Below are positions 1 to 64,000 of a stretch of DNA of 64,000 nt, piece after piece. Below the pieces are notes generated by a model that saw only the letters and a program-made list of their open reading frames with translations, was not told where the DNA came from and did not search any database. The position numbers were made by a program, and so were the translations under genes. The number at the start of each line of letters is the position of its first letter. Within the stretch, counting starts at the first letter, position 1. The stretch comes from Sphingorhabdus pulchriflava (GTDB lineage: Bacteria > Pseudomonadota > Alphaproteobacteria > Sphingomonadales > Sphingomonadaceae), in the NCBI RefSeq assembly GCF_003367235.1, contig NZ_QRGP01000001.1, forward strand, positions 372,001 through 436,000, written 5' to 3'.

Positions 1-189
1 GTTGAGGCCGAGAAGTTTGAAGACGCGATGAAAGCCCTCGCTACATTGAGAGAGCCGATTGACAGCTTCTTTGACGGTGTATTGGTCTTTCACCCTAACA
101 TAGACATTGCCACTCGTCGTTTGGATTTGCTCAGACGGTTCCGCGACGCGGTCCACAGTGTTGCGGATTTCTCCAAAATCGAAGGTTAG
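1..189 (+). CDS. glyS: Glycine--tRNA ligase beta subunit, C-terminal end (partial)
   Basis: The first 62 codons are open in frame 1 and end with TAG at 187-189; the start lies upstream of the window. The sequence shows the usual end of GlyS: a helical anticodon-binding stretch containing LREPIDSFFDGVLV, then RLDLLRRFRDAVHSVADFSKIEG. The closing VADFSKIEG motif is typical of the bacterial alpha2beta2 glycyl-tRNA synthetase beta chain, which charges tRNA-Gly in the cytoplasm together with GlyQ. The partner gene is not visible here. Confidence 0.9.
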   Translation, partial: VEAEKFEDAMKALATLREPIDSFFDGVLVFHPNIDIATRRLDLLRRFRDAVHSVADFSKIEG

Positions 190-284
190 GCCCGGCCTGC
201 AATTTGGTGGTGATTGACTTAAATCATTGCGTTCGGGCCCGAATGGGCGCGTGAAGAGTTTCCTCTCCAAAGGAAACCCTCGTC

Positions 285-827
285 ATGGCCGTCATGCATC
301 GCATACGCATTTTTCATGCCTTCCTCGCGCTTACCGTTCTTGCCGCCTATTTTTCCGCCGAGATGGGCCTGATCCACGCCTGGCTTGGCTATGGCGTCGC
401 GGCCCTGATCACCTTCCGGCTGATCTGGGCGTTGAGCGGTGTGCCGCAGCTCGGGCTGGAACGTTTCTATCCATCGTTCAAGGATATGCACCTGAAGGGT
501 ATCGCCACCCACCCCGCGATCAGCCGGGTCTTGCTTGCGGGCATCGCGCTTTCGGTCATCGGTGCGACTGGCACCGGCATCATGATGGACAATGGCCGGG
601 CATTCCAGCCGACATCGCTCAGCTCATTTTCCTTTTCGGGCGAAGATGAAAGTGAGGAACATGAAAGCGAAGGCGGTGAGGATGAATCGGGCGAAGCCTA
701 TGAAGAGGCGCATGAACTGCTGGCCAATCTGGCGATAGCATTTGTCGTCATGCATGTTTTATACTTGCTGGCATTCAAACGCCCCTTGGCGCGCTTCATG
801 CTTTTTGCGAACAAATCCGCCAAATAA
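285..827 (+). CDS. Cytochrome b561-type di-heme membrane protein
   Basis: A 180-residue protein with about four membrane segments (near residues 8-24, 33-50, 80-100 and 145-165). Histidines near the membrane faces (H5, H10, H31, and the late HELLANL and VMHVLY helix) fit the bacterial cytochrome b561/Ni-hydrogenase b-type family, which passes electrons between quinone and periplasmic partners. The loop around residues 118-143 is very acidic (GEDESEEHESEGGEDESGE) and could bind cations. AAAGGA lies about 12 nt before the ATG; Met4 is an alternative start. No c-type cytochrome partner is adjacent, so the physiological electron route is unknown. Confidence 0.8.
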   Translation: MAVMHRIRIFHAFLALTVLAAYFSAEMGLIHAWLGYGVAALITFRLIWALSGVPQLGLERFYPSFKDMHLKGIATHPAISRVLLAGIALSVIGATGTGIMMDNGRAFQPTSLSSFSFSGEDESEEHESEGGEDESGEAYEEAHELLANLAIAFVVMHVLYLLAFKRPLARFMLFANKSAK

Positions 828-908
828 TTCTGTTCTATGCTTGACTCTAACGTGCTGCACTGCACAACGGCGCGCATCTCAGATGGCCTAAAAGGAACCG
901 GCTGCGCG

Positions 909-3560
<2,652 letters not shown>

Positions 3561-3595
3561 GCTTCGTTTAGTCTCTTCTTTTAGGGAGAGATTTC

Positions 3596-4171
3596 ATGAA
3601 GCCATGGTTGCGATACTCGATCTGCATCCTGTTGGGGCTAGCGGGCGGAACGGTTTACGCAGTCCACCAGGTGCGCAGTGCCGATCTGGGGCGGCAGGTG
3701 ACCAACGGGCCTTGGAGCACCAACACCGATAATGGCACGAAGGACGCGACTGCGCTGAGCCGCGCACGCGTAGCGCTGTTCGGGCTGCTGGCGCTGCCCG
3801 CGAAGGAGGCGATGTATTTCCAGGCACGAACCGACAGCGACGGCGCACCGCTGAAGGGCAATTGCACCTACACCGTGCAGGGCGGTGAAATAGATGCGCG
3901 CTGGTGGAGCATCACGCTGTATAGGGGCGAGGGCTGGCTGGTGAAGAATGCAGCTAACCGCTGGTCAGTCGGCGGCAACGCGCCGGTGCGTGATGCAGGT
4001 GGCAACTGGTCGTTCACGGTTTCGCCGAAAAAGGCCGATGGCGTGTGGCTGCCCACCGGACGTACGCCGCAGTTCGACCTGACCCTGCGCACCTATCATC
4101 CGAAAGGCGCGCTGCTCAATGATCCGGCCAAGGCAAAGCTGCCCTCTATCAATAAGGAGACCTGCGCATGA
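3596..4171 (+). CDS. DUF1214 domain protein, exported
   Basis: A 191-residue protein with an N-terminal hydrophobic segment (residues 6-22) that acts as signal or anchor. The body fits DUF1214: the stretch ARWWSITLYRGEGWLV followed by NRWSVG and a late FDLTLRTYHP are family hallmarks. A GGGAGAG ribosome site sits 7-8 nt before the ATG. Its stop overlaps the start of the DUF1254 gene by ATGA, so the two are co-translated. Larger bacterial proteins join DUF1254 and DUF1214 in one chain; here they are two small genes. Function is unknown. Confidence 0.75.
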   Translation: MKPWLRYSICILLGLAGGTVYAVHQVRSADLGRQVTNGPWSTNTDNGTKDATALSRARVALFGLLALPAKEAMYFQARTDSDGAPLKGNCTYTVQGGEIDARWWSITLYRGEGWLVKNAANRWSVGGNAPVRDAGGNWSFTVSPKKADGVWLPTGRTPQFDLTLRTYHPKGALLNDPAKAKLPSINKETCA

Positions 4172-4719
4172 TCCGCAAATGGCTCCTCCCGCTGCTCGCC
4201 GGCCTCGCCGCTGCTGCTATCGCCTGGCAAGGCACGCTGGTGGCAACACCTTATGTGCTGATGTCGGCTGCCATGAAACGGATCGGCAATGCCGACGGCA
4301 ATGGCCGCGCCAATGTGTTCGCTTTTGGCCCTATGGCAACGGCGGATCGCCAACCGATTGTGCGACCCAGCCCCGACCTTGTCTATTCATCTTGCGTGTT
4401 CGACCTTTCGCAGGGGGTTGTACTGGTCGATGTCGAACCGGTTCCCGAGCGCTATTGGTCGATCAGCATTTTCGACGCGCGAACCGATGTCGCCGCCGTC
4501 CGAAGCGATCGCGATACAGGCGGCAAAACGGCGCGATTGGCGTTGCTGCGCAAAGGGCAAAAGGCGCCTGCCGGTTATGAAGCAGTCGAGCTTGGTTATG
4601 ACAGAGGGATTGCCTTGATCCGCATTTTACTGTCCGATCCAAGCGAGTTTGAACAAATCGACGCAATACGTCGCAAATCGAAGTGCCGCACCGTCAGCGC
4701 CAAATTACTGGAGAAATGA
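4168..4719 (+). CDS. DUF1254 domain protein, exported
   Basis: A 183-residue protein with an N-terminal hydrophobic helix (residues 6-20) and a DUF1254-like body that includes PDLVYSSCVFDLSQGVVLV and ERYWSISIFDARTD. It overlaps the preceding DUF1214 gene by 4 nt, and the pair probably forms one periplasmic or membrane-anchored complex. The gene is followed by tRNA-Arg after 54 nt. No catalytic motif can be named. The compact two-gene form, compared with the long fused proteins of other bacteria, is common in alphaproteobacteria, as far as I know. Confidence 0.7.
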   Translation: MIRKWLLPLLAGLAAAAIAWQGTLVATPYVLMSAAMKRIGNADGNGRANVFAFGPMATADRQPIVRPSPDLVYSSCVFDLSQGVVLVDVEPVPERYWSISIFDARTDVAAVRSDRDTGGKTARLALLRKGQKAPAGYEAVELGYDRGIALIRILLSDPSEFEQIDAIRRKSKCRTVSAKLLEK

Positions 4720-4773
4720 GCGTAAATTAGGGCTTGCGAATCCCGGAGCGCGGGCCTATTGGCACGCCTCCAC

Positions 4774-4850
4774 GCACCCATAGCTCAGCTGGATAGAGCA
4801 CCAGACTACGAATCTGGGGGTCGGACGTTCGAATCGTTCTGGGTGCGCCA
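4774..4850 (+). tRNA. tRNA-Arg (anticodon ACG)
   Basis: A 77-nt cloverleaf. The acceptor stem GCACCCA pairs perfectly with TGGGTGC, followed by discriminator G and an encoded CCA. The D-arm contains AGCTCAGCTGGATAGAGC. The anticodon stem CCAGA/TCTGG encloses loop CTACGAA (anticodon ACG, read as ICG), and the T-arm has GTTCGAATC. It decodes CGU, CGC and CGA. Confidence 0.97.
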
Positions 4851-4885
4851 TTTTCCTCTCCCCGTGTGAGAGTAGCCCCAAAATA

Positions 4886-5569
4886 ATGTCCTCAAACACC
4901 AAATCCGCAGTCGTCCTGTTATCGGGCGGTCTCGACTCGATGGTCGTTGCCGGGCTGGCCCGTGAGGCGGGTTATGCGATCCACGCGCTGACTATCGACT
5001 ATAACCAGCGCCACCGGATCGAGCTGGAAAGCGCCGCGCGCATTGCCTCGCATCTAAGAGCTGCCGAGCACATCGTGTTGCCGCTCGACCTGCGCCGCTT
5101 TGGTGGTTCCGCGCTCACCGCCGACATTAACGTGCCGAAAGATGGCGTTGGCGAAAGCGCTATCCCGGTGACCTACGTGCCCGCGCGCAACACGATTTTC
5201 CTCTCGCTGTGCCTCGGCCTTGCCGAAGCACGCGGCGCACGTGATCTGTTCATAGGAGTCAATGCGCTGGACTATTCGGGCTATCCCGATTGCCGCCCGG
5301 AATTCATCCGCGCCTTTGAGGATATGGCAAATCTGGCGACCAAGGCTGGTGTAGAAGGTGACCGCTTCACTGTGCACACGCCGCTGCAGCACATGACCAA
5401 GGCCGATATTGCGCGCGAAGCGCACCGGCTGGGCCTCGATGCGGGGATGAGCTGGACCTGCTATGATCCGACGCCCGATAACAAGGCCTGCGGGAAATGT
5501 GACAGCTGCCGCCTGCGCGCCAAGGGCTTTATCGATGCGGGCCTGCCAGACCCCACGGTTTACGGATGA
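4886..5569 (+). CDS. queC: 7-cyano-7-deazaguanine synthase QueC
   Basis: QueC (227 residues) converts 7-carboxy-7-deazaguanine to preQ0 with ammonia and ATP in queuosine biosynthesis. The ATP-pyrophosphatase loop SGGLDS is at residues 13-18. The zinc-binding cysteines are C192, C202, C205 and C208, in the pattern C-x9-C-x2-C-x2-C. Length matches the family. The stop overlaps the queE start by ATGA, so the two consecutive pathway enzymes are translationally coupled. No preQ1 riboswitch was recognised in the short leader after the tRNA gene. Confidence 0.95.
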
Positions 5570-6204
5570 GCTACGCGGTCAAGGAAATCTTCCTGACCTT
5601 GCAAGGTGAGGGGGTACACGCCGGACGACGGGCGGTGTTCCTGCGCTTTGCCGGATGCAATTTGTGGACAGGTCGTGAGGAGGACCGATCCTCTGCGATT
5701 TGCCAGTTCTGCGACACTGATTTTGTCGGCATGGATGGCGAAAATGGCGGGCGGTATGAAGCTGAGGCTTTGGCTGCGAAGGTGGCCGGGCTTTGGGGTG
5801 AGGGGACCGAACACCGCTATGTCGTGATGACCGGCGGCGAGCCGATGCTGCAGGTCGACGATGCAATAGTCGAGGCATTGCACGCGCAGGGCTTTACCAT
5901 CGCAATCGAAAGCAACGGCACGCTTCCGGTGCATCCAGGCATCGACTGGGTATGCATCAGCCCCAAGGCAGGCAGTGAGGTGGTGCAGCGTAAGGGCAAC
6001 GAACTCAAGCTCGTCTGGCCACAGCCTGGTAGTGACACCTTGGCAATGGAAAGCTGGGGCTTCGACAATTTCCTGATCCAGCCGATGGACAGTGGTGATT
6101 CGGGTGCGAATGATTCGAACCGCAAATCGGCGATCGATTTTGTTACGCAACATCCGAAATGGCGACTTTCTCTCCAGAATCACAAGCTGTTAGGTCTGCC
6201 CTGA
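5566..6204 (+). CDS. queE: 7-carboxy-7-deazaguanine synthase QueE (radical SAM)
   Basis: A 212-residue radical SAM enzyme that makes 7-carboxy-7-deazaguanine from carboxytetrahydropterin. The [4Fe-4S] cysteines are C31, C46 and C49, in a C-x14-C-x2-C arrangement instead of the classical C-x3-C-x2-C. This variant is known from the Burkholderia-type QueE clade. Further motifs are [12 protein letters not shown] at the N terminus, TGGEPMLQ (SAM-binding) and ESNGTLPV. It is coupled to queC by a 4-nt overlap. Confidence 0.93.
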
Positions 6205-6251
6205 CCGGGTTGGTAAACCCCTTTGACTTCAAGTCACTTTGGTGACAATCT

Positions 6252-6265
6252 TCTCTCCGGAGAGA
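6252..6265. promoter_or_regulatory. 14-bp perfect palindrome in a promoter region
   Basis: TCTCTCCGGAGAGA is a perfect inverted repeat 18 nt upstream of the small membrane protein start at 6284. It could be an operator or a small hairpin in the leader. It is short enough to be chance. Confidence 0.3.
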
Positions 6266-6283
6266 TTACAGGGGAGAGATGTA

Positions 6284-6640
6284 ATGGCCAAAGCGCACTC
6301 GGTGCAGCATTCGCGTTCTCGTTTTAGCTGTGCGAAACGCATGAGTACCCACATTGCCTATGCGCTGGTCGTTTATACGCTTCTCCTGATCTTCATTGTC
6401 TCCCCCGAACTTGAAACCAAGGGCATGGCCATATGGCCCTATCTGGCGCTTGTTGCGCTGGTTGCTGCAGTCATTCCCGTATGCCGCAATATTGAACGCC
6501 GCTGGCAATCACTGGATGCAAATGGCTCTGGCGAACTGGAAGGCCAGTTGAAATTCGACGAGGCGAAATTGTGGATTGGGGCAATCGGCATCCCGGTTGT
6601 TCTGATGCTTTTCTTCAAACTCTGTTCAACAGCATTTTAA
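6284..6640 (+). CDS. Small three-helix membrane protein, unknown
   Basis: A 118-residue protein with three predicted membrane helices (about residues 20-37, 44-62 and 96-114). A cytoplasmic segment between helices 2 and 3 (NIERRWQSLDANGSGELEG) faintly resembles an EF-hand-like acidic loop, but it is too short to call one. The ATG at 6284 has GGGGAGAG about 5 nt upstream and is preferred to a TTG at 6239. I do not recognise the family. It stands alone between queE and pmbA. Confidence 0.6.
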   Translation: MAKAHSVQHSRSRFSCAKRMSTHIAYALVVYTLLLIFIVSPELETKGMAIWPYLALVALVAAVIPVCRNIERRWQSLDANGSGELEGQLKFDEAKLWIGAIGIPVVLMLFFKLCSTAF

Positions 6641-6682
6641 GCCACAATTGACGCTATTCCCGCCCGCGCCTAAGCGGGATGG

Positions 6683-8029
6683 ATGCTGACACCCAATGAA
6701 GCGCTCGATCGCGCTGTAAATCTCGTCGAACAAGCCAAAAAGGCAGGCGCTGACGCCGCCGATGCCGTCTATCACTGCGATGCCTCTACCGAAGTCCAGG
6801 TTCGTCTGGGCGCGCTCGAAGATGTCGTGCGGTCAGAAGGTGAGGAGATCGGTCTACGCGTTTTCCTCGGACAGCGGTCGGCCACCATTTCCTCTTCGAG
6901 CATGAACCCCGAGGTACTGAAGGGGCTTGTTACTCGTGCACTGGATATGGCGCGTGAGGCTCCCGAAGATCCCTATGCAGGGCTGGCCCCGCAAGACATG
7001 CTGCTGAAGGGCGCCATCCCAGATGTTCAAAGCGACGACGGACTTGATCCCGATCCGCAATCTTTGCGCGAAATAGCCCTTGCTTGCGAAGATGCGGCGC
7101 GTGCGGTCATGGGCGTGACCAATAGCGAGGGTGCTGGTGCCAGTGCGGGGCGTTCGATTTTTGCGCTCGCCACCAGCCATGGCTTTGCCGGAGCCAATCA
7201 TGCATCGGGCTATGGTGTTTCGGCCAGCGTCCTTGCAGGTGAAGGCGATGCCAAGGAGCGCGACTATGACTGGCGCTCGGCGCGCCACCGCGTCGACCTC
7301 GACAGTGCTGAAGCCATCGGCAAGCGGGCAGGGGAGCGCGCGGTGCGCCGTGTCAATCCCGGCGCGATCAAGAGCGGGACCTTACCCGTCGTCTTCGATC
7401 CGCGCATTGGTGGTTCGCTGGTCGGGCATCTGATGGGCGCGATTGGTGGCAGCATGATTGCGCGCAAGACAAGCTTCTTGCTCGAAGCACTTGGTGACGC
7501 GTTGTTCGACAGCGCGATCAGTATCATTGACGATCCGTTGCGCCCGCGCGGCCTCGGCAGCAGGGCGTTTGATGGAGAGGGGCTGCCGACGGCGCGTACC
7601 GCAGTCATCGACAAGGGTGTACTCACCGGTTGGATGATGGAAAGTGCCGCTGCGCGCCAACTCGGCCTTAAACCCACTGGCCATGCCAGCCGCGGCGGTA
7701 GTGGCGCGCCCGGTACCAGCCCGTCGAACCTGCACCTCGAAGGCGGCACCATGTCTGTAGCCGATCTGATTTCTGATATTGATTATGGCGTTTATGTGCA
7801 TGAATTATCAGGGCAGGGCGTGAATATTGTGACCGGCGACTACAGCCGAGGTGCCGCCGGTTTCCTGATCGAAAAGGGTGAAATCACCGGCCCGGTCAGC
7901 GAATTCACCATTGCCGGAAATCTGAAAGACATGTTCCGCGCGCTGACGCCCGCCAACGATCTTGAATTCATCCGCTCGACCAATGTGCCGACTTTGCGCA
8001 TCGACGGCATGATGGTGGCGAGTGCCTGA
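6683..8029 (+). CDS. pmbA: TldD/PmbA family metalloprotease subunit (TldE)
   Basis: A 448-residue PmbA/TldE homologue. With TldD it forms a cytoplasmic metalloprotease that degrades unfolded peptides and matures some modified peptides. Family motifs are the N-terminal EVQVRLGALEDVVRSEGEEIGLRV region (residues about 34-58) and the C-terminal HELSGQGVNIVTGDYSRGA and EFTIAGNLKDM. TldE is the subunit without the zinc-ligating HExxxH, and none is seen here. The stop overlaps the start of the next gene by 8 nt. No tldD lies in the window. Confidence 0.93.
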   Translation: MLTPNEALDRAVNLVEQAKKAGADAADAVYHCDASTEVQVRLGALEDVVRSEGEEIGLRVFLGQRSATISSSSMNPEVLKGLVTRALDMAREAPEDPYAGLAPQDMLLKGAIPDVQSDDGLDPDPQSLREIALACEDAARAVMGVTNSEGAGASAGRSIFALATSHGFAGANHASGYGVSASVLAGEGDAKERDYDWRSARHRVDLDSAEAIGKRAGERAVRRVNPGAIKSGTLPVVFDPRIGGSLVGHLMGAIGGSMIARKTSFLLEALGDALFDSAISIIDDPLRPRGLGSRAFDGEGLPTARTAVIDKGVLTGWMMESAAARQLGLKPTGHASRGGSGAPGTSPSNLHLEGGTMSVADLISDIDYGVYVHELSGQGVNIVTGDYSRGAAGFLIEKGEITGPVSEFTIAGNLKDMFRALTPANDLEFIRSTNVPTLRIDGMMVASA

Positions 8030-8807
8030 TCGCGATGCTGCGATAATCGCCGTCCGTGAGGCGGGTGACCTCGCGCTCGCGGCATGGCGTGAAGGGGCGG
8101 CCCCTGCCACCGGTGTCTGGGAAAAGAGCAAGGGCCATCCGGTAAGCGAGACGGACCTTGCGGTCGATGCGTTGCTCAAACAGCGGCTGGGCGACCTCGC
8201 CCCCAATATCGGCTGGTTGTCCGAAGAAACCGTCGATCATCCCGACCGCCTGTCGATGTCGCGCCAATGGCTGGTCGATCCGATCGACGGCACACGCGAT
8301 TTTATTCGCGGGCGGAGCGGCTGGTGTGTGTCGGTCGCCTTGGTCGAAGGTAGCGAGGCCGTCTTTGCAGCGATGTATGCGCCTGTGACCAAACAGTTGT
8401 GGGTTGCGCACAAAGGTGAAGGGACGACCTGCAATGGCAAGCGATTATTTGCCAGCAGCAGAGAGGAATTTGTAGGTGCGCGCGTGCCGACCGATGCTCT
8501 GCCCAAGGCCGACCGCGATCTGGAAATGGTGCATAAGCCGAACAGCATCGCAATGCGGATGACGATGGTGGCGTGCGACCGGGCAGACCTAGTCGCGACG
8601 CTGCGCTGGGGGCATGAATGGGACATCGCGGCGGCGCATCTGATTGCCGAGGAAGCGGGGGCTGTGGTCACCAGTGCGACGGGTGAACCGATCCGTTATA
8701 ACAAGCGCGAGCCGATGGACTTCGGGCTGATCTGTTGTGCGCCGGGGATACATGGGGCGGCGGTTGAAAGGTTGCAGGATCGGGCCCGGGCGATTTTGGG
8801 GGGCTAA
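8022..8807 (+). CDS. 3'(2'),5'-bisphosphate nucleotidase / inositol monophosphatase family (CysQ-like)
   Basis: A 261-residue lithium-sensitive phosphatase-family enzyme. The metal site is spread over SEET (residues 67-70), DPIDGTRDF (86-94) and the late WDIAAAH motif. The DGT-[KR]-[DE]-F form is closer to CysQ (which recycles the sulfate-assimilation by-product PAP) than to inositol monophosphatase (DGTTNF), but specificity cannot be fixed from sequence. It uses a GTG start at 8022 that overlaps the pmbA stop by 8 nt, so expression is coupled. Confidence 0.85.
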   Translation: MPDRDAAIIAVREAGDLALAAWREGAAPATGVWEKSKGHPVSETDLAVDALLKQRLGDLAPNIGWLSEETVDHPDRLSMSRQWLVDPIDGTRDFIRGRSGWCVSVALVEGSEAVFAAMYAPVTKQLWVAHKGEGTTCNGKRLFASSREEFVGARVPTDALPKADRDLEMVHKPNSIAMRMTMVACDRADLVATLRWGHEWDIAAAHLIAEEAGAVVTSATGEPIRYNKREPMDFGLICCAPGIHGAAVERLQDRARAILGG

Positions 8808-8809
8808 CT

Positions 8810-8838
8810 TCGTCGCCCCTGCGAAGGCAGGGGCCGCT
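8810..8838. repeat. REP-like palindrome, left copy beside GIY-YIG gene
   Basis: A 29-nt unit whose core CCCCTGC-GAAG-GCAGGGG forms a 7-bp hairpin with a 4-nt loop. An exact reverse complement of all 29 nt lies at 9222-9250, so the GIY-YIG gene is bracketed by inverted copies. Similarity continues a little further inward (GGATGTTTAAG here against TGAAGTTTAAT). Confidence 0.85.
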
Positions 8839-8864
8839 GGATGTTTAAGCTACCCGACCTACAT

Positions 8865-9155
8865 TCATCCATTCAGTCCCAGATAAAGGTCATCCCAGTT
8901 CGGATTAGCCTCAACAATCATTCGCAACTTCCACGCCCGTTTCCATCGCTTCAACTGCTTTTCGCGTTTAATCGCTTGGTCAATGTCTCTATGCGGCTCC
9001 ATCCAGACCAATCGGTCTAGGCCCCAGCGTTTGCAAAAGACTGATCCTTCGCCTCTTTTATGTGCGTTCACCCGTGCTGACAAATCAGCAGTGACGCCTA
9101 TGTAGAGCACGCCAAAGGGCTTGTTCGTCATCAGGTAAATATGGCCACCGCGCAT
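8865..9155 (-). CDS. GIY-YIG family endonuclease (UPF0213-type)
   Basis: A 96-residue single-domain protein. The GIY-YIG signature appears as HIYLM followed by VLYIGVTADLSARVNAHKRG, which carries the conserved Tyr and Arg residues; a later KREKQLKRWKRAWK patch is basic. The ATG at 9155 has GGAGAG 6 nt upstream. Small stand-alone GIY-YIG proteins of this kind are widespread, with mostly unknown biology. The gene sits between two exact inverted copies of a REP-like palindrome and interrupts the space between the CysQ-like gene and crtB, so it looks like a small mobile or selfish cassette. Confidence 0.88.
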   Translation of the reverse strand: MRGGHIYLMTNKPFGVLYIGVTADLSARVNAHKRGEGSVFCKRWGLDRLVWMEPHRDIDQAIKREKQLKRWKRAWKLRMIVEANPNWDDLYLGLNG

Positions 9156-9221
9156 GGCCTCTCTCCAGATCACCACCCTGGTTGAGATGGTGCGATGGTA
9201 GCGGTGTTGGATTAAACTTCA

Positions 9222-9250
9222 AGCGGCCCCTGCCTTCGCAGGGGCGACGA
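9222..9250. repeat. REP-like palindrome, right copy abutting crtB stop
   Basis: Exact reverse complement of the 29-nt unit at 8810-8838, with its own CCCCTGC/GCAGGGG hairpin. It ends one base before the crtB stop codon (9251-9253), so it could also act as the 3' hairpin of the carotenoid transcript. Confidence 0.85.
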
Positions 9251-10177
9251 CTATTTTGTCCGCGTCCACAGCCCTTCGCGATCGATGGGAGCAGGCTGGT
9301 TTGTAATTGCATCGCCAAAAGCCTTAACCACCCAGCGTAACTTTTCACCGCGAGAGGTGAAAATCCGTCCGTCCCAGGCATGCTCGCCTGCGATGCGTAC
9401 CTTGCGGGCAATGTCGCCATAAATGCCCGCTGCGGACAGCACCGCCCAGCGGGCGCGGAAGGGCAGGCGTGCGGCACCAATGCGGGCCGAGGCCTCATAT
9501 TGCCCTGCCTCATCGGCCAGCCAGCGGCCAATAAGAGCCAGTTTTTTGCGGTTGTGCGGGCGCAGATGCTCGCCGGGTTCGAGGTCGAGCTGGGCCAGCC
9601 AATCATCCGGGATGTAGCAACGGCCTGCCCGGCCATCCTCGGCAATGTCGCGCGCGATATTGGCAAGCTGGAAGGCAAGGCCAAGATCACAGGCGCGGTC
9701 TAGTGTTTCTTCATCATCAGGTGATACGCCCATGACCACGGCCATCATTACCCCAACCGCGCCGGCGACATGGAAACAATAACGGTAAAGATCGATTTCG
9801 TGGCGAGGCTGCCAACCGATGGTATCGAGCGCGAAGCCTTCGATCACATCATCGGCCATTTTCTGGGTAAGGCCGCATTCGCGTGCGACGACGCCCAGGC
9901 AATCGAAGGCCGGATCGCCGGTAGTTTCGCCATTCAACGCTTGGGCCGTCAGTTCGCGGATCGATTGCAACCGGGCAGCCGGATCGGCAATCGCTTCCAT
10001 CTCTCCGCCATGATCCTGCCCGTCGGCCATATCGTCGCATTTACGGCACCAGGCGTAGAGCAGCCAGACACGCTCTCTAGTGGTGCGGTCAAACAGCTTG
10101 CTGGCGGCGGCAAAGGATTTGGAACCGCGAGCGATGCTGTCGCGGGCATAGGCGACGAGAGCCGCCCGTTCGCTCAC
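9251..10177 (-). CDS. crtB: Phytoene synthase
   Basis: A 308-residue squalene/phytoene synthase family enzyme that condenses two geranylgeranyl diphosphates to phytoene. Both Asp-rich Mg-diphosphate motifs are present: DDMAD (D48 to D52) and RDIAED (D177 to D181). The diagnostic LANIARDIAEDGRAGRCYIP region is intact. It is last in the minus-strand operon crtY-crtI-LOG-crtB, and its ATG overlaps the LOG gene stop (ATGA). Squalene synthases of the HpnC/HpnD type share the fold, but the crt neighbours settle the assignment. Confidence 0.93.
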   Translation of the reverse strand: MSERAALVAYARDSIARGSKSFAAASKLFDRTTRERVWLLYAWCRKCDDMADGQDHGGEMEAIADPAARLQSIRELTAQALNGETTGDPAFDCLGVVARECGLTQKMADDVIEGFALDTIGWQPRHEIDLYRYCFHVAGAVGVMMAVVMGVSPDDEETLDRACDLGLAFQLANIARDIAEDGRAGRCYIPDDWLAQLDLEPGEHLRPHNRKKLALIGRWLADEAGQYEASARIGAARLPFRARWAVLSAAGIYGDIARKVRIAGEHAWDGRIFTSRGEKLRWVVKAFGDAITNQPAPIDREGLWTRTK

Positions 10178-10755
10178 AAATCCTCGGCCTTCATCTGGAA
10201 GATGCTTTTGTGCGGTTCATAGCTCGCCATTTTTGCGAGCAAGCCTTCCATAGTTTCATCGACAATCATGATGCCCGCATGTTGTGGACGGATGAAGCCG
10301 ACATCGACCATGTGCCGGTTGAACGCCACCAATTGGTCGTAAAAGCCTGCAACGTTGAGGAGCCCGACCGGCTTTTCATGATAGCCGAGTTGGGCCCAGC
10401 TTATCGCCTCCCACAATTCGTCCATCGTGCCGACGCCACCGGGGATGGTGATGAAGCCATCCGACAGGTCGGTAAACATGCGCTTGCGTTCGTGCATGCC
10501 GGGAACAACATGCAGTTCGGTGCAGCCGCGATGCGCGACTTCGCTGCCGACCAATGCTTCGGGGATGACGCCGATAACTTCGCCACCCGCTTCCAGCGTT
10601 GCGTCAGCCACAGCGCCCATGAGGCCAAGCCGACCCCCGCCATAGACCAAGCCGATTCCGCGCTGAGCCAATTCGCGGCCAACCATCCGTGCGCATTCAA
10701 TATAAACTGGGTCGGCCGGGGTGGCTGAACCGCAATAGACGGCAAGACGTTTCAA
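10174..10755 (-). CDS. LOG family protein (TIGR00730 Rossmann fold)
   Basis: A 193-residue LOG-type protein with the hallmark PGGVGTMDELWE and an N-terminal RLAVYCGS plus LVYGGGRLGLMG. Characterised members are cytokinin-riboside 5'-monophosphate phosphoribohydrolases or, more generally, nucleotide N-glycosidases. The start is TTG at 10755, which overlaps the crtI stop (CATTGA), because homology begins at KRLAVYCG. The longer open frame upstream lies inside crtI. It is coupled on both sides (crtI and crtB), so it is a true member of the carotenoid operon, although no role in carotenoid synthesis is known to me. Confidence 0.9.
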   Translation of the reverse strand: MKRLAVYCGSATPADPVYIECARMVGRELAQRGIGLVYGGGRLGLMGAVADATLEAGGEVIGVIPEALVGSEVAHRGCTELHVVPGMHERKRMFTDLSDGFITIPGGVGTMDELWEAISWAQLGYHEKPVGLLNVAGFYDQLVAFNRHMVDVGFIRPQHAGIMIVDETMEGLLAKMASYEPHKSIFQMKAEDL

Positions 10756-12233
10756 TGCTTCAAATCCTGTATCATCAATTCGGCGGTGGCCTTGGCACTG
10801 CCCACTACACCCGGAATACCAGCCCCCGGATGCGTCCCTGCGCCGACAAAGTAAAGATTGGAAAGCACATCGTCGCGGTTGTGCACGCGGAACCATGCGC
10901 TTTGGGTCAAGATCGGCTCGAGGCTGAAGGCGCTGCCCAGATGCGCGTTGAGGTCGGTGCCGAAATCGGCTGGGGTGTAGTGGAATTTGGTGACGATACG
11001 GTCGTGGATGTCTGGGATCAAGCGGCGGCCCACTTCGTCGAGAATGCGCTTTTCAAAGACCGGCCCCATTTCTTCCCAATCGATCGGCAGCTTGCCCTGA
11101 TGCGCGACTGGCGCGAGCGCATAGAAGGTCGAGCAGCCCTCGGGCGCCATCGACGGATCACTGACCGTCGGGTGATGCAGATAGAGCGAGAAATCCTGCG
11201 GTAGAACGCCATGGGTGTAGATGTCGTCGAGCAGCCCTTTGTAGCGCGGCCCGAACAGGATCATGTGGTGCGGGATGCCGGGCCATGTGCCCTTGATGCC
11301 GAAATGGACGACGAACAGGCTGGGTGAGAATTTCTTGCGTGACAGGCTCGCCGCTGCCTTGGTCCCGCGTGGATGGTGGCCGAGCAGGTCGCGGTAACTG
11401 TGCATGATGTCGCCATTGGTGGCGACGGCATCGCACTCCACGCGAAAACCGGACTGTGTAACGATCCCCGTGGTACGCTCGCCTTGCGTTTCGATCCGTT
11501 CGACGGGATCTCCCAATATCAATGTGCCGCCGATGCGCTCGAACTGTGTCACCATTGCTGCGATCAGCCGGTTGGTGCCACCCTTCGCGAACCACACGCC
11601 GCCGTCCTTCTCCAGCTTGTGGATCAATGCATAAATCGCACTGGTCTTCATCGGATTTCCGCCGACCAGCAAGGTGTGAAAAGACAGCGCCTCGCGCAGC
11701 TTCTCATTCTTCACAAAGGAAGAAACCATCGAATAGACGCTGCGCCATGCCTGATATTTGGCGAGCGCGGGTGCCGCCTTGATCATCGAGGCGAAATCGA
11801 GAAACGCCTTGGTGCCGAGTTTGACATAGCCTTCGTCATGCACACCAGCGCTATATTCAAGGAACTTCGCATAGCCTGCGACATCCTCGGGATTCAGCTT
11901 TTCGATTTCGGCGCGCAGCTTGGCGTCATCGTTCGAATAATCGAAATTGGTGCCGTCTGCCCAGTTGAGCCGGTAAAAAGGCATGACGGGCATCAGTTCG
12001 ACATCGTCGGCCATGTCATGCCCGGTCAACGCCCAGAGCTGGGTCAGGCAGGGCGGATCGGTGATGACCGTCGGGCCGCCATCGAAGATGAAGCCGTCAC
12101 GCTCCCAATAATAAGCCCGCCCACCTGGCTTGTCGCGAGCCTCGATGATGGTCGTTTTGATTCCCGCCGCCTGCAAACGGATGGCGAGCGCCAGTCCGCC
12201 GAAGCCCGAACCGATGACAACGGCTGATTTCAT
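10752..12233 (-). CDS. crtI: Phytoene desaturase
   Basis: A 493-residue CrtI-type FAD-dependent desaturase that introduces double bonds in phytoene to give lycopene. The N-terminal dinucleotide fold AVVIGSGFGGLALAIRL and the following PGGRAY are present, as is the C-terminal FVGAGTHPGAGIPGV signature. Length is typical. Its ATG overlaps the crtY stop and its own stop overlaps the TTG start of the LOG gene, so crtY-crtI-LOG-crtB is one tightly coupled transcript. Confidence 0.95.
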   Translation of the reverse strand: MKSAVVIGSGFGGLALAIRLQAAGIKTTIIEARDKPGGRAYYWERDGFIFDGGPTVITDPPCLTQLWALTGHDMADDVELMPVMPFYRLNWADGTNFDYSNDDAKLRAEIEKLNPEDVAGYAKFLEYSAGVHDEGYVKLGTKAFLDFASMIKAAPALAKYQAWRSVYSMVSSFVKNEKLREALSFHTLLVGGNPMKTSAIYALIHKLEKDGGVWFAKGGTNRLIAAMVTQFERIGGTLILGDPVERIETQGERTTGIVTQSGFRVECDAVATNGDIMHSYRDLLGHHPRGTKAAASLSRKKFSPSLFVVHFGIKGTWPGIPHHMILFGPRYKGLLDDIYTHGVLPQDFSLYLHHPTVSDPSMAPEGCSTFYALAPVAHQGKLPIDWEEMGPVFEKRILDEVGRRLIPDIHDRIVTKFHYTPADFGTDLNAHLGSAFSLEPILTQSAWFRVHNRDDVLSNLYFVGAGTHPGAGIPGVVGSAKATAELMIQDLKH

Positions 12234-13411
12234 CTTTTTTTCTTCCGTGCCCGAATTGCTTGTAACGCCTTACCGATGGGGACCGGGGGTTTACCAGAGA
12301 GAATGCGCGCTTTGTCGCCGCTTGTGCTTTGCCCGGCATAGAAGCGTTCGATCAATCCGGGCTTAAGCCTGTAGAAGCGTTCGAGTATCTTGTACCGCTC
12401 GCTGGGTTCCGATGCGCGAAAGAGCATCCGGTTGAGAATGCGATAGAAATTGCCGCTCTTCCAATGCTCCTGCGCGCGCTGCCGCATCAGCATGTTCAAT
12501 CGGTCGCCGTCGTAATCGGGAAGCTCTGAAATATAGATCGCATTACGCACAGCATCGGGCAGCGAGTAGCTGGTGACCGGGTGGAGGAACGCGCCGCGCG
12601 CCCCGGCCTTGGCTGTCCGCCCGCTGCCGCTCGCCCAGTAATTTTCTAGGTCGCCGCCCATGACGACCGGCAACACGCCTGTTTCTTCGCGCAATACCCG
12701 TTCCACCTGCCAGCCCTTGCCATCGGCATAAGCGGCGATCCTTTGCGCCATGACGCGACGGTCCAGGTCTGGCTTGTCGCTATAATAAGTGTCCTCGACG
12801 AACACCTTATCCATGCCGAAAGGCAGGACATAGACGAAGCGATAGCCGTCATATTGTTCGACCGTAGCATCCATCACGATCGGCCGCGTCAGATCATGCG
12901 GTTCGGAAAGCTGCATCAACTGACCAGTGAATTTCTGCCAGCCGCAATCGAGATGATGATAGTCCGCCACCCCGCGCGCGTCGATGACGCCACCGGCATT
13001 TATGCGCTGCGCCCCATCGAGCACGACAAGTCGGGGGCTGACCGCCTTAACCGTGCGTCCGGCCAGCAGCGACGATGCCGGTAGATTATGCCGCAACAGC
13101 CAATCGAGCCGCTCGGACTCGATGGTGTAATAGATATTGTCGAGGCTGCGGCTATGCGCCGGGAAATGCACATCATAGCCCGACCAGCCATAGGTTACGA
13201 GCGGTGCGGTCAGCCAGCGGTGCTCGGGCGCGATGTCACTGGCGAAGAAACTCCAGATATGGTTGCCGCCGAAATGCTGCTCTTGCTCGACCAGCACGAT
13301 CTTGAGCTCGGGCCGCTGCCGCGCAACCGCGAGCGCGATCAGCCCACCGGCAAGGCCGCCGCCGACAACGGCAAGGTCGCATTTGATAGGGGTTGGGGCA
13401 GCCATGGGCAT
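12230..13411 (-). CDS. crtY: Lycopene beta-cyclase
   Basis: A 393-residue CrtY-type cyclase that forms beta-ionone rings to give beta-carotene. It has the FAD motif DLAVVGGGLAGGLIA (residues 12-26), the family motif FGGNHIWSFF and a late LHPVTSYSLPDAV. The start is placed at ATG 13411; Met3 (13405) is an alternative. The open frame extends further upstream but without homology. It is first in the carotenoid operon and divergent from the TonB-like gene at 13515, so the roughly 100-nt gap should hold both promoters. Confidence 0.92.
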   Translation of the reverse strand: MPMAAPTPIKCDLAVVGGGLAGGLIALAVARQRPELKIVLVEQEQHFGGNHIWSFFASDIAPEHRWLTAPLVTYGWSGYDVHFPAHSRSLDNIYYTIESERLDWLLRHNLPASSLLAGRTVKAVSPRLVVLDGAQRINAGGVIDARGVADYHHLDCGWQKFTGQLMQLSEPHDLTRPIVMDATVEQYDGYRFVYVLPFGMDKVFVEDTYYSDKPDLDRRVMAQRIAAYADGKGWQVERVLREETGVLPVVMGGDLENYWASGSGRTAKAGARGAFLHPVTSYSLPDAVRNAIYISELPDYDGDRLNMLMRQRAQEHWKSGNFYRILNRMLFRASEPSERYKILERFYRLKPGLIERFYAGQSTSGDKARILSGKPPVPIGKALQAIRARKKKR

Positions 13412-13514
13412 GTAGAAGGCCCTAGCGCAGCGGCGATGGTGTGCAAGAAGCTGTGACAAAGAAGTTGTGGAGATGTGCGCTGTCAAAGCGTGGACATCGT
13501 CGCCGCGCGGATTT

Positions 13515-14207
13515 ATGCATGCAGGCATGCAGTATGCTCTCCATCTTATCTGCTCGGCGATATTGCTGGTGCTGGCTTCATTCATGGGCGGTGCGCGACC
13601 GGCACAGGCCCAAACAGCCGCGGTTTCCGCCTATGCTGGCGAACAATGTGTCACATTCCGGCGGGAAGGTGATACCGCGTTTAGACTCGTCAATGACTGC
13701 GCAGAGCCTTTGTCCGTCGCGGTTTGCGCTGACTCCGTTGGGAGCGGAAATTGCGCCCGCGATATTGGCTGGCAGACTTTGACCGTGGCGGCACGCGCGG
13801 AACTGCCGGGCAGTTATGCGCCGCTGCAGTCGCTAAACATCCTAGCCTGCCGCGCACCCGCTGTTATCGTTATGAAGCCGGGTGGCGTGGGTAGTTGTGA
13901 TCCGACCGGAACCGCCAATTTACCGTTGCTTTTGGCCTCGTCGCTGAAAAATGCAGCATCCATCATCACATCTGCCGACTATCCGAACGGGGTTAAGGCA
14001 GAGGGAACGACCCGGTTCGAAATGGTCGTCGCCGCAGACGGACGCCCACAAAACTGCATGGTCACCGTTTCGTCGGGCAAGGAAGCGCTCGATAAAGCGA
14101 CCTGCAATGCCTTCATGAAACGCGCACGCTTCACACCTGCCAAGGGTCCAAACGGGTTTGCGTCCGCTGGCCGTTATCGCGGCAATGTGACCTGGAAGGA
14201 ACAATGA
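13515..14207 (+). CDS. TonB C-terminal domain protein, exported
   Basis: About 230 residues with a signal peptide ending ARPAQA-QTAA and a C-terminal TonB-like domain (VKAEGTTRFEMVVAADGRPQ through ARFTPAK). The middle region has several cysteines (CVTF, NDCAEP, CADS, CARD). It lacks the Pro-rich periplasmic spacer of classical TonB, so it is more likely a soluble or anchored TonB-domain protein than the energy transducer. The start could be ATG 13515, ATG 13527 or GTG 13467. It overlaps the next gene by ATGA. Confidence 0.7.
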   Translation: MHAGMQYALHLICSAILLVLASFMGGARPAQAQTAAVSAYAGEQCVTFRREGDTAFRLVNDCAEPLSVAVCADSVGSGNCARDIGWQTLTVAARAELPGSYAPLQSLNILACRAPAVIVMKPGGVGSCDPTGTANLPLLLASSLKNAASIITSADYPNGVKAEGTTRFEMVVAADGRPQNCMVTVSSGKEALDKATCNAFMKRARFTPAKGPNGFASAGRYRGNVTWKEQ

Positions 14208-14950
14208 CACTAGCGATTGCGGCTATCGGTTCCGCGCTTGCTATGACGCTGATTGTCGGTGTCCGCTATCTGGCAACCAGCGGTTTTTTCGCATGGTTAA
14301 CGGGACAGGTCCGTCCAGGGCTTTATGCGAAGCTCGGCCCGCAAATGAAGCGGGAGGTTTACTGGTCCTTGCTGTCCGCCGGGATATATGGCGTTCCGGC
14401 TGGTATCGTCGCCTGGGGCTGGCAGAACCGGGGCTGGACGCAGATCTACACCGATTTTGGCGACTATCCGCTCTGGTATCTTCCGCTGTCGGTTTTCCTG
14501 TTCCTCGCCGCGCATGACACCTGGTTCTACTGGACGCACCGCTGGATGCACTGGCCGAGGCTGTTTCGGGTCGCGCATGCCGTGCATCACGAAAGCCGCC
14601 CACCGACTGCCTGGGCCGCGATGAGTTTCCATCCTTGGGAAGCAGTGACAGGCGCTGTTGTTATCCCCGCGCTGGTTTTCGTGATCCCTATCCATGCCGG
14701 AGCCTTAGGGTTTGTGCTGTTCGTAATGACGCTGATGGGCATCACCAACCATATGGGCTGGGAACTATTCCCGCGCAGTCTTGTTAATGGACCATTGGGT
14801 CGCTGGCTGATAACGGCGACGCATCATCAAAAGCATCACGATGCGTATAAGGGAAATTATGGGCTCTACTTCCGTTTCTGGGACCGTTTTTGCGGGACCG
14901 ATCTTGGCCTTGGCGATTTTGGCGGGGCAGGGCGCGGCAAAAGCAGCTGA
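14204..14950 (+). CDS. Sterol desaturase / fatty acid hydroxylase family protein (possible carotenoid hydroxylase)
   Basis: A 248-residue di-iron membrane hydroxylase with four or more membrane helices. The eight-histidine pattern is complete: H104-x7-H112-x3-H116, H125-x2-H128-H129, H183, and H207-H208-x2-H211-H212. Next to crtYIB it could hydroxylate beta-carotene rings, but it is longer than CrtZ and belongs to the wider sterol-desaturase group, so a lipid substrate is possible. Its last 92 nt overlap the next gene in another frame, across the conserved NYGLYFRFWDRFCGTD end. Confidence 0.85.
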   Translation: MTLAIAAIGSALAMTLIVGVRYLATSGFFAWLTGQVRPGLYAKLGPQMKREVYWSLLSAGIYGVPAGIVAWGWQNRGWTQIYTDFGDYPLWYLPLSVFLFLAAHDTWFYWTHRWMHWPRLFRVAHAVHHESRPPTAWAAMSFHPWEAVTGAVVIPALVFVIPIHAGALGFVLFVMTLMGITNHMGWELFPRSLVNGPLGRWLITATHHQKHHDAYKGNYGLYFRFWDRFCGTDLGLGDFGGAGRGKSS

Positions 14951-15320
14951 CGACGCGACACTGACCGTTTCCGTCACCGGATTGCGCAATCAAAAGGGTA
15001 ATGTGCTTGTCTGCCTGACGGCCAATGCAAAGGCCTTTCCCGATTGTTCGAAGGACCCGGCGGCGCACAAGCGCACGGTGCGGGCTTCGGCAGCCGGATC
15101 GATTAGCTTCTCTGGCTTGGCCGATGGCACCTATGCGCTGTCGCTGGTCCATGATGAAAATGCCAATGACAAGCTCGACACGACGCTCGCGATTCCGAAA
15201 GAGGGTTTCGGGTTCTCGCGCAATCCCAAGATCGCCTTTGGACCGCCCAAATTTGCTTCGGCGGCTTTCGCTCTAAAGGGCTCAGCGACGCAGACCGTTA
15301 AAATGAAATATATGCTCTAA
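14859..15320 (+). CDS. DUF2141 domain protein, secreted
   Basis: A 153-residue exported protein. Residues 1-29 form a signal peptide ending GQGAAKA-ADD, followed by a DUF2141 domain with LTVSVTGLRNQKGNVLVCL and GLADGTYALSLVHDENANDK. The ATG at 14859 has AAGGGA just upstream, inside the hydroxylase gene. No usable start lies after the hydroxylase stop at 14950, so the signal peptide must be encoded in the overlap. DUF2141 proteins often lie beside desaturase or carotenoid genes; their role is unknown. Confidence 0.85.
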   Translation: MGSTSVSGTVFAGPILALAILAGQGAAKAADDATLTVSVTGLRNQKGNVLVCLTANAKAFPDCSKDPAAHKRTVRASAAGSISFSGLADGTYALSLVHDENANDKLDTTLAIPKEGFGFSRNPKIAFGPPKFASAAFALKGSATQTVKMKYML

Positions 15321-15339
15321 CTTTCACTTTTTGATTTTG

Positions 15340-15364
15340 GTCAATTGCAACTTGCAACCGACCA
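15340..15364. promoter_or_regulatory. 25-bp imperfect palindrome, candidate operator
   Basis: GGTC, then TTGCAA-C-TTGCAA, then GACC, forms an inverted repeat broken only at one 2-nt position per side. It lies 33 nt before the BVMO start and is a good candidate operator for the BVMO-P450-rubredoxin operon. No regulator gene is adjacent. Confidence 0.45.
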
Positions 15365-15396
15365 GCAATTATCTCCCTCAGCAGAGGAGATAGAAG

Positions 15397-16908
15397 ATGC
15401 TGGATACACTGGAACGCAACGATTCGGATGGTGCCGCCGCGAATGCAGAACATTTTGATGTCCTGATCGCAGGTGCCGGGATTTCCGGGATAGGCTCAGC
15501 CTATCACTTGCAACAGCAATGTTCGGGCAAAAGCTATGTTGTCCTTGAGATGAAGGACACATTTGGCGGCACTTGGGAAACGCACAAATATCCCGGCGTC
15601 CGTTCCGACTCCGATCTGTACACCTTCGGCTATCGCTTCAAACCCTGGGTCGGTGCGCCGATTGCGAGCGCGGACGAAATCCTGAAATATATGGGCGAGG
15701 TGATTGAAGAGAACCATATCGGCCCGAACATCCGCTATGGCCATCGCATCACCGCTTGCAAATGGTCGAGCGCCGACAATCGCTGGACGATTGAGGCTAT
15801 CCGGCTCGCCGACGGATCTAAAGCGACGTTCACCTGCAACTTCCTCTGGATGTGCCAAGGCTATTACGACCATGAAAAGCCGTACATCCCTGATTGGGAA
15901 GGACTGAGCGACTACAAGGGGCAATTCGTCCATGCCCAGCTGTGGGACCCGAAAACCGACTATGCCGGCAAGCGCATTTTGGTAATCGGATCGGGCGCGA
16001 CTGCCGCCACCGTTGTCCCCGCCTTTGCCGAAAAGGCAGCGCATGTGACTATGCTGCAACGTTCCCCGACCTACTTCTTCTGCAGTGAAAACAAGAATGA
16101 ACTGGCTGACCGGTTGCGCGAAATCGGCATTGATGAGCCGACCATCCACCGCGTCGTGCGCGCGCAGATCATGTACGATCAGGACATGATGACCAAGCGT
16201 TGCCAGACCGAGCCGGAAGTGGTGTTCGAAGAATTGAAAGAGCTGGTCCGCGCCTTTACCGGCAAACCCGATTTCGAATTTGAACCGCATTTCACGCCCA
16301 AATATCGCGTGTGGCAACAGCGGCTGGCCTTCTGCCCCAATGGTGACGTGTTCCGTGCCGCCGTCGAGGGCAAGGTGACAGTGGTGACCGACACGATCGA
16401 CCGCTTCACTGAAAAGGGTGTGCGCACAAGTTCAGGCGAAGAAATCGAGGCCGATATCATCGTCGCCGCCACCGGTTTCCGCCTATCGGTCATGGGCGAC
16501 ATCCCATTCAGCGTTGATGGCAAGCCCGTCAACTGGAGCGACACCGTCACCTATCGCGGGATGATGTTCACCGGTGTTCCGAACATGGCGTGGGTGATGG
16601 GCTATTTCCGCGCCAGTTGGACATTGCGCGTCGATATGATGGGCGATTTTGTCTGCAATTTGCTCAACCATATGGACAAGGTCGGTGCCAAACGGGTCGA
16701 TGTGCAGTTGCGTCCGGAAGATGCAGGGATGCCACTGGCGCCTTGGATCGAAGAGGACAATTTCAATCCGGGCTATTTGATGCGCGGGCTCGATAAAATG
16801 CCCAGGCGCGGGGACAAACCCGAATGGCGGCACAACCAGGATTATTGGGCCGAAAAAGACCAGATCCCGGCAACCGACTTAACCGGCGCCGAATTCAAAT
16901 ATAGCTGA
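15397..16908 (+). CDS. Flavin-containing Baeyer-Villiger-type monooxygenase
   Basis: A 503-residue class B flavin monooxygenase. The FAD site GAGISG is at residues 26-31, followed by GGTWETHKYPGVRSDSD (58-73) typical of ketone-oxidising BVMOs, and a second Rossmann motif ILVIGSGATAATVVP for NADPH. BVMOs insert oxygen beside a carbonyl to make esters or lactones. GGAGATAG precedes the ATG. A P450 gene follows after 22 nt and a rubredoxin after that, which suggests hydroxylation followed by ring or chain cleavage of a hydrophobic substrate. The substrate cannot be named. Confidence 0.88.
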   Translation: MLDTLERNDSDGAAANAEHFDVLIAGAGISGIGSAYHLQQQCSGKSYVVLEMKDTFGGTWETHKYPGVRSDSDLYTFGYRFKPWVGAPIASADEILKYMGEVIEENHIGPNIRYGHRITACKWSSADNRWTIEAIRLADGSKATFTCNFLWMCQGYYDHEKPYIPDWEGLSDYKGQFVHAQLWDPKTDYAGKRILVIGSGATAATVVPAFAEKAAHVTMLQRSPTYFFCSENKNELADRLREIGIDEPTIHRVVRAQIMYDQDMMTKRCQTEPEVVFEELKELVRAFTGKPDFEFEPHFTPKYRVWQQRLAFCPNGDVFRAAVEGKVTVVTDTIDRFTEKGVRTSSGEEIEADIIVAATGFRLSVMGDIPFSVDGKPVNWSDTVTYRGMMFTGVPNMAWVMGYFRASWTLRVDMMGDFVCNLLNHMDKVGAKRVDVQLRPEDAGMPLAPWIEEDNFNPGYLMRGLDKMPRRGDKPEWRHNQDYWAEKDQIPATDLTGAEFKYS

Positions 16909-16930
16909 CACTCCGGACAGGACCAGAAAT

Positions 16931-18202
16931 ATGCAAATTCCAGCAAATCTCGCCCAGACCATTGTGGATTCGCGCGCTTATGCGGCGGGTGATCCGGTCG
17001 ATGAAGCGTTCCGTACTATCCGCGCCGAAATGCCGCTTGCGGTTGCCGAGCCGGAGGGGATGGAACCTTTCTGGGTGGTCAGCCGCCATGCCGATATCAT
17101 GACGGTCGAAAAGCAGCCGGACATTTTCCACAATGGCGACAAATCGACCTTCCTGACTTTGAAGGAAATGGAGCCGATGGTGCGCTTCATCACCGGGGGC
17201 GAACCCAATCTGGTGCGCAGCCTCGTCTCGCTTGACGGGCAGGAGCATAAGGATTTGCGCGCTGTCGTCTTTCCGTCGGTGACCCCCAAGGCGTTGCGCG
17301 GGCTGGAAGACGACATCCGCAAGATTGCCAAGACATTCGTCGCTGAAATGCTGGCTAAAGCGCCCGAATGCGATTTCGCAACCGACGTGGCATTCCTCTA
17401 TCCGCTGCGGGTTATCATGACGGTGCTGGGCGTTCCGCAAGAGGATGAGCCCTTCATGCTCAAACTGACACAGGAACTGTTCAGCAGCGCTGACCCGGAG
17501 CTCAACCGCGACCGGAAGGAAGTGAACCCCGCCGAGGCCCTCGATGGCCTGCGCCGGACGATGGAGGATCTGGAAGCCTATTTCGGCGTGATGACCGAGA
17601 AGTTCCGCGCAAATCCGACCGATCAGGTCAACAGCCTGATCGCCAATGCCAAGGTCAATGGCGAATATCTCAACCGCCGCCAGCTGATGGGCTATTATAT
17701 TATCGCCGCCACCGCCGGGCACGACACCACCTCAAACACCACGGCAGGTGCCATGTGGGCATTGGCCGAACGCCCGCTGCTGTTTGAACAGTTGAAGGCC
17801 GATCCAGGCAAGGTGAATGCGTTTGTCGAGGAATCGATCCGCTGGGTCGTTCCGGTGAAGCATTTCATGCGCAGCGCGACGCAGGATGCCGAAGTGTCGG
17901 GGCAGAAAATCAAGGCGGGGGACTGGATGATGCTGTCCTATCAATCGGCCAACCGCGACGAGGCGGTTTTCGACGACCCGTTCGACTATCGCATTGACCG
18001 TGAACCCAATCGCCAGATCGCCTTTGGCTATGGCGCGCATGTCTGTCTTGGCCAGCATCTTGCGCGCATGGAAATGCGGATACTGTGGGAAGAATTGTTC
18101 CCGCATTTGAAATCCATCGAACTGGCGGGCACGCCGCAACGGACGATTTCCAATTTCGTCTGCGGGCCAAAGCATGTGCCCATCCGCTTCACGCTGAACT
18201 GA
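16931..18202 (+). CDS. Cytochrome P450
   Basis: A 423-residue soluble bacterial P450. The oxygen-activating I-helix AGHDTTS, the K-helix ESIR and the heme loop [14 protein letters not shown] (axial Cys about residue 372) are all intact. It lies between a BVMO and a rubredoxin gene; the rubredoxin ATG follows the P450 stop after one base. No ferredoxin or ferredoxin reductase gene is nearby, so rubredoxin is the only linked redox protein. The family number cannot be given without a search. Confidence 0.95.
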
Positions 18203-18203
18203 G

Positions 18204-18383
18204 ATGGCAGAGCCGTTCAAGCGCTACCGCTGCACCTATTGCGGGCAGGAATATGATGAGGCCGAGGGCTGGCCCGACGATGGCATCGCGCCCGGCACGC
18301 GCTGGGAAGATGTGCCCGATGACTGGTATTGCCCGACTTGTGGTGCGGAAAAAGCCGATTTCGAAATGGTCGAAATCGGCTGA
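18204..18383 (+). CDS. Rubredoxin
   Basis: A 59-residue protein with two iron-binding knuckles, C10-x2-C13 ([15 protein letters not shown]) and C43-x2-C46 ([13 protein letters not shown]), plus the conserved aromatic and Pro-rich centre of rubredoxins ([15 protein letters not shown]). It carries one Fe(Cys)4 site for one-electron transfer. The start is one base after the P450 stop, so it is co-translated with it. Rubredoxins of this type usually serve AlkB alkane hydroxylases, but no alkB lies in the window. It faces the Blh-type gene tail to tail 9 nt away. Confidence 0.95.
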
Positions 18384-18392
18384 TTCCTGGGT

Positions 18393-19253
18393 TCAGATCG
18401 CGTTGACAGGTAGCTTGAAATAAACATGCCCGCCTGGTGAAGCGGGCGGCATGGCACCTGCGCGGATGTTGACCTGCAACGAGGGCAGGATCAGCAGCGG
18501 GGCCTCCAGCGTCTTGTCGCGGGCAGTTCGCATCGCAACGAATTCGGCTTCGCTGATGCCATCATGCGCGTGGATGTTGCCCGCCCTTTGTTCGGCCACC
18601 GTGGTTTCCCAGCGATACTCGTTGCGCCCGGCGGGCAGATAATCATGGCCGACGAAGACCCGGGTTTGCAGCGGCAGGGCAAGTATCTTGCGGATTGAGC
18701 GATAGAGTGTTGCCGCATCCCCACCCGGAAAATCGGCGCGAGCTGTGCCGTAATCGGGCATGAACAGCGTATCACCGACAAAGGCTGCATCGCCGATCAG
18801 ATAGGTTACGCAGGCGGGGGTGTGCCCCGGCGTGTGCATTACGGAGATGCCGAGGTTGCCGAGCGGCAAGCTTTCGCCTTCGCGCACCAGCCGGCCAAAG
18901 TCTCCTCCATCGGGTTTCATGTCGTCGGCTTCGAAAAGTGCGCCGAAAACCTGCTGCACATCGGTGATATGCGCCCCGATAACGATGGGCGCGCCGGTCT
19001 TTTCGTGAAGATAATGCGCCGCTGACAGGTGGTCGGCATGGGCGTGCGTTTCGAGCAGCCAGTCGAGCTTCAGGTCATGCTCATCGACATAACTTAGCAC
19101 CGCATCAGCCGACTGGGTCGAGGTGCGCCCGTTGCGCGGTGTGAAATCAAGAACGGGATCGATGATCGCTGCATTCTTCGTGGCGGGATCGTGCACGACA
19201 TAGCTGACCGTGAAAGTGGTGGGGTCAAAAAAACCTTGAACATGGGCGTTCAT
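18393..19253 (-). CDS. MBL-fold persulfide dioxygenase-like hydrolase (Blh/ETHE1 type)
   Basis: A 286-residue metallo-beta-lactamase-fold protein with THAHADH (H70, H72, D74, H75), MHTPGHTPACVTYLIGDAAFVGDTLF and a late VFVGHDY. ETHE1/Blh enzymes oxidise glutathione persulfide to sulfite. The ATG at 19253 has AAGGAG 7 nt upstream; the longer open frame is not needed. It is divergent from a BigR/SqrR-type repressor with rhodanese and TauE genes, the known alphaproteobacterial arrangement for sulfide detoxification. The shared 66-nt intergenic region holds a palindrome that may control both directions. Confidence 0.92.
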   Translation of the reverse strand: MNAHVQGFFDPTTFTVSYVVHDPATKNAAIIDPVLDFTPRNGRTSTQSADAVLSYVDEHDLKLDWLLETHAHADHLSAAHYLHEKTGAPIVIGAHITDVQQVFGALFEADDMKPDGGDFGRLVREGESLPLGNLGISVMHTPGHTPACVTYLIGDAAFVGDTLFMPDYGTARADFPGGDAATLYRSIRKILALPLQTRVFVGHDYLPAGRNEYRWETTVAEQRAGNIHAHDGISEAEFVAMRTARDKTLEAPLLILPSLQVNIRAGAMPPASPGGHVYFKLPVNAI

Positions 19254-19278
19254 GAGTCGTCTCCTTATGACCAATATA

Positions 19279-19292
19279 TTAGCACTTGCTAA
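19279..19292. promoter_or_regulatory. Candidate BigR/SqrR-type operator
   Basis: TTAGCA-CT-TGCTAA is an inverted repeat set in AT-rich sequence, midway between the divergent Blh and ArsR-type genes (26 nt from one start, 27 nt from the other). Its position and AT-rich context fit a BigR-type box that represses both transcripts until sulfide or persulfide oxidises the regulator. Confidence 0.6.
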
Positions 19293-19319
19293 ATTAGAAT
19301 CAATGCATATAATGAGGGC

Positions 19320-19652
19320 ATGTTCGATTTGGCTCGCTTTGACCTCGCATTGTTTGAGGAAAGTGCCGGACGCGCGGCTGCGCTGCTCCGGCTGCTTGGG
19401 AATGAAAAAAGGCTGATGGTGCTGTGCCAGCTCGCCGACGAGGAATTGTCGGTGAGCGAGATTCAGCGACGCGTTGGCCTTTCGCAGTCTGCTTTGTCTC
19501 AGCACCTTGCAATGCTGCGCGAGGAAGGCGTGGTTTCGACCCGCCGTGAGAGCCAGTCGATTTACTACCGCATCGCCGATCAAAGCGCGCTGCGGATCAT
19601 CGAAACCTTGGCGGAGCTCTATTGCCCGCCTGAAATGAGGAAATTGCCATGA
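19320..19652 (+). CDS. ArsR-family sulfide/persulfide-responsive repressor (BigR/SqrR type)
   Basis: A 110-residue winged-helix repressor. The DNA-reading helix is VGLSQSALSQHLAMLREEG (residues 52-70). Two cysteines, C36 and C102, are 66 residues apart, the same spacing as the persulfide-sensing pair in BigR (C42/C108) and SqrR (C41/C107). This supports a sensor that forms an intramolecular polysulfide link and leaves DNA. It overlaps the rhodanese gene by ATGA and is divergent from the Blh gene, which it probably controls. Confidence 0.9.
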   Translation: MFDLARFDLALFEESAGRAAALLRLLGNEKRLMVLCQLADEELSVSEIQRRVGLSQSALSQHLAMLREEGVVSTRRESQSIYYRIADQSALRIIETLAELYCPPEMRKLP

Positions 19653-20182
19653 CGGCCATTTTGCACAAGCTTTCGCCGCAACAGGTGCGCGAACGGATCG
19701 ACGCTGGGCGTGCGGTGTTGATCGATATCCGCGAGCCTGATGAATATGCGCGCAGCCACATCAAGGGCGCGCAATCACAGCCGCTTTCGGTTTGGGAAAA
19801 GGCGCATCTCAGCGTCGATCCAGACGCCGATGTGATCTTCACCTGCCGTTCGGGGATGCGCACTACCGGTGCGTGTGACCGTTTGGCTGCCCGCGTTACC
19901 GGAGACGCCTTTGTCCTCGACGGTGGCCTGAACGCCTGGGAAAAGGCGGGCCTGCCGGTTGAAACTAATGCCGACGCGCCGCTGGAAATCATGCGGCAAG
20001 TTCAGATTGCCGCCGGTTCGCTGGTGCTGATCGGTGTGCTTCTCGGCTTTTTCGTTGCTCCGGCATGGTTTGGTCTTTCCGCCTTCGTCGGTGCTGGCCT
20101 GACCTTTGCTGGCGTCACCGGGTTTTGCGGAATGGCGCGGCTGTTGATGTTGATGCCCTGGAACCGGGTGAAGACTGCCTGA
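19649..20182 (+). CDS. Rhodanese domain protein with DUF2892 membrane tail
   Basis: A 177-residue fusion. Residues 8-107 form a rhodanese domain with active-site C66 in FTCRSGMR, which moves sulfane sulfur. Residues 116-172 form a DUF2892-type tail with two hydrophobic helices and GVTGFCGMARLLM. It is thus tethered to the inner membrane. It is coupled to the upstream repressor and followed by TauE with a 1-nt gap, which fits persulfide handling next to a sulfite exporter. Confidence 0.92.
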   Translation: MTAILHKLSPQQVRERIDAGRAVLIDIREPDEYARSHIKGAQSQPLSVWEKAHLSVDPDADVIFTCRSGMRTTGACDRLAARVTGDAFVLDGGLNAWEKAGLPVETNADAPLEIMRQVQIAAGSLVLIGVLLGFFVAPAWFGLSAFVGAGLTFAGVTGFCGMARLLMLMPWNRVKTA

Positions 20183-20183
20183 T

Positions 20184-20945
20184 ATGGCCTGGGAATCGCT
20201 CCTGCTGGCAGGTTTTGGCGGCGCGCTGATCGGGCTGTTGCTGACGCTGTTTGGCGGCGGCGGATCGGTGCTGGCGACGCCCTGGCTGATCTATGTGGTT
20301 GGGGTGGTCGATACCCATGCGGCGATCGGCACTTCGGCAGCAGCGGTAGCAGTGAATGCAGCGATTGGCCTTTCCGCACAGGCGCGGGCAGGGCGGGTGA
20401 AATGGCCTTGCGCCATCACCTTTGGCATAGCAGGTCTCGCCGGTTCGCTGGTTGGGGCACAATTTGCCAAGCAGGTGGATGGGAAAGCACTGCTGATGTG
20501 GTTCGCTTTTGCAATGATCGCGATCGCCATTTCGATGCTGATTCCGAAGAAGAGCGAGGGCGATCCCAATGTGCACCTGACACCGCCGATGGTGCTGAAA
20601 CTCGCACCCGTGGGTTTACTCGCTGGTTTGGCAGCAGGCTTTTTCGGCATTGGTGGCGGCTTCCTGATCGCGCCGGGGCTGATGGCATCGACCGGCATGA
20701 CGCTCGCCAATGCCAGTGCTTCCTCGCTCGTTTCGGTCACACTCTTCGGAAGTGCAACCAGCCTGTCCTACGCGGCGTCGGGGCAGTTGCTGTGGCCGCT
20801 ATTTGGCGCGCTGGTGGTGGGCGGAGGAGTCGGCACTCTTGCCGCAATTCCGTTGGCCAAGCGCTTGGAAAAGCGCACGGCACTCGCGCGGACCATCTTT
20901 GCTGTGATGGTCATCGGTGTGGCGCTGTTCATCCTGCTGCGTTGA
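20184..20945 (+). CDS. TauE/SafE family sulfite exporter
   Basis: A 253-residue membrane protein with about eight helices and two internally similar halves. Each half starts with a Gly-rich motif, GLLLTLFGGGGSVLATP near residues 14-30 and GFFGIGGGFLIAPGL near 150-166, typical of TauE/SafE. It probably exports the sulfite made by the divergent persulfide dioxygenase. It is third in the repressor-rhodanese-exporter operon. Its 3' end overlaps the convergent GST gene by 17 nt. Confidence 0.9.
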   Translation: MAWESLLLAGFGGALIGLLLTLFGGGGSVLATPWLIYVVGVVDTHAAIGTSAAAVAVNAAIGLSAQARAGRVKWPCAITFGIAGLAGSLVGAQFAKQVDGKALLMWFAFAMIAIAISMLIPKKSEGDPNVHLTPPMVLKLAPVGLLAGLAAGFFGIGGGFLIAPGLMASTGMTLANASASSLVSVTLFGSATSLSYAASGQLLWPLFGALVVGGGVGTLAAIPLAKRLEKRTALARTIFAVMVIGVALFILLR

Positions 20946-21915
20946 GTGCGCTCAACCAGTTTGAACCCAGAATCGGATCGACGACGGCCATTGCATCCCC
21001 GTCTAGCGCCGCATAGCGCGCGCGCAGGTCTGCAAGGCATTTCACCTGATATTTGAACGTGCCCTGTTCATAGGGCAGGCCCATCGCCGTCATCGAGAAT
21101 GTTTCCGCGCCGGTCTCTGAGGCTGCCGCATTGGCGAGCAGGAAGGGTGCATAAACCTCGCCCGCTATGCGAACCAGTTCTGCAACGACGGGTGCGATTT
21201 CATCTTCCCACTCGCCATCTACGCCAGACATATCGTCGACATGCGCCAGCCAGCGATAGCTGTACGGAAATTCCGCGCGCATCATTGCCTGCGGGGTCGG
21301 GTCGGTGCCCAATTGCGATAGCTGTCCATAGATCGAAAATTCGGCGAGGCTGGGCCGGGTTCCAAACAGGCTCTGCCGGTTCACCACATGCGCTTCAAGC
21401 GCGGCCAGTACGGCTTTGGTGCTTGCCTCTATCAGCGGGAAGTTTTCGCGGGTGCAGCCGACAATCGCCATGCGCCCAACCTGCCGTGAGCGAAATGCCT
21501 CGGCAAAGCCCTGACTGGTCTGGAGCCCGCCGCCTTTGAGATTGTCGAACGCGAGCCAGCGGCTCATCTGGATCTGGTCGACTTCCTCCAGCCAGCGATA
21601 TCCGAACATGGCCTTGGTCAGCCATTCGTCGGCAAAATCCTCCAGCAGATGCGCGAGAAAGGCGTGGGCGGGGGAAGGCGGAACCAACGAGCGATCTGCA
21701 TGCCGCGCCTCAAGATCATAGACCAATGGTGTGGAATCATTGGCGAAATGGCCGTCGGGATATTGCAGAACCGGAATGACCGGCGCCTTGACCTGCTGAA
21801 GTGCTTCGCGTGCGGCCGCACCATCCTTCCAGATGTGCGCAATCCTGCGATAGCGCAGCAAGGCGCGCATTTTCATCGAATAAGGCGATCCTAGCGCGCC
21901 ATAGAGTGTGTACAT
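20929..21915 (-). CDS. Glutathione S-transferase family protein, long form
   Basis: A 328-residue protein. The N-terminal thioredoxin-like domain reads YTLYGALGSPYSMKMRALL, with VPVLQ-type substrate-contact residues (APVIPVLQYPDG) and a NDSTPLVYDLE motif; a helical C-terminal domain follows. It is about 100 residues longer than typical GSTs. The ATG at 21915 has AAGGA 9 nt upstream. It is last in the FMO-P450-hydratase-GST operon, 5 nt after the hydratase stop. It may conjugate or isomerise a reactive intermediate of that pathway. Confidence 0.82.
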   Translation of the reverse strand: MYTLYGALGSPYSMKMRALLRYRRIAHIWKDGAAAREALQQVKAPVIPVLQYPDGHFANDSTPLVYDLEARHADRSLVPPSPAHAFLAHLLEDFADEWLTKAMFGYRWLEEVDQIQMSRWLAFDNLKGGGLQTSQGFAEAFRSRQVGRMAIVGCTRENFPLIEASTKAVLAALEAHVVNRQSLFGTRPSLAEFSIYGQLSQLGTDPTPQAMMRAEFPYSYRWLAHVDDMSGVDGEWEDEIAPVVAELVRIAGEVYAPFLLANAAASETGAETFSMTAMGLPYEQGTFKYQVKCLADLRARYAALDGDAMAVVDPILGSNWLSALNAAG

Positions 21916-21920
21916 CGAGT

Positions 21921-22796
21921 CTATCCTTGACGGCGGGCGGTCGGGTCGGCCGGCCACCATGGTGTTGCCGGCGTATCGCTCGACACTTTGCTCGGAAAAT
22001 TGGGTGCGCGCTTTTCGAGGAAGGCGGATACGCCCTCATGCACATCGGCACCCTTTCCCAATGCGATGTTGAGCGGTGCATCGACCGAAAGTGCGCCTGA
22101 TGGATCGGCATCGGTTGAAAAGCGCCACAAAAGGCGGCGGGTAAGCGCGATGGCCACCGGCGAGGTGTTGGTGGCGATTTCCATCGCCAATTCGCGCGCC
22201 CGATCATCGAGTTGTTCGGCGGGGCAGGTTTCCGCCAGCAAGCCTTTTTCAAGCGCTTCGCTGGCAGGAACAAGTGCGCCCGTCAGGCACCATTTGAGCG
22301 CCTGGCTCAGCCCGACAATCTGCGGCAGGAACCAGGCCGAACCCGCCTCTGGCACCAAGCCGCGGCGCGTGAAGACGCAACCGAACTTGGCATTGTCTGC
22401 AGCAATGCGGATGTCGCAAGGAAGGGTGAGCGTGAGGCCCACGCCAGCGGCCGAGCCATTAAAGGCGACGATCGAAGGCTTGCGGCAATTCATGATCGCA
22501 GCGATGAAATTGGCGTTGCGGCCTTCACTACGGGCGCCAAAATTCTTCGCACCTTCGCCGCTCTCGGTATCGAATGAGCCTGCACCGGCCGAGACATCGG
22601 CTCCTGCACAAAACACGCGGCCCAGCGCGCTCAAAATCACAACTCGGATCGAATCTTCGCCATCGGCATGGTCAAACGCCGCCGCCAGTTCGGCGCCCAT
22701 CGTTGCGGTATAGGCATTCATGGCTTCGGGGCGGTTGATGCGGACCCACAGGATCGGCCCTTCCTGCTCAACCACCAGCGTGCTGTATTCGGTCAT
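21921..22796 (-). CDS. Enoyl-CoA hydratase/isomerase family protein
   Basis: A 291-residue crotonase-fold protein. The oxyanion-hole segment FNGSAAGVGLTLTLPCDIRI and the following FTRRGLVPEAGSAWFLP are conserved, and the Glu in PEAGS sits at a usual catalytic position. A GGAGG ribosome site lies in the end of the preceding P450 gene, with a 4-nt gap. In an operon with an FMO and a P450 it probably serves beta-oxidation of an oxidised side chain. The exact reaction (hydratase, isomerase or hydrolase) cannot be told. Confidence 0.87.
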   Translation of the reverse strand: MTEYSTLVVEQEGPILWVRINRPEAMNAYTATMGAELAAAFDHADGEDSIRVVILSALGRVFCAGADVSAGAGSFDTESGEGAKNFGARSEGRNANFIAAIMNCRKPSIVAFNGSAAGVGLTLTLPCDIRIAADNAKFGCVFTRRGLVPEAGSAWFLPQIVGLSQALKWCLTGALVPASEALEKGLLAETCPAEQLDDRARELAMEIATNTSPVAIALTRRLLWRFSTDADPSGALSVDAPLNIALGKGADVHEGVSAFLEKRAPNFPSKVSSDTPATPWWPADPTARRQG

Positions 22797-22800
22797 GGGT

Positions 22801-24030
22801 TCAAGCCTCCATGATCTTGACGGGCATGGCAGTGAAGCCGTGCAGGAAAGGGCTGGCGAGCCGTGTGGGTTTGCCTTGTGGCACCACCCGACCGGGCAGT
22901 TTCAGCATCTGCTCTATGACGGCGTGCAATTGTACTTCCGCCAGGCGTGCGCCCACGCAGCGGTGGATGCCATGGCCAAAGCCGACATGGCGACGGGCAT
23001 TTTCACGGCCGACATCGAAGCGTTCGGCATCCGGGAAAATCCGTTCGTCGCGATTGGCGGAGATGTACCACATCACGACCTTTTCCCCTTTGGCAATGCG
23101 CTGTCCGGCAAGCTCGGTATCCTCAAGCGCGGTGCGACGCATATGGGTGACCGGCGATTGCCAGCGGATGATTTCCTGCGCGGCATTGGGGATCAGCGAG
23201 GCGTCGGCGCGCAACCGATCCATCTCGCCGGGATATTTGTCGAACGCCTCGACCAGCGCGGACATCGAATTGCGCGTGGTATCGTTTCCGCCGACAATCA
23301 ACAGCGCGATATTTGCGATACGCTCCATCGCGTCCATGTTCCCCATCGCTTCCGAATGGACCATGCGGCTCAGCAAATCGTCCGTAGGCGGCTTACTCCG
23401 GCGATCCTCCAGCTCACGGTCAAAGCGGGCGAGCATCTCGCCCATCTGCAACAGAAATTGCGCGCGATATTCCTCGTTCAGATTGTCTTCCGAAACGCCG
23501 CTCGCCCAATCCGACCAGCGTTTGATGTCGCGCCATTCCTCGAACGGCATGTCGAACAGGATGCACAGCATTCCCAAAGTGAGCGGGAGCGAAACCCGTT
23601 CAACCCAATCAAATTCCTCGCCGCGCGGCAGTTCCGAAAACAGCTTTTCGGTCCGTTCGCGCACCAGCTTTTCCAGCTTGAGGATCTGGCTCGGGCTGAA
23701 AGCAGGGGCGATGACCTTGCGTTGCGCGGTGTGGATGGGCGGGTCCTGCGCGATGAAATTGGGGAAGCCTTCGCCATTCACCGCTTCGGCGATGGTGATA
23801 TTGCCCATATCCCAACGTGAACTGAACACATCGTGGCGCAGCTCGACTTCCTGCACCAAGTCATGCGTCACCACTGACCAATAGGCGCCGAAGGGGCTTT
23901 CCGGACGCCAGCTCAGCGGCATTTCCGCGCGCAATTTGGCAAAGGGTTCGCGCCACTGGTCTTCGGTGTAAATGGCGTTCGCACTGACTTCGAACGGGTT
24001 GATCGGGCGTTTGTCCAAAACAGTTGCCAT
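22801..24030 (-). CDS. Cytochrome P450, CYP153-like
   Basis: A 409-residue P450. The I-helix GGNDTTRNSM is characteristic of the CYP153 alkane/terpene terminal hydroxylases and of related sterol side-chain P450s. The heme loop FGHGIHRCVGARLAE (Cys about 358) is intact, and FIAQDPPIHTAQRKVIAPAF is a clear C-helix region. It lies 3 nt after the FMO gene in one operon under the palindrome at 25441. CYP125/CYP142-like steroid function is an alternative. No ferredoxin or reductase gene is adjacent. Confidence 0.93.
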   Translation of the reverse strand: MATVLDKRPINPFEVSANAIYTEDQWREPFAKLRAEMPLSWRPESPFGAYWSVVTHDLVQEVELRHDVFSSRWDMGNITIAEAVNGEGFPNFIAQDPPIHTAQRKVIAPAFSPSQILKLEKLVRERTEKLFSELPRGEEFDWVERVSLPLTLGMLCILFDMPFEEWRDIKRWSDWASGVSEDNLNEEYRAQFLLQMGEMLARFDRELEDRRSKPPTDDLLSRMVHSEAMGNMDAMERIANIALLIVGGNDTTRNSMSALVEAFDKYPGEMDRLRADASLIPNAAQEIIRWQSPVTHMRRTALEDTELAGQRIAKGEKVVMWYISANRDERIFPDAERFDVGRENARRHVGFGHGIHRCVGARLAEVQLHAVIEQMLKLPGRVVPQGKPTRLASPFLHGFTAMPVKIMEA

Positions 24031-24033
24031 AGC

Positions 24034-25395
24034 TCAAGCCTCCTCCATCTGGCGCGAAGGCACGGGCAGGGCATTGCCCTTGGCCGCCGCACGTTTCGCA
24101 CCCTTTTCCAGTTCCTTGTTCAAAGCGCGGACATAATGGTCGAAATCGAGCTGGATGGTATGCCGCCGTGCCGCATAATATTGTCCGGTGTAGTAATCTT
24201 CGTCGGCAGTGATGATGCGGCGCATTTCATCTTCCGACGGCGGCGCATATTTGCCGGCTAGATAGGTCGCCACCAGCTTTGATTGCTGTTCGGCAAAGTT
24301 GACCAATGTCGGCAGCGGCTGCGCGAGGCCCATATAGAAAAGATCGGGAACTCCGGGCTTCATGATGCGCTTGAACAAGGGTGGGGGCCGATTGTCGCTG
24401 TCGGCGGTAAAGGCTGGATCGTCGAAAAAGGGGAAGTTGATGTCATAGCCGGTCGCCCAAACGATGATATCGACCTTCTCCCGACTGCCATCGGTGAACA
24501 CCACGCCGTCGCCATCGAGCCGTTCGACCGCTGGCTTCATGTTGATATCGCCCGATCCGGCACGAACGAGGAATTCGCCCGATACCGTCCCATGGCTTTC
24601 AAACGGGCCGATTTCTGGCTCGGGAAGGCCATAGTCGCTCATCTTGCCGACAAGCCCCTTCACCATCCGCGCACCCAGCCATTGCTTGATGCCCTTGGGC
24701 AGCCACGCCGGGGCTGGATTCTTGTCGAGTGGTTGCCCGCGATAATATTTAGGGAAAATCCAGACACCTCGACGGGTAGAGACGAACAGTTTTTCCGCCA
24801 TCGGCCGCTGCGACAATTCGCTCGCAATGTCCATCGCGCTGTTGCCCATGCCAACGACGAGAACGCGTTTTCCGATGCAGTCCACAGGCTCGAAAGGCGT
24901 GCGATATTGGTGTGAGTGGATCTGTGCGCCATCGAAATGGCCTGGATATTCCGGGATTCGCGCCGCCCAATGGTGGCCATTGGCGACCGCCAAAGCGTCA
25001 TAATGTTTTGTCTCGCCAGTCGAGAGCGTCACATCCCAACCGCCGCTGTCGCGCCGCTTCGCCTTTTCGACGCGGGTGTTGAAGCGGATATGGGGGCGCA
25101 GCCCGAAATGATCCACATAGTCATGGAAATATTGGAGCAGCTGCGAATGGTGCGGGTAATCGGGCCAGTTGGCGGGCACCGGATAATCTTCAAATGCCAG
25201 CCGCCATTTCGATGTGTCGATGTGCAGGCTTTGATAACAAGCCGACATGCCATTGGGATTGTTGTAGTACCAGGTCCCGCCAATATCGTCCGATGCCTCG
25301 AAAATATCGAACGGGATACCATGGTCTTTCAGTCGTTTTGCTGTCGTAAAGCCGGAACAACCGGCACCGATGATACACACCTTCGGCAGGTTCAT
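24034..25395 (-). CDS. Flavin-containing monooxygenase (FMO type)
   Basis: A 453-residue class B monooxygenase. It has the FAD motif GAGCSG (residues 10-15), GGTWYYN, the NADPH motif VLVVGMGNSAMDIASEL and the late VDIIVWATGYDINFPFF typical of FMOs. It oxidises soft nucleophiles or carbonyls with NADPH and O2. The ATG at 25395 has GGGGAGGAG upstream. It is first in the four-gene minus-strand operon, and an 18-bp perfect palindrome lies 45 nt upstream of its start. Confidence 0.92.
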   Translation of the reverse strand: MNLPKVCIIGAGCSGFTTAKRLKDHGIPFDIFEASDDIGGTWYYNNPNGMSACYQSLHIDTSKWRLAFEDYPVPANWPDYPHHSQLLQYFHDYVDHFGLRPHIRFNTRVEKAKRRDSGGWDVTLSTGETKHYDALAVANGHHWAARIPEYPGHFDGAQIHSHQYRTPFEPVDCIGKRVLVVGMGNSAMDIASELSQRPMAEKLFVSTRRGVWIFPKYYRGQPLDKNPAPAWLPKGIKQWLGARMVKGLVGKMSDYGLPEPEIGPFESHGTVSGEFLVRAGSGDINMKPAVERLDGDGVVFTDGSREKVDIIVWATGYDINFPFFDDPAFTADSDNRPPPLFKRIMKPGVPDLFYMGLAQPLPTLVNFAEQQSKLVATYLAGKYAPPSEDEMRRIITADEDYYTGQYYAARRHTIQLDFDHYVRALNKELEKGAKRAAAKGNALPVPSRQMEEA

Positions 25396-25440
25396 GTCGA
25401 TCTCTCCTCCCCGCCTGTGCGGGCTCCAGAGACGACTATG

Positions 25441-25458
25441 TTTAATCGCGCGATTAAA
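25441..25458. promoter_or_regulatory. TTTAATCG-CG-CGATTAAA operator, copy 1
   Basis: TTTAATCGCGCGATTAAA is a perfect 18-bp palindrome in the promoter region of the FMO-P450-hydratase-GST operon. The same arms recur at 39761 and 43733 with different central dinucleotides, as expected for a dimeric TetR-type regulator site and not for a hairpin. Confidence 0.75.
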
Positions 25459-25478
25459 GTCCAGCCCTTAAGCGGGTG

Positions 25479-27713
25479 TCACGAGAAGCTGGCGCCTATC
25501 TGGGCTTTGCTGACCGCGACTTCCAAAAATTGAGGCTTGGTCTTGGGCGGATGGATGAGCACAACATTGCCATTTTTGCCCGAAGGACCCGTTTCAATCC
25601 GCATGCCCGCAGAGGCCAGCGCATAAGGTGACGCTCGGTGCCGGGTGCAAAGGCCACCCGCACCGTCGCTGACCAATGCCGTTTCAAATTCGACAGCAAT
25701 CATCGCCTCTTGCGAGCGATTGACCGTGCATACCACCAATTGACCGCCCGTTAGATCGAGCACGAGCTCGGTACCGACTGGTACGCCCACCAGACCCTCG
25801 ATTCGTGCGCCGGTTTTTGAAAGGTCACGCAGCAAAGCTTCATAACGATGGTCATCATGGATGACGCCGATGCGCCGGTACACCGATCGCCTTTCGGAGC
25901 GGTGCTTTTCCGGACCTTCGGGTTCAATGCTGAATTCGCCTGATTTCATGCGTTCGACGATGACGTCCTGCTTCAGCGCCTTCGAATATATCCAGCCCTG
26001 TATGAAGCGGGCACCCTTTGATTTTACAACCTCGAGCTGATCGAACGCTTCGACCCCTTCGACGGTAACCTCCATACCCAATGCATCCGACAGGCCAATG
26101 ATGGCGGCGATGATCTTATCGCTGTTCTGGTCTTTCTGGGTGCAGCTGTCGACAAAGCTGCGGTCGACTTTCAGCTTGTCAAAAGGCGCGGAACGTAAAT
26201 AGCTGAGCGAAGAATAGCCGGTCCCGAAATCGTCGAGTGCCAGCCGGACGCCAAGTTCTTTTAGTACCTTGAAAGTGGTCTCGACAGTTTCGCTGTCGCC
26301 CATGAAGATGCTCTCAGTCAGTTCCAATTCCAACCGGTTGGGGTCCAGTCCGGATGCATCGAGTGCATGGGTGACTGCGTCTACAAAATCACTATGTGCG
26401 AATTGCGCCGCTGAAACATTGACGGCGACGCGGACCGAGCTTGGCCATTGCATTGCATCCTGACAGGCCTTCACCAGTGCCCATTCGCCAAGCTTGAGGA
26501 TCAGATCGGATTCCTCGGCAACCGGGATGAAAACACCGGGAGCAACATTTCCGCGCTCGGGATGGGTCCAACGCATCAATGCTTCGAACACGACGACCAT
26601 ATTGTCTTCGGTGCGCACGATCGGCTGATAATGCAGCTCCAGTTCCTCATTGGCGAGGGCGTCACGCAAATCTTCTTCGATGATACGGCGTTCCTCGGCT
26701 TCGTCCTTCAGATCGGCCGAGTAGAATCGGAACTGTCCGCGACCGCCATTTTTGGCAGCATAAAGCGCAAGGTCCGAATTGTGGATCAGGTCGTCCTTGT
26801 GGTTGCCGTCATAGGGTGCAACGGCAATGCCAACAGAGGTGCCTATGGTCGCGCGCTTGTCCTCGATAGGATAAGGCTGCGACACCACCTGGATCAGCTT
26901 GTTTGCCAGTTCGCCCAATTTTCCGCGGTCGTCGATATCTGGCAGCAATATCTGGAATTCGTCTCCACCGAGGCGGCCGACTTCCCCTCGCGAACCAATA
27001 ACACGCTCAATGCGTCGCGCGACCTGCCGCAGAAGCTCGTCGCCTGCAGGATGCCCCAACGTGTCGTTAACTTGCTTGAACCGGTCGAGGTCCATCATGA
27101 TCAGCGCACAACTGCGGTTGCCACCCTTATACGATGCCAGCGTTGCCTCGATCCGCTTGTTCATGCGGTGGCGGTTGGCAAGCCCGGTCAGCGAGTCGAA
27201 CTCGGCTAGTCGCGAATCTTCAAGCTGGCGCTGATATTCGACCGTGATGTCCTTGGCCGATCCGCGATAGCCCTGGAACTTCCCTGACTTGTCAAGTTTA
27301 GGATGGCCGGAAATCGACCACCAGATGTGGCGACCTTCATGTTTGGATCGTCCGATTGTTAGCCGTACAGTCAGATCTTTGATCTTGTTATGCGCCGTGA
27401 GCTGAAAATTTAGCGGCCTATCCGATTTTCCACCGGGGCTGTCCGGGTCGGTTTCAAATATTGTAATCAGCGACCGGCCCAAAAGTTCCTCCATCGGAAT
27501 TTCAAGCGTCTGCAATGCGTTGTCGGACAGATAAATCAGTCGGCCATCGGCGTCGGTCGCCCACAACCAGGCAATCCCGGCGCGTTCAAAGTCGTCGACG
27601 ATTTCCAATCGGCGCTGGGCATCGGCTTGGGTGACAACGACAGCGACGACGCTTCCATCTGCCGAATCGGTGTTACCTCCGGTCAGGCTTTTGAAGATGT
27701 TGAGGACTGCCAT
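25479..27713 (-). CDS. PAS-GGDEF-EAL-PilZ cyclic-di-GMP protein
   Basis: A 744-residue soluble signalling protein. Its order is: PAS domain (about residues 40-160, WLWATDADGRLIYLSDNAL), GGDEF domain with intact GGDEF at 249-253, EAL domain with EAL at 377-379, ELTES and DDFGTGYSSL, and a C-terminal PilZ domain from about 605 with RSVYRR and DLSKTGARI. All motifs for making, breaking and binding c-di-GMP are present in one chain. No signal peptide or membrane helix is seen. The start is ATG 27713; a TTG at 27740 is possible. No linked target gene is obvious. Confidence 0.93.
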   Translation of the reverse strand: MAVLNIFKSLTGGNTDSADGSVVAVVVTQADAQRRLEIVDDFERAGIAWLWATDADGRLIYLSDNALQTLEIPMEELLGRSLITIFETDPDSPGGKSDRPLNFQLTAHNKIKDLTVRLTIGRSKHEGRHIWWSISGHPKLDKSGKFQGYRGSAKDITVEYQRQLEDSRLAEFDSLTGLANRHRMNKRIEATLASYKGGNRSCALIMMDLDRFKQVNDTLGHPAGDELLRQVARRIERVIGSRGEVGRLGGDEFQILLPDIDDRGKLGELANKLIQVVSQPYPIEDKRATIGTSVGIAVAPYDGNHKDDLIHNSDLALYAAKNGGRGQFRFYSADLKDEAEERRIIEEDLRDALANEELELHYQPIVRTEDNMVVVFEALMRWTHPERGNVAPGVFIPVAEESDLILKLGEWALVKACQDAMQWPSSVRVAVNVSAAQFAHSDFVDAVTHALDASGLDPNRLELELTESIFMGDSETVETTFKVLKELGVRLALDDFGTGYSSLSYLRSAPFDKLKVDRSFVDSCTQKDQNSDKIIAAIIGLSDALGMEVTVEGVEAFDQLEVVKSKGARFIQGWIYSKALKQDVIVERMKSGEFSIEPEGPEKHRSERRSVYRRIGVIHDDHRYEALLRDLSKTGARIEGLVGVPVGTELVLDLTGGQLVVCTVNRSQEAMIAVEFETALVSDGAGGLCTRHRASPYALASAGMRIETGPSGKNGNVVLIHPPKTKPQFLEVAVSKAQIGASFS

Positions 27714-27892
27714 ATCGTGTCTAATTTCGCTTTGCGCCAAATGGTTGCAATTTGCCTACTTCACCGTTTTCTGTAGGATATTTTGGTTTACGGAACCCTA
27801 ATTTTGCAGAAAATACTTTGGCCGGTCGTCGGCTTAATCGCCCATTTCATGTAAGTATTTCTGGGGGCTTGTCGAAGACGGCAGCCACTGGC

Positions 27893-29038
27893 ATGGCCGT
27901 AAATATGCAGCAGAGTTTTTCGATTTATCCATTCGATCCGCCCGGTGATGTTGCGGCATTGCGAGCCGAGGTCCGCGCCTTTCTTGCCGCGCATGAGCCC
28001 AAGCTCGGCGTTCCTAATTGCTGGGTCGTCGGCGATCCGGAATTTTCCAGTGCTTTGGGTGCGGCGGGTTTCCTTGGGATGATCCTCCCCAAAACGGTGG
28101 GAGGACACGAAAGGCATCCGCTTGAACGCTATGTCGTGATAGAGGAATTGCTCGCGGCGGGAGCACCCGTTGGCGCGCACTGGATTGCAGATCGGCAAAC
28201 TGCACCACTGATTCTGCGCTATGGCAGCGAAGAGGCGAAGACGCGTTACCTGCCCGGTATCTGCAAAGGCCAGTTGTACACCTGTATCGGCCTGTCTGAA
28301 CCTGGTGCAGGGTCGGATCTGGCTGCAGTCCGGACAACTGCCCGTTACACGCTAGACGGCTGGCGCATTTCCGGCCAGAAAATCTGGACCTCGGGCGCGC
28401 ATATGAGCCACGTGATGCTGGCACTGGTGCGCAGTGAAGAGGGCAGTGAGCGCAATGCTGGTCTTTCGCAGTTCCTCATCCCAATGGATGCTCCCGGAAT
28501 TACGATCCGGCCGATTATCGACATGGGTGGCGATCATCATTTCAACGAAGTGTTTTTCGATGACGTGCTTCTACCAGAATGGGCAATGGTCGGCGCCCGG
28601 GGGCAGGGGTGGGCGCAGGCAACAGCGGAGTTGGCGCTCGAACGTTCCGGTCCTGAACGCTATCTTTCCAGCCATGTGTTGATGACCGCATTGATTGATG
28701 CAGCAGGTCCTGATCCGGATCTGCAAATCAAGGGTTTGATAGGCGAGTTGACCGCAGAGCTTTGGACGCTGCGGCAAATGTCGCTTTCGACTGCAGCCAA
28801 GCTGGCAGCCGGTGAAGATCCGATGGTTGAGGCGTCGATGGTCAAGGATTTGGGTAACAGCTTTGAGCAGGCTTTGCCGCAGCGCGTGCAGGCGCTGGTA
28901 GATTGCCCTTCCACCCGTGATGACGACCTTGCGCGGCTGATGCGCGCGCTTTTGATTGCCGCTCCGAGCTTCTCGTTGCGAGGCGGCACGCGTGAAATTA
29001 TTCGCGGTATTATTGCAAGGGGGCTGGGACTCAGATGA
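27893..29038 (+). CDS. Acyl-CoA dehydrogenase, full-length subunit
   Basis: About 381 residues with all three ACAD domains. Motifs are CIGLSEPGAGSDLAAVRT (flavin/substrate region), GQKIWTSGAHMSHVMLALVR and a C-terminal GGTREIIRGIIARGLGL. The usual catalytic Glu before Gly-Thr in the C-terminal loop reads Gly here (RGGT, not YEGT). The Glu in LALERSGPERY is an alternative, as in isovaleryl-CoA dehydrogenase. Starts at 27893 or 27905 are both possible. It overlaps a second, short ACAD gene by ATGA, which suggests a heteromeric enzyme. Confidence 0.85.
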   Translation: MAVNMQQSFSIYPFDPPGDVAALRAEVRAFLAAHEPKLGVPNCWVVGDPEFSSALGAAGFLGMILPKTVGGHERHPLERYVVIEELLAAGAPVGAHWIADRQTAPLILRYGSEEAKTRYLPGICKGQLYTCIGLSEPGAGSDLAAVRTTARYTLDGWRISGQKIWTSGAHMSHVMLALVRSEEGSERNAGLSQFLIPMDAPGITIRPIIDMGGDHHFNEVFFDDVLLPEWAMVGARGQGWAQATAELALERSGPERYLSSHVLMTALIDAAGPDPDLQIKGLIGELTAELWTLRQMSLSTAAKLAAGEDPMVEASMVKDLGNSFEQALPQRVQALVDCPSTRDDDLARLMRALLIAAPSFSLRGGTREIIRGIIARGLGLR

Positions 29039-29754
29039 GCGAACAACGTGCTTTGCTATGCGATACGGCAGAAGCCGTGTTTGCCGAAGCTGCGACGCTG
29101 GGAATGGCTCCCGTTGAAGAGGCCGGGTTTGGTCAGCTTTTGTTAGCGGAAGCAGACGGCGGTTTCGGCGGCGATTGGGGCGATCTGTTTGCTGTGCTGC
29201 GGATTGCGGGTGCGAATGTGCCAAGCATGGCGATTGGCGAGCATATTGTCGGACAATGGCTTGGTGGCGAAGTCACGAAGCCCTATGGAGCTTTCATCCG
29301 CGTGGCGCAGGCCGCAGGCGCGATGGATGCTGCACTAGCGATGAGCATCGACTATGTGAATACCCGCCAGCAATTCGGCAAACCGCTCGGCAAGTTCCAG
29401 GCAGTGCAGCAGGTATTGGCGGTTTTTGCAGTAGAGGCAGCAGCGGTGAATGTAGCAGGCGCTGCAGCGGCCGCCGCACTTGACCGGGCTGCGGGTGATG
29501 CAGAGACCGCCTTATTCGAAATTGCCTGCGCCAAATTGCGGACCAACAAAGCCATTGGGCAGGCCACGGCAATCGCCCACCAAGTGCACGGAGCCATAGG
29601 CTTCACCCGCGAATATGACTTGCACAAGTTGACGGGGCCGTTGCTCGATTGGCGTTCCGACCATGGCAACGACGCCTATTGGGGGAATGTGCTTGGAACG
29701 AAAGTTGCGAAACTGGGCGGTGCGGGTCTGTGGGCCGATATCACTGCACGGTAG
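29035..29754 (+). CDS. Short acyl-CoA dehydrogenase-like subunit lacking the beta domain
   Basis: A 239-residue protein. An ACAD-like N-terminal part (to about residue 85) runs straight into the C-terminal helical domain (NTRQQFGKPLGKFQAVQ, HQVHGAIGFTREYDLHKLT). The middle beta-barrel domain of normal ACADs (near 370-400 residues) is absent. It is coupled to the full-length ACAD by a 4-nt overlap. Heteromeric alpha2beta2 ACADs are known from actinobacterial steroid side-chain degradation, and this pair may be a proteobacterial version. Confidence 0.8.
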   Translation: MSEQRALLCDTAEAVFAEAATLGMAPVEEAGFGQLLLAEADGGFGGDWGDLFAVLRIAGANVPSMAIGEHIVGQWLGGEVTKPYGAFIRVAQAAGAMDAALAMSIDYVNTRQQFGKPLGKFQAVQQVLAVFAVEAAAVNVAGAAAAAALDRAAGDAETALFEIACAKLRTNKAIGQATAIAHQVHGAIGFTREYDLHKLTGPLLDWRSDHGNDAYWGNVLGTKVAKLGGAGLWADITAR

Positions 29755-29778
29755 CTGCTGCAGACATCGTTCACACCG

Positions 29779-30714
29779 CTATCGCATCCGGTGCGCAAAA
29801 AGACCCGGTTGGCGCACGTCAAAAACTTTGGACACTGTGCAAGTAAGCTTATCTTTTTTGCAAGATAAATTCATCGCCTGTTCGGCTCGTTTTTCGGTTT
29901 GATCTGCTGTGAAACTGTCGCCTTTGTCTGTGCGATAGCTGTACAGAAAGCCATTGCCGGTTCCCATACTCACCTCACATTTTGCATCGGCACCATTGTG
30001 CTTTCGGCATGCTGCTAAAGCCGCATCAACGGCTTCTGGATAGGTTGCATGGCCGGTTGCAACAAATGATGTGCCGTCATAGCCCGGTCCCATAAGCCAC
30101 GCGACAGCACCATATCTTTTCCGCAAAAGTGCGGCATTTTTGGGTTTGCGGATGTTAATCCACTGACCATCGCTTTCGTAAGTATCGGTCGATTTGAAAA
30201 TGCCGATAGGCAGGCAACCAAGAACATAGCCTTTGCATTGTTCATCCAGCAGCTTCTTCACTTTGCTTTTGCTACCGTCGGCTGCCCAGTGGATATTCCC
30301 GGTGGCACCTAGTGCTGCGCCAATATATCCGTTCACCTGCCAAATAACCTGACAGCCCGAGCCCATCACTTCGGTGCAGTGACGCAGGGCCATATTGTCG
30401 GCAGCAGCGCGTTCTTGGTACCTCGCTGATGCCCAGACATCGTTCGCATCCTGATGCCAGGCGACCGCTGAATAGTCATTCCTTGCAGGAGCAGGAGGCG
30501 CCGCCTGTTGCGGTGCCGAATTGGGATCATCTTCACACATTGGAACAGAAGCTACGCCATTTCCGCCGGGGCTCATCCCGACCATGATCCGGCCAGGCCC
30601 CGGCCCGTTGCACGGATAGGCAAAGGCAGCGGCTGGTTCTGACGACAATAGTACGGACAGACAAAAAACGGCGAAAGTGCAAAGAGCGATGCTCAAACGG
30701 TTTAGCATGATCAT
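29779..30714 (-). CDS. Secreted DUF4189-type protein
   Basis: A 311-residue exported protein. A signal peptide ends about EPAAA-FAYP, a Pro/Gln-rich linker follows, and then come two DUF4189-like units: YSAVAWHQDANDVWASARYQERAAAD near residues 80-105 and YGAVAWLMGPGYDGTSFVATGHATYPEA near 200-228. Each is followed by paired cysteines (LRHCTEVMGSGCQVIW; AACRKHNGADAKCEVS). The function of DUF4189 is unknown. It is convergent with the short ACAD gene. ATG 30708 is an alternative start. Confidence 0.7.
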   Translation of the reverse strand: MIMLNRLSIALCTFAVFCLSVLLSSEPAAAFAYPCNGPGPGRIMVGMSPGGNGVASVPMCEDDPNSAPQQAAPPAPARNDYSAVAWHQDANDVWASARYQERAAADNMALRHCTEVMGSGCQVIWQVNGYIGAALGATGNIHWAADGSKSKVKKLLDEQCKGYVLGCLPIGIFKSTDTYESDGQWINIRKPKNAALLRKRYGAVAWLMGPGYDGTSFVATGHATYPEAVDAALAACRKHNGADAKCEVSMGTGNGFLYSYRTDKGDSFTADQTEKRAEQAMNLSCKKDKLTCTVSKVFDVRQPGLFAHRMR

Positions 30715-30854
30715 CCAGAAAATAGAGAAATCCGGCTTTCAAGATACGGCAGAACCGCAAATCGCGCCGCCACTTTTGCGCACTAGTTCATCTTTACAAC
30801 GCACATTACAGGCCCTAGTCGCGCAGGCCTGAATTCAGACATTGGAGTTTCCCC

Positions 30855-31982
30855 ATGCGCGCCGAAGCGCAAGCCTTGGTCGACCGGATCGACGCCGCCC
30901 TAAACCTTGTCAAAATGTCGCTCGATTGGGACCGCGCCTTGCGTCGCCTCGACGAGCTGAACGCACGCGTCGAAGACCCGACTTTGTGGGACAATCCCAA
31001 AAAGGCCGAAGAGGTGATGCGCGAACGGCGCCGTCTCGATGCGGCCATTGCAACTGTTCGGGAAATCGATGCTGACAAGGTTGGTACAGTCGAATTGATC
31101 GAGCTTGCCGAGATGGAAAGCGATGAGGCTTTGGCCGACGAAGGCGTTGCCGCACTTGCGGCACTCGCCGACAGGGCGGACAAGGACAAGGTTTCGGCCC
31201 TCTTGTCGGGTGAAGCCGATCCGCTTGATACCTTCATCGAAATCCACGCAGGCGCAGGGGGTACGGAAAGCCAGGATTGGGCAGAAATGCTGTTCCGCAT
31301 GTATACACGCTGGGCGGAAAAGCGCGGCTTTAAGGTCGATACCATCGAGTATCAGGCAGGCGATACCGCAGGAATAAAGGCGGCGACTATCCAGGTCAAA
31401 GGCGAGAATGCGTACGGCTATGCAAAGACCGAAAGTGGTGTGCACCGGCTCGTGCGCATATCGCCCTATGACAGCTCTGCACGGCGGCACACCAGTTTCA
31501 GCTCGGTCTGGGTATACCCTGTTATCGACGACAGTTTTGAAATCGATATCAATCCCGCTGACCTGAAAATCGATACCTACCGTGCGTCGGGTGCAGGTGG
31601 TCAGCACGTTAACACGACCGATTCTGCAGTACGCATTACTCACGTCCCTTCGGGCATAGTCGTCGCCAGCCAGGTTGACCGCAGCCAGCACAAGAACCGC
31701 GAAATTGCGATGGGTATGCTCAAGGCGAGGATGTACGAAGCGGAAATGCGCAAGCGCGAAGAAGCGGCCAGCGCTGAACATGCTGCCAAGACCGATATCG
31801 GCTGGGGGCACCAGATTCGTTCTTACGTCCTGCAGCCCTATCAAATGGTCAAGGATCTGCGCACTGGCGTCACCAGCCCGACACCCTCGGATGTGCTCGA
31901 TGGCGATCTTGATGCGTTCATAGCAGCGGCGCTGGCTCAGCGGGTGACGGGTGAGGCTGTCGCGATTGAGGATGTCGACTAA
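30855..31982 (+). CDS. prfB: Peptide chain release factor 2
   Basis: A 375-residue RF2 that ends translation at UAA and UGA. The catalytic GGQ is at residues 248-250 (SGAGGQHVN). The stop-codon recognition tripeptide, SPF in E. coli, reads SPY at 203-205 (RISPYDSSARRHTSF). The gene is one continuous frame with no CUUUGA slippery stop, so it lacks the autoregulatory frameshift of enterobacteria. Confidence 0.96.
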   Translation: MRAEAQALVDRIDAALNLVKMSLDWDRALRRLDELNARVEDPTLWDNPKKAEEVMRERRRLDAAIATVREIDADKVGTVELIELAEMESDEALADEGVAALAALADRADKDKVSALLSGEADPLDTFIEIHAGAGGTESQDWAEMLFRMYTRWAEKRGFKVDTIEYQAGDTAGIKAATIQVKGENAYGYAKTESGVHRLVRISPYDSSARRHTSFSSVWVYPVIDDSFEIDINPADLKIDTYRASGAGGQHVNTTDSAVRITHVPSGIVVASQVDRSQHKNREIAMGMLKARMYEAEMRKREEAASAEHAAKTDIGWGHQIRSYVLQPYQMVKDLRTGVTSPTPSDVLDGDLDAFIAAALAQRVTGEAVAIEDVD

Positions 31983-32101
31983 GCTGTAAATCGCTTGGCA
32001 GTGTACTAGCACAGCCCCAGCTATTGCATTGGTTATAGTGTATGAGCGACACTATACAGTGGATTCTCCTGCCAATCATGGCTGGTTCCCAAGGTATTAC
32101 C

Positions 32102-32683
32102 ATGCACTTCAAAGCCGTCATTTTTGCCTGTTCCATTTTCTGCTGCACCAGCGCTGTCCAAGCCCAGTCCGCGCTGGATGCGCAGCTTGCCAAGGCGATG
32201 AAGCCTTTTGAATCCAAAGGTCAGCAGCATGTGGGCAAGCCAGACGGCAAACCTGCTGCTGCGGCACAACCTGGCTGGAGCGTCGACAATGACGGGAGCA
32301 AGGCGGATCAGCCTTGCGGAATGACATTTGCGGCACCCGGCAAGGTAATGGGCTATATAGGGCCGTATAAGGACTGGAAGGACAGCTATTTCTTTGTCGG
32401 TGGGCCGGAAGTGCCAGCAACGGCGAAAGTCAAAAAGGTAAAGGTCACGCTTGCGACTGGCGGTGATAGCCCGCAGACGGTAAAGGCAATGCACTTTCCG
32501 GTGAAAAACGGGGCACCTGTCATACTGTTCCAATTGACCAACTTCGCAGCGGCGCTTGATGGTTTGGACGATGTCGAGAGCGTTTCGGTAACGATGAACG
32601 GCGCATCGGTCTTTGATGGCAATTGGACTGGCGGCTTTGCAGCGCGCGAGAAAGTGCGCGCCTGCCTTCTGAAGGCTCAGTGA
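32102..32683 (+). CDS. Exported protein, unknown
   Basis: A 193-residue protein with signal peptide MHFKAVIFACSIFCCTSAVQA before QSALDAQL. The mature part has only two cysteines (QPCGMTF and RACLL), which may form a disulfide, and a beta-rich look (GPEVPATAKVKKVKVTLATG, FQLTNFAAALDG). I recognise no family. The ATG at 32102 is chosen because it begins the signal peptide; the open frame runs back to 32042. It is followed after 18 nt by another exported unknown and may form an operon with it. Confidence 0.6.
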   Translation: MHFKAVIFACSIFCCTSAVQAQSALDAQLAKAMKPFESKGQQHVGKPDGKPAAAAQPGWSVDNDGSKADQPCGMTFAAPGKVMGYIGPYKDWKDSYFFVGGPEVPATAKVKKVKVTLATGGDSPQTVKAMHFPVKNGAPVILFQLTNFAAALDGLDDVESVSVTMNGASVFDGNWTGGFAAREKVRACLLKAQ

Positions 32684-32701
32684 TTTCTGAAGGCTGGGCG
32701 A

Positions 32702-33892
32702 ATGCGTAATTGGGCTTCTAGGCGATTTGCGGCTGGACCATGTTCCGCCTTCGCGTTGATGGTATGCATCGGATTTTGTCTGGTGCAGCCTTTACAGGCT
32801 CAGCAGGTTGTGCCGAGCGACAAGGAAGTTAAAGAGCTGGCCAAGCGCCGGGCAGCTGCAGAATGCAAGGATGCTATTTTCAAGAAGGATTGTCGAAAGG
32901 CCGAAGCGCAGACGTTGCAGGCGGCCAATGAGATCGACAAGATTTTCCCGCTCGCGCTGAAAGAAGGCAAGGCGATTGTGGCCATCGCTACGCTCGATAT
33001 GGGCTATAAATACCCCGATGCCCCGTCATGGGAGAACAATCTTGCGGACCATGTTACTGATACCGGAACATCGGTTGCGGTCGAACTGGGTACCACGGTT
33101 GAATGGCGCAATATTGCGCAGTCGGACAAAAAGCTGATCGTCGGTGAGGAGCGGCCGTTTGCAAAAGTGGGCGGCTCGGGATTTCTGCTGGAACTGCCGG
33201 GCAAAGGCCCGGTCAAATATCAGGTCTATATTGTCGATCCCGGTACTTACCGGTTGAGCCGTATCACCCATCCCATGCCCCGGACGAGCTTGCCCGTCGC
33301 TGATGGAACCGCTTCCGTCGACAAATCCTATGTCGGAAGTGTCGACCTAACCGAAACCATTTTCAACGAGACAAAGTTTGAGTCTCAATGGTTCAATGAG
33401 CAATGGTCGACGCGCCCACCCTATCAGGAGTGCGCCGCGGTGCATGTCACTGCGGGCTGCGTCGAGCTGCGCTGGGTCTATGGCGAGGAATATATCTCAC
33501 GCGAGGCGGGATATTATGACGTCTCTGTTGCCGTGCCGGCACCCGGACTGAATGTCGGCATAGGCATTAACGGTGAATTCGCCTCTTTTTCGGTTCAGGC
33601 CAGTGAAGCGATCGTCGTCGATGGATTTTTCCCGCAGCCGCCAAATACGCGCTTTTCGACCGCCGATTGCGAAAAAACGGATACCAAGTCGATGGTATGT
33701 GACATTGAAGCGGTCGACCTCTTGTATCTGCCGGCGTCCTCCGATGTCCTGCATAGCCACGACTATTCGACCATCGGCATGCCGCGTTTCAACCAGATAA
33801 TTGGCAAAGCACAACTCCGCCCGCTCGACATAAAGGCGCGTCCTGTTTCGAAAAGCGAGCTTGGAGCAATCTATCAATTGGCCGCAAATTGA
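32702..33892 (+). CDS. Exported protein, unknown
   Basis: A 396-residue protein with a signal peptide (hydrophobic residues 14-30, ending QPLQA-QQVV), a charged helical stretch (KEVKELAKRRAAAECKDAIFKKDCRKAEAQ) and a long beta-type body. Cysteine pairs occur in CAAVHVTAGC and around CEKTDTKSMVC. I do not recognise a domain. It is second of three consecutive plus-strand exported proteins (32102-35089) between prfB and a minus-strand pair, with spacings of 18 and 54 nt. Confidence 0.55.
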   Translation: MRNWASRRFAAGPCSAFALMVCIGFCLVQPLQAQQVVPSDKEVKELAKRRAAAECKDAIFKKDCRKAEAQTLQAANEIDKIFPLALKEGKAIVAIATLDMGYKYPDAPSWENNLADHVTDTGTSVAVELGTTVEWRNIAQSDKKLIVGEERPFAKVGGSGFLLELPGKGPVKYQVYIVDPGTYRLSRITHPMPRTSLPVADGTASVDKSYVGSVDLTETIFNETKFESQWFNEQWSTRPPYQECAAVHVTAGCVELRWVYGEEYISREAGYYDVSVAVPAPGLNVGIGINGEFASFSVQASEAIVVDGFFPQPPNTRFSTADCEKTDTKSMVCDIEAVDLLYLPASSDVLHSHDYSTIGMPRFNQIIGKAQLRPLDIKARPVSKSELGAIYQLAAN

Positions 33893-33946
33893 GGCCGTAT
33901 CCCGATGGCGCGGTTTCGCCAGAACTGAAAAGTCAGGTAACTGAAA

Positions 33947-35089
33947 ATGCGTAAACTCCTTACTTTCTCCCTTCCGTTTCTGGCTTTGTCGACTGCGGCG
34001 CAGGCCGGCCCTTATATTACCATTGGGTCGGAACCTGACAGGGCCCCAAATCGCAGCATCTATGTTGCTGATTTCGATCTGATTACACGCAGCCTTGATG
34101 GTGGCGGCGATCCGAGCACTATGGCCAATGCGGCTATGCAATCGGCCAATCCCATCGACTTCATTGAGGCGAAAACGATCTACAAGATCAACGTCTATCA
34201 AGTGATGGAAAATGGTGGCCCCATCGAAAAGGGCGGGTCAACCAACTTCATCCAATATTTCCTGGCTTTCAAATGCCGGGACCGGTTGGTGAATATCGAA
34301 GAGGCGACAGCCTATGACCGGGCTGGCCGTACCCAGAAAAGCAGCATGACGGAATGGATGCCTGTTCCAGATAACTGGGTTGCCCAAGCCTATAAGATTG
34401 CATGCAAGGCGCCTGAATGGGAAAAAGCAATGGCGACCGCGCGCCAGATGGCGACCAATTTTGAGCAGGGCAAAAAATCGAAAAAGCAACCGACGGACCC
34501 GTTTGCGCCGCTGCAGATGCAAATGGTCGGGAGTTATGCCGCCATCACCGACATGATCGACCAGATTTGGGGGCGCTACTGGCCAGATGCCAAGCAACCT
34601 GAATATGAAAATACAATGTCTCCCGCTGAACTGGAAAAATACAAGGCTCAGAAAATCGCAGAGCTGGAAGCGCAGTCCAAGAAACTCGGCCAGATGGCCA
34701 GTGACATTGAAAACGATCTGAAAATGCAGGACAGCATGGATCGGGCGTCCGATGTCGCCGGGCGCCGCTTTGTACAAGAATTGCAGGGAATGGCAGGGAG
34801 AAGCGAAGAAGAAGTCGTTGCCACCTTTGGTGTGCCCAATACGCTGAACGTCAACGGCAATGTCCGCCAGCTCGACTGGTATTGGAGCGAGCAGACCCAA
34901 GAGCAGGTTCCTATCACGGTCGATGTGATCGGCGGATGCAGCCATGGCGTTTGCGGTGCCAAGATAGGTGAGACTACCGAATATCAATGGCAGACGGTTC
35001 AGGTAAACTGCCGTCGCACGCTTTACTTCCGTGAAGGCGGAACCCAGCCGGGTTATCGCCTGTTTGATTTTAGGGCTGGGTGTGATTGA
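33947..35089 (+). CDS. Exported protein, unknown, with SmpA-like C-terminal hint
   Basis: A 380-residue protein with signal peptide MRKLLTFSLPFLALSTAAQA before GPYITIGS. A central helical, coiled-coil-prone part (about residues 220-275, ELEKYKAQKIAELEAQSKKL) leads to a C-terminal region with SEEEVVATFGVPNTLNVNGN and LDWYWS. This recalls the 'G-x-P' segment of SmpA/BamE-like lipoproteins, but no lipobox is present and the match is weak. The last segment has four cysteines (CSHGVC, CRR, C near the end). Confidence 0.5.
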   Translation: MRKLLTFSLPFLALSTAAQAGPYITIGSEPDRAPNRSIYVADFDLITRSLDGGGDPSTMANAAMQSANPIDFIEAKTIYKINVYQVMENGGPIEKGGSTNFIQYFLAFKCRDRLVNIEEATAYDRAGRTQKSSMTEWMPVPDNWVAQAYKIACKAPEWEKAMATARQMATNFEQGKKSKKQPTDPFAPLQMQMVGSYAAITDMIDQIWGRYWPDAKQPEYENTMSPAELEKYKAQKIAELEAQSKKLGQMASDIENDLKMQDSMDRASDVAGRRFVQELQGMAGRSEEEVVATFGVPNTLNVNGNVRQLDWYWSEQTQEQVPITVDVIGGCSHGVCGAKIGETTEYQWQTVQVNCRRTLYFREGGTQPGYRLFDFRAGCD

Positions 35090-35101
35090 GCAGCGTTGGA
35101 A

Positions 35102-35632
35102 TCATTCCGCTGGCGGCTGAATTGGAACTGTCGGAAGCTTCACATCGCGCAAGGTCGCGGCCGGAATGGCGGTGCCTGCCGGAATTTTTGCGCTACGCCC
35201 AGTCATGCCAGGGGTCAGGACAATAAGGCCTGCGGCTGCGCCTGCGGTAACAGTGCCCTTTTTGAAAACACTTCCTTGCAGTCTGATCGTTGTTCCGTTC
35301 AGTTGGATATAGAGCGGTTCGATCTTTAACTTACCGGATTGGCCAAACGCGCCTGTATCCTGTGCAAAAGCGATCCGGCCTACGGCCAACGTGCCTTTTC
35401 GGATAACGACAGCGCCATCGGCCATCACATCTTCAGTTACCACCAGAGCAACTTGATCGCCCTTATGTGCTTTTTTGCTGGTCAGGTCTTGAACTGTACT
35501 CAGCGCAATTTCCGTGTTTGCAGGCAATGTAGCCGCTGTGGACGTTTCGGCAGCGAAACCAATGGCCGATGCCGATAATGCTGCAGCGACCACAATTGAA
35601 CGTTTCGCAAAGCTGGAGATCCGGGAGATCAC
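35102..35632 (-). CDS. Exported protein, paralogue of its upstream neighbour
   Basis: A 176-residue protein with a signal peptide (residues 8-30). The mature part has KGDQVALVVTEDVMADGAVVIRKG-like beta strands, then GTLAVGRIAFAQDTGAFGQSGKL and IRLQGSVFKKGT. The neighbour at 35629-36138 has the matching pieces GTWAHGEVVSATDSGGLGKSGKM and IPLEGEISTKGT, so the two are tandem paralogues, coupled by ATGA. It ends convergent with the plus-strand unknown at 35089. Function is unknown; the pattern suggests a small surface beta-barrel or sandwich. Confidence 0.6.
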   Translation of the reverse strand: MISRISSFAKRSIVVAAALSASAIGFAAETSTAATLPANTEIALSTVQDLTSKKAHKGDQVALVVTEDVMADGAVVIRKGTLAVGRIAFAQDTGAFGQSGKLKIEPLYIQLNGTTIRLQGSVFKKGTVTAGAAAGLIVLTPGMTGRSAKIPAGTAIPAATLRDVKLPTVPIQPPAE

Positions 35633-36138
35633 GGAAGCACCAAAGTCGTATCTTGTGCGACAAAGGCGTTGATGATTTCGCCAGCCTTGATTTTTGCGTT
35701 GTTACCTCTGTGGAACAATCCTGCGACGCCTGCAAAAATCACCGCAGCTCCGGCTGATCCTGCGCCGGTGCCTTTGGTGCTGATTTCACCTTCGAGAGGT
35801 ATCTTGTTCGAACCATATTCAAGATAGAGCAGTCGCGCGGACATTTTTCCGGATTTTCCAAGGCCGCCAGAATCTGTCGCTGAAACAACTTCCCCATGCG
35901 CCCATGTTCCAACCGGGATGGTCAAACCTTCGGCGATAATCACAGGCTTGTTAAGGCGCAGTTTGAAACGCGTCCCAGCGGTAACATCTGCCGTACTGAC
36001 TTCTTTGGTTGCCATCAATTCGACTGGTGTATCGATACGGATAACAGCGGGTGCAACAACTACAGTCTCTGATGGAGCTGCTACTGCTGGCGCAGTCTCC
36101 CCTATGTCCTGAACCAACATTGCAAGTATGACTAGCAT
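35629..36138 (-). CDS. Exported protein, tandem paralogue
   Basis: A 169-residue protein. The ATG at 36138 has AGGGGGAG upstream and starts a short hydrophobic leader (MLVILAMLVQ) with a possible signal-peptide end at APAVAA-PS; the open frame runs back further without need. The body parallels the downstream gene: TAGTRFKLRLNKPVIIAEGLTIPVG, then GTWAHGEV and GLGKSGKM. It is first of the two-gene minus-strand operon and divergent from 36269. Confidence 0.58.
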   Translation of the reverse strand: MLVILAMLVQDIGETAPAVAAPSETVVVAPAVIRIDTPVELMATKEVSTADVTAGTRFKLRLNKPVIIAEGLTIPVGTWAHGEVVSATDSGGLGKSGKMSARLLYLEYGSNKIPLEGEISTKGTGAGSAGAAVIFAGVAGLFHRGNNAKIKAGEIINAFVAQDTTLVLP

Positions 36139-36268
36139 CCTGGAACTCCCCCTATCCCAGCCTCGCCACTTCGGACGATTCGAATTATTACCTGCCGTTA
36201 CTCTAAGCGATTGACTCGAAGTTGAAAACAATCATGGATTGAGCGAGTATCAATACAGGGAGGCAAAA

Positions 36269-36697
36269 ATGAAAGCAGTAAAATACGCCATAGTAGGCGC
36301 GCTTATCGTGACTGCGGGTGCACAGGCGGGACTCGCAAAGAAAAAGGAAGAAAAGACGTTCGTTGTTGTCAACGAAGATGTTGGCCTTCCGGTTTTTGCT
36401 TATGATATCACTGATCGCCCCTATGAAGTCGTAGGTGAGGTTCAGGCTGGTGTCCGCAAAGCGACGGTGTTCAGCAAGGAAGCCAGTCAGGAAAAAATCT
36501 ACAAGGAATTGTGGGAACGGGCAGAGAAGCTGGGTGCCGATGCTGTAATCAACGCCAAATATGGTGACAGCCATGTTTCGGCATTCAGCTGGGGCAAAAC
36601 CAATGCCACGGGAACTGCAATAAAGTTCAAGCCGATTCCTACAGTTGATGCAGCGGCACCGGCGGCGGACGCGGCTGCTGCCCCAACACAGCCCTAA
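36269..36697 (+). CDS. Small exported protein with YbjQ-like segment
   Basis: A 142-residue protein. The ATG at 36269 follows GGGAGGC and begins a signal peptide (MKAVKYAIVGALIVTAGAQA). The central part, LWERAEKLGADAVINAKYGD, resembles the helix-strand unit of the YbjQ/heavy-metal-binding-domain family (A-x2-LGA-[DN]-AV). The tail is Ala/Pro-rich (about residues 122-142). It lies divergent from the paralogue pair and is closed by a strong hairpin at 36723. Confidence 0.6.
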   Translation: MKAVKYAIVGALIVTAGAQAGLAKKKEEKTFVVVNEDVGLPVFAYDITDRPYEVVGEVQAGVRKATVFSKEASQEKIYKELWERAEKLGADAVINAKYGDSHVSAFSWGKTNATGTAIKFKPIPTVDAAAPAADAAAAPTQP

Positions 36698-36722
36698 ATT
36701 TTCCCGTAAAGTTCAAGATGGT

Positions 36723-36753
36723 GGCCAGCAGGCATATCCCATGCCTGCTGGCC
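36723..36753. terminator. 13-bp perfect hairpin between convergent genes
   Basis: GGCCAGCAGGCAT and ATGCCTGCTGGCC form a perfect stem with a 5-nt loop. It lies between the plus-strand gene ending at 36697 and the minus-strand SDR ending at 36762. It probably works as a terminator in both directions, although the T-tracts are weak. Confidence 0.7.
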
Positions 36754-36761
36754 GTTTCACT

Positions 36762-37544
36762 TTAGTCCCCCGGCGACGCCGCGCTTCCAGCGAGTAATCC
36801 GCCATCTAAGTGCAATTCGCTGCCGGTCATATAGGTCGCATCATCGGATGCCAGCAGCAGGGCCAGCGCAGCGACTTCTTCAACCGTGCCAAAGCGCTTC
36901 ATAGGTGTATCTGCCACCATCGCGGCCATCCGCGCCTCGCGATCGGGGCCGTCACCTATCAAAGCTTCCCACATCGGGGTCAGGATGGCCGCCGGGTGGA
37001 TCGAGTTGCAGCGGATGTTGAGGCCCTGCTGCGCGCAGTAGAGCGCAACCGATTTGCTATGGTTGCGGATAGCTGCCTTCGATGAAGCATAAGCCGCAGC
37101 CGCCGGTATTCCGACGAGGCCGGAACGCGATGAAATGTTGATGATCGCGCCAGCGCCTTTTGCGCGCATTGCTCCGATCGCATAGCGGCAGCCAAGAAAC
37201 GTCCCGTCCAGATTGACCGCATGCACGCGGTGCCAATCGGCTAGGCTGGAATGCTCGGGGTCGTGCGGGCCGGGTGAATCCTCGAATCCGGTAATGCCGG
37301 CATTGTTGACGACAATGTCTATCTGGGGATGGGAGGCGGCCAAGCGGTTCCATCCACTCTCGTCGGCGACGTCGAGTTCGAAATAGGTGCCGCCAATTTC
37401 GTCAGCGACGCGCCGACCATTTTCGCTATCGATATCGGCGATGACCACGCTCGCGCCTTCGCGGGCGAAGCAACGGGTAATCGCTTCGCCGATACCGCGG
37501 GCACCCCCGGTCACGAGGGCGGATTTATTCTGTAATTTCGGCAT
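36762..37544 (-). CDS. Short-chain dehydrogenase/reductase
   Basis: A 260-residue classical SDR with NAD(P) motif TGGARGIG near residues 13-20, NNAG, the catalytic Ser (ISSRSG), YASSK (Tyr/Lys pair) and a C-terminal [13 protein letters not shown]. An Asp in VVIADID after the second strand suggests NAD preference. The ATG at 37544 has AAGGA upstream. Close relatives are bile-acid/steroid or cyclic-alcohol dehydrogenases, but the substrate is not fixed. It is divergent from acs. Confidence 0.88.
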
Positions 37545-37556
37545 GGGTAGTCCTTG

Positions 37557-37568
37557 CAATTCGAATTG
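37557..37568. promoter_or_regulatory. 12-bp palindrome before the SDR gene
   Basis: CAATTCGAATTG is a perfect inverted repeat 12 nt upstream of the SDR start, next to its ribosome site. It could be a repressor site; at 12 bp it may be chance. Confidence 0.3.
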
Positions 37569-37586
37569 AGTAATTGGGATGTTACT

Positions 37587-37671
37587 CGTCATCCCTGCGG
37601 AGGCAGGGCCAACTCCTGTTATTGCAAATTGAGCAGTAGGAGACTGGATTCCCGGCTTCGCGGGAATGACG
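37587..37671. repeat. REP-like inverted doublet in acs leader
   Basis: Two related palindromic units in opposite orientation: one starts CGTCATCCCTGCGGAGGCAG at 37587, and the other ends TTCGCGGGAATGACG at 37671 (37643-37671). Each has its own small hairpin. They fit the BIME-like intergenic repeats common in sphingomonads, whose reverse-strand translation gives the familiar [11 protein letters not shown] peptide. Confidence 0.75.
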
Positions 37672-37754
37672 AAAAAATGGGATTACTCTTGAATCACCGG
37701 ACTTACTCCACCAATGCTGAAAGCGTAGATAGCCCGATTGTCTGGAGAGAGCAA

Positions 37755-39716
37755 GTGAGCGAGCATCAGGATTGGTTCCCCGTCCCCGAAAGTGCGACCA
37801 AAGACACGCATTGCAGCGCAGCAGATTATAACCGCCTATATACCGCGAGCATATCCGATCCTGACAGCTTTTGGGCCGAACAGGCCAAGCGCATCGACTG
37901 GTTCACCGCGCCGACGAAAGTGGGCAACTGGTCCTACGATCCGGTCTCGATCAAATGGTATGAAGATGGCGTCCTGAACCTCTGCCACAACGCCGTCGAT
38001 CGCCATGTGGCCGCAGGCAAGGGCGATGCGATCGCTTTCATCTTCGAACCCGATGAGCCATCAAAGCCCTCGCGCAAGGTCAGCTATGCCGCGTTGCAGG
38101 CCGAGGTAATCCGCATGGCGAACACGCTGAAGAAAATGGGCGTGGCCAAGGGTGACAGGGTTACCATTTACATGCCGATGGTGGTCGAGGGTGCGGTGGC
38201 GATGCTCGCTTGCGCACGCATCGGGGCGATCCATTCGGTGGTGTTCGGCGGCTTCTCACCTGAGGCCTTGGCGGGCCGTATTGAGGATTGCGCCAGCCGC
38301 TTCGTGATCTGCGCCGATAGCGGCCTGCGCGGCGGAAAGCATGTACCCCTCAAGGCCAACGTCGATGCGGCGCTGGAGCGTGTGTCGGGTGTCGAAGGCG
38401 TGCTGGTGATCGAACATACCGGCGATCCCTGCAACATGACGCCGCATCGCGATCATTGGTATCACGAATATGGCGCGGATGTGCCCAGCGAATGCCCGTG
38501 TGAGCCGATGAATGCGGAGGATCCGCTGTTCATACTCTACACCTCGGGCAGTACTGGAAAGCCCAAGGGCGTTTTGCACACAATCGGTGGCTATTCGGTC
38601 TGGACCGCGACCACCTTCCATTATGTGTTCGATTACAAACCGGGAGAAGTCTTCTTCTGCTCTGCCGATATCGGCTGGGTCACTGGCCACTCTTATGTCG
38701 TCTATGGTCCGCTGCAAAATGGCGCGACCAGCCTGATTTTCGAGGGTATCCCCAGCTACCCCGACAATGGCCGATTCTGGGACATTGTCGACCGGCATCA
38801 GGTCAACATTTTCTACACCGCGCCAACTGCACTGCGCGCGCTGATGCGTGATGGCGATGCGCCGGTGAAGGCGCGCAGCCGCAAATCGCTGCGCTTGCTT
38901 GGTACAGTGGGAGAGCCGATCAACCCCGAGGCCTGGCGCTGGTACCATGCGACAGTGGGAGAGGGGAAACTACCCATCGTCGATACATGGTGGCAGACCG
39001 AAACCGGCGGGACGATGATCACCACGCTGCCCGGTGCGCACGGGATGAAACCGGGTAGCGCAGGACGCCCCTTCTTCGGCATCCGCCCGCAGCTTGTCGA
39101 TGCCGAGGGGCAGGTGATTGCAGATGAAGGCGATACGCGCGGCGATGTCTCGGGCAATTTGTGCATCACGCACAGCTGGCCGGGGCAGGCACGCACCGTC
39201 TATGGCGATCATGAGCGTTTCGAGCAGACCTATTTCTCGACCTATAAGGGCAAATATTTCACCGGCGATGGATGTCGCCGCGATGGTGATGGCTATTGGT
39301 GGATAACCGGCCGGGTCGACGATGTGATCAACGTATCGGGCCACCGCATGGGCACCGCCGAGGTCGAAAGCGCGCTTGTGTTGCACGACAAGGTGGCCGA
39401 GGCCGCAGTCGTCGGCTTTCCTCATGAGATCAAGGGGCAGGGCATCTATTGCTATGTCACGCTCAACGCTGGCGAGGAGCCGGGCGCTGAGTTGGAGAGC
39501 GAGCTGCGGATGCAGGTGCGTCAGGAAATCGGCCCGATTGCATCACCCGACCATATCCATTTCACCCCCGCTCTGCCCAAGACCCGCAGCGGCAAGATCA
39601 TGCGCCGCATCCTTCGCAAGATTGCCGAAAACGACTTCGGCGCATTGGGAGATACCTCGACCTTGGCCGACCCCAGCGTGGTCGATAGCCTGATTGAGGG
39701 GCGCAAAAACCGCTAA
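37755..39716 (+). CDS. acs: Acetate--CoA ligase (acetyl-CoA synthetase)
   Basis: A 653-residue AMP-forming acyl-CoA synthetase. The adenylate loop [14 protein letters not shown], the TWWQTETGG motif, and the C-terminal TRSGKIMRR with regulatory Lys about 614 (the Lys acetylated in Acs) are all present. Its length matches E. coli Acs when the GTG at 37755 is used, which follows GGAGAG. The open frame upstream only translates the REP doublet. Propionate ligase is a less likely alternative. It is divergent from the SDR gene. Confidence 0.93.
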
Positions 39717-39760
39717 CCCGAACTGGCGGCTTGTCGATAGCCTTAGGAGCGGTTATGGCC

Positions 39761-39780
39761 GTTTAATCGCACGATTAAAC
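39761..39780. promoter_or_regulatory. TTTAATCG-CA-CGATTAAA operator, copy 2
   Basis: GTTTAATCGCACGATTAAAC is a 20-bp element with 9-bp perfect arms, ending 11 nt before the CoA-transferase ATG. It lies directly against the GGAGAGAGAG ribosome site, so a bound regulator would block transcription of that gene. Confidence 0.78.
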
Positions 39781-39791
39781 GGAGAGAGAGC

Positions 39792-40931
39792 ATGTCCACT
39801 CGCAAAGGGCCACTGAACGGCGTCAAGGTTATTGAACTCGCAGGGATCGGCCCCGGCCCCTATACTGGCCAGCTGCTGGCAGACATGGGCGCGGATGTGA
39901 TCGTTGTTGATCGTCCCGGCCCGGCTTTGCCAAAGGCCGTGGACGGTCGCGGCAAACGCTCGATCATGCTCGATCTCAAAAAGCCTGAGGCAGTCGAGGC
40001 GCTCCTCAAGATGGTTGCCAGCGCCGATGTGCTGATCGAAGGTCTGCGTCCAGGCGTTACCGAGCGGATGGGTGTAGGCCCTGAAGCCTGCCACGCCGTC
40101 AATCCAAAGCTGATCTATGGTCGCATGACCGGATGGGGCCAGACCGGCCCATGGAGCCAGATGGCAGGCCATGACATCAACTATATCAGCATGACTGGCG
40201 TTTTGAACGCAATCGGCAAGGCAGGACAGCCACCGGTGCCGCCGCTCAACATGGTCGGTGATTTCGGCGGGGGCACGATGTTCCTCGTCACTGGCATTCT
40301 CGCAGCCGTTGTCGAGCGCGCGACCACGGGTAAGGGCAATATCGTCGATGCCGCGATCATCGACGGCACGCACAGCTTGATGAGCTTTGTCCACGGTATG
40401 GCGGGGCTCGGTCAATGGCGCACCGATCGCGAGGCAAACCTTCTGGACGGAGCTGCACCCTTCTATCGTTGCTATGGAACCAGCGACGGTAAGTTCGTCG
40501 CTGTCGGTTGCATCGAACCGCAATTTTTTGCCGCGATGATGGAGCGCCTCCCTATCGACAAGGAAGCCTATGGCGGCCAGCATGACCAGTCCAAATGGGC
40601 GCAACAGCATAAGATGTTGGAAGAGGTGTTTGCTTCGAAGACCCGCGATGAGTGGGAGGCGATTTTTGCGCTGACCGACGCCTGCGTTACGCCAGTGCTC
40701 GATTATGTCGAAGCTGCGTCGCACCCGGCCAATGCAGAGCGCAAGGCGGTGGTGAAGGACGGCAAATGGCTGCACCCGCAAATCGCGCCGCGTCTGTCGA
40801 GCCAGACACAGGCCGACAGCTTCACTATCGCGTCACGTGGTGGCGACTATGCCGCTGTGCTGGGCGAAGCCGGGCTTGCTGCTTCGGACATCGAAACGCT
40901 GGTTTCGGGTGGCTCTGTCGTGACCGGCTAA
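39792..40931 (+). CDS. CaiB/BaiF family protein, alpha-methylacyl-CoA racemase-like
   Basis: A 379-residue class III CoA-transferase-fold protein. H127, D157 and E242 have exactly the spacing of the catalytic H126, D156 and E241 of mycobacterial MCR (GHDINY, GDFGGG, CIEPQF). This favours racemase function: epimerising 2-methylacyl-CoA so that branched chains can enter beta-oxidation. It starts 11 nt after operator copy 2. A bidirectional terminator separates it from the convergent TonB receptor gene. Confidence 0.88.
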   Translation: MSTRKGPLNGVKVIELAGIGPGPYTGQLLADMGADVIVVDRPGPALPKAVDGRGKRSIMLDLKKPEAVEALLKMVASADVLIEGLRPGVTERMGVGPEACHAVNPKLIYGRMTGWGQTGPWSQMAGHDINYISMTGVLNAIGKAGQPPVPPLNMVGDFGGGTMFLVTGILAAVVERATTGKGNIVDAAIIDGTHSLMSFVHGMAGLGQWRTDREANLLDGAAPFYRCYGTSDGKFVAVGCIEPQFFAAMMERLPIDKEAYGGQHDQSKWAQQHKMLEEVFASKTRDEWEAIFALTDACVTPVLDYVEAASHPANAERKAVVKDGKWLHPQIAPRLSSQTQADSFTIASRGGDYAAVLGEAGLAASDIETLVSGGSVVTG

Positions 40932-40952
40932 GATCACTGTCCAAGGCAAAGA

Positions 40953-40986
40953 AAAGGGCCGGCCTCCATATGGAGACCGGCCCTTT
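40953..40986. terminator. Bidirectional terminator
   Basis: AAAGGGCCGG and CTCCA pair with TGGAG and CCGGCCCTTT around a short loop, with one mismatch. The A-rich and T-rich flanks suit both directions. It closes both the CoA-transferase gene (plus) and the TonB receptor gene (minus). Confidence 0.85.
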
Positions 40987-41003
40987 CTGTTATGTGTTGT
41001 CTA

Positions 41004-43595
41004 TCAGAACTTGGCGCGCACGGTCAGGCCGTACATGCGGGGTTCTTCGACGAAACCAATGCGTGAGCGCGTGCCAGCACCGCCACGGAGCGGGGTGTTG
41101 GCGGTGATGCCGCGGGTGATTTCGTTCGACAGGTTGGTGCCCCAAAGTTCGAAGGTGAAGCGCTCATCGGGCGTCGTCAGGCCGATACGCGCATTCATCT
41201 TGAAATAGGCATTCTGGTAATCGAACGGCACTGGCAGTCCGTTGGTGTCCAGCGGAATGGTGCTGGTGCGACGCTTGCTCGAATAGTTGATGTTGCCGTT
41301 GACCAGCAGGCCCCAACCCGAGCTATCAAGCGGACCGTCATAGGTCAGCCCCATGACACCCGAGAATTTGGGTGCGTTAGTCAGGCTGCCACCACAGAGA
41401 CGGGCAACCGCTGCTGCAGCAGCAGGCGCAACGCCTACACCGCAGTTGCTCGGATAACGTGAGTCTGCGTAGGTCATGGCGACGTTACCGGTGATGTAAT
41501 CGCTCAAGCTGCCAAAGACTTCGAGTTCCGCACCCGTCGAACGTGCCGAGTTTACGTTGAAGGTGAGGAACTGGATGCCGGTAAATTCCAGCACCTGGAA
41601 GTCGCTCATCTTCATGTCAAACACGGCAAGGTTAGCCTTGAAGCGACCGAGCGTCGCTTTCACACCAACTTCGATCTGGTCAACCTTTTCAGACTTGAAC
41701 GAAGGGTCGGCATATTGCGGAGCAACAATAACCGGAGTCGGTTGTGCAAGACCGGCAAGGATCGCCGACGAGTTCAGCAGGTTCGCCGAAGTGGCATCGA
41801 GGTTGAAACCGCCCGATTTGAAACCGTGGCTGTAACCGGCATAAAGCAGGACATCGTCCGAAGCTTTGAAGCCGAGCTGGGCCGTATAGGTGATTTCATC
41901 ATCCTTGAACGTCTGCGCCCATTCGCGCGGCAGCGGCAACAGGCGGCTGGCAAGACCACCACCCAGTGCTGCCGGAGCGGTCAGGTTGACCGGAGCGACA
42001 AACGGGAAGCAGTTGAGGCCGACCAGGCCCGGTGCCAATGCGCCAGGAACCAATCCATTGAGGACGCCCGTGACGCTTGCCTGGCAAGCCGCGTTCGACG
42101 CTGACAACTGGTCAAAGCTTGCGACCTTCTTCTCGTCGACATAACGCGCGCCGAGCGTCAGGCTCAACCGGTCGGTGAAGTTGATCACATTGTGGGTGAA
42201 CACCTAGAATGTGGTCGCTTCCTGATCAAACAGGTTGACCGCATTGGCACCGTTAGAGTTGACCGGAATGCCGCCATTGCCAAGCGCTGTCAGCGCGAAC
42301 AACGGGTTTACTCCGGCAGCAGGACCGAAGTTGAAGGCGCTGTTGGCACGCTGGAAATCCGCACCGAGTGTCATCACGCCCTGCGCTTCAATCTTTTCCT
42401 TGCCGTAAAAGCCGCCGATTAGCCAGTCGAGCTTGTCGTTGAATGCAGTGCCCTGCAAACGCAGTTCCTGTGTAAAGGCCTTGATGTTGTCGCCATTGGG
42501 CGGCGTGCCGGGAGCGGCAGTTACACCCTTGGTACCAACCGAGTAAATCTGCAGACCAACAAAATCGTCCTGGCTCGATTGCGACTGGAAGTCACGATAA
42601 GCGGTGATCGAGGTCAGTTTGGCACCGCCAAAGTCCCACTTCAACTCACCCGAGACACCCCATTGTTTGGAACTGTTCAGATATTGCTGCCCATTGGTGG
42701 ACAGGTTCTGCAGCGCAGGGCGGCCGACTTGGTCGATACCGTCGCTTGTCAGGCCGTGGAATGCAAAGAATGGCTGCAGTTCTGTTTCCCGCATGACAAC
42801 GGCATCGCAGCATTTTTCGTCGACCTTCGAATAATCGGCGAGGATGCGGATGCTCACGTCTGAGTTGGGCTCAACATAGAGCTGGCCACGCAGCATGTAA
42901 CGATCACGATCGTTGCTGGTTGCGCCGGTTGCGCTTTTCAGGAAGCCATCGCGCTTGCGCCATGTGCCCGATACACGGACAGCGGCTACATCCTGTGCAA
43001 TCGGAACGCTGACACCCGCCTGCACATTCATGAAGTCGTAATTGCCGTAAGAGGCGTTGGCAAAGCCTTCGAACTCGCTCAGGCTCGGGCGACGCGTTGT
43101 GATGTTCAACGCACCTGCCGAGGTGTTACGACCGAACAGCGTGCCTTGCGGGCCACGCAGAATTTCCAGACGCTCAAGATCAACAAGATCGCCGAGGGCC
43201 ACGCCGGGGCGCGACTGGTAGACGCCGTCAATAAAAACGCCGACAGAGCTTTCGAGCCCGGTATTGTTACCAGTGGTGCCTACTCCGCGGATCTTGATCG
43301 AGGTACCTTGCGTTTCAGTTTGCGAAGACTGGATATTAAAGCTCGGCGAAATCGAAGCCAGATTCTTGATGTCGGCAACGCCCTGACGCTCAAGCGTTTC
43401 GGGGGCGACAGCGGTCACCGCGATTGGAATGTCCTGCACATCCATCGCACGCAGGGTTGCGGTAACGATGATGGGTTCATTTTCGTAGGATTCTTCCTCG
43501 GCCTGCGCGTCCTGCGCATAAGCTGGCGCGAAACCGAATGTCGCGAGCATGGTTGAACTGAGTGCAATTGCACTGAGTCGATTCAATCGACGCAT
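41004..43595 (-). pseudogene. TonB-dependent receptor interrupted by an in-frame TAG
   Basis: One reading frame of 863 codons encodes a complete TonB-dependent outer-membrane receptor, except for a TAG at 42204-42206 (codon 464). The N-terminal part has a signal peptide ending APAYA-QDAQ, a TonB-box region, the plug (VGVFIDGVYQSRPG, LEILRGPQGTLFGRNTSAGALN) and early barrel strands. After TAG the same frame goes on at once as VFTHNVINFTDRLSLTLGARY and ends in the aromatic barrel terminus VRAKF. No frameshift is seen. A Trp (TGG) or Gln (CAG) codon could have mutated, or the base may be a sequencing error. The promoter region has two palindromes (43608 and 43733). Confidence 0.85.
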
Positions 43596-43607
43596 GTACC
43601 TCTCCTT

Positions 43608-43621
43608 AGTTTACGTAAACT
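43608..43621. promoter_or_regulatory. 14-bp palindrome at the TonB receptor ribosome site
   Basis: AGTTTACGTAAACT is a perfect palindrome 13 nt before the receptor ATG, overlapping the start of its AAGGAGAGG ribosome site. It is a TetR-like operator candidate that differs from the TTTAATCG-type element upstream. Confidence 0.5.
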
Positions 43622-43732
43622 GTGCCTGCCGTATGCCGGTCTGGGCGTTTGAATTTGCTTCCTTGACGGATTCTCCCGGGGATAATTGGAAACAGTGTAC
43701 TTACTAAGCAGCGGATTTTCCATGCCCACAGC

Positions 43733-43750
43733 TTTAATCGTTCGATTAAA
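43733..43750. promoter_or_regulatory. TTTAATCG-TT-CGATTAAA operator, copy 3
   Basis: TTTAATCGTTCGATTAAA has 8-bp perfect arms. It lies in the 206-nt gap between the divergent TonB receptor (start 43595) and fused E1 (start 43802) genes, 51 nt from the E1 start and 137 nt from the receptor start. It may control either or both. Confidence 0.75.
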
Positions 43751-43801
43751 CTTTGTTTTTTGCTGTGGCATTTATGCAGCATCTGGCTAAACCCTCGGCG
43801 C

Positions 43802-45997
43802 ATGTTTGACCGACCAACGATTATCGATGAAGGCTTTGCCAAACGTGTTTTGGCTGGTGATTTACCGACCGCCCGCAGCAACCACTATCTGCCCGTTCCA
43901 CCGGCGCACCAACTGGTCGATCTGTTCGATAGCCAGATCATGTCGCGCCATCTCGACCTTTGGGCAAGGCGTTCAAAAGGAAAGACATTTTATTCGATTG
44001 GCAGTTCGGGGCATGAAGGCACGGCGGCGATGGCTGCGACCACGCGCCAAACCGATATGGCATTCCTGCACTATCGCGACGCGGCCTTCCTGATCCAGCG
44101 CAAAAAGCAGGCTGGCGGGCTGACCCCGCTTTACGACATGGCGCTGAGCTTTGCGGCCTCGGCTGAAGACCCGATTTCGGGCGGGCGGCACAAGGTGCTG
44201 GGCTGTGCGCAGACCTTTGTTCCCCCGCAGACCAGCACCATTGCCTCGCATTTGCCAAAGGCCGTTGGCGCGGCACACAGCATCGGTATGGCGCAGCGGC
44301 TGAAACTCGACGATGCCGCGCTGCCCCACGACGCCGTTATCCTCTGCTCGTTCGGCGATGCTTCGGCGAACCATTCGACTTCGCAAGGGGCAATCAACTC
44401 GGCTTGCTGGGCCGCTTACCAGCACTTGCCCATGCCGCTGATATTCCTCTGCGAGGATAATGGCATCGGCATTTCCGTGCGTACGCCCGGCGGTTGGGTA
44501 GAGGCCAATTTCGCAAACCGCCCCGCGCTGCATTACATCCAATGTGACGGCGTCGACATGCTTGATGCGATGCGCGGATGCGAAGAGGCCGTTACTTATG
44601 CGCGCAGCCGTCGCAAGCCGGTTTTCCTGCACATGCGTACTGTACGTTTGATGGGGCATGCAGGAGCGGATGTCGAGGCAAGCTATTCGGCGCTAGAAGC
44701 CATTGAAGCCAATGAGGCACAGGATCCTCTACTCCACAGCGCCCGCATTTTGCTGCAGCATGGCGGGCTGAGCCGCGAAGAAATTGTGGGGCGCTATGAA
44801 GAAATGCGTCAGCGGGTCGAGCGGGTTGCCGCCGAAGCGCTGACCAAGCCGCGCCTGTCGACGAAAGAAGAGATCATGACGCCGATTGCACCCAAGGTGG
44901 GCGGCAAGGCTTCTCCCGAATTTCCCGATACTGCGTCACGCGACACGCTGTTCGTCAAGGATGCACGCAATCTGGCCAAGCCGGTAACGCTGGCGAAATC
45001 GATCAACTTCGCGTTGGCTGATCTGATGCAACGCTATCCCAATGTCTCGCTTTTTGGCGAGGACGTGGCGCGCAAGGGCGGCGTCTATGGCGTGACCCAG
45101 GGATTGCAGGACAAATTCGGACCAGCACGGGTGTTCGACACACTGCTCGACGAACAAACTATTCTCGGTCTTGCAATCGGCATGGGGCATAACGGTTTTG
45201 TCCCGATCCCCGAAATCCAGTTCCTCGCCTATCTGCACAATGCCGAGGACCAGATCCGTGGCGAGGCAGCCACGCTCAGCTTCTTTTCAAACCAGCAATA
45301 TCGCAATCCGATGGTCGTCCGCATTGCCGGGCTTCCCTATCAAAAGGGCTTTGGCGGGCATTTCCACAACGACAACAGCCTGGCGGTTTTGACAGACATT
45401 CCGGGCATCATCGTCGCTGTGCCAAGCTGCGCCGCTGATGCGCCTGCCATGCTGCGTGAATGTGTGCGGCTGGCCCATGAAGATGGCCGCGTTATAGTCT
45501 TCGTCGAACCGATTGCGCTCTATCACACCACCGATCTGGCCGAGGCGGGCGATGGCGGCTGGGCGGCCAGCTATACCGCGCCCTCAGACTCCAAGCCGAT
45601 CACGCTCGGCGAACTGGGCGTGCATGGCAAGGGCAAGGACCTTGCCATCGTCACCTACGGCAACGGCTATTACCTCTCGCGGCAGGCCGAAGCCGAACTG
45701 CGCGCCAAGGGTGTCGATCTGCGCATCATCGATCTGCGCTGGCTCCACCCGCTCAACGAAGCGGGGATTGTCGGGGCGGTGGCGTCGGCGAAGAAAATCC
45801 TCGTGGTCGATGAATGCCGCCGCGCGGGTAGCCCGTCGGAAAAGCTGATGACCATTCTCGCGGAAGCGGGGCGTGGGAATGACAGCAGCCGTTTGACTGC
45901 GGATGATTGTTTCATCGCATTGGGCCCGGCGGCGGAACTGACCTTGCCCAGCAAGGCGACGATTATTGAGGCGGCGCTGAAGGCGGTGGGCAAATGA
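43802..45997 (+). CDS. 2-oxoacid dehydrogenase E1, fused alpha and beta subunits (thiamine diphosphate)
   Basis: A 731-residue fusion. The N-terminal half is E1-alpha with the ThDP motif from CSFGDASANHSTSQGA to CEDNGIGIS. From about residue 385 it is E1-beta with FGEDVARKGGVYGVTQGL, PEIQFLAY and a C-terminal KKILVVDECRR. It resembles branched-chain 2-oxoacid dehydrogenase E1, which feeds E2/E3; no E2 or E3 gene lies in the window. The ATG at 43802 lacks a clear ribosome site; TTG 43760 is an alternative. Operator copy 3 lies just upstream. Confidence 0.9.
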   Translation: MFDRPTIIDEGFAKRVLAGDLPTARSNHYLPVPPAHQLVDLFDSQIMSRHLDLWARRSKGKTFYSIGSSGHEGTAAMAATTRQTDMAFLHYRDAAFLIQRKKQAGGLTPLYDMALSFAASAEDPISGGRHKVLGCAQTFVPPQTSTIASHLPKAVGAAHSIGMAQRLKLDDAALPHDAVILCSFGDASANHSTSQGAINSACWAAYQHLPMPLIFLCEDNGIGISVRTPGGWVEANFANRPALHYIQCDGVDMLDAMRGCEEAVTYARSRRKPVFLHMRTVRLMGHAGADVEASYSALEAIEANEAQDPLLHSARILLQHGGLSREEIVGRYEEMRQRVERVAAEALTKPRLSTKEEIMTPIAPKVGGKASPEFPDTASRDTLFVKDARNLAKPVTLAKSINFALADLMQRYPNVSLFGEDVARKGGVYGVTQGLQDKFGPARVFDTLLDEQTILGLAIGMGHNGFVPIPEIQFLAYLHNAEDQIRGEAATLSFFSNQQYRNPMVVRIAGLPYQKGFGGHFHNDNSLAVLTDIPGIIVAVPSCAADAPAMLRECVRLAHEDGRVIVFVEPIALYHTTDLAEAGDGGWAASYTAPSDSKPITLGELGVHGKGKDLAIVTYGNGYYLSRQAEAELRAKGVDLRIIDLRWLHPLNEAGIVGAVASAKKILVVDECRRAGSPSEKLMTILAEAGRGNDSSRLTADDCFIALGPAAELTLPSKATIIEAALKAVGK

Positions 45998-46004
45998 CGA
46001 CCAA

Positions 46005-46075
46005 AACCGTAGTGCTGAGCCTGTCGAAGCACGCCTCTCCGACAAGCGCCCTTCGACAAGCTCAGGGCTACGGTT
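46005..46075. repeat. TTCGACAAGCTCAGG-type inverted repeat
   Basis: Arms at 46005-46033 (with GAGCCTGTCGAAGC) and 46047-46075 (with CTTCGACAAGCTCAGG) are near reverse complements and form a long hairpin. This sequence type is a common intergenic repeat of sphingomonads. It fills the gap between the E1 and acyltransferase genes and could attenuate read-through. Confidence 0.8.
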
Positions 46076-46088
46076 TGGGGTTAAACGT

Positions 46089-47120
46089 ATGAAAGAGAAG
46101 CTTCTGGTAGTCTGCCCTGGACGCGGAACCTATAATGCGACCGAACTCGGCTATCTGAAACGTCATCATGATGGTGGGGGCGCGCAAGTTGCGCAGCTCG
46201 ATGCGTACCGCGCAAGGCTCGGTCAGCCGACGATTTCGGCGCTCGACGGCGCAGAGAAATATAGCCCGTCAATACACATGCCCGGCGATAATGCTTCGCT
46301 TCTGATCTACGCCTGCGCGCTCGCCGACTTTGCGGCGATTGATCGTGACCGGTTTGAGGTCGTTGCGGTCACCGGTAACTCGATGGGCTGGTATCTGGCG
46401 CTTAGTTGCGCCGGCGTGGTGGATTTCGATGCAGGCGCTCGGTTGGTCAACACCATGGGTGGCTTGATGCATGAAAAGGGACAGGGCGGTCAGGTCGTCT
46501 GGTCGCTGGCCGACGCCGACTGGCGTATCGACCCTGCCAAGGCTGCTGAGGCTGATGCGGTACTCGCCGAAGCCACACAAGATGGTCGCGCGGTGCATGT
46601 TTCGATCCGGCTGGGCGCAATGATCGTTTTTGCTGCCGACGAAGCGGGCATGAAATGGCTGATGGAGCGGTTGCCCAAGGATGACCGCTTTCCGATGAAG
46701 CTCAATTATCACGCCGCATTCCACTCGCCTTTGCTCGACCATATTGTGCCTTTGGCGCATGATGCGAACCCGGTTGCGGATTTTGGCGAGGGTGCGATTC
46801 CGGCCATCGACGGTACCGGCAAAATCTGGTCGCCCAAGGCGTTCGATGCGGAGGCGATCTACGATTACACGCTGGGTGCACAGATTAATCGCGCCTATGA
46901 TTTCACCCGCGCAGTGCAGGTTGCTGCGCGCGAATTTTGCCCTGATCGTATCGCCGTGCTCGGCCCCGGCACCACATTGGGTGCCCCGGTTGCGCAGGCG
47001 CTGATTGCCTGCGGCTGGCGCGGACTGAAGGGCAAGGCTGATTTCCAGCAACGGCAGGCAGCGGATCCGGTGCTGGTTTCGATGGGCATGGCCGAGCAGC
47101 GCGGCGTGGTTACCGCTTAG
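46089..47120 (+). CDS. ACP S-malonyltransferase-like acyltransferase
   Basis: A 343-residue FabD-fold protein. The nucleophile motif is GNSMG (Ser98; GHSxG in FabD) and the catalytic His is H212 in AAFHSPLL. The N terminus VVCPGRGTYN replaces the usual FPGQGSQ. It could transfer malonyl or another acyl group between CoA and a carrier protein. It is not next to other fab genes, so a specialised role, perhaps linked to the upstream E1, is as likely as fatty acid synthesis. Confidence 0.8.
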   Translation: MKEKLLVVCPGRGTYNATELGYLKRHHDGGGAQVAQLDAYRARLGQPTISALDGAEKYSPSIHMPGDNASLLIYACALADFAAIDRDRFEVVAVTGNSMGWYLALSCAGVVDFDAGARLVNTMGGLMHEKGQGGQVVWSLADADWRIDPAKAAEADAVLAEATQDGRAVHVSIRLGAMIVFAADEAGMKWLMERLPKDDRFPMKLNYHAAFHSPLLDHIVPLAHDANPVADFGEGAIPAIDGTGKIWSPKAFDAEAIYDYTLGAQINRAYDFTRAVQVAAREFCPDRIAVLGPGTTLGAPVAQALIACGWRGLKGKADFQQRQAADPVLVSMGMAEQRGVVTA

Positions 47121-47230
47121 GGGCATCGCGTTACATACGAATAAACGCTTTCCGGCACTCCTAGCCATTTGACATCGCTGCTATATGGTTGTCGAAGGCG
47201 CGCGACCATGCGGCTGGGAGAAGGACTGAA

Positions 47231-48676
47231 ATGAGCCAGCATAGCGAGACCCTTTTGCTGTTCGGCGCGACCGGCGATCTGTCGCGGCGGATGCTGCTGC
47301 CTTCGCTTTATGCGCTGCATTCGGACGAATTGATTGCACCCAATTTGCGTATATTCGGTACTGCCCGCAGCGAACATGGTGACGAAAGTTTCCGCAGCTT
47401 TGCCAAGGAGGCCTTGTGCGAATTCCTGCCAGACGACCGCAAGGATGAAGGCAAGATCGACGCCTTTCTGATGCGGCTGCACTATCAGGCACTTGATGCG
47501 TCAAAGCCCGAAGGCTTTGCTGCACTCGCCGAAAAGATTGGCGACATTTCCGGCGGGCTTTCGATCTTCCTGTCGACTGCGCCCTTCCTTTTTGAGCCAA
47601 CGATCAAAGGCCTGCATGCAGCGGGTCTTGCCGGGGACAATGTCCGCATCGGCCTCGAAAAGCCGCTGGGTAACGATCTGGCCTCCAGCCGCTCAATCAA
47701 CGACGCCGTCAACGCGGTTTTCCCCGAAAGCCGCACCTTCCGCATCGACCATTATCTGGGCAAGGAAACCGTCCAGAACCTGATGGCACTGCGTTTCGGC
47801 AATATGTTGTTCGAACCGCTGTGGAACGCCAATGCGATCGAGCATGTGCAGATAACGGTTAGTGAAACGGTGGGCCTAGAAGGTCGCGCAGGTTTCTACG
47901 ACGATACCGGTGCGCTGCGCGATATGGTGCAGAATCATATGTTGCAACTGGTGGCGCTGACCGCGATGGAGCCGCCTGCCAATCTTGATTCCACCGCCAT
48001 ACGCGACGAAAAAGTCAAGGTTCTCCGCGCCTTGCGCGCGGTTCAGGAGGGCGATGTCGTCACCGGCCAATATAGCGAGGGTGCGGTTAAGGGCGCGCCG
48101 GTTGCAAGCTATGACAGCGATCTGGGCAAATCTTCGGACACCGAAACCTTTGTCGCGATCAAAGCCTTTGTCGATAATTGGCGCTGGCAGGGCGTGCCGT
48201 TCTATTTGCGCACGGGCAAGCGCCTGGCCGAACGGCGCAGCGAGATTGTGATCCAGTTCAAGCCTGTACCGCACAACATCTTCAAAGATCGTGGTGGACG
48301 GTTGGAGGCGAACGCGCTGATCATCCGCTTGCAGCCCGAAGAATATGTCCGCCTGCTTGTGATGGCGAAAGAGCCGGGGCTTGATCGCGGCGGCGTAACC
48401 CTTCGCGAAGTGCCGCTGGACCTGTCGCTGACCACGGCCTTTGCAGGCTCGCGCCGCCGCATCGCTTATGAGCGCTTGCTGCTCGACCTTATCGAAGGCG
48501 ACCAAACATTGTTCGTCCGCCGCGATGAAGTGGAGGCGCAATGGACTTGGGTCGATGCCATCCGCCAATTGTGGGCTGACACCGGCTTGAAACCCAAAAA
48601 TTACGGTGCTGGCGGATGGGGCCCCAATGCAGCAATTGCACTGGTCGAGCGCGATGGAGTGAGCTGGCATGAATAA
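47231..48676 (+). CDS. zwf: Glucose-6-phosphate dehydrogenase
   Basis: A 481-residue enzyme that oxidises glucose 6-phosphate to 6-phosphogluconolactone. The coenzyme motif [14 protein letters not shown] is near the N terminus, and the substrate/catalytic motif [13 protein letters not shown] is complete. The ATG at 47231 has GAGAAGGA upstream. It is first of the operon zwf-edd-glk-eda-pgl, the whole Entner-Doudoroff set. It overlaps edd by 8 nt. Confidence 0.97.
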
Positions 48677-50492
48677 GCTTCATCCGGTCGTCGAGGCGGT
48701 TACCAACCGCATCATTGAACGCTCTAAACCGGGCCGCACCGCCTATCTTGATTTGATTGCCCGCGCCCGAGATGCCGGGGTCAATCGTGATGTGCTGTCT
48801 TGCGGAAATCTGGCGCATGGTTTCGCGGCTAGCGGTGATGACAAAGCCGCGATCCGTGGCGGCAAGGCGATGAATATCGGCATCATCACCGCCTATAATG
48901 ACATGTTGTCGGCGCATCAGCCCTATGGCCGCTATCCCGAGCAGATCAAATTATGGGCGCGCGAGAAAGGCGCAACCGCGCAGGTCGCAGGCGGCGTTCC
49001 GGCGATGTGCGACGGGGTGACTCAAGGCCAACTGTCGATGGAATTGTCGCTGTTCAGTCGAGACAATATCGCAATGGGCGCAGCCATCGGCCTCAGCCAT
49101 GGCATGTTCGAAGGCGCATTGCTCTTGGGTCTATGCGACAAGATTGTTCCCGGCCTGCTGATCGGTGCGCTGCGTTTCGGCCATCTGCCGATGATCCTGA
49201 TACCGGCCGGGCCGATGCCGTCGGGCCTAGCCAATAAGGAAAAGCAGCGGGTCCGCCAGTTGTTCGCCGAGGGCAAGGTCGGCCGTGAAGAACTGCTCGA
49301 AGCCGAAGCCGCTTCCTATCATGGCGCGGGCACCTGCACCTTTTATGGAACCGCCAATTCCAACCAGATGATGATGGAGATGATGGGCCTCCATATGCCC
49401 GGCTCGAGCTTTTGCAATCCCGGCACCAAGCTGCGGCAGGAACTGACCCGTGCAGCCACGCATCGGATTACCGAGATCGGCTGGGAAGGCCAGGATTACC
49501 GCCCATTCGGTCAGTGCGTTGATGAAAAGGCGATTGTGAATGCCATCGTCGGGCTGCTGGCAACCGGTGGATCGACCAACCATGTGCTGCACCTCCCCGC
49601 GATAGCACGGGCGGCCGGGATTACCGTCGACTGGCAGGATATGGACGAACTGTCGTCGGTCGTGCCGCTGATCGCACGCGTCTATCCCAACGGCGCTGGC
49701 GATGTGAACTATTTCGCGGCGGCGGGCGGGATGCCGTTCGTGATCCGTGAGCTGGTCGAGGCGGGCCTCGCGCATGACGACATCATGACCGTTTACGGTG
49801 GCGGACTGTCGGCTGGCGCACAAGAACCGCGGATGGATGGCGAGAAGTTGGTCTGGGATGCCGCGCCAGCGCAGTCCGGTGATGATAGCATCTTGCGGGG
49901 TGTGGCCGATCCCTTCCGGGCCGATGGCGGAATGCGTCTGGTGCAAGGCAATCTCGGGCGCGGTACTTTCAAGACCAGCGCAGTTGATGAAGCGCGTTGG
50001 ACCATCGAGGCCCCGGCTCGTGTCTTCAGCGATCAGAATGAGGTGCTCACAGCGTTTAAGGCGGGCGAACTTGACCGCGACGTGGTCGTCGTCGTTCGCT
50101 TTCAGGGGCCAGCGGCCAATGGTATGCCCGAATTGCACAAGCTGACCCCGCCATTGGGCGTGCTGCAGGACAAGGGTTTCAAGGTCGCGTTGGTCACCGA
50201 TGGCCGCATGTCAGGCGCTTCGGGCAAGGTTCCGGCCGCCATCCATATCAGCCCCGAAGCCGTCAAAGGCGGACCGTTGGGCAAATTGCGCGACGGCGAT
50301 ATCGTCCGGCTCTGCGCCAACAAAGGCAGCCTTGAAGCGCTGGTTGATGCCGCCGAATGGGATGCGCGCGAGCCTGCCAAACAACCACCTGCCGAACCGG
50401 GTGTAGGCCGCGAGCTTTTTGCCATCATGCGCCATTTCGCCGACGAAGCCGAAAAGGGCGGGTCGGCGATGCTGGCGGAGGCCGGGCTGTGA
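48669..50492 (+). CDS. edd: Phosphogluconate dehydratase
   Basis: A 607-residue IlvD/Edd family Fe-S dehydratase that makes KDPG from 6-phosphogluconate. It has the cluster motif [30 protein letters not shown] and a late [17 protein letters not shown]. Length matches Edd (about 600 residues) and the operon partners exclude IlvD. It overlaps zwf by 8 nt and glk by GTGA. Confidence 0.97.
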
Positions 50493-51460
50493 CCCGGCTC
50501 GTCACCGTCGACATCGGCGGCACCCATGCGCGCTTTGCGCTCGCTGAAGTGGCTGATGGTAAAGTGGTTTTGCTTGGCGAACCCGTCACTATGAAAACCG
50601 CCGAACATGCGTCCTTCCAAACTGCATGGGAGGCGTTTGACGAGATGATCGACGAACCCATCCCGCAGGCAGTGGCGATTGCCATCGCCGGGCCGATCAA
50701 CGCCGAGGTGATCAAGTTCACCAACAATCCGTGGATCATCCGCCCCGCGCTGATCAAGGAAAAGCTGCGGGTCGATGCCTATACGCTGGTCAATGATTTC
50801 GAGGCGGTTGGCCATGCCGTGGCGCAGGCCGATGCCGAACATTTCGTCCATCTCTGCGGCCCCGACCAGCCTCTAGCTGCGACCGGCACAATAAGCATCA
50901 TCGGCCCCGGCACCGGTTTGGGCGTTGCGCATCTGCTGCGCACGGGTGGGCATTATCATGTGCAGGCGACCGAAGGCGGGCATATAGATTTTGCGCCGCT
51001 CGACAGCATAGAAGATGCGGTACTGGCCAAGCTGCGTAAACGTTATCGCCGCGTATCGGTCGAGCGCGTTGTATCAGGGCCCGGCCTCGTCGAAATCTAT
51101 GAAACGCTTGCGAGCATAGAGGGCAGGGCGATCCAGCAACTCGACGACAAGGAATTGTGGGCGCTCGGCACGTCGGGTGAAGACAGTCTTGCGGCTGCTG
51201 CCGTCGATCGCTTCTGCCTCTCGCTGGGCAGCGTAGCTGGCGATATCGCGTTAGCCCAGGGCGGTTTTGCCGGGGTGGTAATCGCAGGCGGGCTCGGCCT
51301 GCGTATCAAGGATACGCTGCTGCGTTCGGGCTTTGCAGAACGTTTTCGCGCCAAGGGGCGGTTTGAGGGATTGATGGCAGGCCTTCCGGTAAAGCTGATT
51401 ACCCATCCACAACCGGGGCTGTTTGGTGCGGCGGCTGCCTTTGCCCGCCAGCACGGATAG
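50489..51460 (+). CDS. glk: Glucokinase
   Basis: A 323-residue ROK-unrelated Glk-type kinase with the ATP motif [12 protein letters not shown] at the N terminus, [12 protein letters not shown] (sugar-binding Asp), [11 protein letters not shown] and EGGHIDFAP. It phosphorylates glucose. The GTG start at 50489 overlaps the edd stop; the longer frame upstream lies inside edd. It is third in the Entner-Doudoroff operon, which puts sugar activation in the same transcript as breakdown. Confidence 0.95.
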
Positions 51461-51469
51461 GAACAAGAC

Positions 51470-52084
51470 ATGAAACCAATCGAAAGCATCATGCGCACCG
51501 CGCCGGTTATCCCGGTGCTGGTAATCGACGATGTTGCACATGCCAAGCCAATTGCCGAGGCGTTGGTCGCAGGCGGGTTGCGCGTTCTTGAAGTGACCTT
51601 GCGCACAGAGGCAGGCCTTGAAGCCATTCGGGAAATGAAAAAGGTTTCGGGCGCGATTGTAGGTGCGGGAACGGTCGTCGACGTCGCCGGTCTGCATGCG
51701 GCGATTGCGGCAGGCAGCGAGTTTATCGTTTCGCCGGGCCTGACCGACAAGCTGGGCGCAGCGGCGGTTGAAAGTGGTATTCCCTTCCTGCCCGGCATCG
51801 CAAATGCAGGCGATATCATGCGCGGACTCGATCTTGGCCTCACACATTTCAAATTTTTTCCTGCAGAAGCCAATGGTGGCCTGCCAGCGCTGAAATCGCT
51901 CATCGGGCCGTTCGGGCAGTGCAAATTCTGCCCGACAGGCGGCATCCGCCAAGATACCGCAGCTGACTGGCTTGCGGTTCCGGAGATTTTATGTGTTGGC
52001 GGCAGCTGGCTTGTTGCTAAAGGAGCCCCCGATGTCGCAGCGATAGAGGCTGCGGCGCGCGCAGCCGCTGCGCTGGCGCGCTAA
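51470..52084 (+). CDS. eda: KDPG aldolase (2-dehydro-3-deoxy-phosphogluconate aldolase)
   Basis: A 204-residue trimeric class I aldolase that splits KDPG into pyruvate and glyceraldehyde 3-phosphate. The base E41 is in VLEVTLRT and the Schiff-base Lys is K128 in [14 protein letters not shown] and PTGGI-type phosphate-site motifs are present. It follows glk by 9 nt in the Entner-Doudoroff operon. Confidence 0.96.
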
Positions 52085-52101
52085 GCCAAAGGAAAAGGTA
52101 C

Positions 52102-52809
52102 ATGGCCGAAGAAATCGAGTGGTGGGAATTTGATTCGGCAGAAGAGTTTATCGACGGTGTTGTCGGTGACGTAACTTTCATCATCGAAAGCGCGCTCGAT
52201 GCGCGTGGGCAGGCACTGGTGGCTTTTCCCGGCGGCAATACGCCCAAGCCGATTCTCGAAAAGCTTGCCGAAGCGCCGCTGCGCTGGAAGGGTGTGACGA
52301 TCATCCCGACCGACGAACGGCTGGTGCCGGTCAGCGATCCGCTGTCGAATGTCGCAATGCTGGCAAAGATTTTTCTGCCCAAGGGCGCGCGCGTATTGCC
52401 GCTCAACAGCGAGGCTGCGGATTACAAATTGGCAGGCAATGCTGCAAACGCCCGGCTTTCCGAACTGCACTGGCCGCTCGACTTGGTCTGGCTGGGCATG
52501 GGTGCCGACGGCCATACGGCATCAATATTCCCAGGCCCAGATTTTGACGAGGCACTGGCACCGGCCAAGAACGTCCGTGCCATTGGCGTCAAACCCGATC
52601 CAATGCCGCCTGAAGCACCAGTCGACCGAGTGACTCTAACCCTTCCGGCTATTGTTGAGGCGCGGACGACGATGTTCGTAATCAACGGGACGGATAAGCA
52701 GACAGTTCTGGAAAAAGCGATCGAGGACGGGAAAAAGTCGAATTATCCGGTAGGCCGCGTCTTTGACGCCTTGACGGTACCAGTCGATATTTATTGCCTG
52801 ACCAGCTGA
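52102..52809 (+). CDS. pgl: 6-phosphogluconolactonase
   Basis: A 235-residue DevB-type lactonase that hydrolyses 6-phosphogluconolactone. It has FPGGNTPKPILEKLA, IPTDERLVP and the motif LDLVWLGMGADGHTASIFPG. It is last in the operon, after eda, so its place in the transcript is far from zwf, the enzyme whose product it uses. It ends 4 nt from the convergent PilZ gene. Confidence 0.95.
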   Translation: MAEEIEWWEFDSAEEFIDGVVGDVTFIIESALDARGQALVAFPGGNTPKPILEKLAEAPLRWKGVTIIPTDERLVPVSDPLSNVAMLAKIFLPKGARVLPLNSEAADYKLAGNAANARLSELHWPLDLVWLGMGADGHTASIFPGPDFDEALAPAKNVRAIGVKPDPMPPEAPVDRVTLTLPAIVEARTTMFVINGTDKQTVLEKAIEDGKKSNYPVGRVFDALTVPVDIYCLTS

Positions 52810-52813
52810 GCTT

Positions 52814-53218
52814 TCAAATACGACGGAGCGGCGGCTTTTGCGTTGCCTGCTGGTTCAGTTTGCGCAAATAATGCGGCATGGTTTCGTCAACCTTGCTGGT
52901 GCCGACGGCTTGACGCGCCGCTTTGGGGTCGATCGGATAGTCGAACGCGATTCCGATGCGCGACTCTGCAACCCATGCGACCTTGCCGGTTATCCAGCCG
53001 ATATTTTTCAAGTTGATTTCGGCCACTTCGCCACGGCTCGCACGGAGCGGCGCTTCGGCCATCAAGCCTCCGGAGGATAGGTTGCGGATGCGGACTTCGT
53101 TTTCCGTACCCGAAGAAGGAAAGCGCAATACTGCTTTCAGAAGCAAGCTATTGCGATCATTCGACCGGTTCGATTCCGAAGTGTCGTCCATGTCAGTCTG
53201 TTCCAGCGGCTTGTTCAT
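52814..53218 (-). CDS. PilZ domain protein
   Basis: A 134-residue single-domain PilZ protein. The c-di-GMP-binding pieces are RSNDR (RxxxR, residues 19-23) and NLSSGGLMAE (NxSxxG); Gly/Trp-containing strands (GWITGKVAWV) follow. It would respond to c-di-GMP and act on an unknown partner. Flp pilin genes lie just upstream on the same strand, and motility or pilus control is a reasonable guess. Met10 is an alternative start. Confidence 0.85.
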   Translation of the reverse strand: MNKPLEQTDMDDTSESNRSNDRNSLLLKAVLRFPSSGTENEVRIRNLSSGGLMAEAPLRASRGEVAEINLKNIGWITGKVAWVAESRIGIAFDYPIDPKAARQAVGTSKVDETMPHYLRKLNQQATQKPPLRRI

Positions 53219-53313
53219 GGGATCTCAAAGGTCCACTTTGTGATTGAAGACCTTGAAAATAGGCGCAATTGGTCGCCAATTGGTTAACAGGCCGCACATA
53301 TTTATAAAGAAAA

Positions 53314-53339
53314 GGGCGAGAACCAAAAGGTTCCCGCCC
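53314..53339 (-). terminator. Intrinsic terminator after Flp pilin gene
   Basis: GGGCG-A-GAACC pairs with GGTTC-C-CGCCC around a 4-nt loop. Read on the minus strand, it is followed by TTTTCTTT. It lies 50 nt past the pilin stop, which suits a highly expressed short transcript. Confidence 0.85.
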
Positions 53340-53388
53340 CATGTCTTTCGAAGGTACCTGACTGTTGTCAGGTCAACGATTTGGCAGA

Positions 53389-53553
53389 TTACTGCTCAAG
53401 ACCGTTGTTGACTTCGTTGAAGGTGTTTTCGAGGTTGTTGCCCAGCTGACCCATGGCAACAATAGCAGCAACTGCGATAAGAGCGGCAATCAGGCCATAC
53501 TCGATTGCGGTTGCGCCTTCTTCATTCTTGAAAAGCTTTTTGATCATTTTCAT
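53389..53553 (-). CDS. Flp-type pilin
   Basis: A 54-residue prepilin. The leader ends EEG with cleavage before ATAIEYG, the class IVb motif (Gly, then Glu at +5 and Tyr at +6), and a single hydrophobic helix follows. It would form Tad-type pili. The ATG at 53553 follows AGGAGACCTGAG; Met3 of this chain is possible too. A second Flp gene lies 103 nt upstream, and cpaF is about 4 kb away. Confidence 0.92.
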   Translation of the reverse strand: MKMIKKLFKNEEGATAIEYGLIAALIAVAAIVAMGQLGNNLENTFNEVNNGLEQ

Positions 53554-53655
53554 CTCAGGTCTCCTGTTCAATTTGTTCACCCGGCAGTCTGTAAAAAACC
53601 GACTGTCCCTGAACTGATATTACAAATTGTCCTACCAATTCGTTAAACACCGAAA

Positions 53656-53832
53656 TTATTCCGTTGCCGTAACAATCTCGTTCGAAACTCTATTCCACAT
53701 ATTGTTTGTAGAGTTTGCGACATTGCCAATCGCCGCCATAATGGCCACGACTACCAATGATACTATCAGTCCGTACTCAACCGCCGTCGCCCCTGCTTGG
53801 GACTTCAAAATGCCCCTCAAAAAATTCAACAT
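53656..53832 (-). CDS. Second Flp-type pilin
   Basis: A 58-residue prepilin with SQAGATAVEYGLIVSLVVV: cleavage after Gly, then Glu and Tyr at +5/+6, as in class IVb pilins. It is clearly related to the neighbouring pilin but has a different C-terminal tail (NSTNNMWNRVSNEIVTATE). The start is ATG 53832; ATG 53853 is possible. It may be a minor pilin or an alternative subunit. Confidence 0.88.
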   Translation of the reverse strand: MLNFLRGILKSQAGATAVEYGLIVSLVVVAIMAAIGNVANSTNNMWNRVSNEIVTATE

Positions 53833-53915
53833 GAGCTGTTCCAATTCATGCATGGGTTTCGACGCCCTTGTTTTTTCACATAGGTGTTAACAAAAACTTT
53901 CCAGAAGGAAGCGAA

Positions 53916-54329
53916 GTGCAAAATAATCCGACAATGCTTTACGTTGTGGCCGCCGTTTTGAAGGATGGTGCTGGTCGGATTTTTTTGCAGAAACGCCCGG
54001 AAGGCCGCGAAATGGCTGGGCTTTGGGAGTTTCCAGGAGGGAAAATCGATTCAGACGAAACGCCGGAAGCAGCCCTTGTCCGCGAGCTGTCGGAAGAGTT
54101 GGGCGTCCAGGTTGATGTCGAAGATTTGACGCCACTTTGCTTCGCAAGTGCCGATCTCGGCAACCGGAATCTGATTCTGCTGCTCTACCATTGCAGTAGA
54201 TGGATGGGAGAACTGACATCGCTGGAGCAACAGGAAATCGGCTGGTTTACGTTACAGGAGATGTATTCTCTCGAAATGCCACCCGCCGATTTGCCGCTGC
54301 TGCCATTGCTGCAGAAGCTCGAATTATAA
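53916..54329 (+). CDS. MutT-type NUDIX hydrolase (8-oxo-dGTP diphosphatase-like)
   Basis: A 137-residue NUDIX enzyme. The box GGKIDSDETPEAALVRELSEELGV fits the G-x5-E-x7-REUxEExGU pattern. Its preceding LWEFPGG and late EQQEIGWFTLQEM match MutT, which removes oxidised dGTP. A GTG start at 53916 follows AAGGA; no ATG suits. It is divergent from the second pilin and overlaps the convergent methyltransferase gene by 6 nt. Confidence 0.88.
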   Translation: MQNNPTMLYVVAAVLKDGAGRIFLQKRPEGREMAGLWEFPGGKIDSDETPEAALVRELSEELGVQVDVEDLTPLCFASADLGNRNLILLLYHCSRWMGELTSLEQQEIGWFTLQEMYSLEMPPADLPLLPLLQKLEL

Positions 54330-55148
54330 CCCTGTCTTTCCCAATGTTGTGGCGAGCGAAACTTTTCCGCTGCCACGCGCAGCCGGGCGGGGTTGATCGG
54401 GCGAGGGTGCCCAGCCGCTCAAGTGGATGAATTCAAATCGTTCGGTGACCTTGGCGTCGTCACCTGCCTGTTGAGCCCAAGCCATATCCAGTTTTTGCGG
54501 ATAGTCTCGTCCAAGATATCGCCGATGGCCGGCAAGGCAATTGCCCAACCCCGCATCGCGCAAATCAGCCACCGCGGTTTTCCAGGACGAATATCTCACA
54601 TCATAGCCGATCTTGTCGGCAACGGGCAGTGCAAAGCCTGTCCGCGACAACAAATCTGCGGCCGATCGCAACTCAATTTGGGGGTGAATATGCGCCGTCG
54701 TTTTTTCCCCATCGGCTGTGAGCATCGTTTTTTTCAGGCTAGTCAATGTTCCCGCACCAAACATTGCGCCCAGGAATAGCCCGTCCGGTCGCAGTGACCG
54801 GCGGATCTGAATCAGCGCACCGGGCAGATCGTTGACGCTATCCAGCGTACCGGCTGCGATAATCAGATCATACTCTTCGGCGCTCAGATCAAGTCGATCC
54901 TCATCAGCTATCGTTAAGGTTGCAACCGCTCCGGCTTTGCCAGCTGTCAATTCCTCGGCTCGGCAAGCCAGCGGCCCGATTATCAGGCAGCTTTCGAAAT
55001 CGCGCGTTGTGCACGCAAGCCGATCCGCGACATCGTCGAACAATATGTCCCACAGGAATTGGCGCCTCTGTGATCGATGCATGGCACGCACTTGCAGGGC
55101 CCGGCGGCGATGTCGGTCGAAAATTTCAGGTGGGCTGGCCTGTTGCAT
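54324..55148 (-). CDS. SAM-dependent methyltransferase, NDUFAF5/BioC-like
   Basis: A 274-residue protein starting MQQASPPEIFDRHRRRALQVRA, typical of bacterial NDUFAF5/BioC-type proteins (EIFDR-x2-x2-R). The Rossmann region has CLIIGPLACRAEEL, the acidic YDLIIAAGTLDSVNDLPGAL and LRPDGLFLGAMFG. Relatives modify arginine in complex I or methylate malonyl-ACP; here the glycine-rich SAM loop is altered, so activity is uncertain. It is divergent from comF with 42 nt between starts. Confidence 0.8.
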   Translation of the reverse strand: MQQASPPEIFDRHRRRALQVRAMHRSQRRQFLWDILFDDVADRLACTTRDFESCLIIGPLACRAEELTAGKAGAVATLTIADEDRLDLSAEEYDLIIAAGTLDSVNDLPGALIQIRRSLRPDGLFLGAMFGAGTLTSLKKTMLTADGEKTTAHIHPQIELRSAADLLSRTGFALPVADKIGYDVRYSSWKTAVADLRDAGLGNCLAGHRRYLGRDYPQKLDMAWAQQAGDDAKVTERFEFIHLSGWAPSPDQPRPAARGSGKVSLATTLGKTGL

Positions 55149-55190
55149 ATGCCGCTTGTGCCGCGCTTGGGAATATCGGACAAGTAGCAT

Positions 55191-55955
55191 ATGCAATCTT
55201 TAGCGCTTCCCCTGCGAACGCTGGTCAACTTTGCGCTTCCCCCGCGCTGCCCGGCTTGCGGCGTGATCACGCCAGACCAGAATCAATTTTGTTCGGGCTG
55301 TTGGCAGCAACTGCATTTCCTCGCGCAGCCTGCATGCTCGACATGCGATTTGCCGTTGCCATTTGCGGGCGGCGTGAATGCACAATGTGGAGCCTGCCTG
55401 ACGAAGCCGCCAAGGCATTCTGGCATCAAGGCCGTCTTAGCCTATGGCGACATCGCCCGTGATATTGCGCTCAAGCTGAAATATGGTGGAAAAATCGGTT
55501 TGGCACGCTTGATTGCCAGTCTGTTGCAGCGGCATGCTGCGGATCTGTCGACCGATGCGATTTTCGTTCCCGTTCCCTTGCATTGGACTCGACTATGGCG
55601 GCGGCGTTTCAACCAGTCGGCGCTTATCGGGCAGGAACTTGCCCGGCTTAGCCGGAGAGATTATTGTCCGGATGTACTTTTGCGCACCCGGCGCACGACC
55701 CCATTGGGCGGACTTTCGGCCAAACAAAGAGCGGCAATGGTCAAAGGAGCGTTTTCCATCAACGAACGCATTAAAGCCCGCATCAACGGCAAAGACGTCG
55801 CCTTGGTGGACGATGTGTACACCAGTGGTGCGACAACCGACGCCTGTGTTGTGACCTTGCTTAACGCCGGCGCGAGCAGCGTTACCATTTTTTGCTGGTC
55901 ACGGGTTCTACCCGAGGCACTCGAACTTGGGCATTCCATCGACGGTCTATCTTGA
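55191..55955 (+). CDS. comF: ComF family phosphoribosyltransferase-like protein
   Basis: A 254-residue protein. It has an N-terminal double zinc ribbon (CPAC at residues 20-23, CSGC, CSTC, CGAC) and a C-terminal PRTase-type domain with the PRPP loop VALVDDVYTSGATTDAC. ComF members act in DNA uptake in naturally competent bacteria, but the alphaproteobacterial form is widespread and its role is not settled. It is followed by grxC and a DUF1178 gene, a familiar group in this class. Confidence 0.92.
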   Translation: MQSLALPLRTLVNFALPPRCPACGVITPDQNQFCSGCWQQLHFLAQPACSTCDLPLPFAGGVNAQCGACLTKPPRHSGIKAVLAYGDIARDIALKLKYGGKIGLARLIASLLQRHAADLSTDAIFVPVPLHWTRLWRRRFNQSALIGQELARLSRRDYCPDVLLRTRRTTPLGGLSAKQRAAMVKGAFSINERIKARINGKDVALVDDVYTSGATTDACVVTLLNAGASSVTIFCWSRVLPEALELGHSIDGLS

Positions 55956-55986
55956 CGCGCGGCGTGCAGGCTCCCATCTGGGTAGC

Positions 55987-56247
55987 ATGAGCGCATCCGT
56001 TGAGATTTTCACCAAATTCGCCTGCCCATTTTGCTATCGGGCCAAGGCACTGCTCGATTCAAAGGGCGTCGCCTATAAGGAACTCGACGCAAGCGGCGGG
56101 CCCGTGCGGGACGATATGTTGGCGCGATCCAATGGCCGCACCACCGTTCCCCAAATATTCATCAATGGCCACCATGTCGGCGGCTGCGACGATCTGATGG
56201 CTTTAGAGGCCGCTGGTCGGCTCGATCCGTTGCTGGCAGAGATCTGA
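55987..56247 (+). CDS. grxC: Glutaredoxin 3
   Basis: An 86-residue glutaredoxin with the dithiol centre CPFC (residues 13-16), the cis-Pro loop TTVPQIFI and GGCDDL for glutathione binding. It reduces protein disulfides and mixed disulfides with glutathione. The ATG at 55987 lies 32 nt past the comF stop; homology starts there. It is followed by the DUF1178 gene after 4 nt. Confidence 0.95.
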   Translation: MSASVEIFTKFACPFCYRAKALLDSKGVAYKELDASGGPVRDDMLARSNGRTTVPQIFINGHHVGGCDDLMALEAAGRLDPLLAEI

Positions 56248-56251
56248 CTCC

Positions 56252-56734
56252 ATGATTGCCTATGATCTGATTTGCACCGCTGGCGCGCATCGGTTTGAAG
56301 GCTGGTTTGGCTCGTCAGCCGATTACGACCAACAGAAGCTAAGTGGACTGCTTTCCTGCCCGGTGTGTGGCGATGCAGAAGTGCATAAGACGGTTATGGC
56401 GCCTAATGTTGGACGCAAGGGAAATCAGGTCGATGTGCCAGCTGTCCGAAATGAAGGTAATGAACCTGTTGTCGTTGCCAACATGCCGGAAATGCCAGCA
56501 GAAATGGTGGAGATGATTGGCAAGATTGCCCAGATGCAGGCAAAAATGCTGGAGAAATCGGACTGGGTTGGCGATCGCTTCGTCGATGAAGCGCGGGCAA
56601 TCCACTATGGAGATGCGCCGGAGCGTATCATTCATGGCAGCGCATCGCTGGATGATGCGCGCGAGCTGCATGACGAAGGGATATCCGTCGCACCTTTGCC
56701 ACTGCCGTTCGTTCCTCCCGACGCCAAAAATTGA
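56252..56734 (+). CDS. DUF1178 domain protein
   Basis: A 160-residue protein typical of DUF1178: MIAYDLICTAGAHRFEGWFGSS at the start, a single CPVCG zinc-like knuckle, and the late WVGDRFVDEARAIHYGD. Function is unknown. The first strand and CxxC suggest a small zinc ribbon. It belongs to the comF-grxC-DUF1178 group, with a 4-nt gap from grxC. Confidence 0.9.
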   Translation: MIAYDLICTAGAHRFEGWFGSSADYDQQKLSGLLSCPVCGDAEVHKTVMAPNVGRKGNQVDVPAVRNEGNEPVVVANMPEMPAEMVEMIGKIAQMQAKMLEKSDWVGDRFVDEARAIHYGDAPERIIHGSASLDDARELHDEGISVAPLPLPFVPPDAKN

Positions 56735-56769
56735 CGCTATCGAGCCGCGCGGCTAAAGCCGTCAGTGGC

Positions 56770-56846
56770 GCACCCGTAGCTCAGCAGGATAGAGCATCAG
56801 ATTCCTAATCTGGGGGCCACAGGTTCGAATCCTGTCGGGTGCACCA
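56770..56846 (+). tRNA. tRNA-Arg (anticodon CCT)
   Basis: A 77-nt cloverleaf with acceptor GCACCCG/CGGGTGC, discriminator A and encoded CCA. The anticodon arm TCAGA-TTCCTAA-TCTGG gives anticodon CCT (reads AGG), and the T-arm contains GGTTCGAATCC. It decodes a codon rare in GC-rich alphaproteobacteria. Confidence 0.97.
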
Positions 56847-56910
56847 GCATATAAAAGCCTTTTGCACTTACTGCGAAGAACACGCGACGCTCCGAAACCG
56901 GCCAAAGAAA

Positions 56911-56937
56911 AGCCCGCCACAGCAAGCTGGGCGGGCT
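56911..56937 (-). terminator. Intrinsic terminator of the lipoprotein gene
   Basis: AGCCCGCC...GGCGGGCT is an 8-bp GC-rich stem with an inner CAGC/GCTG pairing. Read on the minus strand it is followed by TTTTCTTT. It lies 25 nt past the lipoprotein stop. Confidence 0.85.
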
Positions 56938-56961
56938 CTCTGATTGTGGGTTTACGAAGCC

Positions 56962-57282
56962 TTACTTTGTAGCTTCCTTCGCGGCATCGCCAGCAGCTTT
57001 GGCGGCATCGCCAGCCTTGGCAGCAGCATCCCCGGCAGCAGCAGCAGCATCACCAGCAGCTTCTTTCATGGTATCACCAGCGTTGGCAGCAGCATCACCT
57101 GCTGCGTCTGCTGCACCTTCTGCCGCATCGACTGCTTCTTCAGCAGCTGCATCAACGGCTTCGCCGGTTGCTTCGACAGCTTCACCGGTTTCTTCAGCAG
57201 CTTTATCAGCTTCCTGACCGCCGCACGCGGCCAACGGCGCGAGCAAAATCGCAGCGACCGCGACTTTCGTAAATTTTTTCAT
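56962..57282 (-). CDS. Alanine-rich lipoprotein with helical repeats
   Basis: A 106-residue protein. The ATG at 57282 follows GGAGGA and starts a lipoprotein signal with lipobox LAAC (Cys about residue 20). The rest (residues 23-106) is built from short repeats such as AGDAA, AAGDAAKEA and GEAVDAA, with Ala, Asp, Glu and Lys only: a long amphipathic helix like LEA/entericidin-type stress proteins. It has no Pro or aromatic residues. It is monocistronic with its own terminator. Confidence 0.8.
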   Translation of the reverse strand: MKKFTKVAVAAILLAPLAACGGQEADKAAEETGEAVEATGEAVDAAAEEAVDAAEGAADAAGDAAANAGDTMKEAAGDAAAAAGDAAAKAGDAAKAAGDAAKEATK

Positions 57283-57382
57283 GCAACTTTCCTCCCCGGA
57301 TTGATTCCGGAAAGGGCAAGCTAATCCAGCGATATGCAGCGATGCAAGCGGAATCGAATGCGCTTGAATCACACGCCTGAAG

Positions 57383-58921
57383 TTAGAGGCAGGCCTCGAG
57401 ATAAGGCTGGTCAAAGCCAAACTGCCGCGCCTTTTCGAGCGTGTAAGGGCGAACACTGCCTGAGACCCATTCACCCTGAATTTTGCCATCGGCATCTTCG
57501 TCGCGATATTCGAACTTGAACAGATCCTGTGTCACGATGACATCGCCTTCCATCCCGATGACTTCGGTGATCTGGGTGGTGCGGCGTGAACCATCGCGCA
57601 GTCGCTTAACCTGGACGATCATGTCGACCGAATCGGCAATCTGCTTTGAAATCGCTTCCTTTGGAATCTTGATGTCGCCCATCAAAATCATATTTTCCAT
57701 ACGGCCAAGGCATTCGCGCGGGCTGTTGGAGTGGAGCGTGCACATAGAGCCATCGTGACCGGTGTTCATGGCCGCCAGAAGGTCGAAACATTCCGCGCCA
57801 CGAATTTCGCCGAGGATGATGCGGTCAGGGCGCATACGCAGGGCGTTCTTCACAAGGTCACCGATCGTAATCGCCCCATCGCCTTCAAGGTTTGGCGGAC
57901 GGGTTTCCAGTGGCAGCCAATGCGGCTGCTGCAAGCGAAGTTCGGCGGCGTCTTCAATGGTCAACACACGTTCGCCCGGATCGATCATTTTCGACAGGGC
58001 ATTGAGCATGGTCGTTTTACCCGAACCCGTACCACCCGAAATGACGATGTTCATCCGGCTGGCACCCGCAATTTTCAGCACGGTAGCCATACCCTCGCTC
58101 ATCGAGCCAAAGCCCTTGAGCATGTCGATGGTAATCGGCTTTTCGGAAAATTTACGAATCGAGATCGCTGTGCCGCGCAAGGAAAGCGGAGGTACGATGA
58201 CGTTCACACGGCTGCCGTCCTTCAAACGGGCGTCGGCAAGCGGTGTGGTCTGGTCAACGCGACGGCCGACCTGGTTCACAATACGTTGGGCAATCTGGAA
58301 CAAATGTTCCTCGTCGCGGAACTGGATACCCGAAAGCTGCAGCTTACCCTTTTTTTCCACATAGGTCTGCATCGGGCCGTTGACCATGATATCCGAAATA
58401 TCGGGGTCGCTCAGCAGCTCTTCCAAAGGACCGAAGCCCAAAAGCTCGTCGACGAGGACCTTTTCCAGCGCGAACTGTTCGCGGCGGTTCAGTGTCAGTT
58501 TGAGTTCGGCGAGCACCTCAAGGATGATGGGGCGAAACTCTTCGGTTAGCTCTTCCTTGTTGAGCGTCGCAGCAGCCTCGGGGTCCACGCGTTCGAGCAG
58601 GCGCGGCAGCACCTGTTCCTTGATCTTATGAACAGAGGCTTCAAACCCTTCACCACCCGCATTGACTTCCGCTGAACCGGCCGCACGCTCAGCAAGCCGT
58701 GTCATGGCGTCACTTTGAACCGGCTGCGGAGCGCCGCCACCAGGATTCAGATCAAGCGATTCGATGGACGGAAACTGTTCACCGCCGGGAATGGCTGAAG
58801 GTGCTGCAGGCTCGGCCCGTTGCGTAGAGGATGCTGGTGCACCGCCGCCGGACATCGGGCGGGCGACGCCGAAAGCAGGACGACTATTGTTCAATCCCGG
58901 TCGTTTGCCAAATGCGCTCAC
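57383..58921 (-). CDS. cpaF: CpaF/TadA-type pilus assembly ATPase
   Basis: A 512-residue type II/IV secretion ATPase. A disordered N-terminal region (about 1-90, Pro/Ala/Gly-rich) precedes the N-terminal domain with PLEELLSDPDISDIMVNGP. The motor has Walker A GGTGSGKTT, the Asp box TIEDAAEL, RMRPDRIILGEIRGAE and the His box GHDGSMCTLHSNSP. It powers Tad/Flp pilus assembly. The start is GTG 58921. No other tad/cpa gene flanks it, and the Flp pilin genes are about 4 kb away, so the system is split. Confidence 0.95.
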   Translation of the reverse strand: MSAFGKRPGLNNSRPAFGVARPMSGGGAPASSTQRAEPAAPSAIPGGEQFPSIESLDLNPGGGAPQPVQSDAMTRLAERAAGSAEVNAGGEGFEASVHKIKEQVLPRLLERVDPEAAATLNKEELTEEFRPIILEVLAELKLTLNRREQFALEKVLVDELLGFGPLEELLSDPDISDIMVNGPMQTYVEKKGKLQLSGIQFRDEEHLFQIAQRIVNQVGRRVDQTTPLADARLKDGSRVNVIVPPLSLRGTAISIRKFSEKPITIDMLKGFGSMSEGMATVLKIAGASRMNIVISGGTGSGKTTMLNALSKMIDPGERVLTIEDAAELRLQQPHWLPLETRPPNLEGDGAITIGDLVKNALRMRPDRIILGEIRGAECFDLLAAMNTGHDGSMCTLHSNSPRECLGRMENMILMGDIKIPKEAISKQIADSVDMIVQVKRLRDGSRRTTQITEVIGMEGDVIVTQDLFKFEYRDEDADGKIQGEWVSGSVRPYTLEKARQFGFDQPYLEACL

Positions 58922-59127
58922 TGGAACCCCATATGCTGTTGCGAGTTTCGTTCGAGCCAGCGTGGTATCCTGAAATGGTGAATAATTAGGTAATGGTGGA
59001 CGTACGACGGCTGCGCATTAGGTCAGAACATTCGCTTCGATGATGGCAACTTAGCGGCTAGGGATGGCTTTCTGACATCGCAAATTCGCATAACTTGCCT
59101 TGCGGTTTCCCACCATCGGAGTTCTTC

Positions 59128-60021
59128 ATGCGTCACCAATCCGGCTTCACCCTTGCGCTTGCCGGGTTTGCGCTGCTGACTTGCGGCGATGCTACGATCA
59201 AATCGATGGCGGGCTTGTGGCCGGCACCTGCAATCGCCGCATTGCGTTTTTCGATTGCGGTCCCGCTTTTGGCGACATTTGTAACAGCTTCTCAAGGGCC
59301 TGCCGCATTGCGCGTGTCAAAACCGCTGATCCAGTTGGGCAGGGGCTTTTCCATTGCCGCATCATCAATGCTGTTTTTCATCAGCCTGTTTCTATTGCCA
59401 TTGGCAGAGGCGACCGCGATCGTCTTCGTCAGTCCGGTGATTACCGCGTTGCTTTCTGCCTTGTTGCTGCGCGAACATCTGCAGCGCTCTGCATGGCTGG
59501 CAACGGCGTTGGCGTTGGTCGGAGTTGCATTGGTGCTGCGGCCTAATCTGGCTGAGGCAGGCGCTGCCGCATTCCTTCCGCTTATTGCCGCGTTCTTTTT
59601 TGCAACCATGATGATTTTGAATCGCCTCGCTGCGGGCACAGGATCGCCAATGGCCTTGCAATGGATATTGGCGACGGTGGCCGCGCCGATATTGATCATA
59701 GTTGCGACCGCTGGCCATATGTCGGGGTTGCCGGCTTTCCAGATTGGTTGGCCTGATGCCAGCGTTATTGCCAGATGTGCGATTGTCGCTGTGACGGCCA
59801 GTACGGCGCATTGGCTCATCTACCTTGGCACCACGCGCAGCACGGCAGCAGATGCCGCTCAAGCGGTTTATATACAGCTGCCCGTGGCGTTGCTGATTGA
59901 CGCATTGCTGTTTCGCCACTTCCCCGATGCGATGGCATTGGGTGGTTCCTTGCTGATTGTTTGCGCAGGTTTGGTGATGTGGCTAAACCAAAAGCGGACA
60001 ATCGAGGGCATGGGGCCATGA
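59128..60021 (+). CDS. DMT superfamily (EamA) transporter
   Basis: A 297-residue membrane protein with ten predicted helices in two EamA repeats. Marks are the first-half LPLAEATAIVFVSPVITALLS and the second-half TTRSTAADAAQAVYIQLPVALL. It may export amino acids or small metabolites. The ATG at 59128 follows GGAG. Its stop overlaps the next gene by ATGA. Confidence 0.88.
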   Translation: MRHQSGFTLALAGFALLTCGDATIKSMAGLWPAPAIAALRFSIAVPLLATFVTASQGPAALRVSKPLIQLGRGFSIAASSMLFFISLFLLPLAEATAIVFVSPVITALLSALLLREHLQRSAWLATALALVGVALVLRPNLAEAGAAAFLPLIAAFFFATMMILNRLAAGTGSPMALQWILATVAAPILIIVATAGHMSGLPAFQIGWPDASVIARCAIVAVTASTAHWLIYLGTTRSTAADAAQAVYIQLPVALLIDALLFRHFPDAMALGGSLLIVCAGLVMWLNQKRTIEGMGP

Positions 60022-60470
60022 AAAACATCTTCGCCGCGCTGCTGTTGATAGCATCGGCACCAGCCATCTGCGACGACGCCAAAACGGACCTTCCAGCATG
60101 GATGACCGGTTCGTGGGAACGGATAGAGGGCGAAAAATGGGCGGACGAGTTTTGGACGCCACCCAAGGCCGGGATCATGATTGGTGCCAGCCGGTCAGGA
60201 CATGGCGGAAAACTCGGTTTCTGGGAGCATATGCGCATCGTGCGTGAAGCTGACGGCAGACTTGCTTTTTGGGCAATATCGGGTGACCAAAAGCCGGTGC
60301 GTTTTGCGGCTGTCAGATCGGATCAGAAAGAAATCGTCTTCGAAAATCCGGCCCATGATTACCCGCAACGCATCCGCTACTGGCGCATGGACCGGAAACT
60401 GAACGTACAGATTTCGCTTTTGGATGGAAGCAAGGTGGTCGATTTTAGCTTTGAGATGATGGGGAATTGA
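60018..60470 (+). CDS. DUF6265 domain protein, exported
   Basis: A 150-residue protein with a signal peptide ending ASAPAIC-DD and a body (MTGSWERIEGEKWADEFWTPP, GIMIGASRSG, FWEHMRIV) that fits DUF6265, a lipocalin-like beta domain. It is coupled to the DMT transporter by a 4-nt overlap. Function is unknown. Confidence 0.8.
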   Translation: MKNIFAALLLIASAPAICDDAKTDLPAWMTGSWERIEGEKWADEFWTPPKAGIMIGASRSGHGGKLGFWEHMRIVREADGRLAFWAISGDQKPVRFAAVRSDQKEIVFENPAHDYPQRIRYWRMDRKLNVQISLLDGSKVVDFSFEMMGN

Positions 60471-60543
60471 CGCACGCTGTATTGTCACTGACTAGCACAT
60501 AAGAAGCCTCGCCTGAAATCGGGCGACGGGCTATTTATTTGCG

Positions 60544-61269
60544 ATGCACATCCTGCGAATTCGGTGTCTGGCGATTGGCTGTTTGTTGCCGATGTCGCCA
60601 TTGGCCGCAGAAACCCCATCCTACGGGATTTTGCGATCTTGCATCCTGACAATGGACACCGGTGATGGAGAATGGATTGCGTCGCGTAATCTCACCGAAC
60701 AAGACAATCATGTCGAGGGGTCGCGCGACAGTTTTCGCTGGGAACCCAAAGCGGCGATCGAGTTTCAGCCGGGTGCCATGCTAAAATGGAGCATAAATTA
60801 TCATCAGCTTGATACAAAAGCGCGATCCAAGCCACCGGCGGATCGCGACATTGGCGTGCTGTTGTATTTCAATTTTGCTGTTCTGAAAGAACAAGGCGAG
60901 CCCCGCAAACCGGAAAATAGCTGGTTACATTTGTTTCGCTCGACGGACCCCAAGGAACGGCGGTTAGGCGCAACAAGCCTTGCGACAGACATGTGGTGGG
61001 ACAAATTCCGGGATGGCAGCATTTCGGGTAAGGCCTCGCTGCCATTGGACCATCTGCTCGCCTTCGGACAAGGCTATGATGCGCTGGCGTGGGACATTCA
61101 GTCTGCACCTGACCAATTTCGAGCGACGCAAAAACTGGCGAGGGGAATGTTGCCGATCGCCGCGATGCGTAACCGATTGGATGCCATCCCGAAATTGCGC
61201 AAAATGCTGGATAAAAAGACTGCGCGTTACAAACAGGAATGCGACATTCCGCTCACTGTGGTGCAATGA
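60544..61269 (+). CDS. Exported protein, unknown
   Basis: A 241-residue protein with a short signal peptide (MHILRIRCLAIGCLLPMSPLAA). The mature protein has two cysteines (RSCILTM and KQECDIPL) that could pair, and no motif I recognise. It is followed by a hairpin that also ends the convergent atp operon. It is preceded by 73 nt after DUF6265, so it may have its own promoter. Confidence 0.6.
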   Translation: MHILRIRCLAIGCLLPMSPLAAETPSYGILRSCILTMDTGDGEWIASRNLTEQDNHVEGSRDSFRWEPKAAIEFQPGAMLKWSINYHQLDTKARSKPPADRDIGVLLYFNFAVLKEQGEPRKPENSWLHLFRSTDPKERRLGATSLATDMWWDKFRDGSISGKASLPLDHLLAFGQGYDALAWDIQSAPDQFRATQKLARGMLPIAAMRNRLDAIPKLRKMLDKKTARYKQECDIPLTVVQ

Positions 61270-61272
61270 AAA

Positions 61273-61301
61273 AGGCCTGCCATTCAATCGAATGCAGGCC
61301 T
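61273..61301. terminator. Bidirectional terminator
   Basis: AGGCCTGC-CATTC and GAATG-CAGGCCT form a 12-bp stem with one bulge around AATC, with A/T-rich flanks on both sides. It separates the plus-strand unknown at 60544 from the minus-strand atpC end. Confidence 0.85.
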
Positions 61302-61335
61302 CTTATAGGCTGAAAATTTTGCGATTGGGCCGGTG

Positions 61336-61590
61336 TCAGCCCAGCTTTTCAGCCAAAATCGTCAGGCCTTTTTCGCTGACCTCGGCCACACCACCATCGA
61401 GCGCGATGGTTTCGGGCGCTGCCCCTTGCGTCTTGTAGATCGCCACCTCGCCTGCGCGCAGCGTAGAGACCATCGGGCTGTGCCCTTCGAGCACGCCAAA
61501 ATCGCCCTCTGTGCCGGGGACGGTGACCATATAGACCTCTTCTGAGCGAACGAGGCGTTCCGGGGTGACGAGTTCGAAATTCAGTGCCAT
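61336..61590 (-). CDS. atpC: ATP synthase epsilon subunit
   Basis: An 84-residue protein that covers the N-terminal beta-sandwich domain of epsilon ([39 protein letters not shown]). The C-terminal helical domain that inhibits ATP hydrolysis in other bacteria (about 130-140 residues in total) is missing, as is usual in many alphaproteobacteria. It is last of atpG-atpD-atpC, on the minus strand. Confidence 0.94.
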
Positions 61591-61638
61591 GTTTTTTCAA
61601 TCCTTACCCCTCCCGCAAGCGAGAGGGGCTGAGGTAAA

Positions 61639-63258
<1,620 letters not shown>

Positions 63259-64000
63259 TTAGAGCGCTTCGGCGCCCGAAATGATTTCAACGAGTTCGGT
63301 GGTGATCGCAGCCTGACGGGTGCGGTTATACTGGATGGTCAGCTTGTTGATCATATCGCCTGCGTTGCGCGTGGCGTTGTCCATGGCTGTCATCTTTGAG
63401 CCTTGTTCCGACGCCGCATTTTCGCGCTGGGCGCGCAGCAGTTGCACGGCAACATTGCGCGGCAGCAGGTCGGCGAGGAGTTCTTCCTCATCGGGTTCAT
63501 ATTCGACCGAGGCCGATGCAGCGGCAGGAGCGTTGTCGTTCGACAGCGCAACCGGCATCAGCTGCAATTCGGTCGGCTCCTGCGTCAGGACGCTGACAAA
63601 TTTGTTGAAGAACAGGTGCGCGACATCAAATTCGCCACCTTCAAAGCGTGCGATCAAATCGTCCGACCAGCCTTTGACGGCGTCATAGCCGAGCTTGCCC
63701 AGATCGCCGGGTTCCACGCTTTCGACAATGTCATTGCGATAGAAGCGGACAAGTCCGTCCTTGGCCTTTTTGCCGATTGTGTAGAATTTGACGGTCTTGC
63801 CCTGGCCCTTCAACTCGTCGGCGCGCTTGCGGGCGAGGCGGACGATGTTGGTGTTGAACGCACCTGCCAGGCCCTTGTCGCTGGTGGCGACAACGAACAG
63901 GTGGACATCGTCCTTGCCCGTTCCGGCAAGAAGCTTGGGTGATTGCGGGCCGACGGTGACCTTGGAAGCGATGGACGAAACCACCTTCTCCAAACGCTCG
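63259..64000 (-). CDS. atpG: ATP synthase gamma subunit (partial, N terminus outside window)
   Basis: About 247 residues of the rotor shaft subunit; roughly 45-50 N-terminal residues lie past the window edge. It has the conserved FVVATSDKGLAGAFNTNIVR, the stretch FNKFVSVLTQEPTELQLMPV and the C-terminal helix MDNATRNAGDMINKLTIQYNRTRQAAITTELVEI. A short acidic insert (VEYEPDEEELLADLLP) is common in alphaproteobacteria. Confidence 0.95.
   Translation of the reverse strand, partial: ERLEKVVSSIASKVTVGPQSPKLLAGTGKDDVHLFVVATSDKGLAGAFNTNIVRLARKRADELKGQGKTVKFYTIGKKAKDGLVRFYRNDIVESVEPGDLGKLGYDAVKGWSDDLIARFEGGEFDVAHLFFNKFVSVLTQEPTELQLMPVALSNDNAPAAASASVEYEPDEEELLADLLPRNVAVQLLRAQRENAASEQGSKMTAMDNATRNAGDMINKLTIQYNRTRQAAITTELVEIISGAEAL

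Follow-up and report, generated by a model that had tools for sequence, protein, structure and literature searches.

The window, by which we mean the whole 64,000-nucleotide stretch analyzed here, carries exactly three copies of the palindrome TTTAATCG-NN-CGATTAAA, and the genes and putative operators around them are as follows.

20929..21915, minus strand: GST-like protein (PF13417, GST_N_3), FMO operon
21921..22796, minus strand: enoyl-CoA hydratase/isomerase (PF00378, ECH_1), FMO operon
22801..24030, minus strand: cytochrome P450, CYP153-related (PF00067), FMO operon
24034..25395, minus strand: FMO-like flavin-binding monooxygenase (PF00743, 238 bits), first gene of the operon
25441..25458: putative operator 1, centre CG, TTTAATCGCGCGATTAAA, 45 bp 5′ of the FMO start
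39762..39779: putative operator 2, centre CA, TTTAATCGCACGATTAAA, 12 bp 5′ of the start codon of the CaiB/AMACR-like gene
39792..40931, plus strand: CaiB-type CoA-transferase family III protein, AMACR-like (PF02515, CoA_transf_3, 265 bits)
41004..42203, minus strand: TonB receptor, C-terminal (barrel) part (PF00593, 121 bits, profile positions 177-436)
42204..43595, minus strand: TonB-dependent receptor, N-terminal part (PF07715, Plug)
43733..43750: putative operator 3, centre TT, TTTAATCGTTCGATTAAA, in a divergent promoter region, 51 bp from the E1 start and 137 bp from the TonB-receptor start
43802..45997, plus strand: fused 2-oxoacid dehydrogenase E1, alpha + beta (PF00676, E1_dh; PF02779 and PF02780, transketolase parts)

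The first-pass annotation of this DNA had described three copies with identical arms and the centres CG, CA, and TT, each in a promoter region, and this description is borne out: the exact copies could be located, and all three are intergenic, 12-137 bp from starts called by our own gene caller. Its wider coordinates for the second copy (39761-39780) are fair, since that palindrome extends past 39762-39779; by eye it reaches 39760-39781. Pfam upholds the target identities it had proposed (FMO, P450, hydratase, GST, AMACR-like protein, TonB receptor, and fused E1), and among PDB chains, those ranking second and third against the P450 are named CYP153D17 (400 bits) and CYP153A7 (343 bits). An in-frame TAG splits the TonB-receptor frame, plug part first and barrel part second. 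A consensus promoter scan at the three window sites gave no sigma-70 match.

A chance repeat can be dismissed on three grounds: the window count (three matches at up to three mismatches, where 0.11 are expected [sd 0.35] and none of 100 shuffles reaches three), the excess of sites in the genome as a whole, and the profile of the motif across the order. The 3.2-Mb genome contains 10 exact sites and 20 at no more than one mismatch, with none for the reversed control; at up to three mismatches there are 35, as against 10 for the reversed pattern. The first-pass annotation had proposed such a genome scan, and the result points to a regulon. It had also recognized that frequent occurrence inside coding regions would argue against a regulatory role, and the sites are placed otherwise: coding sequence makes up 91% of the DNA, yet every one of the 10 exact sites falls between genes, with 12-87 bp to the start that follows; 30 of the 35 sites at up to three mismatches are also intergenic, and a start codon lies 12-90 bp away for 24 of the 26 sites at up to two mismatches. 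Genes in this genome were called with a self-written, simple hexamer caller; at two loci (L024 and L031) one-mismatch sites were scored inside a gene, and the called 5′ ends there are probably over-long.

Fixed arms dispersed over three contigs could also be produced by a structural or chromosome-maintenance element, a methylation site, or some other repeat that is no regulator's site, a reading to which we give almost no credence. The sites are intergenic and near the starts of metabolically related genes, they are linked to one operon in particular (see below), they share little sequence past 18-20 bp (the base counts being biased by the mismatch cut-off applied in site selection), and by eye the motif contains no GANTC. 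This reasoning led us to discard both the methylation and the structural readings.

As judged from Pfam and NCBIfam, most of the target genes encode acyl-CoA dehydrogenases, thiolases, hydratases, CoA-ligases, oxygenases, and TonB receptors; one of the oxygenases is of the MpaB/Lcp type. Some fit beta-oxidation poorly, namely a LytB gene whose called 5′ end contains a site (L033) and genes for DUF1330, DUF7065, nitroreductase, and amidohydrolase proteins. Taken together, the motif appears to precede some two dozen operons (roughly 25, being 35 sites less the 10 expected) that look like operons for the breakdown of fats and hydrocarbons. The regulon is far larger than the three promoters from which it was first proposed.

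The target genes in the window had been noted to lack an adjacent regulator, and indeed none of the genome's TetR_N matches lies inside the window. A TetR gene carrying its own copy of the operator had been suggested as the thing to look for elsewhere, and one is found on contig C2.

G000:C2:323424-324062, minus strand: TetR candidate, last gene of a thiolase-SDR-enoyl-CoA hydratase-TetR operon

An exact copy of the operator lies 20 bp before the start of the first gene of this operon, and the arrangement is kept in orthologs. The protein matches the TetR_N helix-turn-helix domain (PF00440) at 27.1 bits, with a curated cut-off of 24, and its C-terminal domain matches PF14514 (TetR_C_9) at 190 bits, with a cut-off of 25.3. 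A palindromic site stands in front of both the TetR gene's own operon and the target promoters, as expected of this family. This genome has a second site, at three mismatches, directly 5′ of the TetR gene, but no more than 3 of 80 named loci show one, and our proposal does not rely on it.

Linkage between the TetR gene and the motif is conserved. A site at up to three mismatches is found within 4.5 kb 5′ of the TetR gene in 64 of 66 named loci (control, 0/66), and 50 of the 66 have one at no more than one mismatch; its distance is 2.9-3.2 kb in 59 of 64 loci, and in 14 of 17 mapped ortholog loci it immediately precedes the first operon gene, a thiolase or SDR. De novo searches of the operon promoter region returned TTTAATCG as the top 8-mer (43/56 loci; shuffles, 0.4) and TTAATC-N4-GATTAA as the top dyad (33/56 loci; shuffles, 0). 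TTGAC occurs 14-16 nt before the site at 50 of 51 TetR-operon sites. The promoters in the window behave similarly in relatives, a comparison that the first-pass annotation had proposed and in which loss of the arms would have counted against it: 60 of 65 orthologous promoters keep a site at up to three mismatches (control, 0/65), made up of 5/5 FMO promoters, 29 of the 30 CaiB/AMACR-like promoters examined (the remaining one had 6 bp of upstream DNA), and 26 of the 30 E1 promoters examined. G049, G046, G042, and G001, all close relatives, either lack the E1/TonB site or have it at four mismatches.

Motif, position, recurrence, conservation, co-occurrence, and linkage lead us to infer direct binding, and we think it quite likely that the contig-C2 TetR protein is the regulator that owns the TTTAATCG-NN-CGATTAAA operator, its predicted DNA target being TTTAATCGNNCGATTAAA. 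The first-pass annotation had supposed that one TetR-like repressor, encoded elsewhere, controls all three window promoters; this supposition is supported, the word "repressor" resting on the position of the sites. The motif could instead be the true operator of another transcription factor, the TetR gene being merely one target with a different operator of its own, which we regard as unlikely. At three loci (L215, L248, and L335, the last in G155) there is no site at up to three mismatches near the TetR gene, a GntR-type gene (L034:6057-6398) lies 38 bp behind a two-mismatch site, and a second TetR gene (L016:7156-7800) also adjoins a site (C1:653458). Of these three regulators, however, only the C2 TetR has an operon shown to keep the site (the 64 of 66 loci above), the TetR-linked site persists even where the thiolase or hydratase is absent from the operon, and a palindrome of 18 bp whose central 2 bp are free to vary suits a TetR dimer.

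The distribution of the proteins across the order bears on the same question. A close ortholog of the C2 TetR (243-461 bits) occurs in 23 of 196 genomes, and all 23 carry the motif; among the 173 genomes without a close ortholog the motif occurs in 4, as a single one-mismatch match in each (reversed control, 3/196). The 23 genomes may form one clade, and shared ancestry explains part of the co-occurrence; a clade-wide profile would suit any clade-specific regulator. The L016 TetR illustrates the point. At E ≤1e-10 it is present in 49 of the 196 genomes, many of them without the motif, whereas at scores comparable to those of the C2 TetR (≥231 bits) it is found in 15 of the 23 motif-bearing genomes and in 0 of the 173 others; since its high-scoring matches are also confined to motif genomes, the profile cannot by itself pick out the C2 TetR. 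The profile opposes the L016 TetR as regulator mainly through its absence, at E ≤1e-10, from four motif-bearing genomes (G152, G155, G184, and G221), whereas the C2 TetR is present in all 23 motif genomes with above-chance matches.

Several TetR paralogs might also share the operator, so that the window promoters might respond to more than one of them. TetR_N matches number 24 in this genome, and G148, G193, and G216 each have three matches to the TetR query. Against this, 40 of the 41 genomes sampled from the genus, our own included, have one match each at E ≤1e-10, and the paralogs of G198 and G199 differ in the recognition helix and adjoin another palindrome, ATTATCA-N4-TGATAAT; we consider shared control very improbable. 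In the one genus genome without a TetR match, G056, a contig end cuts the operon start, and a three-mismatch site precedes the operon. G033 and G039 contain paralogs in which the recognition helix (NSALIKYYFGNK) is almost unchanged, yet these genomes lack the motif.

The contig-C2 TetR, which we favor as the regulator, is probably an ortholog of the protein in PDB entries 2qtq and 2rha ("Transcriptional regulator, TetR family"; 296 bits, E 1.3e-87, residues 14-212). The recognition-helix stretch GLNSALVKYYFGNK is identical in the two and invariant across 19 orthologs. We take the PDB protein to be from Novosphingobium aromaticivorans, with the tag Saro_0558. Among the literature matches listed, we found no published function for 2qtq/2rha, and none was listed with Saro_0558; one phasing-software paper among them carries both PDB codes. 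If this tag is right, the 44 factors of an N. aromaticivorans DAP-seq set do not include the protein (PMC12352068).

Comparison with known regulators sets the candidate apart. It is not identified as PsrA, FadR of the Bacillus type, or RutR, for which the NCBIfam scores are 27.2 bits (NF053516; cut-off, 300), 32.5 bits (cut-off, 200), and 41.4 bits (cut-off, 368), respectively. FadR of Bacillus and Thermus, a TetR repressor of beta-oxidation that is released by acyl-CoA, is the closest functional analogue for the mechanism we propose; PDB entry 3whb ("Fatty acid metabolism regulator protein") matches the candidate weakly (28.6 bits), and the FadR operator is not known to resemble the present motif. 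PsrA and FadP are described in a survey (PMC5343134) as TetR-family regulators of fatty acid degradation, and they resemble the present case in combining a TetR protein with a fatty-acid degradation regulon of several operons. The present regulon adds the P450, the FMO, the MpaB/Lcp-type oxygenase, and TonB receptors. The same survey calls FadP unique to betaproteobacteria and states that transcription factor genes usually belong to the core of their own regulons (PMC5343134). EdcR of Caenibius tardaugens, described in PMC8700777, is comparable as a TetR-family repressor from a sphingomonad that controls a catabolic cluster, in its case for estradiol degradation, with a proposed operator that overlaps the -10 box and a proposed, weaker autoregulation. 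EdcR differs in its operator, TnnCnnTACnAnTnGTAnnGnnA, in its C-terminal domain (TetR_C_11, where the present protein has TetR_C_9), and in being described for one cluster, unlike the genome-wide regulon reported here (PMC8700777). On these differences of operator and C-terminal domain, EdcR-type control was ruled out.

We suggest the following mechanism. A TetR dimer would sit on the two 8-bp arms; in TetR-operon promoters the operator appears to occupy the expected position of the -10 box, 14-16 nt past TTGAC, and, given this position and starts 12-90 bp away, the bound protein should obstruct RNA polymerase. The genes under its control would be those of acyl-CoA beta-oxidation, plus possible suppliers of that pathway (oxygenases, CoA-ligases, and TonB receptors), and an acyl-CoA derived from the substrate most likely releases TetR from the DNA. 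Uptake, activation, and beta-oxidation would then rise together, and the repressor would limit its own level. In other words, we infer an autoregulated repressor that covers its promoters and is released by acyl-CoA.

A wider reading, which we hold tentatively and at close to even chances, is that the TetR_C_9 group represented by 2qtq/2rha fills the role of FadR, PsrA, and FadP in Sphingorhabdus, Novosphingobium, Blastomonas, and nearby genera, acting as a master acyl-CoA switch over the catabolism of hydrophobic substrates. One ligand-released repressor would thereby couple outer-membrane uptake, oxygenase attack, CoA activation, alpha-methylacyl racemization, and beta-oxidation. Since paralogs elsewhere combine another recognition helix with another palindrome, specificity would have diverged with the helix.

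As far as sequence comparison can tell, the regulon is new and its kind familiar. Among the literature matches listed we found no paper on the motif or regulon; subscription papers and bioRxiv lay outside the scope of the search, which makes this weak evidence of absence. The analysis proposes an operator, a regulon, and a role for a TetR group with a solved structure and no published function that we could find. It also brings into apparent co-regulation several functionally unassigned genes (for DUF1330, DUF7065, APH-type, nitroreductase, and MpaB-type proteins). For Novosphingobium and other degraders, it offers a prediction of how the catabolism of fatty acids, hydrocarbons, and related compounds may be turned on.

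The palindrome TTTAATCG-NN-CGATTAAA is real, and the three exact copies described in the first-pass annotation were borne out. We treat them as putative operators:

Operator 1, 25441-25458: centre CG, exact, intergenic, 45 bp 5' of the FMO gene
Operator 2, 39762-39779: centre CA, exact, intergenic, 12 bp 5' of the CaiB/AMACR-like gene
Operator 3, 43733-43750: centre TT, exact, intergenic, 51 bp 5' of the E1 gene and 137 bp 5' of the divergent TonB-receptor gene

At up to three mismatches the window holds these three matches, all exact, and no other; shuffled sequences averaged 0.11 matches and in no case reached three. The names given earlier to the target genes agree with Pfam, and the second and third best structure matches of the P450 in the FMO operon are CYP153-named. 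A consensus promoter scan at the three sites found no promoter. Neighboring features are listed here as separate observations:

25479-27713, minus strand: PAS-GGDEF-EAL-PilZ gene with domains of the cyclic-di-GMP type; same strand, immediately upstream of operator 1
41004-43595, minus strand: TonB-dependent receptor frame broken by an in-frame TAG at 42204-42206 into plug (42204-43595) and barrel (41004-42203)
43608-43621: AGTTTACGTAAACT, another perfect palindrome, immediately before the TonB-receptor start and about 110 bp from operator 3

The TAG may reflect either natural inactivation or an assembly error. AGTTTACGTAAACT occurs once in the window even at two mismatches (chance 0.05) and may be the site of another regulator.

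Across the 3.22-Mb genome, in which the window spans C1:372001-436000, the motif was found 35 times at up to three mismatches versus 10 for the reversed pattern, and 20 times versus 0 at up to one mismatch, 10 of these being exact. Frequent occurrence inside coding regions was not seen: 30 of the 35 sites are intergenic (10/10 exact, 8/10 one-mismatch) in DNA called 91% coding, a fraction measured over 452 kb of own-genome DNA selected around sites (two of the stretches overlap). The one-mismatch sites called inside genes (stretches L024 and L031) fall at probably over-called 5' ends; the three-mismatch sites L018:2087 and L034:16173 also lie inside genes. A start codon stands 12-90 bp from 24 of the 26 sites with at most two mismatches.

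First genes behind sites with at most two mismatches, by DNA stretch, include
Acyl-CoA dehydrogenases: L018, L020, L022, L025, L030, L036
AMP-dependent CoA-ligase: L017
SDRs and thiolases: L021, L023, L029, L035
Enoyl-CoA hydratase, then an Oxidored_FMN/Pyr_redox protein: L031
Aldehyde dehydrogenases and PQQ dehydrogenase: L029
Nitroreductases: L019, L026
MpaB/Lcp-type oxygenase: L028
TonB receptors: window, L027
DUF1330 gene: L016
DUF7065 gene: L024
Amidohydrolase: L032
GntR-type regulator: L034

Several three-mismatch sites precede related genes too, namely those for an acyl-CoA dehydrogenase (L040), a CoA-ligase (L041), a GMC oxidoreductase (L042) and a P450 (L032). One misfit is the two-mismatch site of L033, which falls within a LytB gene as called, at its 5' end. 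L029 is a regulon hot spot, with three sites in 9.2 kb (L029:5001, 12177 and 14205; contig C2, 658171-667392) before genes for two aldehyde dehydrogenases, a PQQ dehydrogenase and a thiolase.

The first-pass annotation had proposed a single TetR-like repressor encoded elsewhere, a proposal that is well supported and enlarged here. The genome has 24 TetR_N matches, all of them outside the window. The candidate (C2:323424-324062, minus strand) is the last gene of a thiolase-SDR-hydratase-TetR operon, and this operon carries its own exact site, 20 bp before the start of its first gene. Linkage of site and operon is the stronger line of evidence for this protein. We took the best 80 of 277 TetR-encoding loci from named genomes; among the 66 whose upstream DNA exceeds 3.3 kb, a site lies within 4.5 kb 5' of the TetR gene in 64 at up to three mismatches and in 50 at up to one (control, 0/66), at a distance of 2.9-3.2 kb in 59 of the 64. 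The four operon proteins were mapped in 17 ortholog loci; in 14 of these the site is just 5' of the first gene, a thiolase or SDR. The orthologs in L335 (genome G155), L215 and L248 have no nearby site at up to three mismatches, and tblastn for the usual operon partners found none in L215 and L248 and only the SDR in L335. In a de novo search of 56 operon-promoter regions, TTTAATCG ranked first among over-represented 8-mers (43 loci; 0.4 in shuffles) and TTAATC-N4-GATTAA first among dyads (33 loci; 0 in shuffles); the runner-up 8-mer, ATATAGGC, by eye lies within a conserved gene start. Information content falls off beyond 18 bp, with a weak signal one base out on either side and some before the site.

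Motif and protein also co-occur. In an order sample of 196 genomes searched for both, a close ortholog (at least 243 bits, 56-100% identity) is present in 23, all with the motif at up to one mismatch; the other 173 yielded one match each in G061, G074, G093 and G100 only (reversed control, 3/196), and 15 of them have weaker TetR relatives only. The 23 genomes may share a common ancestor. A control TetR lying next to another site (L016) was found at E ≤1e-10 in 49/196 genomes, with 4 of the 23 not among them; when matches of at least 231 bits are counted, it likewise occurs in motif-bearing genomes alone (15/23), so the profile agrees with the candidate but is by itself no proof. In the genus sample, 40 of 41 genomes gave one TetR match each. 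The exception, G056, has three motif sites; its thiolase ortholog, preceded at 25 bp by a three-mismatch site, is truncated by the end of a 3,800-base contig, so the TetR gene has probably fallen into an assembly gap. Within the HTH, GLNSALVKYYFGNK does not vary among 19 orthologs.

The window sites are themselves conserved. Orthologs of E1, CaiB and FMO occur in 39, 38 and 5 of the 41 genus-sample genomes, and within 350 bp upstream, at up to three mismatches, the site is kept in 26/30, 29/30 and 5/5 promoters checked (reversed control, none), so that overall the arms are not lost. In the single CaiB miss, the upstream DNA is only 6 bp long. The E1 misses (G049, G046, G042, G001) are all close relatives of our genome, and that site was thus gained or lost recently.

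By its PF00440 and PF14514 domains the candidate belongs to the TetR family; it matches PDB 2qtq/2rha (296 bits), which we take to be Novosphingobium aromaticivorans Saro_0558. As identities for it, PsrA, Bacillus FadR and RutR fell below NCBIfam cut-offs. Saro_0558 is absent from a DAP-seq table of 44 N. aromaticivorans factors (PMC12352068). For fatty-acid degradation, a survey covering 33 regulator groups across 196 proteobacteria names FadR, PsrA and FadP, the last found only in betaproteobacteria (PMC5343134). The TetR repressor EdcR, from a sphingomonad, differs in operator and effector domain (PMC8700777), and for a further TetR different palindromes are proposed in a 2026 study of the bile-salt genes of C. 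tardaugens (PMC12882949). No paper on the motif was found among the matches listed.

Paralogs in G198 and G199 carry the recognition helix NHGMIRYYF in place of NSALVKYYF and lie beside ATTATCA-N4-TGATAAT (L342:5700 and L342:6409 in G199; L344:4005 in G198), a dyad common to both stretches, whereas 0/200 shuffled pairs of them share one; this points to a possible sister regulon whose operator is different. The operator cannot be read from the helix alone, since G033 and G039 have a nearly identical one in genomes without the motif. The TetR encoded in L343 (G039) and L168 (G033) is distantly related, belongs to another family and has helix NSALIKYYFGNK. Its neighborhood in L343 includes an SDR that shares 72% identity with the operon's SDR, and no site was found there at up to three mismatches.

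Of 51 operon promoters, 50 have TTGAC 14-16 nt before the site, a spacing that would place the operator over the -10 region. Since most own-genome sites also lie close before starts, a repressor is suggested: occupancy of the putative dimer site would repress the target operons. Given the beta-oxidation targets and an operon with thiolase and hydratase, we propose an acyl-CoA as the simplest candidate ligand. A small GntR-type gene (PF00392; L034:6001-6398, contig C1, 1274087) starts 38 bp behind a two-mismatch site; its product, a second regulator, may be a regulon member or a rival to the TetR. Direct binding by the TetR is predicted. What emerges is a new regulon whose probable regulator belongs to a familiar kind, and no new type of system.
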